A stretch of DNA of 64,000 bases, taken from assembly GCA_012295275.1 (NCBI GenBank), contig CM022674.1:10988675-11052674 (forward strand), given 5' to 3'. This stretch comes from Chrysomallon squamiferum. Taxonomy: Eukaryota; Mollusca; Gastropoda; Neomphalida; Peltospiridae. Below, one piece after another: positions 1-64,000 of the stretch. The translations under genes were made by a program, and so were the position numbers. The notes under the pieces are model-generated. The model ran no database searches, was not told where the DNA came from, and saw nothing but the letters and a program-made list of their open reading frames with translations. Numbering within the stretch: the first letter of the stretch is position 1; every line of letters begins with the position of its first letter.

Positions 1-120
1 AGGGAGAGAAAGAGAGAGACAGACAGACAGACTGACAGAGAAAGAAATAATAGTGACACAATAAATGAAAAAAAGCAGTAATAAAAAAGAATGAACTCAG
101 TCTGATGTGAATTTTTGCAG

Positions 121-3100
121 GTGGTACTGACATCATGAAGTGGAGAGATGAAGGCAACAAGAGAGACAGATACATAGATGGACTGAGTCTTGTTGACAAC
201 AAAGTTTACTATGTGACAGTCAAAGCTGTGAATGGGGCAGGAATGGAGAGTAAACAAAAAACATCAAAACCCATTTTAAAAGTACAAGAAGACCAAGCAG
301 GTATGCACAGTTCTTTAAATAACTTGAACCCAGTTTTATATCTACAGTTATTAGATTATTAGATATTATTTATTTAATAACATTTATATAGAAGAGGTAA
401 CTGCTGCAGTTATCATTTACCAATAAGGGATTTCACTGCATTTATTGTTGTCATCTATCATTCAATTTACTTTTTTATTCTTTTTTCAAGTATTCATCCT
501 TTCATCATTCATTTATATTCATCCCTTCAATTGATTTCAGGTGTTGTTGTGGATGGTGCTGACTCCACAGAGAATGCTGACGACTTCGACATTGGTGTGG
601 ACGTTGATTATCAGAAAGACTTCAGCACAGTAACTGTTCAGTTTAAAGGTTTCACCAGTCATGAACATGGAATAAAAAAGTTTGACTGGGCCATTGGAAC
701 CACAGCTGGAGGAGAGCAGGTTCAACCCTTCATGATGGCTGGTTTAGTGCATGAAGAAAAACAGAGTGATGTTGCTGGAAATGGTAAAAAAACAAATAAT
801 TGTTCAGAGAATGGCAGTTGTACATTTGAATTGTCTTGTCAGTATTTCTTTATATTTTTATTTGAAGTGTTGTTTTGTTTTCTCATTAGTGTTTATCTAT
901 TCTTTTTGTCTTTTGTCTTTAATATATTTTTCAGTTTATTTATTTATTTAGTAAGTTAATTATTTATATTTTTATTTAAAGTGACATTCTTTTTGTTACG
1001 TTGTTGGTTTTTAGTATTTAATATTTTTTTTGTGTGTTTTTTCATTTATTTATTTATTTATTTACTGATTGATTAATATTTTCATTCAAAAGTAATTTTA
1101 TTGTTCTTTTATTTCATTTTCTATTTCATTTATTAATATTTTTATATTTTTAAGTATTTTTAGGCAGCTGTAGTAACATTATAAACACTAAAACATTAAG
1201 ACACTAAACAAAACACTTTCAATATGATTTTTAATATAAATTTTACTTTATTTGTTGAATGTTTTTCCAGGGATTGCCTCGGCTGGGTTTGGCCAGGCGG
1301 TGCTGCCTCTGACCGAGGGGCTCAGATACTTCACCACAGTGCGAGGAATCACAAACCTTGGCAACATCCTTCACTCCGTGTCCAACGGGTTCACTGTGGA
1401 CATCACACCTCCAGTGATTACTGTGGAAAGGTTTGTCTTGTTTACTAAACTATCAAAAACAAACAAGTGTCCACAGAATTCATATCAAAAATATACAAAC
1501 TATAATTTGAATTTAGAATTCTCAGAATAGAACCCTAAACAGTCTGTCTGTCTGTCTGTCTGTTAATTATAATACTCACAAAAAAAATGGCCACAGAATA
1601 AACATACAAACTATAATTTGAATTTAGAATACTCAGGAAAAAGTGCTAAATTGTCTGTCTGTCTTTTTAAAATGAAAACAGTAACATTAGTAATAATAAA
1701 AAGAACATCTTGTGTCAGTGTGTCTGTAAATAATCTGTCAATCTATATATTTATCTATTTGTTTATTTATCTATGTCTAAATCTGGATTTTTGAAAACAG
1801 AAAATGCCTGTATATATTATAAATATATATGATTTGTTATTTGGAATATTCTCAAAAAATAACTAAATGGTAACAGAATATATATTTTAAAATTTAAAAT
1901 TTAGAATGCTTACAAAAAAATGGCTACAAACATTTTGTTATCCTTATAGAATAATTTGTATTTAGAATACTCTAAAACTATTAAAATGATTCTATAATTC
2001 ACATTTAGAATACCACACAAAATAAAATACCAAATATTTTCAAAAAATGTCTTCACTGCTTGATTCTGTATCAGATGTTTCTTTCCTACAAAACAAATAA
2101 TTTAAAATTTCTAATTCCAAAACAGCAAAATTTTGTATTAAAATGTCTAAAACTTTATCTAGTTAAACAGCTATCAATATGTGGGGATTTTAAAATATTT
2201 TTCTCACCATTGTCACCAGAATAATTAACTTGTTAAATATTCATTACATATTTATCTTTTTTTTTTTTAAATTTTATATTTTATAAATATGGGTTTTTTC
2301 ACAAATCATAATTAAAAAAACAACAACAGTGTTGTCTAAAAAAATTAAAGTCTGCAATATTCATTTTTTATATATATATATTATTTTTTTTTAAATGCTA
2401 TTTTCCTCAGTGTTGCCTCTCAGGGTGTGAAGTCACCAGGAGAGGGGACGGTGTACCAGGAAGAAGACAACATCAACGCTGTGTGGACAGCCACAGATAA
2501 ACAGAGCAGAGTGACATCTGTCAAGTACTCATTCGGAACATTCCCGTACGGGACAAACAGCAAGGAGCTGGACAGTGTCGCGTTCAGACTGAGTGGTCAG
2601 GTGTCCTTGACCACGGGTTTCACCCCTTTACCTAGTGGTTAGTTAGTGTTTAGTACTAGTTTGCTAGCTACATGGATAGTTATTAGTACTAGTTTGTTAA
2701 ATAAATGCATAGTTTATTAGTACTAGTTTGTTAAGGAACAGTATTCTATTTGTTAATATTTAGAAATCTTTATTAATCATGAACAGTTTTTTTTTTTTTT
2801 TTTTTTATAAATTAAAAGTTATAGATATCTTATTACCTAACAAATAATTTAAAAAAAGAATAAAAAGTTAAAATGATTACATCCATTATATATTAACTAA
2901 ATTTCCTTGTAAACAGCAAAGTTTTCTTAATGTTACTAAGAATATGGGTAGTATTGATGTTAACTAAAACTATAGATAATTTGTTACCTAACAAAAAATT
3001 AGGTAACAAATTGTCCTAAAGTTAGTGATAATAGCAAAGTTTATTAATATTATAATAAATGATTAATTTAATTACTTAATTAGTTATTAATTAGCAGAAT

Positions 3101-3357
3101 GAAGGTCAGTTTGATCTTTTTTTCAGGTATTCCAAATATTCTGACTGTGGTAGCTGAGAACGCAGTGGGACTCATCTCCAGAGTGTTCTTCCCAACCGTT
3201 GTCATAGATACCTCTCCACCTGTAGCAGGTATTGTTACCTGTCCTGCATATATACAGGTAATAATTACTTTTATCTTTGTCTAAACAAATGATTTATGTT
3301 TATCTACATTTCTGGGGTGTAAGGGAGAATGGGAAGTGAGTGAGGGGACAGAGTGAA

Positions 3358-3423
<66 letters not shown>

Positions 3424-4578
3424 AGAGAGAGAGAGAGAGAGAGAGAAATTTTAACATTTGTTAAACTTAGATCAAAAGGCAAGTATTTCTATTAATTTAT
3501 TTGTTTACAGGTTTATTCAGTCAGTTCACTCACACACTGACATACACTGTTGATGTATTTATTATTTATTTGTTTACAGGTTGATTCAGTCAGTTCACTC
3601 ATTGACATACACTGTTGATGTATTTGTTATTTGTCTGTTTACAGGTTTATTCAGTCAGTTCACACATTGACATACACTGTTGATGTATTTATTATTTGTT
3701 TGTTTACAGGTTTATTCAGTCAGTTCACACATTGACATATACTATTGATGTATTTATTATTTATTTGTTTACAGGTTTATTCAGTCAGTTCACACATTGA
3801 CATACACTGTTGATGTATTTATTATTTGTTTATTCAGTCAGTTCACTCATTGACATACACTGTTGATTTATTTATTTATTTGTTTACAGCCACACACACC
3901 CATAGAGTGTTCATGGGATGGATTCTTTGACAAGGAGAGTCAGATAACTGAGATAAGGTTTCAGATTGGATCAAAGGAAGGTTTGGCTGACGTTCTTGCA
4001 CCTGTATCATTACCTGGGACAGTCTCTAAATATCAGGCAATAGGTAAAAATAATTTATTATAATCAGGTAGTGGTAGAAAGGTTTCAAAATAATTAATGA
4101 AAATTTAATAGATTAAGATATTGGCTTATTCAAAATCTTTTGAATATTTTTTTGATAGTTTGAAATAATGAATTTGTAAATAGCAATTTTCTGGATTTGA
4201 ACCAGAATGTTTCACACAAAAATCCAATTGTTAGAAATATAAAATTTTATAACAGAAGTATTATAGCAAATAAAGAACTAACTATTCAGATTAGTTAATG
4301 TTGTTTTTTTAAAGAAATTTACATTTGAAAAACCAAATGAAAATCTTCAACTGTTTGGATTATGTTATAGTGTTAAAAAAACAGCATATTTTGTTTTGTT
4401 ATCACTCTTCTGTCATGTTTTGGGGATTTTATTGGAATTTTTTGTCTGTTATTTTTGTTTTTATCTCTCATTTTCCTTCTTACACTTTTATTCTAGATTT
4501 TGGAGTTTTGTTTCTGTTTATTTTATTTTATTTTATTTTAATTTTATTTATTTATTAATTTTTATAATCTATTATTTA

Positions 4579-4628
<50 letters not shown>

Positions 4629-7600
4629 TTGTTTTTATTTTTAACTTATCCAGCTTATTCCTTCTTACAGGTCTGGATTTAAATTTAAACCACAAGTCAA
4701 AATACTTTGCCACAGTAACTGCAATAAACATACTGGACCAGTCAACAGCTGTGTCATCAAAGCCGATGTCAGTAGACACCACACCACCAGTTGCTGGCAC
4801 CATTGTTGAACTGCGCAGCGTCTATGTCATTGACACAACCAGCGACGTTAACACTGAAATCATGAATCCATTCAAGTGTAACACACAAGAAGGTCAGTGA
4901 CCTGTCAATCCCATAATGCAACAGCTGCTATGGCTCTATTTTTTTTCAGTTAACCTTTTATATTTTAGTGGGGTTTTGGGTTTGTTTTTTTTTGTAGATC
5001 AATCCCATAATGCAACAGTTTGCTGTTCTAATGTTATGGCTACTTTTTTTTTACAATTAATTTTCTGTTTATATTTAATTTGTAGATCAATCCCATAAGC
5101 CAGCAACAAAATGTTTTAGAGTTGTGGCCCTTGTTTTAATATTAACTTTCTGTTTGAGTTTAGCAGTTGCTTTTCTTCTACAAGTAAATCCCATAATGCA
5201 ACAGTCGGATGTATTAGTATTATGGTGGCTTTTTTGTAATTTATTTGAGCTTAATTGTCTTTTACCAATCAATCCCATAATGCAACACTGAAATATATTT
5301 TCCTTTTTATGTTTAATACTGAAAATATTATATAAGTAAATCATATAATGCAATAAAAGATGTTTTACAGTTATAAATCTTTTTATTACCTTTCTGTATA
5401 TTTCTAATGGCTGATGTTCTGCAAAGTCTATAAACTTATTTATTTTCAAGATGGAGACTGCAGAGAACTTCTTTCTTCTTTTATTTATTTATATATTTAT
5501 TTTGTTATATTTTATTTTTTTTTATTTATTTCTATTCTGTTAAACATACTACCTTCACATCTGACTGCTGTTTCAAAATTTCACAAACAGGATAACACAC
5601 ACCAACAATTTTTGTATGACATTGTTCTTATTGAAATAACTGTAACACACCAGTGTTGTGTATTTCAGAGTGTGCTGGTATGGACAGTGTATGTCATCAG
5701 TCTTACACAAGTATATCTGTAGCTTGGCAGGGGTTCAACGACCCCGAAACAGACATAGTCAGGTGAGAAAATAGTTGACAAGATAATACTATATTCTGTA
5801 TATACCTTAATATATATATACAAATTCTTTTTTTTTTTTTTTTTTTTTTACTTTTAATGTTCAGGTGAAAATTAATTTCACAATAGTATTGTGTTACTTT
5901 TCCTTTATGATTGTTTTATTTTATTTTTCAGGATATGATAAAATTTTATATTACTTGACATGTAAATAGTATGATTTTACATTTCTAAGATATAACAATA
6001 CATTTATGTTATAATGTACATTACATTATACCAAATTACATCTAAGTAATTATGTAAGTTACATTCACATGATACAATGTTACATTTTGTTTAATTACAT
6101 TTACATAATAAATTTTACATTATGTCTTTATGTTAGTTACATTTACATGATCATTTTACATTATATCATTATTTTAGTTATATGTTTAAGTTACATTCAC
6201 ATCACTTTAAAGCTACATTTTATTTTTGATTTTAAAATATAATAATTATTTCTATTTTGCTATTATCTGATAAAATCAGATAAATTAAGACAACATTAAC
6301 ATTAGGATAACATACCTGTAATTAATACTAACTTTGGTTATTCCAGGTATCAGGTGGCTGTAGGGAACACACCTGGGGGAGGCCAGTTAAAGCCTCTGTT
6401 TGATGTTCCACTTGATAAGCACTACCTCACCATACAGGGTGTGGTCCTGAAGGGGCAGCGTCAGGTTAGTTTTCACATATTTCTTAACAAATGTGAGGTT
6501 GTTTGGGGGGGTCTAGAGGAGGGGTCCAGGGCCCCCTTCCAAATTTGACTAGTGCCCCTTTTATTTAGGTTTTTTTTTATAAATATATTAGAAAATATAA
6601 ATTTAAGTCAATGAATAGAAAACTAGAATACCTCTGCCAGTGTCCCTGTTGTAGCACTGTTACATTGAGGTCCATGTGAACTGTGTGTAATTTTTCAACA
6701 GTGCCTTTTTCTTAATGTTATGTTGCCCTTTTTGTCATGGACCCCGAACCTCATCAGAAAAGCTGGACCCACCCCAGGTTGTTTTTTTACTGTGATATCA
6801 GCAAAACTAATGTTAAAAAATGAGATTAAGTCATATTCAGATAGGAGATTGTTTTGAAGTCTTAAAACAAAAATTAATGTAAGATCATTTACAGTTAACG
6901 TCTGTACAAATACAAAGTTTTGTTTAAAGTTGTGGAAATCTTTAAATAAAATAAAATTAGGTTAGGTCATTTAAATTTTACTTCTATACTTTTATGCAGA
7001 TATGAAGTTGTGTTTGTTTGATATCTTAAAAAAATGAGGATAGGTCATTTAAACTAATAATCTATGAAAATATAAAATTGTGTTATTTAAGTTTGATACC
7101 TAAAACAATATGAGGCTATACTATATATTTTAAATTTAATGTCTCTTTATTGATAAAAGATAGTTTTGTACATTTAGTTCAATGTTTACTTAAATCTTAA
7201 TGTTTTAATAATAATAGTTTCATTTATTATGTTGGTATCTAAACCAAGGAAGGTTAGTTGACTTAGTTTTAATATCTAAATATGAGCTTAATTAAATATC
7301 TACAGGTATAAATACGGTTTTTAGGCCTTTTAATGTCTAATGACAGTTTACTATAGGACTTGAATTCAGATGTTTGATAAAACAGTTTGAAATCCTGTTA
7401 GCTAAATAAATAAATAAAATTAAGTTTTTCACTTTCTGTACTAAACAACACATATGTGAGTTGTAGAGTCCTGAAACAAACTCATTACACTGTTTCTCAA
7501 TATTCTACTTTATTACTATTATTATTATTATTGTTGTTGTTCTTATTATTTTTATTTTTTATAGGTCTTTGTTACCATCCAGGCTACCAATGGGGCGGGG

Positions 7601-8433
7601 CTAGCTACCACGGCAACGTCCAATGGAGTGTTTATGTCATACCTGAGCCAGGGGGAGGAGCCGCTGTCACCGGTGGCAGTGATGGACACAGACAGTGGGG
7701 ACGTTGATGTGTAGGAATTAATTTTGTTAAAGAGAATCACTCAGTTAATTATCAGCTTTATTGTCATTTTGAGTTTTATCTTTATTGCAAGTTAAAATCA
7801 TTATTGTTATGAATATAATCATTGTTGCCATTATTATCATCATCATAATCATTACCATTTGTGTGATTATAATTATACTCATTATTTTATCATTATTTTT
7901 ATAATTATCATAATCTCTGTATACAACCTCATTATCATCATCATTATTGTTATTTTTCATTGTCACAAATATTTATTATTATTATTATAATTATTATTGT
8001 TGATGTTATTGTTTTTGTTATTATCATTATGTTATTATTATAACGATTATTATTATTAATATTATTATAATTATTATTATTATTATTACTATTATTGTTA
8101 TTATTACTATTATTATTATTTTATTATTATTATCATTATTGTTATTGTTATTATTGTCATTGTTATTGTTATTGTTATTATTACTATTATTATATTATTA
8201 TTATTTTGTTATTACTATTATTATTATTACTATTATTATTACTATTATTATTATTATCATTATTGTTATTATTGTTATGATTATTATTGTCATTGTTATT
8301 GTTATTGTTACTGTTACTGTTATTGCCATTGTTATTGTGATTGTTTTTGTTGTTATTATTGTTACTGTTATTGTTATTGTTATTATTGTCATTGTTATTA
8401 CTATTATTTTATTTTTATTATTATTATTATTTT

Positions 8434-8489
<56 letters not shown>

Positions 8490-9875
8490 CATTATTGTTA
8501 TTATTGTTACGATAACTATTGTCATTGTTATTATTATTGTTACTGTTATTGTTATTGTTACTGTTACTGTTATTGCCATTGTTATTGTTATTGTTATGTT
8601 ATTGTTGTTGTTCTTAGAGATTTTCAGACGAGTACTGCGAAGCTGAGTGCCAGGTGGGAGGTGCTGGGTGACCCGTGTCCAGTGGTCAGGTACGAGTGGG
8701 CCGTGGAGAGAGCAGATGGTTACCTCACACAGGAGTTCACTGACACAGAGGGTAAGCAGAACCCCTCCCCTAAAACTTGCCTGGGTTGTGTGGAAGTTAA
8801 CACAAAGATTTTTGTGTTTGCACACAGAGCTAAATATGCTGGTGTAAAACTCAAAATGTCAAATTTCTTATTTGTATGTCAAATAAAAAACTAAACCTAA
8901 ATATGTTTTTTGATAATAATTTTTATGTGAAAAAAGAAACAACTTTAATACAGCTTTTTATATATCCAAGTTTTATTATTTAAATTTTCCTCTGAAGATC
9001 AACCTTTGCTAATAATGATATAGTAATAAATGTGTTAGTATTTTGAGAGCATATATTTATTAAAAATTGAATATATATATATATATATTCATTCCTATAT
9101 TCAATTTATAATAAATTATGACATTCTTTAATTTATTTTATTTTATTATTGCAAAACTGTATACATTTTATGCATTTTCTGGAGGTTTTCTATGTTGCTG
9201 TTGTTTTTACACAATTTTATATTTAAATTAAATTTACTCTGTTTTTGTGACTAATTATAAATGATACACTTTCAAATCACAGGTCGATTATATGGCATCA
9301 ACGATGACCTTGATATGTCAAATTTGGAGAGGTACTATGTCAAAGTTCGGGTCACCAACAAGGAGGGATTTACATACACGATCATGTCAAATGGAATCAC
9401 AATAGAGGAAGAACCACTGAAACCAGGCAATGTCTACGTTGGTTCAGTGACAGGTTTTAACTTGAAGATGTTACCTACAAAGAGGAAGGTCACTGCAAAC
9501 TGGGACAGCTTTGGTGATGATGGCATTGTAGTTGATCCAAATGAGTTCATTAAAGCTGGTAAATGTTGTTAATTATTATTATTATCATTGCTGTTGTTGT
9601 TGTCGTTGTTAATATTACTTTTGTTGTTGTTTTTATCATTATTATAATTATTGTTAATATTGCTGTTGCTGTTGTTGGTTTTGTTGACCTTATTATTATT
9701 ATTATTGTTATTATTACTATCATAACTGCTATTATTATTATTGTAATAACTAGTTCTTTAATAAGTAGACTAATTTATCATAAATATAGTTCTGTCCCAA
9801 ATTCTGGGTCAGTGATAAAAAATGCAGAAATGTATTTAATCATCGAACCTTTTCATTATTCAAAGTGATTGAAAG

Positions 9876-9922
<47 letters not shown>

Positions 9923-12900
9923 AGTATTATTCATTTAAATGAATATTTCATATTAATAATGTACAAAACTGGAAGATATTTTCATGCTTATAAAAATATT
10001 TATTTCTCTGACTGTAGAAGACAATTCTGTGTCTGACAAAACCAAACCCACAACAAACCAGGAAATAGCATTTTACGAACTGGCAGTGGGAACAGACCGA
10101 CGATTTCCTAAAACACGTGACAACATCATCCCCTTCACCAATGTCGGCATGAACAAGACACACACGTTTTACGACATCGACGTCCTCGTGCCCATTGCGG
10201 CTGTCTACTACTTCACAGTGAGGGCTCACAGCAAGTCGGGGGCCAAGGCAGAAATCACATCCAACGGCTTCTCTGTGGGGTACGAGGGAACAGTGACAGG
10301 TTTGTGTTCATTTGTCAGCTGTCTGTCTGTCTGTCTGTGTGTCTGTCTGTGTGTTTGAGTGAGAAGGAAAGAAAAGGGAGGTAGATGGACAGAGGGACAA
10401 AGAGAGAAAGAGAAGTATAAAGAGATATAGAAGAGAAAGCTAGAAGTAAACAGAAAAATGATAGAGAGAGAGAGAGAAACTAATAAAAATAAGTACATAC
10501 AGGTCAGTGGCTGTTGGAATGTCTGTGTTTTGTCCCACTAAATACCATTTCTATAAATGTTTATTTGTTATTGTGACAAACACTTTTCAATATTTGCCAC
10601 ATTCCTTTCTTGTTGTTTTTCTGCTGTTTATTAAGCAGAAAACTCAAAAACTCTTTATATCATTATTATTCTGGTTTAGCTTCCATTGAGAAATTTATCA
10701 TAGGACATGTGATAAAGAACAATTTTGATTGTTGTTGTCACTGTTATTAATATCTGAGGTCAGTGTTTAAACATCTGTTATTATACTTGACTACAGGAGG
10801 AAAGATAACCATGCCTAGTTACGTGAATGTACTTGATGTACTCGACATACAGTGGGACGGATTCATGTCTGAGATCGGCATCATGATGTACTACGTCGGC
10901 GTATCATCAACTACAACACCAGCAGACAACCACACCTGTAGAGATTTTGTTAGTAAATTTTCTTTTTAATTTGTGTTTTATTTCTAATGTTATTGTTGTG
11001 TGTTCTGTTTCAATGTATGTGAAATGTGTTTAAATATGAATTTGTGATTAATATAATTTAACTGGGCAAAACTAACTGTTTCATTAGTAGATAGGTTTCT
11101 GTTTGGCTGGTGAAACTTTGTTTTTAGAAAGACATGTGTTTGTACATGTTTATGTTGTGTGTGTGTGATATAAAGAGGGATCACTAATTTACTATGTGTT
11201 TATTTGTAGACTGAAGTATATTAATTTACTATGTATTTATTTGTAGACTGAAGTATATTTATTTACACACTAATTTACTATGTATTTATTTTGAAGTATA
11301 TTTAGACATTAATTTGAAGTTATATTTTACATATTAATTTACTATGTGTTTTATTTGTAGACTGAAGTATATATTTATTTTAGACTATATTTTTATTTGT
11401 AGAGATATACTGTATTTAGTATATTTACTATGTATTTGTAGACTGAAGTATATTTACTATGCATTTGTAGACTAAAATATATTTACTGTATTTATTTGTA
11501 GACTGAAGTATATTTACTATGTATTTATTTGTAGATGGAAGTATATTTATTTACTATGTATTTATTTGTAGACTGAAGTATATTTACTGTGTATTTATTT
11601 GTAGACTGATGTATATTTACTATGTATTTGTAGACTAAAATATATTTACTGTGTATTTATTTGTAGACTGAAGTATATTTATTTACTATGTATTTATTTG
11701 TAGACTGAAGTATATTTATTTACTATGTATTTATTTGTAGACTGAAGTATATTTATTTACTGTGTTTATTTTATTTGTAGACTGAAGTATATTAATTTAC
11801 TATGTATTTTATTTGTAGATGGAAGTATATTTATTTACTATGTATTTATTTGTAGACTGAAGTATATTTATTTACTTTATGTTTACAGGCTAAAGTATGT
11901 TTACTATGTATTTATTTGTAGACTGATGTATATTTACTATGTATTTATTTGTAGACTATTTATTTAAAATATATTTATTTACTTTATGTTTATTTGCAGG
12001 CTAAAGTATTTATTATGTATTTGTAGACTGAAGTATATTAATTTACTATGTATTTATTTGTAGACTGAAGTATATTTATTTACTATGTATTTATTTGTAG
12101 ACTGAAGTATATTTATTTACTTTATGTTTATTTGCAGGCTAAAGTATGTTTACTATGTATTTATTTGTAGACTGAAGTATATTAATTTACTATGTATTTA
12201 TTTGTAGACTGAAGTATATTTATTTACTATGTATTTATTTGTAGACTGAAGGTGGTAGTTTGTCAGAGGGAGATATAAATAAAATATTTGATATTGTGGT
12301 CATACACAACATTGGTAAAGACATGTTTGCTAAACTGAAGAATCTCACACTTGAACAGAATACAGTCTATTATACCTGGGTTATTGGTGAGAAATCTTTA
12401 CTTAAATATTTTATTCATTTAACATCATTTAAATTCATTACAGAAAAATAATCATTTTGAGTTTCAGAGTCAAAATCAATTTTTTTTTTTTTTTTTTTTA
12501 TGTTATTTTATCTTATTTTATTTTGTTTTATTTATTTATTTTAATTGTTTTTAATTTTTGTATTTGTTTATTTATTTGTTTATTTATTTATTATTTATAT
12601 TTTTATTTATTATAACAATTTTGTTTATCTTTATTGGTGTTAATTATGGCTTTTAAACTGTCATGTTATTTTTATTTATTTTAAATTTAGATTTTTAAAT
12701 CTGTTTTTAATTGTTATTACAGAGGTGAGATAATTAATTGTTTATTTTGGGCAGAGTTTAATTGTTATTGTACAGGTGAGGTAATTAATTGTGTATTTAC
12801 TCTGCAGGTGCTGATTTATCAGGTAAATGTAACATGGCAAAGTTTAATTGTTATTGTACAGGTAAGGTAATTAATTGTGTATTTACTCTGCAGGTGCTGA

Positions 12901-14563
12901 TTTATCAGGTAAATGTAACATGGCAAAGTTTAATTGTTATTGTACAGGTGAGGTAATTAATTGTGTATTTACTCTGCAGGTGCTGATTTATCAGGTAAAT
13001 GTAACATGGCAAAGTTTAATTGTTATTGTACAGGTGAGGTAATTAATTGTTTATTTATTCTGCAGGTGCTGATTTATCAGGTAAATGTAACATGGCAAAG
13101 TTCAGATTTCTCGTTGATGTTACTGAACCTGTTGAAGGAAAATTACGAACAGGACCCTACTACAACATGGTTTGTTTTGTTTACTAGTTTTATAAATATA
13201 AACCATTTGTCACCAGTAACTAAAAAAAAATAATTAATTAATCAAGAGAAAACTAAAGAACAAAAATATTGACTAGCATGCATATGCATGCACATAAATA
13301 AATAAAAATAAATTTGATAAAGTGAAATATATGTACAGAAAAAAATGCATCTGTGTACAAGAACATAAAATATATTGAAATTTAAAATTTAAAATAAAAA
13401 TTAAATATTATAATTGATTAAGTTATTTCCAAACTAATATTATATAAGAAAAAAATAATAAATATAATTTTTTTTTAATATTTTTAAAACTGATATTTTA
13501 ATTATAAGCTAACATTAAAATAAATAAAACATTAAAAAAGTATTATAACAAGTTATAATTAATTTGTAAACTGTTTAAATTTAACAAATCATTTAAGTTA
13601 TCTAACTGGAATTTTCAGGTGTGAACTAGCTTGATAATTAAAACAAAAATTAAAAATTAAATAAATATATTATCTAACAAGATGTTTTAATTACAAACTA
13701 GCACCTGTAATTTAAAATCCATAAATACAATTTATGAAGTGTTATTTCTAAATTAAAGAAACTGACATATGCTGCTGTGAACAACATGCTTGATGTCACC
13801 TGGGAGAGTTACCATGACGATGAGTCTGGGATCAAAGCTTTTCACTTGACGCTGTTGAAGAGGTTGTCCTGCAGTGACAACACCAGTGAAGTAGTTGTCA
13901 TTAAACCACTGAAACTGAGTTCAAATCTTGCCTCCTACAAGTTTCTTTTGGATTTCAATCTGCAGGTAAATTATAATACTTTATTTTGGTTTGTTCATTA
14001 TTAAAAACATCTATAAAATTTATATATTTATATATATATATATGTATGTGAGAGTATGTAGAGAGAGACAGAAAAATAGCTAGATATATCTTCTATGTAT
14101 GTGTGTGTGTGTGTTTATATATATATATATATGTGTATGTATGTCTGTACACACACATTTATATACATATATACACACATACGCATATTTACATACATAC
14201 ATATAAATAGACAGAGAGATAGAAAAACTTTCACAGTAATATTCTGTTGTAAAGTTTAGTTACCAAATTCACATTATTGATCTGTATATGTACATGCAGA
14301 TATGTGTGTTTATTTATTTATTTATTTCCAGCCTAACTACCCATACTATGTGAGGCTGGTTTGTGAAAACGAGGCAGGTTTAACTGTTACTACATTATCT
14401 CCCCCTATCCTGTATGACGACACAAAACCTACAGCAGGAAGAGTCGTCAAGGGACATAACTTCCAAAGTGACATTGTGTGGTTTGGTTCAGTCTCCACAT
14501 TTACAGGTCAGATCTTATAACTGGATTTTTAACTTTTATTATTGTTGTTATGGTTGCTAGTGT

Positions 14564-14596
<33 letters not shown>

Positions 14597-17500
14597 TATT
14601 ATTATTATTACTTTTATTATAAAAATAGTGAGACATGAACTTAATTCAATTTTTATTCTAAATAATTGATAAATTAATATATTTAAAATACACTCACACA
14701 CACTCACACACTCACACACATCACACACACACATACACACACACACACACACACACATTCATTTTCCTCCCTAGCAGATTTTAATACCCAGGCTGTTTTC
14801 TTTACCTCCCTATTTCATTATAATATTTAGGCTGTTTCCTTCACCTCCCTACACCTACTGGAACAGCCTGCCCAGCTACTAAGATGAAGTTCGATGCTAA
14901 AGACTGGAGTGTGCTGACATCTGACACAGTGTATGACACACAGAGAAACAAACTGGACTTGGAGTACAGTGACAAGTATGTGCACTTCGACTCGGAGGAG
15001 CTGAGGGTGAAACTAACACGAAGTGCAGGACAGAGAAAAATGATGTCAGGAGCTTACCACAGAAACGCTGACATGTTCTCTGGAGGGATGTACACTGTAC
15101 GTGTTGTTTTAGTTGTTGTTGGTAATGATGTTGCTGCTGCTACTGCTGTTATTGTTGTCTTTGTTATTGCTGTTGTTGTTCTTAGTAGTAGTAGAAGCAA
15201 TAGTAATAGTAGTAATTTGTGTTGTTGTGGAAGTAGTGGTAGTAGTAGTAGTGGTATCTGTCGAAGAAAAAGATGAAAAAGAAGTAGTAATAAAAACAGA
15301 AGTAGTAATAATAATATGGTATTTGAAGTAGTGGTAGTAATAGTAGTAGGAATTGAGGTAGTACTAGTACCAGTAATGGTAATAGTAGTATTAGAAGTTG
15401 TAGTAGAAGAAATAGTAATAGTAGTAATAATCACTGGTAAAAGTAGTAGATGTAGCAATAGAAGTAATAGTAGTTTAACAGTAGCTGTAATGTTAATAGT
15501 GGTAGCAGCAGTAGTAGTTAATAGCAGTAATAATAGAAGTAGTAACAGTAGAAGTAATAGCAATGGTAATAATAGAAGATGTAGCAGTAGTAATAAAAGT
15601 AATAGCAGTAGTTGATGTGGTTGTAGTAGTAGAAATAGTACCAGTAATAGTAATAGGAGTAGTAGTGGTAGTAGTAGTTGTGGAAGTAGTAGTATTACTT
15701 GTGGCAGTGAAGGTGATTGTAGTAGTAGTAATGGTAGTATAACAGCAACTGTATTTGTAATTGCTTGTAAAACAATCATATCTATTATATCATTTTATAG
15801 ATGACATTGTTTATATTCTTTTTTAATTAGTAGTTCTGTTATAATGATCTCTATTTATATTTGTCTAGATTACAATAAAGGCTGCCAAGCCAGAGTTCAG
15901 CGCAAAGAGAAACTGGACATCTGATGACCAGGTGGTGACATCGGTCATTTTCTGGGATGACCCATCATCAAAACTGGATTACTTCCTTGACCTGGACTAC
16001 ACAGCTAAAGAAAACCTGGAAGATAAAAGCTGTGCTTGTTGTGATAATGAGCCTGTTGATACTCAGGTATTTCTTTTACCTTTCATCTCCTGGACACTTT
16101 TATTTAGCTGTTTCCCATTGCAAATAGTGCTCCACAGTTAATTTGTGAAAGAATATAGCATTCTCTTCTTGTTCTTACAATAGTGCCCAAAGCTACTTTT
16201 TAAAGATCATAATTATTTAGGTTTTTATGGGAAGGTGCATATCAGAGATTTTTTTTTGCTAATTAAGAAAGAATAGCTCATTATATGTTGGCAGCATGTT
16301 TATTATGTGTGGTTTAAGTTTATGTATAACACTATGTAACACACACTGAAATAAAATGTATCTTCCTTTACTTTCTAAATTTTAGTTTCCTTTTATTAGT
16401 TTCAGACTGTTAAAAATTTATTATTATAATAATTTATAATATAATTTCATTGAGGTTATTAGAATATTAAAGTATAAAAATATAATGATATGACAATGTA
16501 TATAAATTATAAACAAATAGTTTTTTTGAATCTGTGGTTTCAGACCTGCCTGTGTGACTGTGTTAGCAGAACCCGGGTAAGGAGAAGTACACTGACAGGA
16601 GACAAGGAGTTTGTTGTGAAAAAACTCAACAAGGAGAAACAGACAAAACTAGAACTGTCAGGAAAACTAACAGATGACATTGTTGTAGAAGCAAAACAAC
16701 TTCGTCGTAATTCTTGCGGCATGCAGCTGTATGGAGGTAAGGGAGACAACTCCTTAAATTTCAATACATGTTCAATTATCATTTTTTTGATGTACAGTCA
16801 TTTAGATGATAGAAAGGAAACAACTTTATTTTAGAAACACATAATAATAATTCTTGTGACATACAGTTGTATATAAGTAATGGAGGGAAATAACTCTTTG
16901 TTAAAAATACCTGTGTAACTGGAAGGGAAATAACTCTCAAATTTAAATAGTTAATTATAATGCTTGAGGAACACAGTTGTTAGAAGTATAAAGGGAAATA
17001 ACTCTTTCAGGTACAGTTGTAATATTTTTCGCCCACACTAAAGTGAGTTAATGATGGGAAATAACTTAGATATATCTGTATTGGTAATTCTTGTGGCAGT
17101 AATAAAGGAAAAATATCTAAAATTTAAATAAATACTTAAGGATATTCCTGTGATACACAGCTGTATTATTAAAAAAAATATTCATTTGTCCCAGACCTTC
17201 TTTTATTATTACTGATTTAGTCTTAAAATCTTTGGAATCATTTTCTGTTGATTCAAAAATGTATATGTAATTATATATATATTGCACTTCACATTGAAGG
17301 AGAAATGAGAAAAATAGTGGCATGGTGTGCTGCCTCAGAGGAGCTGCAGGAGCCTTTCGTGGAGGAGTACAAGTTGAACTTTGACCCAGCTGATGACTTC
17401 CATGTTTACACTTTGAATTTTTTTATTCGGAAAGATGAAGCCAGACGTTCTGAGGTAATTAATTTGATAATATTTGTACTGCAAAAATATATGTTGTTTT

Positions 17501-18531
17501 ACATATACATGCAGGTACATATGGACATACAGATACTCACACAAACTCAAACACACAGACACACACTCATATAGATAGAGAAATACATACATCAACCCAA
17601 ACAGTACATGTACATCAAGTTTATATATATAGCCTCAAAATCATATATTCATATTCGTAAATGTAAATCCATCCATATAAGTACATACATGCACAGACAC
17701 ACATGCAATAATCATGTAAATATATATATAAACACACATATATACACACAAAGATACACACTCATATGCATACAAATGAACAACCACACTTATACATGTA
17801 AATTTGTCTAAGTGTATGTGTATTGTGTGATTTTGTGTTTGTGTTTGTGTGTTTATGTCACACACATGTGTACATATATGCATAAACATCCACACACACA
17901 TCATCATCATTACTATGGAAAATATTTATAAAAATATAAACTGTTACACACACATATTCCCCTGTACCACAATACCTTACCTAACTCATCACCAGGTAAA
18001 ATATTTAAACTGTTTTGCAGGAGACGTGGTGTTTTAACATTTATGAAGGTGACAACCTGGCTACGGAGAACTGCGGCATTCCTCAACTTTCAAGCTCCAC
18101 GCACCTCATCTTCACAGCCTGGAACTACAAGAACGCAGTCCCAGAAACCATCAGAGATGAACAAGACTTCCTCAAAGTGTGGCAGTCTACGGCAACGTTC
18201 AGAAATTTAGTTATGCCCCCTGACAGCAGGCTTCTGTGTCGTGCAGGTGAACCTTTCCGTGGAGGAAACAATGCAGTCATTGCATATGAAGCTGGAATTG
18301 GTTCAATGACTGGCAAAGACGATGTGTCAGCTTTTGTTAAGGTATGTGGAATTAGTTTGATGTTCATAGTTCACTAAAGGTGTATTCAAATTATGTGATT
18401 TATTAGAATTGTTTATTTAGCTGTGGTATCTCTGTTATGAAAAGATGTAAATAAGAATTTTATTTGTTTATTAGAGTTATAATCATTTTATGGTTATATT
18501 TACATATATATATATATATATATATAGCTAT

Positions 18532-18609
<78 letters not shown>

Positions 18610-21600
18610 AGTATAATTATTTAGGGTAAAAGGATAATTATGTATATCTCATGTTTATTATAAATATTTCTGTGTAGATAAAGAAGATGTGTATACCGTG
18701 TGATCGTCCGTGTGGTCGTGTTGTTTGTGATGACAGCTGTAAACACAACGTCACACGTCTCATCACCTTTCAGCTGGACAGCCTCAGTCTGAAACCCACA
18801 CAGATTGTTAATAAGAAGATTGAACCAATAGCTTACTTCCTTACTGGTGAGAATAACCAGTCAAAAGTTCTGTTACAGATTGTGACAATACTCATTATAT
18901 GTAGCCATAAATGTTTATTTATTAATAATACTGGTGATGATGATGATAATTATGATGATTATGATGATATAAATAATAATGATATAAAAATCTTCCTACA
19001 ACCACTATTATTTGTACTATTACCACTAACTATCAGTACTACTCCTACTATTATCACTAACGCTATTAAGACATTCTATTAATTATTATTATCATTATCA
19101 TCTTTATCCATATACTGATAAATTTCTAAACATTTCAGAAATGTATTTATTATTAATTGTCAAAGTTTATTTAATTAATTTTATTTTTAGTTAAAGCTGT
19201 TTTGGGTTCAGGGATGACAGCAGTGGCATCGTCAGAAAAGTTCAACATCGACGTGACAGCTCCCATGTTTAACTACCCATCTCTGCTGTTCATAGACGTA
19301 GCACAGGGTCAGTTCAAAACAACCAGGTTCCAGAAATCTAAAACCACCATCAAAGTTACCTGGCGATGTGACGACGACGAGAGTGATGTAGTGGTAATGA
19401 TGATCATATTTCAGAAATAATACTACTACTAATAATAATAACTTAATAATAATAATAGTAATTGTAATGATGATAATAATAACAACAACATCAATAACAA
19501 ATAATAATAACAATAACATGATAATATAATAATAATATAAAACAGCAATAATAATAATGATGATGATGATGATAAAAGTAATGTTGCTGATAATAAAAAC
19601 TTTTACTATTGATATCATTATACACTTTTTCCCACAATAACTGTTGCTGCTGTTACTACTACTACTACCACTGCCATTATTACCTCTGCTAGTACCATGA
19701 ATACCACTGGCACCATTATAAATACAGCTACAGCTACTACTACTGCTATTGCTACTGCTACAACTATTATTACTACTGCATGCTACTACAGCTACTACTG
19801 CTATTGCTACTGCTACAACTATTATTACTACTGCATGCTACTACAGCTACTACTGCTACTATTACACTTACTCTACTACAATGACCTCAACATTACTTCT
19901 ACTACCACCACTTCTAAGTCTAATATTAACATTTAACTTGACAGGAATACCTTTGGGCTATAGGATCAACAGTCGGGGGGGAGGAGCTCCAGGTGTTTAC
20001 ATCAACAGGTGAGGAGACGAATGGAATGAACTCTAATCTGGAAGGGAAGATCAAACACAAACAGAAATACTACATCTCTATCAAGTGTGTTAATGGGGCT
20101 GGAATGACAGAACTGTATCAGGACACAGAAGGTAAGATTTCACTGTTCTCAGTATTTTTTTCTCAAATACAAGACTTGTCAAGTGTATCTTTGGTTCAAG
20201 CTCATGACACTGGTTGAAAGACATACACAGTGTCATAAATGTTTTGTTTGTTGTCAGATATTTTTTTTATAATTTTTCTTGTTCTTCATTAATATAAAAA
20301 CATTTAAACCCATACCCATCCCAAAAATAAATTCATTTATCTGCTTGTCATTTTGTCTATCTGTTTATCTGCTTACCTGTCTACATACCTATCTTTTTGT
20401 CTTTATCCATGAATCCATCCATCAGTCTATCTATCCATATATTTTTATATTTATCTGCATACTTATTATTCCCTGCCTCTCTCTGTCTTTCTGCTTATCT
20501 ACCTACATCCCTCTCTCTTATCTACCTACATCCCTCCTGCTTGTCTTACATTCTACTTACATCCTTACTTGTCTACCAACATCCTTCCTACTTGTCTACC
20601 TACATCCCTCCTACTTGTCTACCTACATCCTTCTTAACATCCTTCCTCCTTGTCTACCTACATCCCTCCTACTTGTCTACCTACATCCCTCCCTTGTCTC
20701 ATCCCTTACTTGTCTACCTACATCCCTCCTACTTGTCTACCCTACATCCTTCCTATACCTACATCCTTCCTACTTGTCTACCTACATCCTTCCTACTTGT
20801 CTACCTACATCCTTCCTACTTGTCTACCTACATCCTTCCTACTTGTCTACCTACATCCCTCCTACTTGTCTACCTACATCCTTCCTACTTGTCTACCTAC
20901 ATCCTTCCTACTTGTCTACCTACAATCCTTCCTTCTACATCCTTGTCTACCTACATCCCTTCCTACTTGTCTACCTACATCCCTCCTACTTGTCTACCTA
21001 CATCCTTCTTACTTGTCTACCTACATCCTTCCTACTTGTCTACCTACATCCTTCCTACTTGTCTATCTACATCCTTCCTACATCCCTCCTACTTGTCTAC
21101 CTACATCCCTCCTACTTGTCTACCTACATCCTTCCTCCTTGTCTACCTACATCCTTCCCACTTGTCTACCTACATCCTTCCTACTTGTCTACCTACATCC
21201 CTCCTGCATGTCTACCTACATCCCTCCTGCATGTCTACCTTCATCCTTCTTACTTGTCTACCTACATCCCTCCTACTTGTCTACCTACATCCCTCCTACT
21301 TGTCTACCACACATCTACATCCCTACTTGTCTACCTACATCCTTCTTACTTGTCTACCTTCATCCTTCTTACTTGTCTACCTACATCCCTCCTGCATGTC
21401 TACCTTCATCCTTCTTACTTGTCTACCTACATCCCTCCTACTTGTCTACTTACATCCTTCCTACTTGTCTACCTACATCCTTTCCCCTTGTCTACCTACA
21501 TCCTTCTTACTTGTCTACCTAATCCTTCCTACTTGTCTACCTACATCCCTCCTACTTGTCTACCTACATCCCTCCTACTTGTCCACCTGCATCCTTCTTA

Positions 21601-22775
21601 CTTGTCTACCTACATCCTTCCTACTTGTCTACCTACATCCTTCTTACTTGTCTACCTACATCCCTCCTACTTGTCTACCTACATCCCTCCTACTTGTCTA
21701 CCTACATCCCTCCTACTTGTCTACCTACATCCTTCCTACTTGTCTACCTACATCCTTCTTACTTGTCTACCTACATCCTTCCTACTTGTCTACCTGCATC
21801 CTTCTTACTTGTCTACCTACATCCTTCCTCCTTGTCTACCTACATCCTTCTTACTTGTCTTCCTACATCCTTCCTACTTGTCCACCTGCATCCTTCCTAC
21901 TTGTCCACCTGGTTCCTTCTTACTTGTCTACCTACATCCTTCGTACTTGTCTACCTACATCCTTCTTTCTTTTCTACCTACATCCTTCCTACTTGTCTAC
22001 CTACATCCTTCCTACTTGTCTACCTACATCCCTCCTACTTGTCTACCTACGTCCTTCCTACTTGTCTACCTACATCCTTCCTACTTGTCTACCTACATCC
22101 CTCCTACTTGTCTACTTACATCCTTCCTACTTGTCTACCTACATCCTTCTTATTTGTCTACCTACATCCCTCCTACTTGTCTACTTACATCCTTCCTACT
22201 TGTCTACCTACAACCTTCTTACTTCTCTACCTGTCTGTCTGTCTGCCTTTCTCTCTGCCTATCTATCTACATACAGGTTTTTACTGTATCTCAAGAACAC
22301 AAAAACACACAGACACACTCATGTTGTGGGGTTTAAATGAAAATATATATTTTTAAATTTCAGTTTTAATTTGTTTTCTCTGTCAGGTATCACAGTTTTG
22401 ATTGAATTTCCCAATCCGAACACAGTACCAGCACAGATGGAAGCTGTTGAAATGATTGCCAAAAATGTTATACCCAAGAATGCGATGAAGTCGTTTAACA
22501 GCAACAGTGTCAGTGCATCATGGCAACTCAGTACAGACAAACTGATTAATAGATATGGTAAAGATTTTGATATATATATAGACACACACACAGACACACA
22601 CACACATATATATACACAGATATGTATACATATATACATATATAAATATATATTTGTCTATAAAATTCTGAAATTTATATTTTAAAACTTGTGGAAATTA
22701 TTTTCAATGAGAATAGCAAAATGTAGTTCAGCATTAATTTATTTAGCATTGCTTTTTGTTATTTTGTTTTTTTGT

Positions 22776-22814
<39 letters not shown>

Positions 22815-25800
22815 TTTCAGAGTTGTGTGTGGGTAGTAAACCAGAGTTGAGTGAGGATATTTTGCCGTGTATCATGGTGAGTCTGAACAAGTCGGGGAAT
22901 GCAGAAATCAGGGAAGGATGGATCTGGGCTAGCGGTGTAAAACTGAAAAAACTCAACTACTACCGCCGTGGCAACACCGTGGAAACGAGCACAAGCACTG
23001 CGTCGTTCAACATGCCAGTCGGGTCTGATCTGTTCATCTTCATTAGAATCTGCAACGCTGCAAACTGCTGCAACGCCAGGATGGTGGGGTCAGAGGTCAT
23101 AGTGAAACCGTGGTCGGCACTCTCAACATCAGACGACGGCAGCCCTATTGAAATAAACATCGGCATAGGACGTCGTACCAAACGTGCCTCACTCCCAGGT
23201 TTTGATGGTCCTATAAATCTAGACAGGCATGGAAATCTTACACAACTAAATGGTTCTACAAATGATGATGGACCTATAACTAAAGATGGTCCTATAAATC
23301 TAGACAGCCCTGCAAATCTTACAAAACTAAATGCTCCTACAAAGATAGATGGACCTATAACTAAAGATGGACCTACAAATAAAGATGGACCTACAAATGT
23401 AGATGGATCTACAAACAAAAATGGATCTACAAATGTATATGTACCTACAAATAAAGATGTTCCTACAAATGGAGGTGATTCTGGTGGTATTACAATCCGT
23501 TCACCTCCAGGTAACATTAGTTTATTTTTTGTCTTTGTGTGTGTGTGTGTGTGTGTGTGTGTCTGTGTGTGTGTCTGTGTGTCTTTGTCTGTGTGTGTGT
23601 ATGTCTGTGTGTCTGTGTTTGTGTGTGAATGTGTGTGCATGTGTGTTTGTGTGTGAGTGTGTGTGTGTGTGGGTGTATGTGAATATGTGTGTGTTTGCAT
23701 TTATGTGCATTTGACTATGTGAGTATGTATGTATATATATATCTACTGTGTATGTTTACAAGTATGTAAGCATGTTCTGTCTTATGTCTGTATTCATTTA
23801 TTTTCTTCATAAATCTTCTCAGTTATAACAGTTCATCTGTAATATTTTAACATTTCTTTACAAAAAGAGTTAATACTTATGTCAAATGATTTTATCACTG
23901 TTTTTGATATTAATTATGAAACAAAATTTCAGGTTTGGAGGTGGGTCACACAATGGTTGTGACAGAACTGTTAGTGTCAGATCTGACAGCAGATTACAGG
24001 TCTGACGCTTCGGTGGATTATGTGCCATACCTTACTAATCCATCAACCACAACCAATACTTTAGTAGATAGGACTTTGTTTGGAAGGTGAGACTATGTTG
24101 TGTGTATGGGTGTCTAATGTGTAATTTTATATATATATATATATATATATAATTATACATAAAAGACATGTAAACACACACAAACACACATAGAACGTAT
24201 AGAATACATTAGCACAAGCACCTGTTTACATAATTAGTTTTAAAAATACCACAATATTAACATTTCAGATTAAACTTTTGATAGTGTTGATCAGTAAAAT
24301 CATCAATTTGAGATTGTTTGAAAGTTGAAAATAATTAATAATGGTTAAACCGGGCTTAACTTTGTTTTGTAGAATATGAAAAAAAAGAAGATGACAGTGT
24401 TCTATATTAACAAAGTACGTTGTCTACTTTTCAGAATTTCGTACCAGGGAAGTGATGTTTGTTTTGCTGTGACTTCTGTGGGTGGACTGTCCGTGCCAGG
24501 ACCTCTTGAAATGACTTTCTCATACAGCCCAGCAGACACAGTCTTTGTTAAAAGTCTGCTGTACTTTGACTCAGGTACTGCACAGGAGGAATCTGTTACA
24601 TCATAATCACTTTTGTACTTTGTTATTAACAATGATAACTTAATAAAAACACTAGAATAATAGGTTAGATGCATAAAGAATAATTTTACCTATGCGACCA
24701 GATATAAACTTTAAAAGTAGCTAATTCTGTGTGGTTTTTAAATATTTTTACTGTTGTTATACTAATAAATCGAGTAGCAATTTTTATTTTTTATTGTAGA
24801 TTTTTTTTTTTCTTTCTTGTATTGGTTAATAATCTAGAAAATGATCAGATGCTGTTAATTATTTACTTTTGATAAAAATATTTTTCCAGCTTCACAGAAA
24901 TGGTTACAAGCCAAAGACACGTGTCAGTTTGAGAATGAAACTATCATCTTTGACAGAGCTGCCTCCAGTGTCAGAGTCAAGGTAGTCTTTTGTACAGATG
25001 TAACAACAACAACAACAGCAGCAAAAACAACATCAACAAAATCACCAAGAACAACATCATCAACACCACCAAAAAACAATATCATCATCAGCATTCACAA
25101 CCACATCATATGACAGTACCAACAATAATAATAACAATAACAATAACAATAATAACAATAATAACAATAATGATAACAGTAATATTAATAATCATCATCA
25201 TCATCATGAATATAATGACAAATATGATGATGATGGTAAAATAAGCTGAAATTTGTCTGTGTTCACCTCAGTGCTGTACAGATGTAAAACTCTGTGGTAT
25301 GTGCTCTCCTGTGTGTTGAAAAAGATTAGTCTAGCACTGCTAACCCATTTTAGACTAAGAATTTTCAATTAATTTTCTTTTTATAGCTATTTCTGTCTAT
25401 CCATTTAAACATATTAGCAGTTAGTAAATAAATAAGCAATTGATTTTCAGGTGTCATAATATAAAATGTAATGTACCTACATACCAATAAACACAAAAAC
25501 ACAAAACATACACAAACATACAGGGAGACATAGTCACACACACACACACACACACACACACAGATACACACACACACACACACAGATACCAGAGCTGTGT
25601 TAAATTTGAAATGTCTTATTACTCATTAATGTGTTATTACTATTTTATCTTCTTCAGGTGTGCAGCACCAGAAGCCCTGTCACAGCATCAACAACACAAC
25701 TACGACAACGGCGGGAAGTTCAGAGTGAGACTTTCTTCACTGAACCAACTCAGTTCTTAGTGACCAACGTCCAGCAAACCATACCAAACAACCCACCAGT

Positions 25801-28671
25801 ACTGACCAGTACCACCAATCTCAGCATGACAGAAGACAGTGGTCAGTTTGTAGTTCTCTTTTTGTTGTTTGATTACTATTATCATTATCTTTATCATTAT
25901 CATCATCATCATCATCATTATTATTATTGTTATTATCTTTATCTTTATCATTATCATTATCGTTGTTGTCGTTGTCGTTGTCATTGTTGTTGTTGTTGTT
26001 ATTATTGTTATTATTTGTAATAGATAATAATAATAATACCAGCAGTGTAATACTAGTAGTATAAATAGCAGTGATACTTGTTACAGTAATGCTGTTATTA
26101 TAAGTATATTAATTATCTGCTCTTACATAGATATTCTAACTAATTTTTTTCACTGTTTTGCAGGTACACTGATATATCAGATGACTTACTCAGATGCTGA
26201 GAATGATGTTGTCCAGTTTTCGCTTGACCCATCAACTAACACAAGTGTCCTGGGCAGTCTCACTGTCTTCACAGACGGTCTGTGAGTGAAATAAATTCTG
26301 AAGTCCACCACATTTTTATTATGTGACTCATAATTCTGCTTAAAACAAGACTAAACCCTGGGATTGATTCTTAATTCATTTTGTTGCCAGGAAAATAAAC
26401 TACATGAAAATAATTTTTAAACCTGTAATTTAAAAAATTTCATTGTATTTATTTGAGGTTTAATTTCACGTTCAAATTCACATATAGTGTTTTCTTATTC
26501 CTTTATAAACATTACTATTTAATTTAGTAATTTGAAGATAAACTTTTATATATTTTTCATTTAGTCCTTTTAACTCACCTTAATCTATTATTTCTTTTTT
26601 AATTATTATAAGTAATGTTTTTAGTTTAGATTAATTATGTTTCTCACTTCTTTTTAATCCTCATTATGTATTTAACCAGCTTTTAATTACAAGTTATCAA
26701 TATACTTTTTTAAATTTAGATTCATCTTCACTCCATGTCTAGACTGCTATGGGACAGTCAACGTTTCTGTTGTACTCAGTGAAGTTGCGGTTGAAGGAAT
26801 ACCCCCAGCTCTTACAAATGCTGTAATTACAGTTGATGTTCTTCCTGTCAACGACCCACCTGTTGTGTTTGTGTTTACAGGAAACTCCTATCTTCTCAAA
26901 CCTGACAAAACTATCCCTGTAGAGGTTTGTGAATTTGTAATTTTTAATAGTTTTCACTGACAATACCATTTTTTGTTATTCTCCCAGTTTGCATTGCACT
27001 GCAGCCAGTTTTTAGTTTTCTTCTTCCAAGGTATTTAAATAACAAACAAAACTGTATTGTACAGACAACCTGTTTCGTTACAGATTCTAGAAGAAAAGAA
27101 TAGACAATGTAGAGTATGATATGTTTATTTTGTTATATATTCTAGTAGATCAGAACAGACTGTACAGTATGATATGTTTATTTTGTTATATATTCTAGTA
27201 GATCAGAACAGACTACAGTATGATATGTTTATTTTGTTATATATTCTAGTAGAACAGAACAGACAATGTTCAGTATGATGTGTTTGTTTTGTTATATTCT
27301 AGTAGAACAGAATAGACTGTACAGTATGATATGTTTATTTTGTTATATATTCTAGTAGAACAGAACAGACAGTGTTCAGTATGATGTGTTTGTTTTGTTA
27401 TATATTGTAATAGAACAGAACAGACTTTACAGTACAGACAACATACAGTATGATGTTTGTTTTGTTACAGATTCTAGTAGAACAGAACAGACAGTGTTCA
27501 GTATGATGTGTTTGTTTTGTTATATATTCTAAAAGAACAGAACAGACTTTACAGTACAGACAACATACAGTATGATGTTTGTTTTGTTACAGATTCTAGT
27601 AGAACAGATCAGACAATGTACAGTATGATGTTTGTTGTTACAGATTCTAGTAGAACAGACTGTACAGTACAGACAAAGTACAGTATGATGTTTGTTTTGT
27701 TACAGATTCTAGTAGAACAGAACAGAACAGTGTTCAGTATGATGTGTTTGTTTTGTTACAGATTCTAGTAGAACAGACTGTACAGTACAGACAATGTACA
27801 ATATGATGTTTGTTTTGTTACAGATTCTAGTAGAACAGAACAGACTGTACAGTACAGACAATGTACAATATGACGTGTTTGTTTTGTTACAGATTCTAGT
27901 AGAACAGAACAGACTACAGTACAGACAATGTACAATATGATGTGTTTGTTTTGTTACAGATTCTAGTAGAACAGAACAGACTGTACAGTACAGACAACGT
28001 ACAATATGATATTTGTTTTGTTACAGATTCTAGTAGAACAGAACAGACTGTACAGTACAGACAATGTACAATATGATGTGTTTGTTTTGTTACAGATTCT
28101 AGTAGAACAGAACAGACTGTACAGTACAGACAATGTACAATATGATGTTTGTTTTGTTACAGATTCTAGTAGAACAGAACAGACTGTACAGTACAGACAA
28201 TGTACAGCATGATGTGTTTCTGGGAGGCTATGATTCTGATGGGGGTGACAATCTGACGCTTATAATAACAGACCCACTAAATGGAACAGTGACTATGAGT
28301 GATGTGAAGAAAACTGTTCCAGGTTGTGCAGTGTCTTTGACTGTAAGTAACTCTATCTTAACTCTAGATGATTTTAAATGTTGTGTATTTATCAGGTATG
28401 TAATATGTAAGTTTATAAGTATTATTATTCTTTGAGTAAGCTTTGTGAAAGTTATTGTTATAATTATTATCATAATCATCATAATTATATTGTTATCAAC
28501 ATCACAGTCATCATCATCAGCAGCAGCAGCAGCACTAGCAGAGTTTTGTTTGGAAGAGTTCTCTGTAGAAAATTCAGTCATTTATGAATTTTAAAAATAT
28601 TATTTGAAACATTGATCTTTGCTTTACATGAATTTTCAGTTTCTTCATAATCATCATCATGATCCTCCCAC

Positions 28672-28704
<33 letters not shown>

Positions 28705-31429
28705 TCTAGAATCTGAACTTTTAACTTCATCATCATCATTATCGTCATCATTATCATCATCACAGTAATAATAAGAAAACAAAAGAGAACTTCCACAACA
28801 TCACTACAACCACAACTACAATATGAATAAATAATGAAATGAATGATTTTTCAGGCGTGTTATGATCTGGTGCTGCCTCAGTCTGCAGACCGGCTGTCCT
28901 GGGCTCACACAGTGCTCACGTACCAGCCAGACGCAGGCTTCTCTGGGTTTGAACAACTCCGAGTCTATGTGCAGGACGGCCTGGGAACACTGTCAGACAT
29001 CGCTACACTGACCATAGCCGTCTTACAGCGTCCCTGTCTGCACGAGTCTGTCTGCAAGAGTAAGTGTCGTCATATTGAATCAGACTGTCAACATGAATCA
29101 GAAAAGAAAATTATCAGCATGAATCAAAAAAATTATCAATATGAATCAAAAAAAAATATAAATCAAAATGAATCAAAGAAAAATATCATGAATAAAAAGA
29201 AAATTATCAGCAAATCAAAATAGAACATTTTCAATAAAATTTTTATCAATATAAATCAAAGAAAATTGTTATCAATATAAATGAATAAAGAAAATTATCA
29301 ACATAAATCAAAGAAAATCATCAACATATTTTGATGAAGAAAAACATTAACATGATTCATTTGTAAAGACAACAGTCAGTCATTTTGTAAAATATGTTTT
29401 ATCCTGACTTCCTAACTGTCAGTATGAATTAACCTCAAAAATATAATCATAAAATAACCTCAGCATTGGCCAGTATGATTCAAAATTAATTAATTAATTT
29501 AATTAACATAAAAAAATTCACCACATTTCTGTCAATATTTTCATTTCAGGCAATAATGAATCTGCTTACACATGCAACCATGCCAACCGTGCCACCGACT
29601 TCAGCAGCTACTACAGCTGCGTCTGTGAACCAGGGTGGGAGGGGACGTACTGCGACGTGAACGTAGACGAGTGTGCCACAAATCCGTGTGCGTGGCCGTA
29701 TGTGTGTTTCGACCAGGACAACGGCTACTACTGCGCCTGTGCTGGTGACAATGACAACTGCGATGGAATGGAGCCGTGGATGACCGCGCTCATTCTTCTT
29801 TTAATTCTCTTAGCCATCGTCGTTTGTTTTATAGCCTGGTACGTCTTCATGATGAGAAGAGGGTAAGTATTTGTTTCTACATACACTCACACTCAGTCAG
29901 ATACTTATATGTAGGGAATAACTGGTTACTGTCTTAACATATCAGCAGTATCCTGTGAAGGTAAGAATGTCAATTTGCAGCGAGGCTGTGGTGAGCTGTA
30001 TTAGACCATTCCATCTAAGAAGGGTAAAGCATATATTTTAAGACAGTAATTAGTTATTTCAGTTATCCTGCAGTGCTAAATAATACACAAATGAAATGAA
30101 AGTATTTCTCAACTCACTATTCTTGATTCATATTTCTTCATTTCACTTCACCTAATCATCAATAATAGTTATTATGTAACAATAGTTTCTTATTTTTCAT
30201 TCAAATCTGTTGTCAAAATGGTCTTTTAACATATAGACACACACACACACACACACACATATGTACATACACCCCCACATATACACATGTGTGTACTTAA
30301 CAAATAATTTATCAATGTATAAATAGTTCCATCCCATACACACACTGAGATAAAAACATTAAAACTGATTATTTTCACTGATAATAGAAAATTCCGTGTT
30401 TATCACAAACTGAACAGATGGTTCATTACCTGGAGATGGAAAAATAACACATATCTATATAAACAGTGTGTGTGTGTGTGTGTGTTTTGTGTGTGTGTGT
30501 GCGTGTGTTTATTTACAGATAGATGATTATAAAGAGTTGTACGTATGTTACATAGTTATGTTTAGTTTTTGTTTGTTTAGACGCTTGAAGTGGTCTTGGA
30601 TGTGGGACCGGATGTTTCACAAGGATGCTGTGACAGCCAAACACAGTTTCATCAACAGAGGATTTCTGCAGGTTCCATCTTTATTTGCTTTCAGTTAATT
30701 AAATACATTAATGTAATATCTTATATTAATTAAAATTATTTCTCCAAATTTATGATCATATTGTTTTAGTTTTCTAACTGAATAATGCATTGCAATCCTG
30801 AAAAAAATTAGGAATTAATAATAATATTTTTTCTTAAATTTTATTTTTTATATGTATGTGTATATATATATATATATATGGGGGTAAAAAACAAAAACAA
30901 TTTCTGTATAAAATCATAAATACTGTTTATAACATATTTTTCATTTCTGTTTGAAACTGAATGTGGTCATATTTGTAAAACATATTTTAAAAAATAATAT
31001 TATTTAATCCCTAGAATGAGTTCCAGAAAGGTGAGACAACTCCAACCAACCCATACAGTACTCTGAAACGACTCAGTGTGAGTGGACTTGTTGCAGTACG
31101 TACTTTTACAGTTTCTTTTTTATATTAGAACACACACACACACACACACACACACTAACTTGTTTTAATTAATAAAGAGAAAAGATTTTTAATACTAAAA
31201 AACAAATAAATAAATAAAAACTTTAGAAGTAGTTATGAATGTTTTAGTAGAAATGTACTGTGTATATTTTTGGTTTTAATGAAATTTATTTTTCCAGCCC
31301 ACGTCTGTCTCAGTGCTGCAGCCACACATGACGCTGACAGCAGAAAAACAGCTGGGTGGCTACAACCGACGCCCATCCGCCCACTCCATGACTGCTGTCG
31401 AAGTTGAACCTCACGACTACTTTGAATAA
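121..31429 (+). CDS. Giant modular single-pass membrane protein, 5'-partial, 40 exons
   Basis: Forty GT-AG exons chain with matching phases into one frame of about 2,530 codons ending in TAA at 31427-31429. The 5' end is outside the window. Exons: 121-300, 541-783, 1271-1430, 2411-2637, 3127-3257, 3890-4043, 4671-4892, 5669-5762, 6347-6464, 7565-7710, 8618-8751, 9283-9558, 10018-10299, 10797-10948, 12245-12386, 13066-13169, 13759-13965, 14332-14506, 14831-15096, 15869-16066, 16544-16736, 17300-17454, 18021-18341, 18678-18846, 19191-19393, 19945-20131, 22387-22557, 22821-23510, 23933-24086, 24435-24574, 24890-24981, 25658-25841, 26164-26281, 26720-26924, 28163-28342, 28855-29059, 29550-29862, 30581-30671, 31015-31095, 31298-31429. 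Exon 19 could instead start at 14876, which is also in frame. The order is FN3-like modules, furin-like site, linker, second furin-like site, cadherin-like modules, two EGF-like units, membrane helix and cytoplasmic tail. I infer a cell-surface adhesion or matrix receptor. I do not recognise a named orthologue, so no symbol is given. Weak donors (for example after exons 10 and 38) are the least certain boundaries. Confidence 0.85.
784..2410 (+). repeat. Gene 1 introns 2-3: AT-rich, with a degenerate duplication
   Basis: Intron 2 (784-1270) is TTTA-rich with nothing recognised. In intron 3 the block 1495-1560 (ataatttgaatttagaat then TCTG repeats) recurs at 1605-1670. Weaker relatives (atttagaat-act-c) continue to about 2020, suggesting an old tandem duplication with a unit near 110 bp. 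Confidence 0.55.
2638..2745 (+). repeat. Donor-proximal short tandem repeat, gene 1 intron 4
   Basis: Three imperfect units of about 33 bp carrying TAGTACTAGTTTGTTAA begin immediately after the donor of exon 4. The rest of the intron to 3126 is plain AT-rich sequence. Confidence 0.6.
3361..3446 (+). repeat. GA microsatellite in gene 1 intron 5
   Basis: Nearly pure GA repeat with single interruptions. The Ser/Leu-rich frame on the minus strand here is a repeat artefact. Confidence 0.9.
3490..3889 (+). repeat. Tandem array of the exon 6 acceptor region (intron 5)
   Basis: Units of about 65 bp carry tttgtttacag followed by gtttattcagtcagttcac and tgacatacactgttgatg. Acceptor-like tttacag ends occur near 3511, 3579, 3644, 3709 and 3774, and last at 3889, which is the one used for exon 6. 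Only the final unit is followed by coding sequence. Confidence 0.8.
4044..4670 (+). repeat. Gene 1 intron 6 with a TTA triplet run
   Basis: T-rich intron. A pure TTA microsatellite occupies about 4582-4627 just upstream of the exon 7 acceptor. Nothing else is recognised. Confidence 0.7.
4903..5360 (+). repeat. Degenerate tandem repeat, gene 1 intron 7
   Basis: The motif atcaatcccataatgcaaca recurs about six times (near 4905, 5000, 5084, 5186, 5269 and 5336) at spacings of about 65-100 bp. The first copy begins about ten bases after the donor, so the array is seeded from donor-proximal intron sequence. Weaker than the clear junction arrays. Confidence 0.7.
5763..7564 (+). repeat. Gene 1 introns 8-9: degenerate ttacat and ggtcattta repeats
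   Basis: Intron 8 (5763-6346) carries loose ttacattta(c)atga repeats. Intron 9 (6465-7564) opens with an unusually G/C-rich stretch (6485-6560, further unique sequence to 6780) that may be an old mobile-element remnant. It then has degenerate units of about 100 bp containing taggtcatttaaa. No genes are seen. Confidence 0.45.
7975..8612 (+). repeat. TTA/TTG/ATT triplet array, gene 1 intron 10
   Basis: Some 640 bp of pyrimidine-rich triplets (tta, ttg, att, act) run to the acceptor of exon 11. Triplet periodicity keeps several frames open and gives Leu/Ile/Val/Tyr-rich spurious proteins. Near-duplicate halves (about 8280-8340 and 8520-8600) indicate internal segmental duplication. Confidence 0.85.
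8752..9282 (+). other. Gene 1 intron 11, no recognised element
   Basis: AT-rich intron with a short TA run near 9072. I see no coding or structured sequence in it. Confidence 0.6.
9559..10017 (+). repeat. Gene 1 intron 12: triplets and CA microsatellite
   Basis: A mixed att/gtt triplet region (9563-9755) is followed by a CA dinucleotide run at about 9877-9921. Open frames there are repeat artefacts. Confidence 0.75.
10300..10796 (+). other. Gene 1 intron 13
   Basis: Starts with TCTG repeats, then purine-rich (GA) sequence to about 10480, then unique AT-rich sequence. Nothing else is recognised. Confidence 0.55.
11200..12244 (+). repeat. Array of more than twenty copies of the exon 15 acceptor (intron 14)
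   Basis: Units of about 33-40 bp read tatttatttgtag-actgaag-tatatttatttactatg. The last unit is the genuine junction: tatttatttgtag followed by exon 15 starting actgaagg. Each unit therefore contains the 3' splice site plus the first seven exon bases. Variants (gatggaag, ttgcaggctaaag) show ageing. Copies occur from about 11207 to 12241. Confidence 0.9.
12722..13065 (+). repeat. Array of exact 86-bp units containing the exon 16 acceptor (intron 15)
   Basis: Copies of ctgcag-gtgctgatttatcag-gtaaatg start at 12808, 12894 and 12980. The real exon starts at 13066, so each step is exactly 86 bp. A truncated copy lies at about 12722. Units carry the first 35 or so exon bases, so they span the junction. 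They are nearly identical, suggesting recent amplification. Because 86 is not a multiple of three, using an upstream acceptor shifts the frame. Confidence 0.92.
13170..13758 (+). other. Gene 1 intron 16, no recognised element
   Basis: Very AT-rich (runs of a/t with few g or c). I see nothing beyond low complexity. Confidence 0.6.
13966..14830 (+). repeat. Gene 1 introns 17-18: TA/GT, ATA and CA microsatellites
   Basis: Intron 17 holds TA/TG runs (14016-14200). Intron 18 holds ATA/ATT triplets (14565-14611) and a CA run (about 14690-14758). It also has a two-copy repeat in which ggctgtttt-ctt-acctccctat (14791-14812) is echoed at 14830-14851, next to the exon 19 acceptor. Confidence 0.75.
15097..15868 (+). 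repeat. GTA/GTT triplet array, gene 1 intron 19
   Basis: About 640 bp of gtagtagtaatag-like triplets begin right after the donor of exon 19. They keep frames open on both strands, including a 241-codon Leu/Thr-rich minus-strand frame that is not a gene. Confidence 0.85.
16067..16543 (+). other. Gene 1 intron 20, no recognised element
   Basis: Plain AT-rich intron. I see no repeat or coding signal. Confidence 0.6.
16737..17175 (+). repeat. Diverged copies of the exon 21 end and donor (intron 21)
   Basis: Exon 21 ends aattcttgcggcatgcag-ctgtatggag, followed by gtaagggagacaactc. Related blocks recur downstream: aattcttgtgacatacag at about 16849, aatgcttgaggaacacag at about 16958, aattcttgtggcagtaa at about 17086, and attcctgtgatacacagctg at about 17144. 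Several are followed by aagggaaataactc, the donor-proximal intron sequence. This looks like an old donor-junction array. Confidence 0.75.
17455..18020 (+). repeat. Gene 1 intron 22: CA/TA-rich
   Basis: Interrupted acaca/atata tracts throughout (17500-17910). No coding signal. Confidence 0.6.
18342..18677 (+). repeat. Gene 1 intron 23 with TA and GA microsatellites
   Basis: A TA run at about 18505-18526 and a pure GA run at about 18537-18607. Confidence 0.85.
18847..19190 (+). other. Gene 1 intron 24
   Basis: gatgat/ataat triplets (18933-18990) in otherwise ordinary AT-rich sequence. Confidence 0.55.
19394..19944 (+). repeat. Gene 1 intron 25: triplet arrays with a local duplication
   Basis: aat/gat triplets are followed by act/gct triplets. 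A block of about 55 bp ending in catgctactacagctacta occurs twice, at about 19750-19800 and 19801-19855. Confidence 0.75.
20545..22240 (+). repeat. 24-bp minisatellite, about 70 copies (gene 1 intron 26)
   Basis: Head-to-tail units ctacctacatccttcctacttgt-like, mostly 24 bp. The unit has no stop in any plus frame, so all three plus frames are open for hundreds of codons (up to 685). These frames have no plausible protein composition and lie inside an intron bounded by exons with matching phase 1. It is preceded by looser tctat/tctgt repeats from 20330. Confidence 0.9.
22558..22820 (+). repeat. Gene 1 intron 27: TA/CA run and TTTA tetranucleotide
   Basis: A TTTA microsatellite (22772-22817) forms the pyrimidine tract of the exon 28 acceptor. 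Confidence 0.75.
23192..23510 (+). other. Gene 1 low-complexity linker encoded by an in-exon minisatellite
   Basis: Residues about 1797-1889, directly after the furin-type site, are built from repeats such as [22 protein letters not shown] and STNKNGST. At the DNA level GGACCTACAAATAAAGAT-like units recur in frame. Codons are much more AT-rich than in the preceding part of the same exon (gat, aat, aca, cct). It is probably a flexible hydrophilic stalk. Length variation between individuals is expected from the repeat structure. No cysteines are present. Confidence 0.75.
23535..23700 (+). repeat. GT microsatellite, gene 1 intron 28
   Basis: GT run with TCTG interruptions. The apparent extension of the exon 28 frame into Cys/Val repeats is artefact. 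The rest of the intron to 23932 is unremarkable. Confidence 0.85.
23933..25714 (+). other. Gene 1 exons 29-32: module ending in a second furin-type site
   Basis: Residues about 1892-2047. Hydrophobic strands such as [20 protein letters not shown] and [10 protein letters not shown] suggest another beta-sandwich module of unassigned type. At the end, exon 32 encodes LRQRREV. RQRR (25703-25714) fits the furin consensus, giving two candidate cleavage sites about 255 residues apart that bracket the linker and this module. Confidence 0.6.
24087..26163 (+). repeat. Gene 1 introns 29-32: simple repeats
   Basis: The stretches outside the exons hold a TA run (24130-24150), aac/atc triplets (25003-25230), CA runs (25535-25583) and atc/ttg triplets (25875-26010). 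No further coding sequence is seen. Confidence 0.65.
26282..26719 (+). other. Gene 1 intron 33, no recognised element
   Basis: AT-rich, unique-looking sequence without repeats. Confidence 0.6.
27060..28162 (+). repeat. 67-69-bp array of the exon 35 acceptor plus exon start (intron 34)
   Basis: About sixteen units read gttttgttacag-attctagtagaacagaacag, then actgtacagtacagacaatgta and atatgatgtgtttg. The final unit merges into exon 35, which starts attctagtagaacag at 28163 and departs at cagcatgatgtg. Each unit thus includes roughly the first 45 exon bases plus the 3' splice site. 5' units are more diverged (gttatatattctag) and lack the acceptor consensus. 3' units are nearly identical. Confidence 0.92.
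28343..28854 (+). repeat. Gene 1 intron 35: ATC/AAT triplets
   Basis: Short cat/atc/cag and aat triplet tracts (28460-28530, 28670-28770). Nothing else is recognised. Confidence 0.6.
29060..29345 (+). repeat. Donor-proximal degenerate repeat, gene 1 intron 36
   Basis: Units of about 22-30 bp (aaaattatcaacatgaatca) start within about 20 bases of the donor and fade out by 29345. The remainder to 29549 is unremarkable. Confidence 0.65.
29550..29862 (+). other. Gene 1 exon 37: EGF-like units and transmembrane helix
   Basis: Residues about 2326-2430. Together with the end of exon 36 (PCLHESVC) it reads C-x-C-x-x-x-GWEGTYC, an EGF-like repeat. It then gives VNVDEC...NPC...C...YYCAC, whose D-x-D-E-C start is typical of calcium-binding EGF. 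A hydrophobic stretch follows from about residue 2400 ([20 protein letters not shown]), then MMRRG-RLK, a basic stop-transfer. This fixes a type I orientation with the modules outside the cell. Confidence 0.88.
29863..31297 (+). repeat. Gene 1 introns 37-39: CA, GT and TA runs
   Basis: CA run at 30238-30260, GT run at 30465-30508, TA run at 30855-30880, CA run at 31131-31155. The rest is plain AT-rich intron. Confidence 0.65.
30581..31429 (+). other. Gene 1 exons 38-40: cytoplasmic tail and stop
   Basis: About 100 residues after the membrane helix. They include an aromatic juxtamembrane stretch ([14 protein letters not shown]), [10 protein letters not shown], and a C-terminus [13 protein letters not shown] and DYFE are possible tyrosine-based signalling or endocytic motifs (inference). 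An AATAAA hexamer overlaps the stop codon (31425-31430), and others follow at 31551 and beyond, so the polyadenylation site cannot be fixed. Confidence 0.8.
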
Positions 31430-33913
31430 AACTTGTCTGTGATCATATTTAATATAGCAATAATATATTTATTATGTAGTAACTAACAATCAAATTTTAA
31501 GAACTATTTGGTAATAAATATTTGAAGTTATTTCAAGGAGCAGAAATATAAATAAAATAACTAAGTAAATAAATAATATAAAAGTAACATCAGTTATAGT
31601 CATTTTATCTTTCCTGTGTAGAAACTTTTCTGTTTTTGATTTGATTATTTATATTGAAATATGCATAAACTGAACACATCTTTAACAATTACATATGTAA
31701 ACACAGACTAACTCTAAATTTTCATACATACAGTTATATTATTTAGATTTCAAATATACTTACATTCATATAAATATATAATACGTTACATGCAGATATT
31801 ACAGATCTGGCATTCTGTAACTGAAATGTTCTGAAAGCCACGATATTTTTCAAGTGTCTTGCATCATGATGGCCTAACTTTCTGATGGTTCAGTGTATAC
31901 TAACTTTAATGATGGATAAAACCTTTTAAAATATTGTTTTAAATTTTGAGAGAAAAAAATACTGCATGAAAATATTTTTAGACTTTATGTTATACACGAA
32001 AAATATAAAATTCTTAAATTTTGGTCCATATTCATAAGTATATCATTTACAATGTTCAGCAAGGCATCTGTATGTATGTACTTTTTAGATGCATGCATAC
32101 ACAATACCCAAATATGCACGCACACACATACACATTCATGTATGAAATGTTGAAAGTCTTGAATTGCTTCTTGGTTTTTTTTAAATATTGGAATAATAAT
32201 TTTATTACAATGTCATTATTTTAAAAATCTATATATTAATATTCTAATTCAGTATTCATAGACAAGGTAAACTATTTATATTGGGTTTTTTTATTTTGTT
32301 TTTTCTACAATTTTATTGTTAATAAATTGTGATTCCTGTTGTGTTTACAGACATATTTTTGAACAGACAGCAAAATATTTTTCTATTTATGTAATTTTCT
32401 GTAGAATAAACATCTTTAGTTTTGTTATTTTGGTTGTTTTTTAGTTTACATACTTTAATATCTTTATTCTATGTGATGTGGACATTAGAGATGTGGTAGT
32501 GGGTTTTCTGAGTATGTTTTAATATAAGTGTATTTCTATTAGGTTTAAGATTATAATGTCATTCACAGCTCAATATAATTGGTTGTTTCCTTTGACAAAC
32601 AGTTCATGAGGCATTATTTGGATATACTACTTTTAAAAAGTATACATATAGTAAAAAAAAATGAATGTACTGACCATAAAGTGATAGAAATATTTGAATA
32701 TAAAAGAAATACTTGTAAATAAGAAATAGAAATAAAGTGACAAAAAAATAAAATAAAATCTGTTAAAGATTAATAAAAATACAAACAATCAGCTGTATTT
32801 CACAATGTCATTTATTAGCAGAATTACAAAACACCTTTGTATGACATCAAAAGTTTTCCATTGATTCAATTAATTTGATGCTTATTTGTATTTTTATTAG
32901 TTTTGCTGTTATATATTTTTTTATTTTTTGTTTAATAAATTTAATTACAAAACTTCAACTCTGTAAAATATTTTAACGCTTAGAAAGAAAACATTTGTTA
33001 TTAAAACACTAAGAATTACATCTATTCTGTTATTAAATAAACTTTTTGAAACTGAAAAAAAACCTTAAATCTTAATGGAAAAAAAAAGAAGTAATTTTAA
33101 TACTTAGAAACCAGTAAACAATATTAACCAATATGCAATATTAACACAATGAATTAATTAAAGCTACAGGTTCTTAACATTTTATTTTTCACCTCCAAAT
33201 AATCTGAAACTGAGTTAAGTTTTTAAATACGATAGAAATATTAAGAATTATACAGTGTAGTTACATCAATTTATACATTATGTAGTCTTTAACATTGGCC
33301 TCTATTATAAAGTATAGGAAGGACACACATCAGCCAGCCAAGGTTGAAAATCTTTGATTTAAGCCAGGGCCAATGTAACCTGCTAGACAAACTTCATTAA
33401 TACTCAGATACCACTATATTTTTAATTGAATTACTCTTGTAGGGTATGTGAAGACGTGGTATCTTTAATCCTAGCTAGTAATTAATTTAGATTTATAAAT
33501 ACAAGGCTGAAAATTTTAGAACTAAATCATCTGAAAAAGTCAACAGTTTAAATTGTTATATTATTTTACTACAAATGAAACTTATAATCTTAAAAATTAA
33601 GTGTGTACAATGAACTGAATGAAATTGGATCATATTATATGATGTGTTCTTACGAAATATTACAAGAAATTGATACCAATTGATACCAACCATTAAAATG
33701 TTTACAACCAACTATCAAAAAAAAAGAAGAAATAATAATGTTAAGAAATGCATGTCACTTTGTCACCCACTAGAATGTATATTTACAATGATGTTCACAT
33801 TTACACAGATTTGCACCAATGTTTAAACATTTCCTTCTAAATCCTCTCTTCAGCAAATTGTTTTAGTTAAATTCTTTTGTAACAGTGTGTAAGTGATGAT
33901 AGTATGAGTACGC
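31430..33913. other. Convergent intergenic region and 3' UTRs
   Basis: About 2.5 kb separates the stop codons of gene 1 (plus) and CSTF1 (minus). It must hold both 3' UTRs. AATAAA hexamers occur in both orientations, so no single poly(A) site can be assigned. A less AT-rich stretch at 33290-33420 has no recognised identity. No ORF with protein-like composition is seen. Confidence 0.7.
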
Positions 33914-36900
33914 TCAGTCTGTTGTGGCTTTGCGATACCAGAAGCGAGCTCTGAAGTCATCGCTACACGTGACAAACGCTGGACCGGTTGGCGAGTGGAC
34001 GATGCTGCGGACAACTCCATTGTGGCCTGAAACAGAGTTTTAAAATAACAACACTTACTCCATTGTGTCCTGAGAGTTTTAAAATAACAACACTTACTCC
34101 ATTGTGTCCTGAAAGACAGTTTTAAAATAACAACACTTGTTATGTCTTAATTAAGTTTACTTTTATTAAATACAGTAAATTAAGTACAGGTTTTGGTGAA
34201 ATGAGAAGTGTTACAGCAGATTACTGTACAGTTGAGACTGTGAAGATAAAACTCACCTAGAGAAAGAAGTTTCTGTCTCTCGGCATTTCTTGAATCCCAG
34301 CAACACAAACTTGTAGTCTTCTCATCAGGAAACAAAACTGAACAAAATAATAAATAAATAAATAAAAAAATAAATAAATAAATGGTTTTTTTCAGTGGTG
34401 TTATAGGTAAAAAAATGTTGTTAGTCTGTAAATATCACCTGCTTTTTATTGGTATCATGCTAAGTGAAATGCCAGTTTCTATTTAAAGTTTAGAAAAATG
34501 AATACCGAATATACTTGTGTACAAGGCGACCTTATGTATAATTCGATGTGTATTTTAACACCAAAAATTGCGTCATTTTAGGTATTATTTGTGTTTAAGT
34601 CGACTGTAGATTCCAGGCACTGTCACTATTTTTAGACCAGTGTGACAGTGCCATGAAGGCCTACATTGTACGCCTACTGTAACATAACTTGCACGAGCTG
34701 TAACTTGCATGAACATACCATAATAACGTAAATGCATGTATTACACGAGCTATAGCCTAAATCATTGCAAGACGCCGTAAGGCATAACGCTATACTGACG
34801 GTTTTCTTGCTTTAAAATGTATTTTTATGTCATTAAACGGAAGAATATCATGTTTTACATTCATATTTGGTTTTGTTATTTAATTTTTCAAAAAATTTTA
34901 TATGATAAAATTATATTTTTGAAAAGCTGAAAGACCGCGATTATTTTAGATGCATCCCGTAGCAAAAAATAGTCAAAATGGCGAATCTTCAGCAACAGCT
35001 ACAAAAGCATTACCTATGTATAAGTCTACCCCCAAAATATTACCTTAATGTAGTCTCACAAAAATTCGACTTATACACAAGTATATACGGTATTTAATGT
35101 TGAATGGCAACTGCAGCTCGGCATAGCCTCATTGCAGAACAACATTCTCATCTTTGCAGGATAAAACTGATATCTTAATGCAGTAACCAGTTATTTCTTA
35201 TTTCTAAATTATTTTTAATGAGATTGGGTTTAATCAGATAATTTAAGATTAAAATTTTATTTTTATTTAGTTAGATTGTTAAAATACAAAATAATTTGAT
35301 TCTAACCGTAGTCCTCAGTGTGGTTGAAAGCAGCGCGAGACTTGTGCTCCTGTTTTCCTGTGGCTCCTGCTCCTGTGTACACAATCAGACAGCGATTTGT
35401 TGTCAGCTCCCAGAGTCGAACCAGCGAGTCCTTCCCACTCGACAGAATATACTAAACAGAAGTTTAATTTAGTTGAAGTGAAAACTTCACTGCTTTTAAA
35501 AAGAATGTGCATTCATGCATGTTTGTTGTGTCTATGTATATCTGTGGCAACAAAGATACAGACATACATGTACATTATATCCTTTTAGAAAATGATTTTA
35601 TAGATCTTCCATATCACAATTTATTGAATGATAAATTATATTCTGAAGCTGATGTTAAAATAATAAGCTGTATTCTTTCATCAAAAATGTAATTAAAAAT
35701 ATAAAGTACAATTTATAACTGTAGTCTTATTGGTTTCTTATTCTTCTTAGAGTAATAGAAAAAGGCTAATTTTTCAAAAACTATTATTGGGATGGTTATC
35801 AGAATACAAACACCCACAAACAATGCTGTATTAGACAGTTTGTTTTTTGTGTAAGTAATCAGCATTTAACTATAAATAGCAATAATATATAATTAAAAAA
35901 CATTTTGATCAACCTTTGAGTTTCTGGAGAAGACGGCAGAGCAGACTTCCTCACCATTGTGGGCGTCCGGCAACGTCGTGATACACTTCTGACTGACTCC
36001 GTCCCAGATCTTCATAGCACCGTCACGAGAACATGTCACAAACAGCTTCGCATTGGGACTCCAGTTAACCTGAAAACAGTGCTTAATGTCAGAGTTTTCC
36101 AGTTCCAACCACTTCAATGAAAGGAATATTAATAAGCAGAGATGGGTGTCTCTCTGTTTATTTGCAAATATTTACAAATTTTAAATCTTATTTAATGTTT
36201 TGATATTAATAATTACACAAGACATATTTAAACAATGATCAGAGATGTTTATAAAGTTTTAACTTACGTCAGTGAGAGGTCCTTTGTGTTGGTGATGTGG
36301 ATCACTGGACACAAAACACTGGAAAGTGTTCACATCATACAGACGTACTGAAAACAGTTTTTTAATAATACTTAGATGTGCAGGCTACTGTTAAACACTG
36401 CATTAAACATGTGTTTTATATTAATGCATATATTTGAAAACGCACACACACACACACTCACACACAAAATGACAAGAACATTCAAAGATTCAAAATGTAT
36501 TCACACAGACACAACCAGATATGCACACAAATACAAATATGTAAAGAAATGTTAAGTTATATATTTATAAATATTGTTCTTTACTTTAATACTAACAAGG
36601 CTGTTGGTACTAATATCCAAGTTCTAGGAAAAATGTAATCATTTAGTATTTATTTGTCATTATTATATTTAACCAAGGTATTATATTAATGTTAGATATT
36701 TAAATTACATATTCATGATATTGCATTTATGATTACTACTACTACTAACACAACCATCTTCATCATCATAATCATTATTATTAATATCACATGTTGATGT
36801 TCAGTTCTAGACAGAATGGAATCCATTATTACTGTTGTTATTATTATTGTTGTTGTTGTTGTTGTTGAATATGTTAAAAATTAACAGATTATTACATGTT

Positions 36901-36966
36901 GGATGTTCACTTCCAGTGAGGATGTAATCTATTATTTTTATTATTGTTGTTATTATAGTTATTTTT

Positions 36967-37015
<49 letters not shown>

Positions 37016-40000
37016 AGATGTTAAGAATGAACAGATTATTACATGTTGGATGTTCTGTTCCAGTGAGGATGTAGTCTCCTCCAGGATGAAATGACAGACA
37101 GGTCACCTGAGCTGCCTCCTACAACAAAACAGTAAAACAATTAAATATTACATCTGTCTCTGTATTACCTGTTTAGTTAATTCAAAATCATAAAAGAAAA
37201 TGCACTGGAAATTAAATACATGTTGTTTTAAGACAATTTCAAATGATAACAAAATGTTTTATAAAATACCAGTTTTCAAAATAATTTCAGTGACAGGCCA
37301 TTTAAATGGTGATAATAATAATAATAATAATAACAAAATAAATAATAATAATAATAATAAAGATTTTTTATGGTAAATATATCTTGATTATTTGTTACCA
37401 TTAAGATGTTATTTTTTTTTTATAAAAGATTAATTTCATCATAAAAAAAATAATTTTATAAATTAAAGAGTTTGGCATATTTTATCAATATCTTCATAAA
37501 AAGATACATACCTGTACAGCCATGTGCTATAATTACTATTATTATTATTATAACAACTTTATCTTTATTATCATTATTATGCATTATTGATATGGTCAGT
37601 GTTAAAACAATTGTTATTAAACATATTGATGTTGTTGTTATTATGAATGATGTGGACAGTGTTGATGTTGTTGCTATTACTGTTACTACTGACATACTAT
37701 ATGAGGAAAATATTTGAGACTTACCTGAATACTCTTGTAAGCCTTTTTAACAGAAGGTTTTGAGTATTCAAAGAATCTCACACTGTAGTCACTGCCCCCA
37801 GACACAAGTATCTGATGAAATGGGTGGAAGTCGAGACAAGTCACTTCCTGAAAACATCAAGTTTTACACTGGTCAGTTCTATTAACAAATACTTGCACAA
37901 AAACTCCTCTGATTTAACTCACATTCAGATGAGATAGTGGAAATTGTTACTCTTTTTCAAAAAGACAATAAAACATTTTTATCAGTCAGTTATTTCAATT
38001 TTATTATATTAAATGTTGTTATAAATATTTGAAGAAAGAAAAAAAAGAACACCCCAAAACCCTCAGTACTGATTAACCTCACAAACCCTCAAGATTGGAT
38101 TGTTTATTATTATTACTTTTTTCTTCAGAAGTCACATATTTACTCTTTTTTTATAAACACACAATTAAACAATCAGTGATTTCATTTCATTTATAATAAA
38201 GGTTATCAATATTTACGAGTTTTATCACTAGTTTGTTTTATAATATTAACTCACATATTACTGAGCTAAATAAAAAGTTTTAACAAGAAGTTATATATAT
38301 TTACTTTATTTCACAATTAATATTAAAAATACACATTTTATCACTTACATTTGTAATTTTGATTTTATTCTCTTAAATACTGTCATCAATATTTACAAAA
38401 ACTACTAGTTATATTTCTCAAATCATTGAACTAAATATACTTTTTACTGAATTTAACACAAAATAAAATATATTCTATCAGTGATTGATTTCAATTTTAC
38501 TATATTAAATATTGTTATGAAAAATTAGCAGAAAAACCATTTTAATTTAACTTACATATAACCTTTGAAAGTTCTGAAACTGAACTAAATGACTTTTTTT
38601 TTTTAATCAAATGTGATATATAGTTACTTTATATCACACCTATTTAAAAAATACACACTTTGTTTTGTACATTAGTTTTAATTTTATTTCACTAATATTG
38701 TCATCAGTATTTACAGAAAAAGACTATTATTCTAACTCATCAATAACTGAACTAATTAAAAATGTTAGGGTTAAAAGTGAATATATTTATTTTATTTCAC
38801 CAGAAATTAAATAATATTTTTTGTAAACTGTTAGTGATGATTTCAGTTTTGTAATTAAATGTTGTTATAATTATATTCAGAAAAACAGAACTATTTTAAG
38901 TTACATCATCATTTTACTGAAACTAGAGCCAATTAACTTTTTTTAATGTGATATATATTTAATTTCACACCCAATAACTCATGTGTTTTTTCCACAAGAT
39001 TTCATCATCTCATCATTTAGTATAATACACTATTAATTTATACAGTTAAGATAACACCGCAAACTGTCAGCCTATGACAAAATAATTTAACTAGCATATT
39101 TACACTTGTGAACATCATTAAAAAATGGACTGGAATGATGATAAAATAATCTAGATAATAAAATTAAAAGTTTTTTCAGTTTACTTACCCCGACGTGGTC
39201 GTACAGAGTTCGAATCACTGGATGATTTTCCATTTGCTGCTGTGGTGTTTCCATGGCAATTATCTCAGCAGGGGTTGCACTTTTAGCTAACATTCTTTCC
39301 ACATCAAGAATCTGAAGAAATAATAATTCCAAACATTTAATACATTTTTAAAAGAACTGTAATATTTATTACAGAATTTAAAAAAAATATTTCTAATTGA
39401 AGAAAAAAACAATAAATAAAGAAATTAAAATGTTTTTATCTTGTTTAATGTAACTTAACCAGTACTGTAAACATTTAAATGAAACAATCACATATACTGA
39501 ATATAATAATTATCTTTATTATATCAAGTTCCAATTTGTCTATCAGTGTAAAAAAAATGGTGCCATATTTTAGTGAAGACAGGCAGATGAAAATAAAACT
39601 GATGTTTTAATTACTTTTATCAGTTTTAAGAACACAGGTACACAGGTCTAGCATTAAGTATTGACAGACAGACTGATGGAAATGTGATTTAGTTACCTTG
39701 ATGGAAGCATCTTCTGAACCTGTTGCAATCAGCTGGCCTGTAATATATAAAATATCAATTTGTTACTTTGGTATTATATTTTATCATTTTACATTTGTTT
39801 AAGTGTTTTTCATTTAACAATCATCTTTTTACTCTCAAATTAATTTCTTTGTTTGCTTTTTTTTAAACATCATATTAAAAACAACAACAACAACAACAAC
39901 AACAAAAAAGGTTATGATAGAAGTTGACTATAGATCATATAAACCTGAAGAAGTAATATATATCATAATGTAAAATGTATCTTTAATACCTAAACAGTTC

Positions 40001-40889
40001 AATGTTCCACCTCAAACTACATATAGAATTAATAAATATAAAATAATTGTATAAGGTGTGTATATACACACATACAAACCCACAGATTTACATATATCCA
40101 GTATTACAGATATATTAAAATTTTAAATATATCCAGTAAATTAGCTTTCAGATATACATTAAAAATTTTAAAAAAGACAAACAATGGAATGAAATATTTT
40201 TTATATGTAAAAATATAAACTTTACCACTAGGATGGAATGATAATAATGTATATTACTGATGTAAAAATTTAAACTTTACCACTAGGATGGAATGATAAT
40301 AATGTATATTACTGATGTAAAAATATAAACTTTACCACTAGGATGGAATGATAATAATGTAAAAAAATATAAACTTTACCACTAGGATGATGTAAAAATT
40401 TAAAAAATACTTTACCACTAGGATGAAATGATAATAATGTATATTACTGATGTAAAAATATAAACTTTACCACTAGGATGGAATGATAATAATGTATATT
40501 ACTGATGTAAAAAATATAAACTTTACCACTAGGATGGAATGATAATAATGTATATTACTGATGTAAAAATATAAACTTTACCACTAGGATGGAATGATGC
40601 TGCTCGACAAGGTCCTTTATGAGCAGTGACGTAACATGTCTCATACAGTGCAGCTTCTGCAGATATTGTCTGAACTGGAAAAAATATTTGTTTAAATTCA
40701 TTGTAACACAGTAAAATAATTAGTAAAAAATTGATAAAATGTAATAAATAAATAAATAAAATATCGAAAAAAATATAATAACAATAATAAATATATAAAA
40801 GTAAAAATAAAAAATTAAGGTAAGTATTAATAGTAACAACAACAGTGATTGTAGTAATAGCTGTAGAAGTAATAATAGTCATAATAACT

Positions 40890-40952
<63 letters not shown>

Positions 40953-43436
40953 GTTACAATAGTAACAACGAGGCGACCATAATAAATATCAATAACTGTT
41001 AAGCAAGAATAAATACAATAGCAATAATAGTAATAAGTTATTATAACTAATAATAATAATAAATAGTTATAAAAAAACATCAAAACAACAATACTGACAA
41101 CTACTGATTAACAATAAAAATAGTAACTACTACAACAACAATAATATTGATTATGACAACAGGAATGAAATGTCTACATGTACATTTATACCCTTCCAAG
41201 TAATTTGTTTTTGTTTCTTTTTTTACTGTTTATCTTTCAACCCTTTGATTACTTTTTTAATTTTTTTTCTTTTTAACATTAGGTCAGTCTTTGCTCATAA
41301 TAAAGTTTGTAGCTACTAATGGAAGCTGTTGTAATTTAATTTTGAATTGTATACAAGTTTGTTACATATATATATATACATGAAAAAGAATATAAAACTA
41401 ACATCAAGAAAATGAAAAGCTCATAGGAAATCATAAAATAGTTTGTACATTTGCATCCTGTGAAGTACTTTTTAAATGTTTAAATGGAGAAGGAAAGGAA
41501 TAATTTTATTTTACTGGAACCTGATCTTTGCTTATAATAAAGTATTTAACCACTTACAGAGGCAGATTTATTATTTTTTTTTTATTTTATTTTATTTACT
41601 GCTGATATTACTACATATTATATAGAAGTGTAGAATAATATAAAACCATTTCAAGTAATATTCAGAAAATACATATTGGAAATATGTTAGATGCATTAGG
41701 TTATGTCTTTGGGTTGTATTACATGCATACTATATACAGTTAAAAGAAGAATAAAATTTGATAAAATTACCCTCTGTTTCATACTCAAGATCAATGCCAG
41801 ATCCAGGTGTGACTACCTCAGCATTCAGCTGTCTGCTTTCCAAGCTGTCTAAAAAATAAAATAATAAAATAATCTTTAAAAGTTTATATTTTATTTCTTG
41901 TTCCTCTTCATTTTGACATAAGAAATCAAAATAATTTATGTCATAGTTTGCATCATTTCTGCAGGCTTGTTTAAAGGTTTGTTGATTATTAATGTGATTA
42001 AAAAGGACAAGACTGACTGGTATGAAAAAGTGTGATGTTCTATTAGTTAACATGAAGATGATAAATCTGATAAATATAAAAGCTTTTAATGATAAAAAAA
42101 ATTAAAATATATATATATATCAGTAATCAACCCATATCATATTTATCATTAAAAGCTTTTATATATATATATATATATAAATATGAAAGTATCTGATGAT
42201 GAATAAATATGAAAAAGGGTTGATGATTGATAAGTAATGGATCAAACATAAATTAATATGAAAAGGATGATAGAAAAATAAGGGGTTGATAGTATGAAAA
42301 AGGTTTGATGATAGAAAAATAAGGGGTTGATAGTATGAAAAAGGTTTGATGATAGAAAAATAAGGGGTTGATAGTATGAAAAAGGTTTGATGATAGAAAA
42401 ATATGAAAGGGGAAGATGATTTATAAATTCAAAAAAGCCTTGAAGAGGGATTAATATAAAAAAAATAATAATCTGATGATGGATTAAAAATTAAAAAATT
42501 AAAATAATGATGCCAATAAATTTAACTCAGTAATAAAAAGGAGCCTATTTTCTGAAAATAGAAAATGTTTGTTACTTTAAAAGACTCGATACTGACCCTC
42601 CTCGCACTTGATTCCGAGTTTGACAATCTGTAGTAGTCTGTCTGACGGAGGGCAGGCAGGTGCCGGGTGGTGAGGTCGTAACACTTTCTGACAGGTCACA
42701 GCAAGTTCAGTGTGCCCATCATAGATTAACTGACTATAAGTAAATAAATATATATATACACACATAAAATTAATAATAGGTAATAAAATAATAAAATATG
42801 AAAACAAGTAATTAAATAAATAACTAAAATTATAAACAAAATACTCAGACAAATAAAATAAATAAATATATAACTAAAAACTAAATAAAGGTACAAATAT
42901 TTCTTTAGAATCAAAGGTATAAAAAACTGTATGTATATTTTTATAATTTAAAATCTTTTTATTGTTGATATTTATATTTTTTCATACCATGGACTATTTT
43001 TTTAAACAACTATTTTCAAACATTTCGACTGATAATGATTTTTTTTATTGTTTATATTTATGTATAACACCGTAACACTAACAGTATTATGAGTATATCC
43101 AAACTTTTAAGTCTATTTTAAGTTATGAATAAAGTTTAAAGAAATATATTCTTTGTTTAAATAATGAGAATGTAAATGAAAAGAAAAGATTAAACATCAT
43201 TTGAAATATTTAAATATAATTATGATCAATATCTTCAATTTAACTAATTTATTAATTCACTCTTTATTATCGATGATCGTAAAATTAAAAGTTCCAACTC
43301 CAGACCTGAAGAAACGATGGAACAAAAACATTGATTGATTACTTCTTATTATATAGTCAAACTATAAACAGAAATACCTAACAATTAATCTGTATAGCAT
43401 ATCCCTCTGTTTAACCTCCAAGTCTCCTATCTTCAT
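33914..43436 (-). CDS. CSTF1: Cleavage stimulation factor subunit 1 (CstF-50), complete
   Basis: CSTF1 is the WD40 subunit of the nuclear cleavage stimulation factor, which binds the GU-rich element downstream of poly(A) sites and promotes pre-mRNA 3' cleavage. Thirteen exons chain to 434 residues (vertebrate proteins about 431). In transcription order: 43436-43378, 42733-42597, 41848-41771, 40674-40582, 39737-39697, 39311-39189, 37847-37725, 37118-37043, 36347-36268, 36069-35914, 35451-35307, 34337-34257, 34026-33914. The start is an ATG in a strong CCACCATG context. The N-terminal segment ([18 protein letters not shown]) corresponds to the family's dimerisation region. WD repeats are recognisable from [20 protein letters not shown] to [15 protein letters not shown] at the C-terminus. 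Diagnostic stretches include [39 protein letters not shown] and FNHTEDY. Three introns (4, 8, 12) contain copies of their own splice junctions. It lies divergent from NADK and convergent with gene 1. Confidence 0.97.
34027..34140 (-). repeat. Extra copies of the CSTF1 exon 13 acceptor (intron 12)
   Basis: In CSTF1 orientation the real junction is gtttcag-gccacaatggagt. Two upstream copies read ctcag-gacacaatggagt and tttcag-gacacaatggagt, each with the preceding acaacac/gttttaaaat block. Unit about 43-47 bp. The rest of intron 12 to 34256 is unremarkable. Confidence 0.85.
34500..35095. mobile_element. MITE-like element with terminal inverted repeats
   Basis: The left end aataccgaatatacttgtgt (34501) is matched by the right end, whose reverse complement reads aataccgtatatacttgtgt (ending 35094). 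Similarity continues inward (acaaggcgac versus ataagtcgaa). The interior of about 590 bp is distinctly less AT-rich than the flanking intron and has no ORF. This is the layout of a non-autonomous DNA transposon inside CSTF1 intron 11. I cannot fix the target-site duplication or superfamily. Confidence 0.75.
35452..35913 (-). other. CSTF1 intron 10, no recognised element
   Basis: AT-rich unique sequence. Small open frames here have no protein-like character. Confidence 0.6.
36348..36786 (-). other. CSTF1 intron 8, acceptor half
   Basis: A short CA run (36443-36467) and AT-rich sequence. Nothing else is seen. Confidence 0.55.
36787..37042 (-). repeat. Copies of the CSTF1 exon 8 end and donor (intron 8)
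   Basis: Exon 8 ends (minus strand) gactacatcctcactggaac then agaacatccaacat, followed by gtaataatctgtt. A close copy lies at about 36878-36935 (gattacatcctcactggaag, tgaacatccaacatgtaata), and a decayed third at about 36788-36825 (tgaacatcaacatgtgata). aac/aat triplet runs separate them. The copies extend an apparent ORF but are intronic. Confidence 0.85.
37119..37724 (-). other. CSTF1 intron 7
   Basis: AAT/TTA triplets (37310-37362, 37532-37560) and gtt triplets. No gene. Confidence 0.6.
37848..39188 (-). repeat. Degenerate tandem repeat of about 170 bp, CSTF1 intron 6
   Basis: Related blocks recur at about 37980, 38165, 38330, 38480, 38660, 38820 and 38960. Each has a tttatttcaca-like tract, atacacatttt, atcagtgatttcattttatt, a tgttat-aatatttac tract and actgaactaaata. 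Divergence is high, so this is an old array filling most of the intron. Confidence 0.6.
39312..40204 (-). other. CSTF1 intron 5 and distal part of intron 4
   Basis: Intron 5 (39312-39696) and the part of intron 4 before the junction array. AT-rich, with an aac triplet run (39880-39906) and nothing else recognised. The 41-bp exon 5 (39697-39737) lies within this span. Confidence 0.55.
40205..40581 (-). repeat. Array of the CSTF1 exon 4 end plus donor (intron 4)
   Basis: Exon 4 ends (minus strand) cattccatcctagtg, followed by gtaaagtttatattt. Seven intronic copies of catt(c)catcctagtggtaaag follow at about 55-bp spacing; their plus-strand actttaccactagga motifs lie near 40220, 40275, 40330, 40374, 40420, 40465 and 40520. 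One copy is truncated (43 bp). All sit on the intron side of the true donor at 40581. Confidence 0.92.
40675..41770 (-). repeat. CSTF1 intron 3 with TAA triplet run
   Basis: An AAT/TAA microsatellite at about 40891-40952 in a region of ata/gta triplets (40780-41160). The remainder is AT-rich. Confidence 0.65.
42250..42420 (-). repeat. Tandem repeat of about 43 bp, CSTF1 intron 2
   Basis: The block gatagaaaaataaggggttg plus atagtatgaaaaaggtttgat occurs three to four times in a row. A short inverted TA-containing duplication (aaaagcttttaatgata, 42080-42165) lies nearby. Not related to a splice site. Confidence 0.7.
42734..43377 (-). other. CSTF1 intron 1, no recognised element
   Basis: AT-rich intron without clear repeats or coding potential. 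Confidence 0.6.
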
Positions 43437-43964
43437 GGTGGATTTATATAGTTTTCAAATACTGTATTAGTGTATAAGAAACTGACAACAAAATCCACTC
43501 CTGCTCTTAACAGAGGATTTTTTAAGATTAAAATTGAGGACTTAATTACGAATTCTGACTAGAATAATAATTCAAGTAGTACAGTATCTTTGCAGATTTT
43601 CACATGAATTATTGCTCTGTCGTTAATGCATATGATTTGATAATTCTCTGTAAAATTGGATGTGATCTAAAAACATTCAAACTTTACACCACTATATAAC
43701 ATTCTAGCGGGAAACAGTATTATTTCAGGCTTTACTATTCTGAATCCGGTCCTATCCGTATTAGTCCGAATATGACAGTCTGCTCGTAAACAAGAAAGAT
43801 AACTCCATTGACATTATCATTACTTGAAAACACTTCCGTATTTTGGATGTAATTTTTATTTTATTTTTAGTGTTATAGTTCCATTGACATTAACTTTGAA
43901 CTATTGGATAATCATTTTTTAAAGAGTTTGACAGCATCATCTAAATACCGTTAATAGATTCAAT
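43437..43964. promoter_or_regulatory. Bidirectional promoter interval between CSTF1 and NADK
   Basis: Only 528 bp separate the two divergent start codons. This is the largest stretch free of simple repeats in the neighbourhood. It contains an E2F-like core GCGGGAAA (43707-43714) and no convincing TATA box in a proximal position for either gene. Divergent housekeeping pairs commonly share such an interval; the regulatory role is inferred from layout. Confidence 0.6.
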
Positions 43965-44793
43965 ATGAACGGCTCTTCTGGAAACGAAACTGAATCTTCT
44001 GAGAATGAAACGTCTAAGAGTAAGTCAAATTTGAAGCTAACTATATCGAAGCCTGTTCGTATAGCAAAAACTATTCCGAGCACTGTTTCACTGGCTGAAA
44101 CTGAATCAATGCATTCAGTAGCAACTGTGGATTGCAAGATGTCTCAATCGCGAACAGCAACGCCGCCAACGCCTCCAACGCCGCCAACACCGACAACACC
44201 AACAACTCCAACCAAACGTGCTGATAGATACAGGTATTGTTTTCACTGAATAAAGTGTAGTAAATTTCTTTGTAATTGTTTTAAAAATTATTATTTAATA
44301 TGTAATAAATATAAACGGTATCATCCAAAACTAGTTTCAACCAGTTAAATTAGGTATCAAAAATACACGAAAATAGGCTACTTATAGTATATGTTAGATT
44401 ACATATTTTTTTCGGGGGGGGGCTTTAATTTAATTTAATTTTGTATTATTATTATTACTGTCTTTTGACAGCATGTAAAATGATTTTATGCCCTTTCTTT
44501 GAATTAAATGGATTGCAGATTATGTTTCCATTCTCATTCAATTGCTATTTTCACTTTTTTATAAAGTAATAAATTTGTAAAAAACCTTCATGTTAAATAT
44601 TTAAATGCAGATCTTTATGTAACCTTATAACTTTTTTGCTGATGTCGGCAATTCATGTTTTAAAAATGAATAAACCCCCTATTATGTGTGTTCATTTTCT
44701 GCTACATTATAAGAATAACATAACAAATAATTAATTATAATTAATTTAGATTACTGATATGTTGTATTAATAGATTATAATTTATACACATTT

Positions 44794-44866
<73 letters not shown>

Positions 44867-47800
44867 AACATACACACAATAAATTCTTATTAATCCATCA
44901 ATTTTAAATTTTAATATTTTTGTAATTCTTGTAAATCAGTTTATTTGTTATCATTTGTAATTCTCTAGTTTATTTGTTATCATTTGTAAGTCTCTAGTTC
45001 ATTTGTTTAAATCATTCTTATACAGATGAATATTTTTCAGTTATATGCAGAATATCATAATTAGCAAATGAAAAATGAAGGTGTGCAAATTATTTATTTG
45101 ATCTTTTAGTGTCCTCAGTTAGCTTAATGCATTTAACCTACAATATTAATATTTGTCAACTTATATTCCAAACATGTTAGTAAAACAAAAGTGCACAAAT
45201 ACACACACACAAACACACAGACACACAGAGGTATTCACACATATGCATGAATACACATTAGGTTTAATGATGTTTTGGATGACATGTTCAGTTGCCTCTC
45301 CATATGAGAATAGGAAAGAAGATATCAGACGGAACTGCATATGCATGTTCTGATTTAGCCTGTTGTGTCCATCTTGAAAATATGATATCAAAAGTATTTT
45401 GTAATTTAAATTACAATTGATTTATAAAATATTATCATCATTCAGGTGCAATTTAAATTAAAATGAAAGTTAAATGTTATAATGTTATCTTACTATCTTT
45501 TGTTTCTTTATTTTCAGAAAAGCACGGTCCTTGTATGGAGTTAGTCCAAACTGCAAATTTGGTCCAAAAGGTTTTCTGGAAGATAATACAGAAACAATAC
45601 TGTAAGTTGAACTAAAAATTAAATTCTGCAGCCTAAAATCAAATCGTATTCAAATAGTTATAGGATCATGGACAAAGATGGGCTTTCAGAAATAAATAAG
45701 TATAAATTATATAGACACACTCACATAAAATAGTGGTGAACTGATTTATTTAATGAAATGTGTATTAAGATTTAATAATTCAGTAGGGATTCATTTTCAT
45801 CCCAGGTATATTCTTGACTCCCATTTTTAACTGACAATATTTATAATTTATTTACATTTATTCATTTTATTTGTTTATTTATTTTTTAATTTATATATAG
45901 TTATTTATATTATCTATTTGTAAATTTGTTATTTATATATTTATTAATATATTTTAATTTTTTATTTATTTATATACTTATTTATTTTTATTTATCTATT
46001 TGTGAGTTTATTATTTATTTACAGTTTATTTATTTTTAATGTCTAAATTTATTTATGTACTTACTTAATCTTTTAAAATTTATTTCAAGAATAAAACAGT
46101 AAAGCTATTCTCTATTTAGCCATATGGATGCTTAAAGTATCAATAATTATTTTTTTATTTATCTTTATATATATGCTAGCTAAGTCAATTAGAATGAAAA
46201 ATTTACATTTATACATTTTTGTATCAACTCAACTCATACTGGATAAAATGAAACACATAAATACAAACTGACATATTTATAATTTTTAAGGTTTTAATAA
46301 CATTAGCAAGATGTTAAATAATTTTATTTTAATTAACCTTTGTTTCCAAACACAAGAATCAGGTTAATAAAAATGTCCCACATTTATTTACTTTTGAACC
46401 AGAGATTCAAAGTGTGTTGAAATTTTGTTTTTGTTTCCAGTATATGTGCAGGTATTTACAAATGTATTTTTAAAAGCCTCTTCTTCTTATATTTTTCCAT
46501 AAACATGTTTAAAAAGGATATAAATTTTACTAAATTAAACATATTTATTATTTTTTATTTTTCCTTCTTTAATTTATATGTGTCCAAAATGTCCAGCATT
46601 AAGAACATGATCATTTTACCTTAAACAAATAAACAAGGCAGGAAAGATAAAGTATCAGGATAATTGTCTAGTAATATTTGTATTCAGATTCAGTGATCTG
46701 TTGCAAAAAGTCATGTAACAGAGTATGGTCCTGTGACAGGATACTAAGTATGGCCATCTTGAGGTTAGGTTGATTTCTTTGGAGTTTCATGGGTCTAGGA
46801 GCCTGTGCAGTTAATATGTGCTAATGGCTGCTGCTTATACATTTTTAACTGTTGAGTACCTAGGATCTCCATTGTACTGCTTTATCTGTAATGCTGTTAC
46901 CATGACCCTGATACTAATGTTAAAAGGTTAATATTTAAGAAAGTCCAAAAATTATATATATGTATATACATTATATAAAAATAGCAGATTAATATAAAAA
47001 AAAAAAAATAAAATAAAATAAAATTAACAAATAAAATAAATAAAAATGAAAGAAGAAGAAGAAGAAAAATTCAAACAGAAATATCAGTATTATTATCAAT
47101 TTTTTTTTTTTTTCACCTTATAGCACACTCCTTAATTCTTCTAATACATAAATATAAATCTATTACTTTGCTTCTAGAATGACTGGCCAAGTGTGAATTG
47201 TATTCCATTAAAGAGAATTACCGTGGTGTATTGAGTTACAGATAATGAGCATTATTAAGTATTGTTGCAGACAAAGATATTGGCTAATTACTGTGTAATT
47301 AAATCTGTGGTGGAAATAACTGTATTAAAGAGAAATGATTTCTAGGGAGTAAGGTGTCATAATATCCATGTTATCAGCAAAAATAATTAGCATGATTGTG
47401 AAATTTATATATTTTTATTATTGTTGTTGTTTTTAATACAAGAGGGTTTATTTTTGTTTGTTTGTGTTGCAAAAATAAGAAAAATATTAGCCATGAAAAT
47501 AGAGTTACACAAATATTATATCAGAATAAAAGCAGAAATATCAATATAAATAATAATAATAATGATAATAATAATTACACTTCTTTAGATTCTTTTTTGT
47601 TTGAACATCATCATAATCTAATTATCATCATCATTGTTATCATTATTATGTAACTGATTATTCTAGGAAACCATATACATTGCATTTTGATTTTTTAATA
47701 ATTTATATCAATTCTAATTACTGAATAAAAATTCCCAACTTTCTTTAATATTATCAAATAAGTTTCATAAATTTCATTCTGTAGAGAAACATAATTTTGT

Positions 47801-49483
47801 AATGTCCTTGTGGCTAAATGCTTTTCTCAGTAAAATCAAATTCTTAAAAAGTTTTTTTCTTTGGAAACATTAACTATAAAATTTTATAGCTTCAGGAAAA
47901 ACTAATGATTGTTACCTGGGGTAACAGGTGTGAACTGTGTTTGAAATTCAAATTAAACTTTCACAGAAACTCTGTATAGCAGCCATATTTAAATATTGTT
48001 AACTTAGGCACCATATGGTAAATTTGCATAATTTTGATATCATTAAAAACAATGAATACAAATGGTAATGGAAATTGCTAAAAATGCAAATATTGTGAAA
48101 GATATTTAATTTTTATTGTTGGCATCATATCTTCTTTGATCTTTTTTCTGTTACGAAAATCTTTCAGCAGTGGGAATCTATTGTGAGAAAAAGAATATTC
48201 ATTTTAAAACATCACAGTCAGTTAATATATTAGCAGTAAGATATATTTTATGTAGACTTTCCCACAGACAGGAGAGTTCATAACATAATCACTGATAATT
48301 TAGCCACTGGGAGTTGGTTTAAATGGGATGTTTTAGTTACAGCTGACTCATATAAGTATGTAATGAGATAGTTACACAGACCTAGATTTGTTTTTTTCTT
48401 CCTGATTGTGTATTATTTAAGATTACTCAGTGTTTGGTGTTTTACTCAGAATGCTGAGTCTTTTTTGACTCATTACTGTGACATCCCCTTCAGTTTTCAT
48501 GACTTTTAAAAAGTATTGACTTTAACCCTTTAAGCCACATAAATTAATAAATACATTTTTAAAGAATAATTTAAAAAAGAATACACTTTTAACTGTTTTA
48601 GTTTGTGTAAATTAAAGTGATTAAAATTATTTCTGTAGTTTTTGAGTGTATTACTGTTAGCAGTTGTTAGATTTTAAACATTCTGTATTTGATGTATTCA
48701 TTATAAAAAAAAGAAGAACAACAGAAAAAGTCTTCACAACTTGGGTTGCCCTTTTTTAATTGTTGTAAGGAAAATTCTATATCCACCTTCTCAGAAAGGA
48801 AAAACACAGAAACAGCACTTTGACTGAACTGGCAAAGAAAATTATTTTACTGAATGATTTGTTATTTCATCATACTTCATAAATTTATTTTAATATTACT
48901 TTAACAAAGTTTACAGTTTATTTTAAGAAACAAGCAGCATTTTTTTATTTGTAATTAATATTATTTTAAACAAAAATAGAAGTGGAAAGAAATTTAGTTT
49001 TTCTCATAAAGGTTAAGTATAGCATGTCAATTAAAACTGGCATGACATGAAACCACCATTCTGATTGGTTGATAAGAATCACCTGTTTAAACAATTTCCA
49101 TTGGCTGACTGTTATCATCTGATATGAGGTCAGAGTTCACAGAGTAATAGCATCAGTTAAATTGTATATTGTTTTATAATCAGATAATCTGAACTTAGAC
49201 ACAGATGGTTCATGTATGATTGTTGTGTTTTTTATTCTGTTTCAGATACTGAAAATTGTTTTTAATCATGTATAATCAAGGCCTTTAGATTACTGACACA
49301 AATTCTCACAGATACAGGCTAATAAATATTCAGAATAAACATATAAACAAATAAACAGACACATGCACACAAACAATGTTTAGTTATACATACATACATA
49401 TATGTATCATGTAGATAGACATATATGTATAGAAAACTATGATAAGAAAATGCAAAAAAGTAAATATATTAATTGAAAAGTAA

Positions 49484-49514
<31 letters not shown>

Positions 49515-51828
49515 CAGTACAAAAGACAAACCAACTGGACACATGACATTTGTTTGACATCCTGTTAACAACTGAAACATTTCGTAAGTTTTGTGTAAAC
49601 CTAGAAAGGGTGAGAACCAGGAACCACAAAGCACTTTGTAAATAGAGACTGCACGTACAGCAACTAGACACACCATACACAGCATATGTAGCAACTAGAC
49701 ACACCATACACAGCATATATAGTAATAAGACATATCATACACAGCATATGTAGCAACTAGACACACCATACACAGCATATATAGCAACTAGAACACCACA
49801 CACAGCATATGTAGCAACTAGACACACCATACACAGCATATGTAGTAACTAGACACCATACACAGCATATATAGCAACTAGAACACCATACACAGCATAT
49901 ATAGTAACAAGACACACCATACACAGCATATGTAGTAACTAGACACACCATACACAGCATATGTAGTAACTAGACACACCATACACAGCATATATAGCAA
50001 CTAGAACACCATACACAGCATATATAGTAACTAGACACACCATACACAGCATATATAGCAACTAGAACACCATACACAGCATATATAGCAACTAGAACAC
50101 CATACACAGCATATGTAGTAACTAGACACAGCATATATAGTAACAAGACACACCATACACAGCATATGTAGTAACTAGACACACCATACACAGCATATAT
50201 AGTAACTAGACACACCATACACAGCATATGTAGTAACTAGACACACCATACACAGCATATGTAGTAACTAGACACACCATACACAGCATATGTAGTAACT
50301 AGACACACCATACACAGCATATGTAGTAACTAGACACACCATACACAGCATATGTAGTAACTAGACACACCATACACAGCATATGTAGCAACTAGACACA
50401 CCATACACAGCATATGTAGTAACTAGACACACCATACACAGCATATGTAGTAACTAGACACACCATACACAGCATATCTAGCATATGTAGTAATAGACAC
50501 ACCATACACAGCATATGTAGCAACTAGACACACCATACACTGTATATATAGCAATAGGATAAATCATACTCTGCTGATATGGCAACAGGATAAAAAACAT
50601 ACTTTACATATGTAGGAATAGGATATAAAATTTTCTCTCTCTAATATAGGATATATAATTTACTTTTTATATATGTTATAGGATACTTAAAACATACAGG
50701 ACATAAAATGTCCTCTGTATGTAGAGTATGTTTTAAAATCTGAATAGTATATATGTAATATAGAATATGTGTATGTCTGTGTGTGTGTGTCCACACACAC
50801 ATATATATATATACAGTATATCAAATAGGAATTAAATAAAATACATATATAACAAAACAACAGAAGTGATGAATGAAAGGTGTGAGTTGATTGGTCACAT
50901 CCTGTTAACACTTCCACAGCTGATGACACACTAACATACTTACTCAGTTACTAACTAGCTTAGTTAACTGTTCAAGTTTGTGACGTCATAATTTGTAGAT
51001 GTAAAGAACGTGCCATACAAAAGCACACAGACAAAATAAACATAGAAAACTTGTATGGAAACATGCACATGCACATATGCAAACTCACAAATGTCCATCT
51101 TCATCTGTTACCATGGTGACTTGTATAAGATTAAAGCAAATAATTATTATCGTTATTATTATTATTTTATGACAGGCTACTTGTATGAAATCAATTCTGT
51201 TATCTTCAGAGCAAATCATTATCTTTATAATTTGTTTACTGAGATTCATTCGTGCAGTTCACTTAGTAATAATCAATAAAGAAATAAATAAAAAGAAGTA
51301 ATAGGAAGTAAATTTTAGCTGAATGATTTCTCAAAACATTATAAAATTAATCTTTATTAGATTATGTGTGCCGGTTTTTGGTTATTGTTTTCTTTTAATG
51401 CTTTGGTGATAATGGTATGATGATAAAACATGATAATGATACAATACATTTGATGATAATTATATCCTGATATAATTATACAATACAGATGCTGATAATC
51501 ATAATCATGGTAATACAGTATGATGATTACATGAAGATTTGTTTGGTGATAATGATACTGCATGAAAATACTTTTACTGATAAATGATAAGATAATACAC
51601 TTGATGATAATGATATGGTTTAGTTTTACTTTATAGTCATTAATTTGATTATGCATTTATTTCATTTATAACATGGCTCCAGATTTGTGTAGATGTTTGA
51701 AATTCACCTATTTAATGATATATATATGTGTGTGTGTGTGTGTAATTGTTATTGTTATATTATATATATACTGATAAACACATATACATATATGTAATAA
51801 CATAAATACAATATCATTAAATCATACA

Positions 51829-51860
<32 letters not shown>

Positions 51861-52552
51861 ACACACAATGCAATGCATACATAAGTACATACATACATAA
51901 ATACAAACAAATACACATTTCCATCCATACATACATACAACACACACAGACATGAACATACTAAAGTTATTCACAGAAACTGTATATGTATGTCTGCACA
52001 CACACACACACACACATACATACATACACACACACACATATACAGATATCCATACATACATACAACACACATATACAGACACACACAGACATTAACATAC
52101 CAAAGTTATTCACAGAAACTGTACATGTATGTCTGCACACACACACACACACACATGCACACACATGCACACACACGAACACACACACATATACACACAC
52201 GCACACTCACAGACATTGTTCACAGAGACAGTGAACATTTAATGTCTAACAACACATAGAGACATAGTTGGATGATGAAATACTAATTATGACATCTGTT
52301 ACCTGCTGTGGTGTTTGATGTGAATGAAAATAAAGTTCTGTGATGACGTAGTCTTCACATTGGGCTAGCTAACTGCAAATGCCATGCACACACTGAGTTT
52401 ACTTGTACAGGTGTGGTTGAAGTGACTCTGCATTGTGACAGTGTGAACCAGTGTACTTAGTCTGTGGTTGTTATCACGTACTCTGTTGTTATACCAGCAA
52501 TGAAGCGGTTTGTAAACAGGTAAGGTTTATTGTTGTTACTTTGTGAGCATGT

Positions 52553-52588
<36 letters not shown>

Positions 52589-53459
52589 TATATGTGTTTA
52601 TATGTCCTGTGTGTGTGTATATATGTAGAGTATCTGTATTTTGTTGTGAATGTGTATATGTATGTATGTATGTATGTATGTATATATTTGTGTGTGAGTG
52701 TTATGTGTGTTTGTATGTAGGTATGTGTGTATACATATAGAGCATATATATTTCTTGTGTGTGTGTATATGTACATAGTTTTCTCTGTTCTCTGTGTGTG
52801 TGAATGTGAGAGAGAGAACACAGATAAATAAATGGATGGATGGATGGATGGATGGCTGTATAGTCAGATAAATATATACTAGATAAATATAGATAGATAT
52901 AGACAAACATCAGTAGATAGGTAGGTAAGTAGATAGATGTTTGAAGATTATTTTATGTAATATTTAAGTAGAAAGGGTGTGTTTGTCAGCTATTGGTTAA
53001 TTGTCTGTGAAATTCACATAAAACTGAAATATGTGAATGTTGTTATAATTTGAATTTCAAATACATCGACTGTTAGATTGTTTATATTTTATTGCATGCA
53101 TTATACAAGTGAAATTTTTCATTTCTGCTCATAACCCAGTGGTTATACAACTTTGTAAATTTATCCTCTCTTTCTGTCTGTCTGTCTGTCACTTTCTCTC
53201 TCTCTCACACACACATACACACAAACACACAAACATGTACACACATTTAAGTATATATATATATGTGTGTATATGTTTTTCAAGTGTTTAAATCACATTA
53301 TTAAGTTAAGTTTTATACTGTATTTGTGTATGTGAGAGTGTAATTCAAACACACAAGTGTTTGCTAAATAAATATAAACAATATTAAAGAAACTAAATTG
53401 TTTATTTTAATAAATTTAGCAAACTTTTATATTGCAGATATATTATGAAGAGATGTTTA

Positions 53460-53496
<37 letters not shown>

Positions 53497-56400
53497 TCTT
53501 TACCACTGTATAATCTAACAACATAATAATTAATTTTTCACTCTATATTCTTGTGTATATGAGTATAAACAAGTTGTTTGCAGTTTAAGCCTGGGAATAA
53601 GGACACACATCATTTCATTTTTCAGTATATTTTTTTATTACTTATACAAACAGGACAGGACATGTACACAGAAATCTTGTTACAAACCTTTTCATTCAGT
53701 CATCTCGTGCATGGCTTGTCGTGACTGAAAACTTAAACAATCACAACATTGCCTCTGTGTCTGGATTCTGTGAATTTTATCCATGATTTCCAATGGCAAT
53801 TGTATCATTTACCGTTGCAAGGAATAGTGGGTAATTTTCACTGTATGAATTCTCAGCCTCCATTGCAACATTTTTGTTAATTTTTCTAGCTGTACCTCCA
53901 ATTTTACATGTTATAAGTTTATTTTTAATTATCATGTACCTTTAATATATAACATTATTTCTTCATTTTGAATTATCAAGCATCATTAAAATGTCATGCA
54001 ACATTTTGAATTATACAGCTTTGAAATATCATGACTTCTATTTGAATTATACTTTAGATGTCATGATATCATTTTGAATTATGTAACTTTAAAATATGAC
54101 TTCTATTTGAATTATACTTTATCATTTTGAATTATAGCATTAAAATGTCATATTAGTTTGAATTATTCAACTTCAAAATGTGACAACTTCTGTTTGAATT
54201 ATAGTTTAAAATATCTTGCGACATTTTCAATTATGATATCATTTTTAATTTGACAAAATGTGTTTATCTATGCATGTTTGTTTTCATGTTCAGTCAGCTG
54301 TTTTATAAGTTACTCTAAATTACCCAGTTATTAAGTATAATTAAGTGTTCAGCTGTAAAGTTGTAAGTTATTGGAGAAGAAAACCGCAGTAAAAGCTGAT
54401 CTGTGACAGATGTTGCACACCACAGCTTGTTTTTTATTTAGTTCAATCACTGTGAAAGTATTTATTACACATAACTAACTCTAAACAGAGGGATTTTAAT
54501 ACAACACTAATTACAACTTGTTTAAATGTAGGGTGAGTTAAATACACTTAATCTTCATGAGTTTGTTTATGTTTGTGTCTGTTTTTGTTTGTGTATGTGT
54601 GTGTGTGTATGCATGTGTGTATGTATCTGTGTTGTGTATGTGTGTTGTGTGTGTATGTGTGTTGTGTTATGTATGTGTGTTGTGTGCTTGTGTATCTGTA
54701 AGAAGGTTTATTCGTATAATGTTATGCTTGTCTGTGTGTATTGTGTGTGTCTATGTGTGTATGTATGTGCACGCATGTGTGCACGCATGTGTATCTGTAT
54801 AAGTCTGTTTTTAGTATGTATCTGTATCAGTCTGTTTTTAGTATATATCTGTTTTTAGTATGTATCTGTATCATATCTGTTTTTAGTATGTATCTGTATA
54901 AGTCTGTTTTTAGTATATATCTGTTTTAAGTATGTTTTCTGTATATATCTGTTTTTAGTATGTATCTGTATATATCTGTTTTTAGTATGTATCTGTATAT
55001 ATCTGTTTTTAGTATGTATCTGTATAAGTCTGTTTTAGTACATATCTGTTTTTAGTATGTATCTGTATAAATCGGTTTTTAGTATGTATCTGTATAAATC
55101 GGTTTTTAGTATGTATCTGTATATATCTATTTTTAGTATGTATCTGTATAAGTCTGTTTTAGTACATATCTGTTTTTAGTATGTATCTGTATAAATTGGT
55201 TTTTAGTATGTATCTGTATAAATTGGTTTTTAGTATGTATCTGTATAAATTGGTTTTTAGTATGTATCTGTATAATATCTGTTTTTAGTATTATCTGTAT
55301 ATATCTGTTTTTAGTATGTATCTGTATATATCTGTTTTTAGTATGTATCTGTATATATCTGGTATGTATGTTTGTGTATCTGTGTCCATCTATCTGTCTT
55401 TAATAATTATTTGAAGAATCTTTCTCAGATATTTTTTGTTGCACAAAATATGATGAAAAGATAATTGACTTTTTTTTTTTTTTTTTTATTTATCAGTCTG
55501 GTAAAACAAAAAAAGATAAAAAAGATAAAAAAAAGAAAAGAAAAGATTCATGAATTAAATATTATTCTAGTTTCCAGTAAATTAAACAAAAGTTTGATAT
55601 TTGTCATGATTAAGTCATCAACTACTAAGTCAATAGTTTAAAAAAATCCTGTTCTCTTTCTTTTCTCTCTCTTGTCTTTACTTCCTTGACCACACATATA
55701 AATACATTAGTTGTGTATCTGATGGTTTTCAGCATTTCATGCAGGATGTACAACACCCAAAGTGTTTGTCAGTTTGACAACATTTACAAGTAAGTTTTTA
55801 CACAACTTCGTGTAATATGTTTTTTAAATTTTAAAATATTTGGCAACTTCTTGTTAATGAAGGAAGGATATTGATATAAAATTATCTTGCAGGTTAATAT
55901 TTTAAAAATTTTGTTGTGTTTATTGGGTATGGAAAATCTGATTTTATGTTCTCTAAATTACTGTTCTGTTTCTTCTATTTTTCTTTTCTTTTTTCTCGCC
56001 ATTTTCTCATTCTACTTCTTTCTTTCTCACCTTCTTTTTCTCTGTCATGCAGTTCTTTCTGTTTCACAAATGTACACAAAAACATGCAATACACATACAT
56101 AAATACTGATATAACAAAAAGAAAAACATACCAAAACACACACATACATAAGCACAAACACAAAACACACACACACACATATACACATTTACACAAACGT
56201 TTACACAAAAAAAACACCTACACACCCATACATTTGGAAAGTACCTTCAACACAGTAACATCATTACATTAAATAAATAGGTCATTTAGATCAATTACTT
56301 AAAATAGACGCCAAGTATTTTCCGGGGTTTGAGCCAATTAGAATATTCCTTTGATCACAGTATATTAAAAAACCAGTCTAGCAATCAATAAATGTTGACA

Positions 56401-56691
56401 CAGTGATAGACAAAGAAAACGTTTCTCTTTTTTTTTATACACAGACCTTACCTGTCGTTTTTGGAAACGCAAAATGTTTTCATGGAAATACTGTGAGAAG
56501 ATTTTCTTGTTTGTATCTTAAAAATGTTATTTTTGTTCAGTAATATTTCAGTGTGAGCATGATACATTTGCTTGAACCTTCAGTTAATATATATCTGTAA
56601 AATGTGTATGTTATATATACATGTATTATATTTAAGTTTGTGTATATTTATGTATATTTATGTATGTTTTTATATCATGTATAAAAGTATG

Positions 56692-56765
<74 letters not shown>

Positions 56766-59700
56766 TATCATACTATATTAATTTGGTGGTTTTCATGCTC
56801 AGTGAAAAGCTGTTTGATTATAATTTATATCTGCTTCTTGTCTACAGTGAAGTGCTTAATACTATTTATGTTACTGCTAATTAAAAAAAAGAATAGTCCA
56901 CGCTTAATATCAGCTGGTTTCATTTATTATTATTTGTATATTACTGTTAACTGTAGATTACGAATGTGTTGAGTGCATCATTAAACTTGAAGAAATGTAT
57001 GATTCTTCCTTCCTTGTTATAAAAATAGATAGCTACTGGATAAAAGCTTCATTATGATTGGTGACATTAATACAGGTCTCATGCAGGTGACAAACGATTC
57101 ATTGCATTCATAAAAGCCAGGTAATGGCCATTACGTGCAATGAAATAAAAAGATTAACATACATTCTAGTACAAATATAAATAAATCTGTTTGAATTATG
57201 AAATAAAACATAAATTTAGTGTACCAGTAGATTAAAAAACTTGTGTGATGTCTGGTGGATCAAGCAGTTAATGCTCATTATTACAAAAACTGTGCTCTGA
57301 TGTGGGTTAGAACAGGAAAACATCGCAAGAATCAAAGATTCATCTAAAATGCATCATGGAGTTAATGCCAGTGGCATCCGTTTGAGGTAATACTTTCCTA
57401 ACAACAAACTTCAGTGGTATTTGGGTAAATCATGGATACAGACATCATAAATGCAATTTAGCTACTGACAAACATGACTGTGAAAACAAAATCAACTAGT
57501 TTAGTCCATGGTGTTTTTGGTGAGATTAACTGAAAGCATTTTTTTTTATTTGTAATAATCGTTTACATAACATTAAAAAACACAAAGGAACTGCCAACCC
57601 AGGATTAGCATGTTAAAACTCATTCATGTGCAGTGGACCATGTGTCTCTTGTAACAGGTTGGTCAAAGACCTGCAGTGGTCACACATGGCTGAAATCTTG
57701 CTTAACTATTAGACAATAATTTTATAAAAGTAATATTTAATAATGTATCGCAATTTTAATCTTTGTTTTACTTCTGCAGTTTGCTGGTTTGATGAACATT
57801 TCAGCTGTTCTCTACAAATAACTGTTCTAGTTGTACCTTACAAAGAACTGTGTTCTAGTTGTATCTTATACAGAACTGTGTTCTAGTTGTATCTTACACA
57901 GAACTGTTCTAGTTGTGCCTTACAAAGACATTAGAATTTTAATACATTAGTTACACAGACAAAATCATAGAAATAGATATGTCATTAATGTGAATACTGA
58001 AATTTTATAAATGTGACATTAAAGTGAACAACTTGATTTTTTTGTTAACTTTATGATCCATGGTTTGGGTGTGTGTAAATATATGTGCATGTTATTTGTT
58101 ATCAGATATAAATATTTTATTGAATAAATACAGATTTATTTTGTTATTTGATCTGAAGTATAAGCATCTATGTCTATGTTGTGTACAGACCTTAGTAAAA
58201 ATATTCAGATGCAACCAAAATGTTATTTAAAAAAAAAAAAAAAAAATATAATATACTGAGACAAGTTTTTTTTCTCTTTATCTAGGCTGTATGTGTATGT
58301 GTGTGTATTTATGTTTGTGCATGCACATACAGTGTATACATATACATGTACACACACACACACACACACACATTTAATTAGTCCTGTTGGTGCCTACTAC
58401 ATCGTTACATCAGGTGGTTCAATGCTTTTAATACTGATAAACCATCAAAGGTCACATTGCTGTCAGACAGCCACCCATATTAATAATGTTCAGTTAAATT
58501 ATTTACCTTGATTATAAATAATACAGGTGCTAATTAAGATGTTTTTCTGAAGAAGAAATCTACATTTGACCAGACGTGTGTTGATAAAGTGCTTCTTTTT
58601 ATTTAACCCCAAACAGCTGACTCTGTGCCACATAAAATTTGCCACATGTTAATTTTGATATGCAATGAAATACATAAAATACATGATACAGTTTACATGA
58701 TAATACAGAATGAAGTGTCATACATAAAACAGATAATATCACTGACATTTCATACATATACAAAAATAAAAGAATTAATTGCTACTACATTGTACAGCCT
58801 TAAAATATCTGTTTATATATCTTTATTTATTTACTTATTTATTAACATGTTTGTTTGTTTATCTGTTTATTTATTTACTTATTTGTCTGTCTATCTGTAT
58901 TACTTATCTGTTTATCTATCTAGATTATATTTAGTTATTTACATAATCTATCTATAATCTATCTATATATAGCTATCTGTTTATCTATCTATCTCTGTAT
59001 CTATCTATATCTAGTTATCTATCTATCTATATCTGTCTATCTATCTATATAACTATCTGTCTGTCTACATACCTGTATTTATGTATTTGTTTATTTGTGT
59101 ATTTCAGAAACATTCCTGACCCAGCCTGTCAGCGACTGCATTGGAACAAACCTCCAGTCTCTGTTCTCGTTGTGAGAAAAATCAACGATGACGCTGTTGT
59201 CATTCCTTTCAGAAACCTCCTTATATGGTTAATAGAGGTCAGTCTTACTGCCGTTGTTGTTGTGGTTGTTGTTGTTGTGTCACTGTTTTCTGCTATGACT
59301 ACTTTATTTATTATTATTGTTACTGTCATTATTATTGTGTTATTATTACTGATGTTGTAGTTGTTGTTGCTGCTTTTGTTGTTATTGACGTAATTGTTAT
59401 TAGTAGTATTTTATCAGATTTTTTAAATTATTATTATTATTATTATTATTAGCATCATCATCATCATCATCATCATCATTATCATCACCATAATCATCAT
59501 CATAATTCAAATCATTTTTATTATTTCATTCTTTATATTTTTATTGTTATTTTAATTATTCAGTTTTCTTTTCTGTATTATTATAATAATTAGTTAACCA
59601 ACATATTGATCGTTTTTTTATTGATTTTTTTATTGATTTTTTTTATTAAGGTTCTTACAACATTAATTAGTTTGATTTTGTTGTAATTTCAAAATTATTT

Positions 59701-60253
59701 TAGAGTTGACATCAGTAGAACAAACAGGCTTACAAAAGTTCATTAAAATTTCATATTTGTTTTATGCATTGACTATGGTTACCTGAAACTAAATGAAACA
59801 AAGACAGACACATTGGGGATGTTTTTGTGTTGTCACATAAAAGATGCTCAGTCATGCATGAACATTAGCATAGGTTGGAAAGGGAAAACAAAGACTAATC
59901 CATGAAACTGAGAACTGAAGAAACTCGAAACACCACAGTAAAATCTAATCTGTTACACCATAGAGGGTATGATGCTCCATTGATGTGTGTTAGAACTGGA
60001 AAACATGGGAACCTTAGATTCTTTTATACCACAGAGATTATGTTCATTCAGGCGTTATTGTTGCTTGGAACTAGAAAACAGTAATTCAGAAGGACCCTGG
60101 TGACATGATATATATAATTAACTAGTCAGATAGAGATACTAATACAGGTTAGATTGGGAAAATTGTTCAACACAGCAGTTCTGGTTTTGTATTGGCTTAT
60201 TCCAAGTTTTATCCAGAAACTAAATATCTTGTTTAGGTTTATTAAAGATTATT

Positions 60254-60290
<37 letters not shown>

Positions 60291-60582
60291 CCATTATCAC
60301 CATCATTATAATCATCATTATTCTGCTACTATTGTGACTATTATTACTATTGCAACTACTTCTACTACTACTGTAATATTCTACCACAGCTACTTCTTCT
60401 ACTACTACCATTATTACTGCTACTGCAGCTACTACCACTACTATTACAATAAACATCTTTACCAATATCAACATCATCATCACCATTATCATGCTCATTA
60501 TCATTACTGCTGCTGCTATTAGTGTTATTTTTATGACTGCAATAATATTTTAGCAAAATCATGATTATTATTATTATTTTTA

Positions 60583-60643
<61 letters not shown>

Positions 60644-61437
60644 TATTTATTTTATTTTATTTATTTATTTATTTTTTTTGTTTTTCCAGGAGAAGGACAT
60701 GGTTGTGTTTGTTGAGTCAACCATGTTGGATGAACCAGTCTGTTCAGATGAGGAATTTCAGAAAATTGTCAAGAAGGTCCATACTTTTAAAGAAGGTAAG
60801 CCAACATGATGCTGTTGCTGTTGTTGATGTTGATGTTGTTTGATTGGTGATTATGTTTGACACAGATATGAGTTTAATAAGTAATAGGATACACAATTTG
60901 TGATTTTAGATGAGGAGAAGCTGACAGATAAAATTGACTTCATTGTTTGTCTGGGGGGAGATGGAACTTTGCTGTATGTTTCATCTTTGTTTCAGGTATT
61001 TTTATTATACAATTTGTGTTTTTCATCATTTTATTTAAAATATTACTTGCCTATTTCTTTCTGTGTATGTGAATGTGTGATTGTGTCAGGTGTATATATG
61101 TTGTGTGTAAACATACATACATACACATACACATATATACAACAGAAACACATACATATATGTAGTCTGTATGTTTAGAGAGTTTAATATGTGTGTGTGT
61201 TTGTGTTTGTGTGTGTGTGTGTTTGAGTGTGTGTGTGTGTGTGTGGATACAAACTTATACATACACACAAACAGAAAGGAAATACATTTTTATGTTATAT
61301 ACTTGAATGTTAACTGATGACCAAAATGAAAAAATGTGTACCTCCAATTGATCATTCTCTGTCAGACACTAACAAACTGTACAAACACTGACACTTAGTA
61401 AATCATTCAGAATTGAATTGTTTTTTTTTCCTTGTAC

Positions 61438-61487
<50 letters not shown>

Positions 61488-61781
61488 TAATAATAATATT
61501 ACAACAATAATAATAATAATATAGAAACACTTTAATATTTATTTTTTTGTATAAAATTTAAATTTGTCTTGTTAAATACATTTTTAATTGCATTTATTTT
61601 ATTTTATATTTTTTTATGAATGTTGTTTATTTTTATTTATTTTATTTTATTTTATATTTTTTTATGTGTGTTTTTCAGACGAGTGTTCCTCCAGTGATGG
61701 CGTTCAACATGGGCTCTCTCGGGTTTCTCACTCCGTTTCAAATACAGGACTTCAAAGAAGAAATCTCCGCAGTGCTGGCAG
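43965..61781 (+). CDS. NADK: NAD kinase, 3'-partial, first six exons
   Basis: NAD kinase phosphorylates NAD to NADP in the cytosol. Exons: 43965-44233, 45518-45601, 59108-59237, 60690-60795, 60910-60995, 61679-61781, giving 259 codons before the frame leaves the window; all phases match. The N-terminus is Ser/Thr-rich with a TPPTPPTPPTPTTPTTPT tract. Exon 2 holds RKARSLYG (residues about 91-97), matching the R-x-R-S-L phosphosite context of vertebrate NADK. Exon 3 has DPACQRLHWNKPPVSVLVV. Exon 5 has the catalytic LGGDGTLL (GGDGT about residues 212-216, aspartate proposed as base in the family). Exon 6 has SVPPVMAFNMGSLGFLTPF. The downstream NE-D and GSTAY regions are not in the window. The start ATG has A at -3. 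Divergent from CSTF1. Intron 2 is 13.5 kb. Intron 6 is a 36-bp donor array of over 2 kb. Confidence 0.95.
44234..45517 (+). repeat. NADK intron 1 with TC-AC compound microsatellite
   Basis: A CT run followed directly by a CA run lies at about 44794-44868. The rest is AT-rich. I see no alternative exon. Confidence 0.75.
45602..49019 (+). other. NADK intron 2, proximal part
   Basis: AT-rich, with ttta-rich tracts (45840-46090) and a less AT-rich unique stretch at 46700-46920 of unknown nature. No coding potential beyond short spurious frames. Confidence 0.5.
49020..49145 (+). promoter_or_regulatory. Candidate regulatory cluster: CCAAT boxes and DR1 element
   Basis: Two ATTGG (inverted CCAAT) boxes occur in gattggttg and ccattggctg, near 49065 and 49099. 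They precede AGGTCA-G-AGTTCA at 49127-49139, two perfect RGKTCA half-sites one base apart (the DR1 arrangement bound by RXR/HNF4-type receptors). Short motifs can arise by chance in 13 kb. The clustering is the argument. Confidence 0.3.
49665..50545 (+). repeat. 31-bp minisatellite, about 28 copies (NADK intron 2)
   Basis: Units read acacaccatacacagcatat, then (g/a)tagtaactag. Several are 29 or 30 bp, and one shortened unit lies at about 50125. Highly homogeneous in the 3' half (50230-50460). It produces Tyr/Cys/Val-rich minus-strand frames that are artefacts. Confidence 0.9.
51770..52225 (+). repeat. CA/CATA-rich region with an internal duplication
   Basis: CA runs are separated by a unique core (ttattcacagaaactgta, then tgtatgtctgcaca) present at about 51967 and again at about 52106, a roughly 139-bp duplication. 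It lies just upstream of the candidate alternative first exon. Confidence 0.75.
52500..52519 (+). CDS. NADK: Candidate alternative NADK first coding exon
   Basis: An ATG opens MKRFVN plus two bases (AG), followed by the strong donor GTAAGG at 52520. The phase (2) is exactly what exon 3 at 59108 requires, giving MKRFVNR-NIPDPACQ. The preceding 52270-52499 is unique, non-repetitive sequence that could be a promoter and 5' UTR. Alternative first exons are known for vertebrate NADK. No transcript evidence is available here, so this is a hypothesis. Confidence 0.35.
52553..53500 (+). repeat. GT, ATGG and CA runs in NADK intron 2
   Basis: GT/TATG repeats (52555-52780), a GGAT tetranucleotide run (52833-52856) and a CA run (53460-53495). 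The large number of short overlapping frames on both strands comes from these. Confidence 0.8.
53930..54260 (+). repeat. Degenerate tandem repeat with core ttgaattat
   Basis: About nine occurrences of cattttgaattat or tatttgaattata at 30-50-bp spacing, with variants of aaaatgtcatgac between. An old array. Confidence 0.65.
54800..55370 (+). repeat. Array of ctgtttttagtatgtat units, NADK intron 2
   Basis: About twenty units of 28-32 bp reading tatctgtata-agtctgtttttagtatg. Each contains the acceptor-like tttttag, but the downstream bases do not match any exon I can identify. Preceded by TG repeats (54557-54790). Confidence 0.8.
55733..55789 (+). CDS. NADK: Candidate in-frame NADK cassette exon (57 bp)
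   Basis: It is bounded by ggttttcag at 55732 and the strong donor GTAAGT at 55790. Entered in phase 2 and left in phase 2, it is open for 19 codons (ISCRMYNTQSVCQFDNIY plus split codons). It would add exactly 19 residues between exon 2 (or the 52500 exon) and exon 3. An internal ATG at 55746 could also act as an alternative start. Support comes from splice signals and frame only; I cannot check conservation. Confidence 0.35.
56698..56762 (+). repeat. TA-TG compound microsatellite
   Basis: A TA run of about 32 bp passes directly into a TG run of about 32 bp. Confidence 0.9.
57240..57330 (+). mobile_element. tRNA-like SINE fragment
   Basis: ggatcaagcagttaatgc resembles a tRNA D-arm/box A. About 45 bases on, gggttagaac resembles box B (consensus GGTTCGAAN). 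The B-box block tgatgtg(g/t)gttagaac(a/t)ggaaaacat recurs at 59981-60006. This suggests two degraded copies of a tRNA-derived SINE. The assignment is tentative. Confidence 0.35.
57820..57925 (+). repeat. Short tandem repeat, NADK intron 2
   Basis: Three to four units of about 33 bp with ttctagttgtatcttacaca, agaactgtg. Confidence 0.7.
58800..59075 (+). repeat. TTTA and TCTA tetranucleotide repeats before NADK exon 3
   Basis: Interrupted ttta and atct units run up to the exon 3 acceptor region. Confidence 0.8.
59238..60689 (+). repeat. NADK intron 3: triplet arrays and a second SINE-like fragment
   Basis: gtt/att triplets (59240-59480), ATC triplets (59452-59510, 60248-60315), act/gct triplets to 60530 and a TTA run (60583-60642) that forms the exon 4 pyrimidine tract. 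A tRNA-like fragment similar to that at 57298-57323 lies at 59981-60006. Confidence 0.65.
60996..61678 (+). repeat. NADK intron 5: TATA/GT and AAT repeats
   Basis: CATA and GT runs (61100-61270), an AAT run (61438-61520) and ttta-rich sequence before the exon 6 acceptor. Confidence 0.7.
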
Positions 61782-63795
61782 GTAAAACAGGGCAGCTTAC
61801 TCTGGGGGTGCTAGCAGGTAAAACAGGGCAGCTTACTCTGGGGGTGCTAGCAGGTAAAACAGGGCAGCTTACTCTGGGGGTGCTAGCAGGTAAAACAGAG
61901 CAGCTTACTCTGGGGGTGCTAGCAGGTAAAACAATGGCAGCTTACTCTGGGGGTGCTAGTAGGTAAAATGGCAGCTTACTCTGGGGGTGCTAGCAGGTAA
62001 AACAGAGCAGCTTACTCTGGGGGTGCTAGCAGGTAAAACAGGGCAGCTTACTCTGGGGGTGCTAGCAGGTAAAACAATGGCAGCTTACTCTGGGGGTGCT
62101 AGCAGGTAAAACAATGGCAGCTTACTCTGGGGTTGCTAAAAAACAATGGCAGCTTACTCTGGGGGTGCTAGCAGGTAAAACAATGGCAGCTTACTCTGGG
62201 GGTGCTAGCAGGTAAAACAGAGCAGCTTACTCTGGGGGTGCTAGCAGGTAAAACAATGGCAGCTTACTCTGGGGGTGCTTAACAGGTAAAAACAATGGCA
62301 GCTTACTCTGGGGGTGCTAGTAGGTAAAACGGCAGCTTACTCTGGGGGTGCTGGCAGGTAAAACAGAGCAGCTTACTCTGGGGGTGCTGGCAGGTAAAAC
62401 AGGGCAGCTTACTCTGGGGTTGCTGGCAGGTAAAACAGAGCAGCTTACTCTGGGGGTGCTAGCAGGTAAAACAGGGCAGCTTACTCTGGGGGTGCTGGCA
62501 GGTAAAACAGGGCAGCTTACTCTGGGGGTGCTAGCAGGTAAAACAGGGCAGCTTACTCTGGGGGTGCCGGCAGGTAAAACAGAGCAGCTTACTCTGGGGG
62601 TGCTAGCAGGTAAAACAATGGCAGCTTACTCTGGGGGTGCTAGCAGGTAAAACAGGGCAGCTTACTCTGGGGGTGCTGGCAGGTAAAACAGGGCAGCTTA
62701 CTCTGGGGGTGCTAGCAGGTAAAACAATGGCAGCTTACTCTGGGGGTGCTAGTAGGTAAAACGGCAGCTTACTCTGGGGGTGCTGGCAGGTAAAACAGGG
62801 CAGCTTACTCTGGGGGTGCTGGCAGGTAAAAAACAGAGCAGCTTACTCTGGGGGTGCTGGCAGGTAAAACAGGGCAGCTTACTCTGGGGGTTGCTGGCAG
62901 GTAAAACAGAGCAGCTTACTCTGGGGGTGCTAGCAGGTAAAACAGAGCAGCTTACTCTGGGGGTGCTAGCAGGTAAAACAGGGCAGCTTACTCTGGGGGT
63001 GCTAGCAGGTAAAACAGGGCAGCTTACTCTGGGGGTGCCGGCAGGTAAAACAGAGCAGCTTACTCTGGGGGTGCTAGCAGGTAAAACAGGGCAGCTTACT
63101 CTGGGGGTGCTAGCAGGTAAAACAGAGCAGCTTACTCTGGGGGGGTGCTAGCAGGTAAAACAAGGGCAGCTTACTCTGGGGGTGCTAGTAGGTAAAATGG
63201 CAGCTTACTCTGGGGGTGCTGGCAGGTAAAACAGGGCAGCTTACTCTGGGGGTGCTGGCAGGTAAAAAACAGAGCAGCTTACTCTGGGGGTGCTGGCAGG
63301 TAAAACAGGGCAGCTTACTCTGGGGTTGCTGGCAGGTAAAACAGAGCAGCTTACTCTGGGGGTGCTAGCAGGTAAAACAGAGCAGCTTACTCTGGGGGTG
63401 CTAGCAGGTAAAACAGGGCAGCTTACTCTGGGGGTGCTAGCAGGTAAAACAGGGCAGCTTACTCTGGGGGTGCTGGCAGGTAAAACAGAGCAGCTTACTC
63501 TGGGGGTGCTAGCAGGTAAAACAATGGCAGCTTACTCTGGGGGTGCTAGCAGGTAAAACGGCAGCTTACTCTGGGGGTGCTAGCAGGTAAAACGGCAGCT
63601 TACTCTGGGGGTGCTAGCAGGTAAAACGGCAGCTTACTCTGGGGGTGCTAGCAGGTAAAACAGGGCAGCTTACTCTGGGGGTGCTAGCAGGTAAAATGGC
63701 AGCTTACTCTGGGGGTTCTAGCAGGTAAAACGGCAGCTTACTCTGGGGGTGCTAGCAGGTAAAACGGCAGCTTACTCTGGGGGTTCTGGTAGGTG
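61772..63795 (+). repeat. 36-bp donor-junction array, about 55 units (NADK intron 6)
   Basis: The unit gtgctagcag-gtaaaacag followed by ggcagcttactctgggg is 36 bp. Its first ten bases are the last ten bases of NADK exon 6 (gtgctggcag, ending 61781), and its next bases are the intron 6 donor (gtaaaac). Donors at 61782, 61818, 61854, 61890 and 61926 lie in one continuous frame (VLAGKTGQLTLG per unit), until a 37-bp variant (acaatggcag) shifts the frame and a stop occurs at 61964. Unit variants: gctggcag/gctagcag/gccggcag, acagagcag, aaaatggcag, aaacggcag. Higher-order repetition is visible (for example 62336-62660 resembles 62757-63070 and 63200-63520). Confidence 0.97.
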
Positions 63796-64000
63796 ACAAT
63801 AAATCAGGCTGAAATGAGGACAGAATTTAGCATTTCACATACAAAGAGAAAATATCTAGAGTTTTAGAAGATATATATGCATATATAATGATGACCATTA
63901 GCAGCTTAAACATCATAATCATTGCTGTTTAACTGCTGCTTATTATTATTATTAGTGTTTATATATACATACATATATTATACTTATATACACACACTGT
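63796..64000 (+). other. NADK intron 6 continuing past the array
   Basis: Unique AT-rich sequence with an att triplet run near 63943 and TA repeats. The next NADK exon is not in the window. Confidence 0.7.

Follow-up and report, generated by a model that had tools for sequence, protein, structure and literature searches.

Minisatellite-like tandem duplications across exon-intron boundaries have been described in lancelets, where Canestro and others (2002) gave the repeats of the Adh3 gene the name "mirages" (as cited in PMC3087553). They occur at the 5' or the 3' boundary with units of 10 to about 160 bp; many of the repeats have an intact AG or GT, and splicing is apparently undisturbed as judged by RT-PCR (PMC3087553). 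The known loci include Adh3 and the globins BflGb6 and BflGb9, and comparable structures are cited from the retinol dehydrogenase and presenilin loci (PMC3087553); mirages are also described in PGBD5 and troponin C of lancelets (PMC3902484). Further traits of mirages are lengths that vary among alleles or somatically, and concerted evolution inside a cluster whose edge units diverge. In genes of primate segmental duplications, minisatellite expansion at exon-intron boundaries can make novel introns (PMC2812944), and in Drosophila intron gain has been ascribed to the tandem duplication of AG/GT proto-splice sites, known as the Rogers model (PMC2891723).

We herein analyse one window, a stretch of 64,000 nucleotides from the scaly-foot gastropod Chrysomallon squamiferum. 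Like lancelet mirages, the snail units span the boundary (at 9 of 109 junctions), affect both 5' and 3' ends, and mostly keep the AG or GT intact. Unlike them, the arrays described here belong to a gastropod mollusc, affect each of the three genes and 9 of 109 junctions, and have as many as 53 copies. Length polymorphism and normal splicing were reported for the lancelets, whereas the snail arrays are known from the sequence of one haplotype. The primate internal tandem repeats are likewise located at exon-intron boundaries, but they were recognised in recent paralogs via exon alignments, and 66% of the intron changes come with an alternative transcript that retains the repeat (PMC2812944), whereas the snail genes are conserved and the copies mostly break the reading frame. 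The Rogers model shares with our case a tandem duplication involving splice signals; there the new intron is as long as the coding segment that was duplicated (PMC2891723), whereas in the snail existing introns grow at one end. Among the matches listed by a literature search, the coverage of which leaves out many journals, there was no report of mirages in molluscs. The snail arrays therefore appear to be a dense molluscan occurrence of the known mirage kind, and it is the abundance in a mollusc that appears new. The initial annotation of this DNA had known of no named description of such arrays, a claim that falls in view of the lancelet work, where the same thing is named for Adh3, globin, PGBD5 and other genes (PMC3087553, PMC3902484). 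Mirages are thus extended into Mollusca from lancelets, the only group among the matches listed, and at a density of 9 in 109 junctions, with all of the three genes affected, they would be among the main sources of minisatellites in introns.

The AT-rich animal DNA of the window carries three genes. Gene 1 (+ strand, 121-29862) was modelled with 37 exons; its start lies beyond the window edge, and the model ends at 29862, leaving out the last exons downstream. By reading, it encodes a membrane protein in which extracellular domains recur and which has a transmembrane segment and an EGF-like end, and a protein search limited in length and word matched two uncharacterised proteins, one from a nemertean (34% identity) and one from a hemichordate (31%). 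CSTF1 (- strand, 43436-33914) has 13 exons and a complete open reading frame (closed frame MKIGD...YRKATTD*). NADK (+ strand, 43965-61781) is seen with 6 exons and runs past the window end; its product was named NAD kinase by a PDB search in which preliminary exon bounds served as the query. CSTF1 and NADK stand head to head, with start codons 529 bp apart (43436-43965). The CSTF1 most alike in sequence is that of Gigantopelta aegis (Peltospiridae), with 94% over 79%, which comes only seventh by score, after Haliotis and others, because that isoform is shorter; the best NADK match is Gigantopelta aegis as well. The Gigantopelta aegis CSTF1 isoform X2 (P0007) is without the conserved C-terminus after LIVYT, within the stretch encoded here by exon 11, and this loss may be a prediction or splicing oddity. 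The final gene models combine a masked model with hand-set boundaries, checked by open joined frames. A model with a low intron penalty placed dozens of false micro-exons inside the arrays of gene 1 introns 14, 15 and 34 and of NADK, and junction arrays of this kind mislead gene predictors.

Duplicated junctions were detected by a dot-plot scan at offsets of 15-1200, in which a match has to extend 8 nt or more, and score positively, to either side of the point and is given a score S. In the three modelled genes, 9 of 109 junctions lie in tandem duplications that span the boundary (S 18-107) and the remaining 100 score 0, so that about one splice junction in 12, in three genes of one window, is tandemly copied into its own intron. 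Duplicated junctions were found in all three genes, and three random sequences generated from a first-order Markov model of the window never gave an S as high as 18. Each of 107 junctions (plus and minus 30 nt), with two open-ended ones omitted, was also aligned locally, with gaps, to its own intron and compared with 200 shuffles. The same nine gave the highest z among spanning matches (5.5-26), each exceeding the best of 200 shuffles. Eight of them are clear, with z of 11.4-26. Gene 1 acceptor 18 is the weakest at z 5.5 and lies barely above two uncounted junctions: gene 1 donor 25, with z 5.1 and 6 aligned exon nt, and NADK donor 3, with z 4.4 and 9 aligned exon nt. The spanning matches of these two also beat 200 shuffles, but both were left out on account of their few exon nt and their scan score of S=0; the case for intron 18 is its scan score together with the visible 39-bp duplication. 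The nine arrays, a borderline array and two control arrays are listed by position in the window, with strand and evidence.

11187-12251, + strand: acceptor array of gene 1 intron 14 (TRF; S=65.5; z 12.5)
12713-13102, + strand: acceptor array of gene 1 intron 15 (TRF and sequence; S=92; z 26)
14765-14853, + strand: acceptor of gene 1 intron 18, a new and weaker case (visible 39-bp duplication; S=23.5; z 5.5)
16708-17110, + strand: diverged donor repeats of gene 1 intron 21 (sequence; S=18; z 11.4)
27073-28215, + strand: acceptor array of gene 1 intron 34 (TRF; S=107; z 24.8)
40205-40598, - strand: donor array of CSTF1 intron 4 (TRF; S=77; z 21.4)
36750-37077, - strand: donor duplication of CSTF1 intron 8 (sequence; S=70; z 24.7)
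34014-34138, - strand: acceptor array of CSTF1 intron 12 (TRF and sequence; S=35.5; z 17.9)
61772-63789, + strand: donor array of NADK intron 6 (sequence; S=70; z 18.4)
3490-3889, + strand: array of gene 1 intron 5, borderline and uncounted (TRF and sequence; one-sided gapped match)
20494-22232, + strand: control, array of gene 1 intron 26 with unit 23 and no junction inside (TRF; cluster list)
42214-42403, - strand: control, array of CSTF1 intron 2 with unit 41 and no junction inside (TRF; cluster list)

The affected boundaries are five acceptors and four donors. Across the nine junctions, the exon part of the repeat unit is 7-53 nt, and unit lengths (36, 37, 39, 55, 67, 86, 147) are often not multiples of three. 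Calculated from the coordinates of the parts, the nine arrays total roughly 5.7 kb, which is about 11% of 49.9 kb of intron. The initial annotation had also proposed nine amplified junctions. Eight of these hold, with 7-53 exon nt in common, namely gene 1 acceptors 14, 15 and 34 and donor 21, CSTF1 donors 4 and 8 and acceptor 12, and NADK donor 6; the array of gene 1 intron 5 does not, as it has no exon bases.

Among the acceptors, gene 1 intron 14 has a spacing of mostly 33-37, with 25 intact-AG copies upstream of the authentic acceptor (exon from 12245) and 7 exon nt within the unit. The 86-bp unit of intron 15 is present in three copies ahead of the authentic acceptor and shares 37 nt with the exon at 13066-13169. 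At intron 18 the junction is duplicated once, with a period of 39, the authentic exon starting at 14831 and 21 exon nt being included. Intron 34 has 17 copies, 11 with intact AG, at a spacing of 67-69 close to the exon and 51-67 further away, and shares 53 nt with the exon that starts at 28163. In CSTF1 intron 12 the junction is found in three copies by sequence, of which the anchored copy rule used below counts one of the two extra ones (authentic exon start 34026; 13 exon nt).

Among the donors, NADK intron 6 is the longest series, with 53 intact-GT copies of a unit of 36 after the authentic exon end at 61781 and 10 exon nt in the unit; its acceptor lies beyond the window. CSTF1 intron 4 has seven intact-GT copies of a unit of 55 (authentic exon end 40582; 17 exon nt). 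CSTF1 intron 8 has one close copy (offset 147), the one that the anchored rule counts, and one degenerate copy recognised by eye (authentic exon end 37043; 35 exon nt). The repeats of gene 1 intron 21 are the most diverged of the nine: the best copy, at 16877, matches 29 exon and 19 intron nt of the donor at 16736/16737, and more partial copies were seen by eye up to about 17110.

Several observations concern the units themselves or neighbouring introns. At 12760-13060 in gene 1 intron 15, every 86-bp unit also has TTATTGTACAG followed immediately by GTGAGG or GTAAGG, that is, an acceptor directly followed by a donor, a form which we take to resemble a recursive splice site. AG/GT is found within the NADK unit too, and recursive splicing was considered for units with AG/GT. 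In gene 1 intron 21 (16740-17070), the motif GGGAAATAACTC, which reads GGGAGACAACTC at the donor, was seen about five times by eye. A similar motif is frequent in mollusc genomes, and dispersed repeats may contribute to the repeats of this intron. The array of gene 1 intron 5, with a unit of 65, stops exactly at the acceptor AG (3889) and comprises the tract and the AG with zero exon bases. Gene 1 intron 7 (4893-5290) has a one-sided donor match with z 9.1, and its repeat perhaps abuts the junction without exon bases as in intron 5.

The direction of copying can be read from the proteins. In eight of the nine cases, the exon part of the unit encodes protein that aligns with other animals, and no insertion at the joins was seen in the aligned homologs. 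The CSTF1 joins FHPSG/QLIATG, GTEHPT/LRLYD and LLSLG/HNGVV (the slash marks the join) match Haliotis and Patella without insertion, and the former two match Gigantopelta in the same way; for gene 1, the joins of introns 15, 18, 21 and 34 can be aligned to the nemertean and hemichordate proteins; and the end VLAG of the NADK exon, whose exon side alone is within the window, aligns with VLEG/N or similar in six other proteins. The exception is gene 1 intron 14, the 7-nt exon part of which falls in a gapped stretch of the homolog alignment. Because the exon parts are coding and aligned with homologs, the junctions are old and the intron copies derived in eight of nine, and from these alignments we read that, gene 1 intron 14 aside, the junctions are copied into the introns and not the reverse. 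The proposal of the initial annotation, junction-spanning tandem duplication followed by amplification, is borne out by the same facts, as the homologs carry the exon ends and have no insertions at the joins (8 of 9). Its remark that copies always lie on the intron side is true of all nine, and is nearly a tautology that adds no independent evidence, because anything outside the used junction is intron by definition.

Most copies are potential splice sites. Copies were counted in ten introns, gene 1 intron 5 included, by an anchored rule of a 66% match, which detected 113 copies, and 107 of these have an intact splice dinucleotide, in agreement with the earlier suggestion that the arrays lengthen introns and create decoy sites. 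Measured by a generic consensus score, 97 of the 107 intact decoys fall no more than one unit below the authentic site, and 14 exceed it. The use of 102 of the 107 would break the protein, 96 by putting a stop codon into the insert and 6 by shifting the frame with no stop; the other five, four in NADK and one in CSTF1 intron 8, are in frame and have no stop. The protein homologs fit the use of the exon-proximal site at eight of nine sites, and we infer that splicing in this animal uses that site. If it does so in spite of equal decoys, then selection is not by local consensus, or wrong products are removed. Most simply, we assume, the spliceosome chooses by how far a site lies from its partner at the other end of the exon, or the wrong mRNAs decay. 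The arrays are natural experiments on splice-site choice, offering tens of near-equal-scoring decoys in a fixed order within conserved housekeeping genes.

Traces of the origin of the arrays are seen in some of them. At gene 1 intron 18, an exact 8-nt direct repeat, CCTCCCTA, is located at both edges of the duplicated unit, and in CSTF1 intron 4 an exact 9-nt direct repeat, TCATTCCAT, is located in the exon end and the far intron flank. Direct repeats flanking duplicated segments are as expected for slippage or microhomology joining; seven arrays were inspected by eye for repeats at unit edges, which are clear in these two, while the other five have nothing as clear. In gene 1 intron 34, identity to the authentic copy drops with distance (rho -0.81, P 4e-5): it is 91-97% for the five copies that lie closest to the exon and mostly 72-78% for those further out, a few of which have 83-88%. 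This proximal-to-distal gradient was found in one of six arrays examined, with no significant trend in the other five.

Taken together, we consider it very likely that these arrays are mirage minisatellites which arise by tolerated junction-spanning duplication and amplification. A short segment spanning an existing exon-intron junction would undergo tandem duplication, the probable cause being slippage or end joining at short direct repeats. The extra copy would be tolerated as intron because the copy nearest the exon still yields the normal mRNA, and minisatellite turnover would then multiply and homogenise the copies, leaving a longer intron full of decoy splice sites. Both the neutrality of the copies and the mechanism of duplication are what we infer.

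Other origins of the arrays have to be weighed against tolerated duplication. The introns themselves could have been created by tandem duplication of exonic AG/GT segments, as in the Rogers model, which would account for the exon bases in junction units and for the AG/GT within the NADK unit, and which would place both ends of an intron in copies of one duplicated segment. In the eight introns with both ends inside the window, however, only one end is repeated and a single junction per intron lies in the repeat, and therefore those eight introns were not born by these duplications; the unit also has intron sequence beyond the splice signal, so that the intron was already present, and we regard such intron gain as scarcely credible here. 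It is very improbable too that each array came first, inside an intron, and that the exon later extended into it as an exonised minisatellite: the array of gene 1 intron 5 that stops at the AG can be read in this way, as can gene 1 intron 14 with just 7 exon nt in a poorly aligned stretch, but the exon parts at gene 1 introns 15, 18, 21 and 34, the three CSTF1 sites and NADK all align with homologs. The extra sites might instead be used on purpose to make alternative proteins, and four NADK decoy donors would add in-frame 12-residue repeats. The five frame-keeping, stop-free decoys would suit this purpose, whereas the other 102 lead to a stop or a frameshift, and the 12-residue repeat is absent from all six homologous NADK proteins checked; deliberate use is accordingly very doubtful. 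Long arrays are error-prone in assemblies, which speaks for an artefact, but the copies differ by many substitutions and in spacing, and the random sequences that never reached the scan threshold speak against chance, so that artefact or chance is hardly to be entertained as the source.

A further reading is that duplications start or survive at splice junctions more than elsewhere in introns, because DNA damage is coupled to splicing, for example, or because spare splice sites are favoured by selection. A junction is included in seven of the 16 strong non-microsatellite arrays, against 1.48-1.62 expected under a geometric null that randomly places a segment of equal unit length (P 1.6e-4 to 3e-4); with weak arrays added, the count is nine of 24 against 2.3-2.5 (P 1.2e-4 to 2.6e-4), and a null that places whole arrays gives seven against 1.69 (P 6e-4). 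An earlier count without the NADK 5' introns, now superseded, had seven of 11 strong arrays with a junction and a larger excess; these introns add five non-junction arrays, which raises the expected number and makes P less extreme. For a smaller gene span, 60% of duplicated intron positions lie in junction arrays, and intron outside junction arrays is 13.0% covered by duplications. On the other side, these P values are post hoc because the window was chosen for this pattern, and the arrays were hand-selected from the cluster list, with choices that affect the denominators. Clusters that are microsatellite-like or dispersed pairs were dropped (e.g., 7805-7971, 9577-9689, 15695, 19559, 23695, 37985/38481, 40830 and 59424), as was the coding array at 23211-23467, while clusters 54796-54957 and 55026-55356 were counted as one array. 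An array may also stay recognisable for longer because the junction copy is held constant by selection; if junction arrays are recognisable twice as long, P becomes 0.006-0.015, and if fourfold, 0.09-0.22. Per base, duplications cover 8.3% of junctions, 25.3% of unmasked intron positions and 4.6% of exon positions, and junctions are therefore not special by coverage. These coverage figures do not support a junction-targeted process.

The junction excess in this window is suggestive but post hoc, and a bias in formation or retention seems to us unlikely, if conceivable, as the explanation. The initial annotation took such arrays to be a feature of the genome as a whole, a reading for which the basis here is one window of three genes. 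That junctions are true hotspots of tandem duplication in this molluscan lineage, with splice-site copies pumped into introns genome-wide, is a distinctly unlikely proposition. If it were true, much of the intron length and many of the intronic minisatellites would derive from amplified junctions, and accurate splicing would depend on an exon definition that passes over dozens of equivalent decoys.

Other repeats are also present in the window, where long trinucleotide and dinucleotide arrays are common. The array of gene 1 intron 26 extends over 1.7 kb with a C-rich 23-bp unit and strong strand skew (GC skew -0.66), and gene 1 intron 10 (7973-8597) contains an imperfect TTA repeat of more than 600 bp. 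There is no duplication cluster between 29312 and 34021 in the duplication cluster list. The only cluster of that list within a modelled exon is a minisatellite (18/36/81 bp) at 23211-23467, in coding exon 28 of gene 1, which is open throughout and encodes DGPTNK-like repeats.
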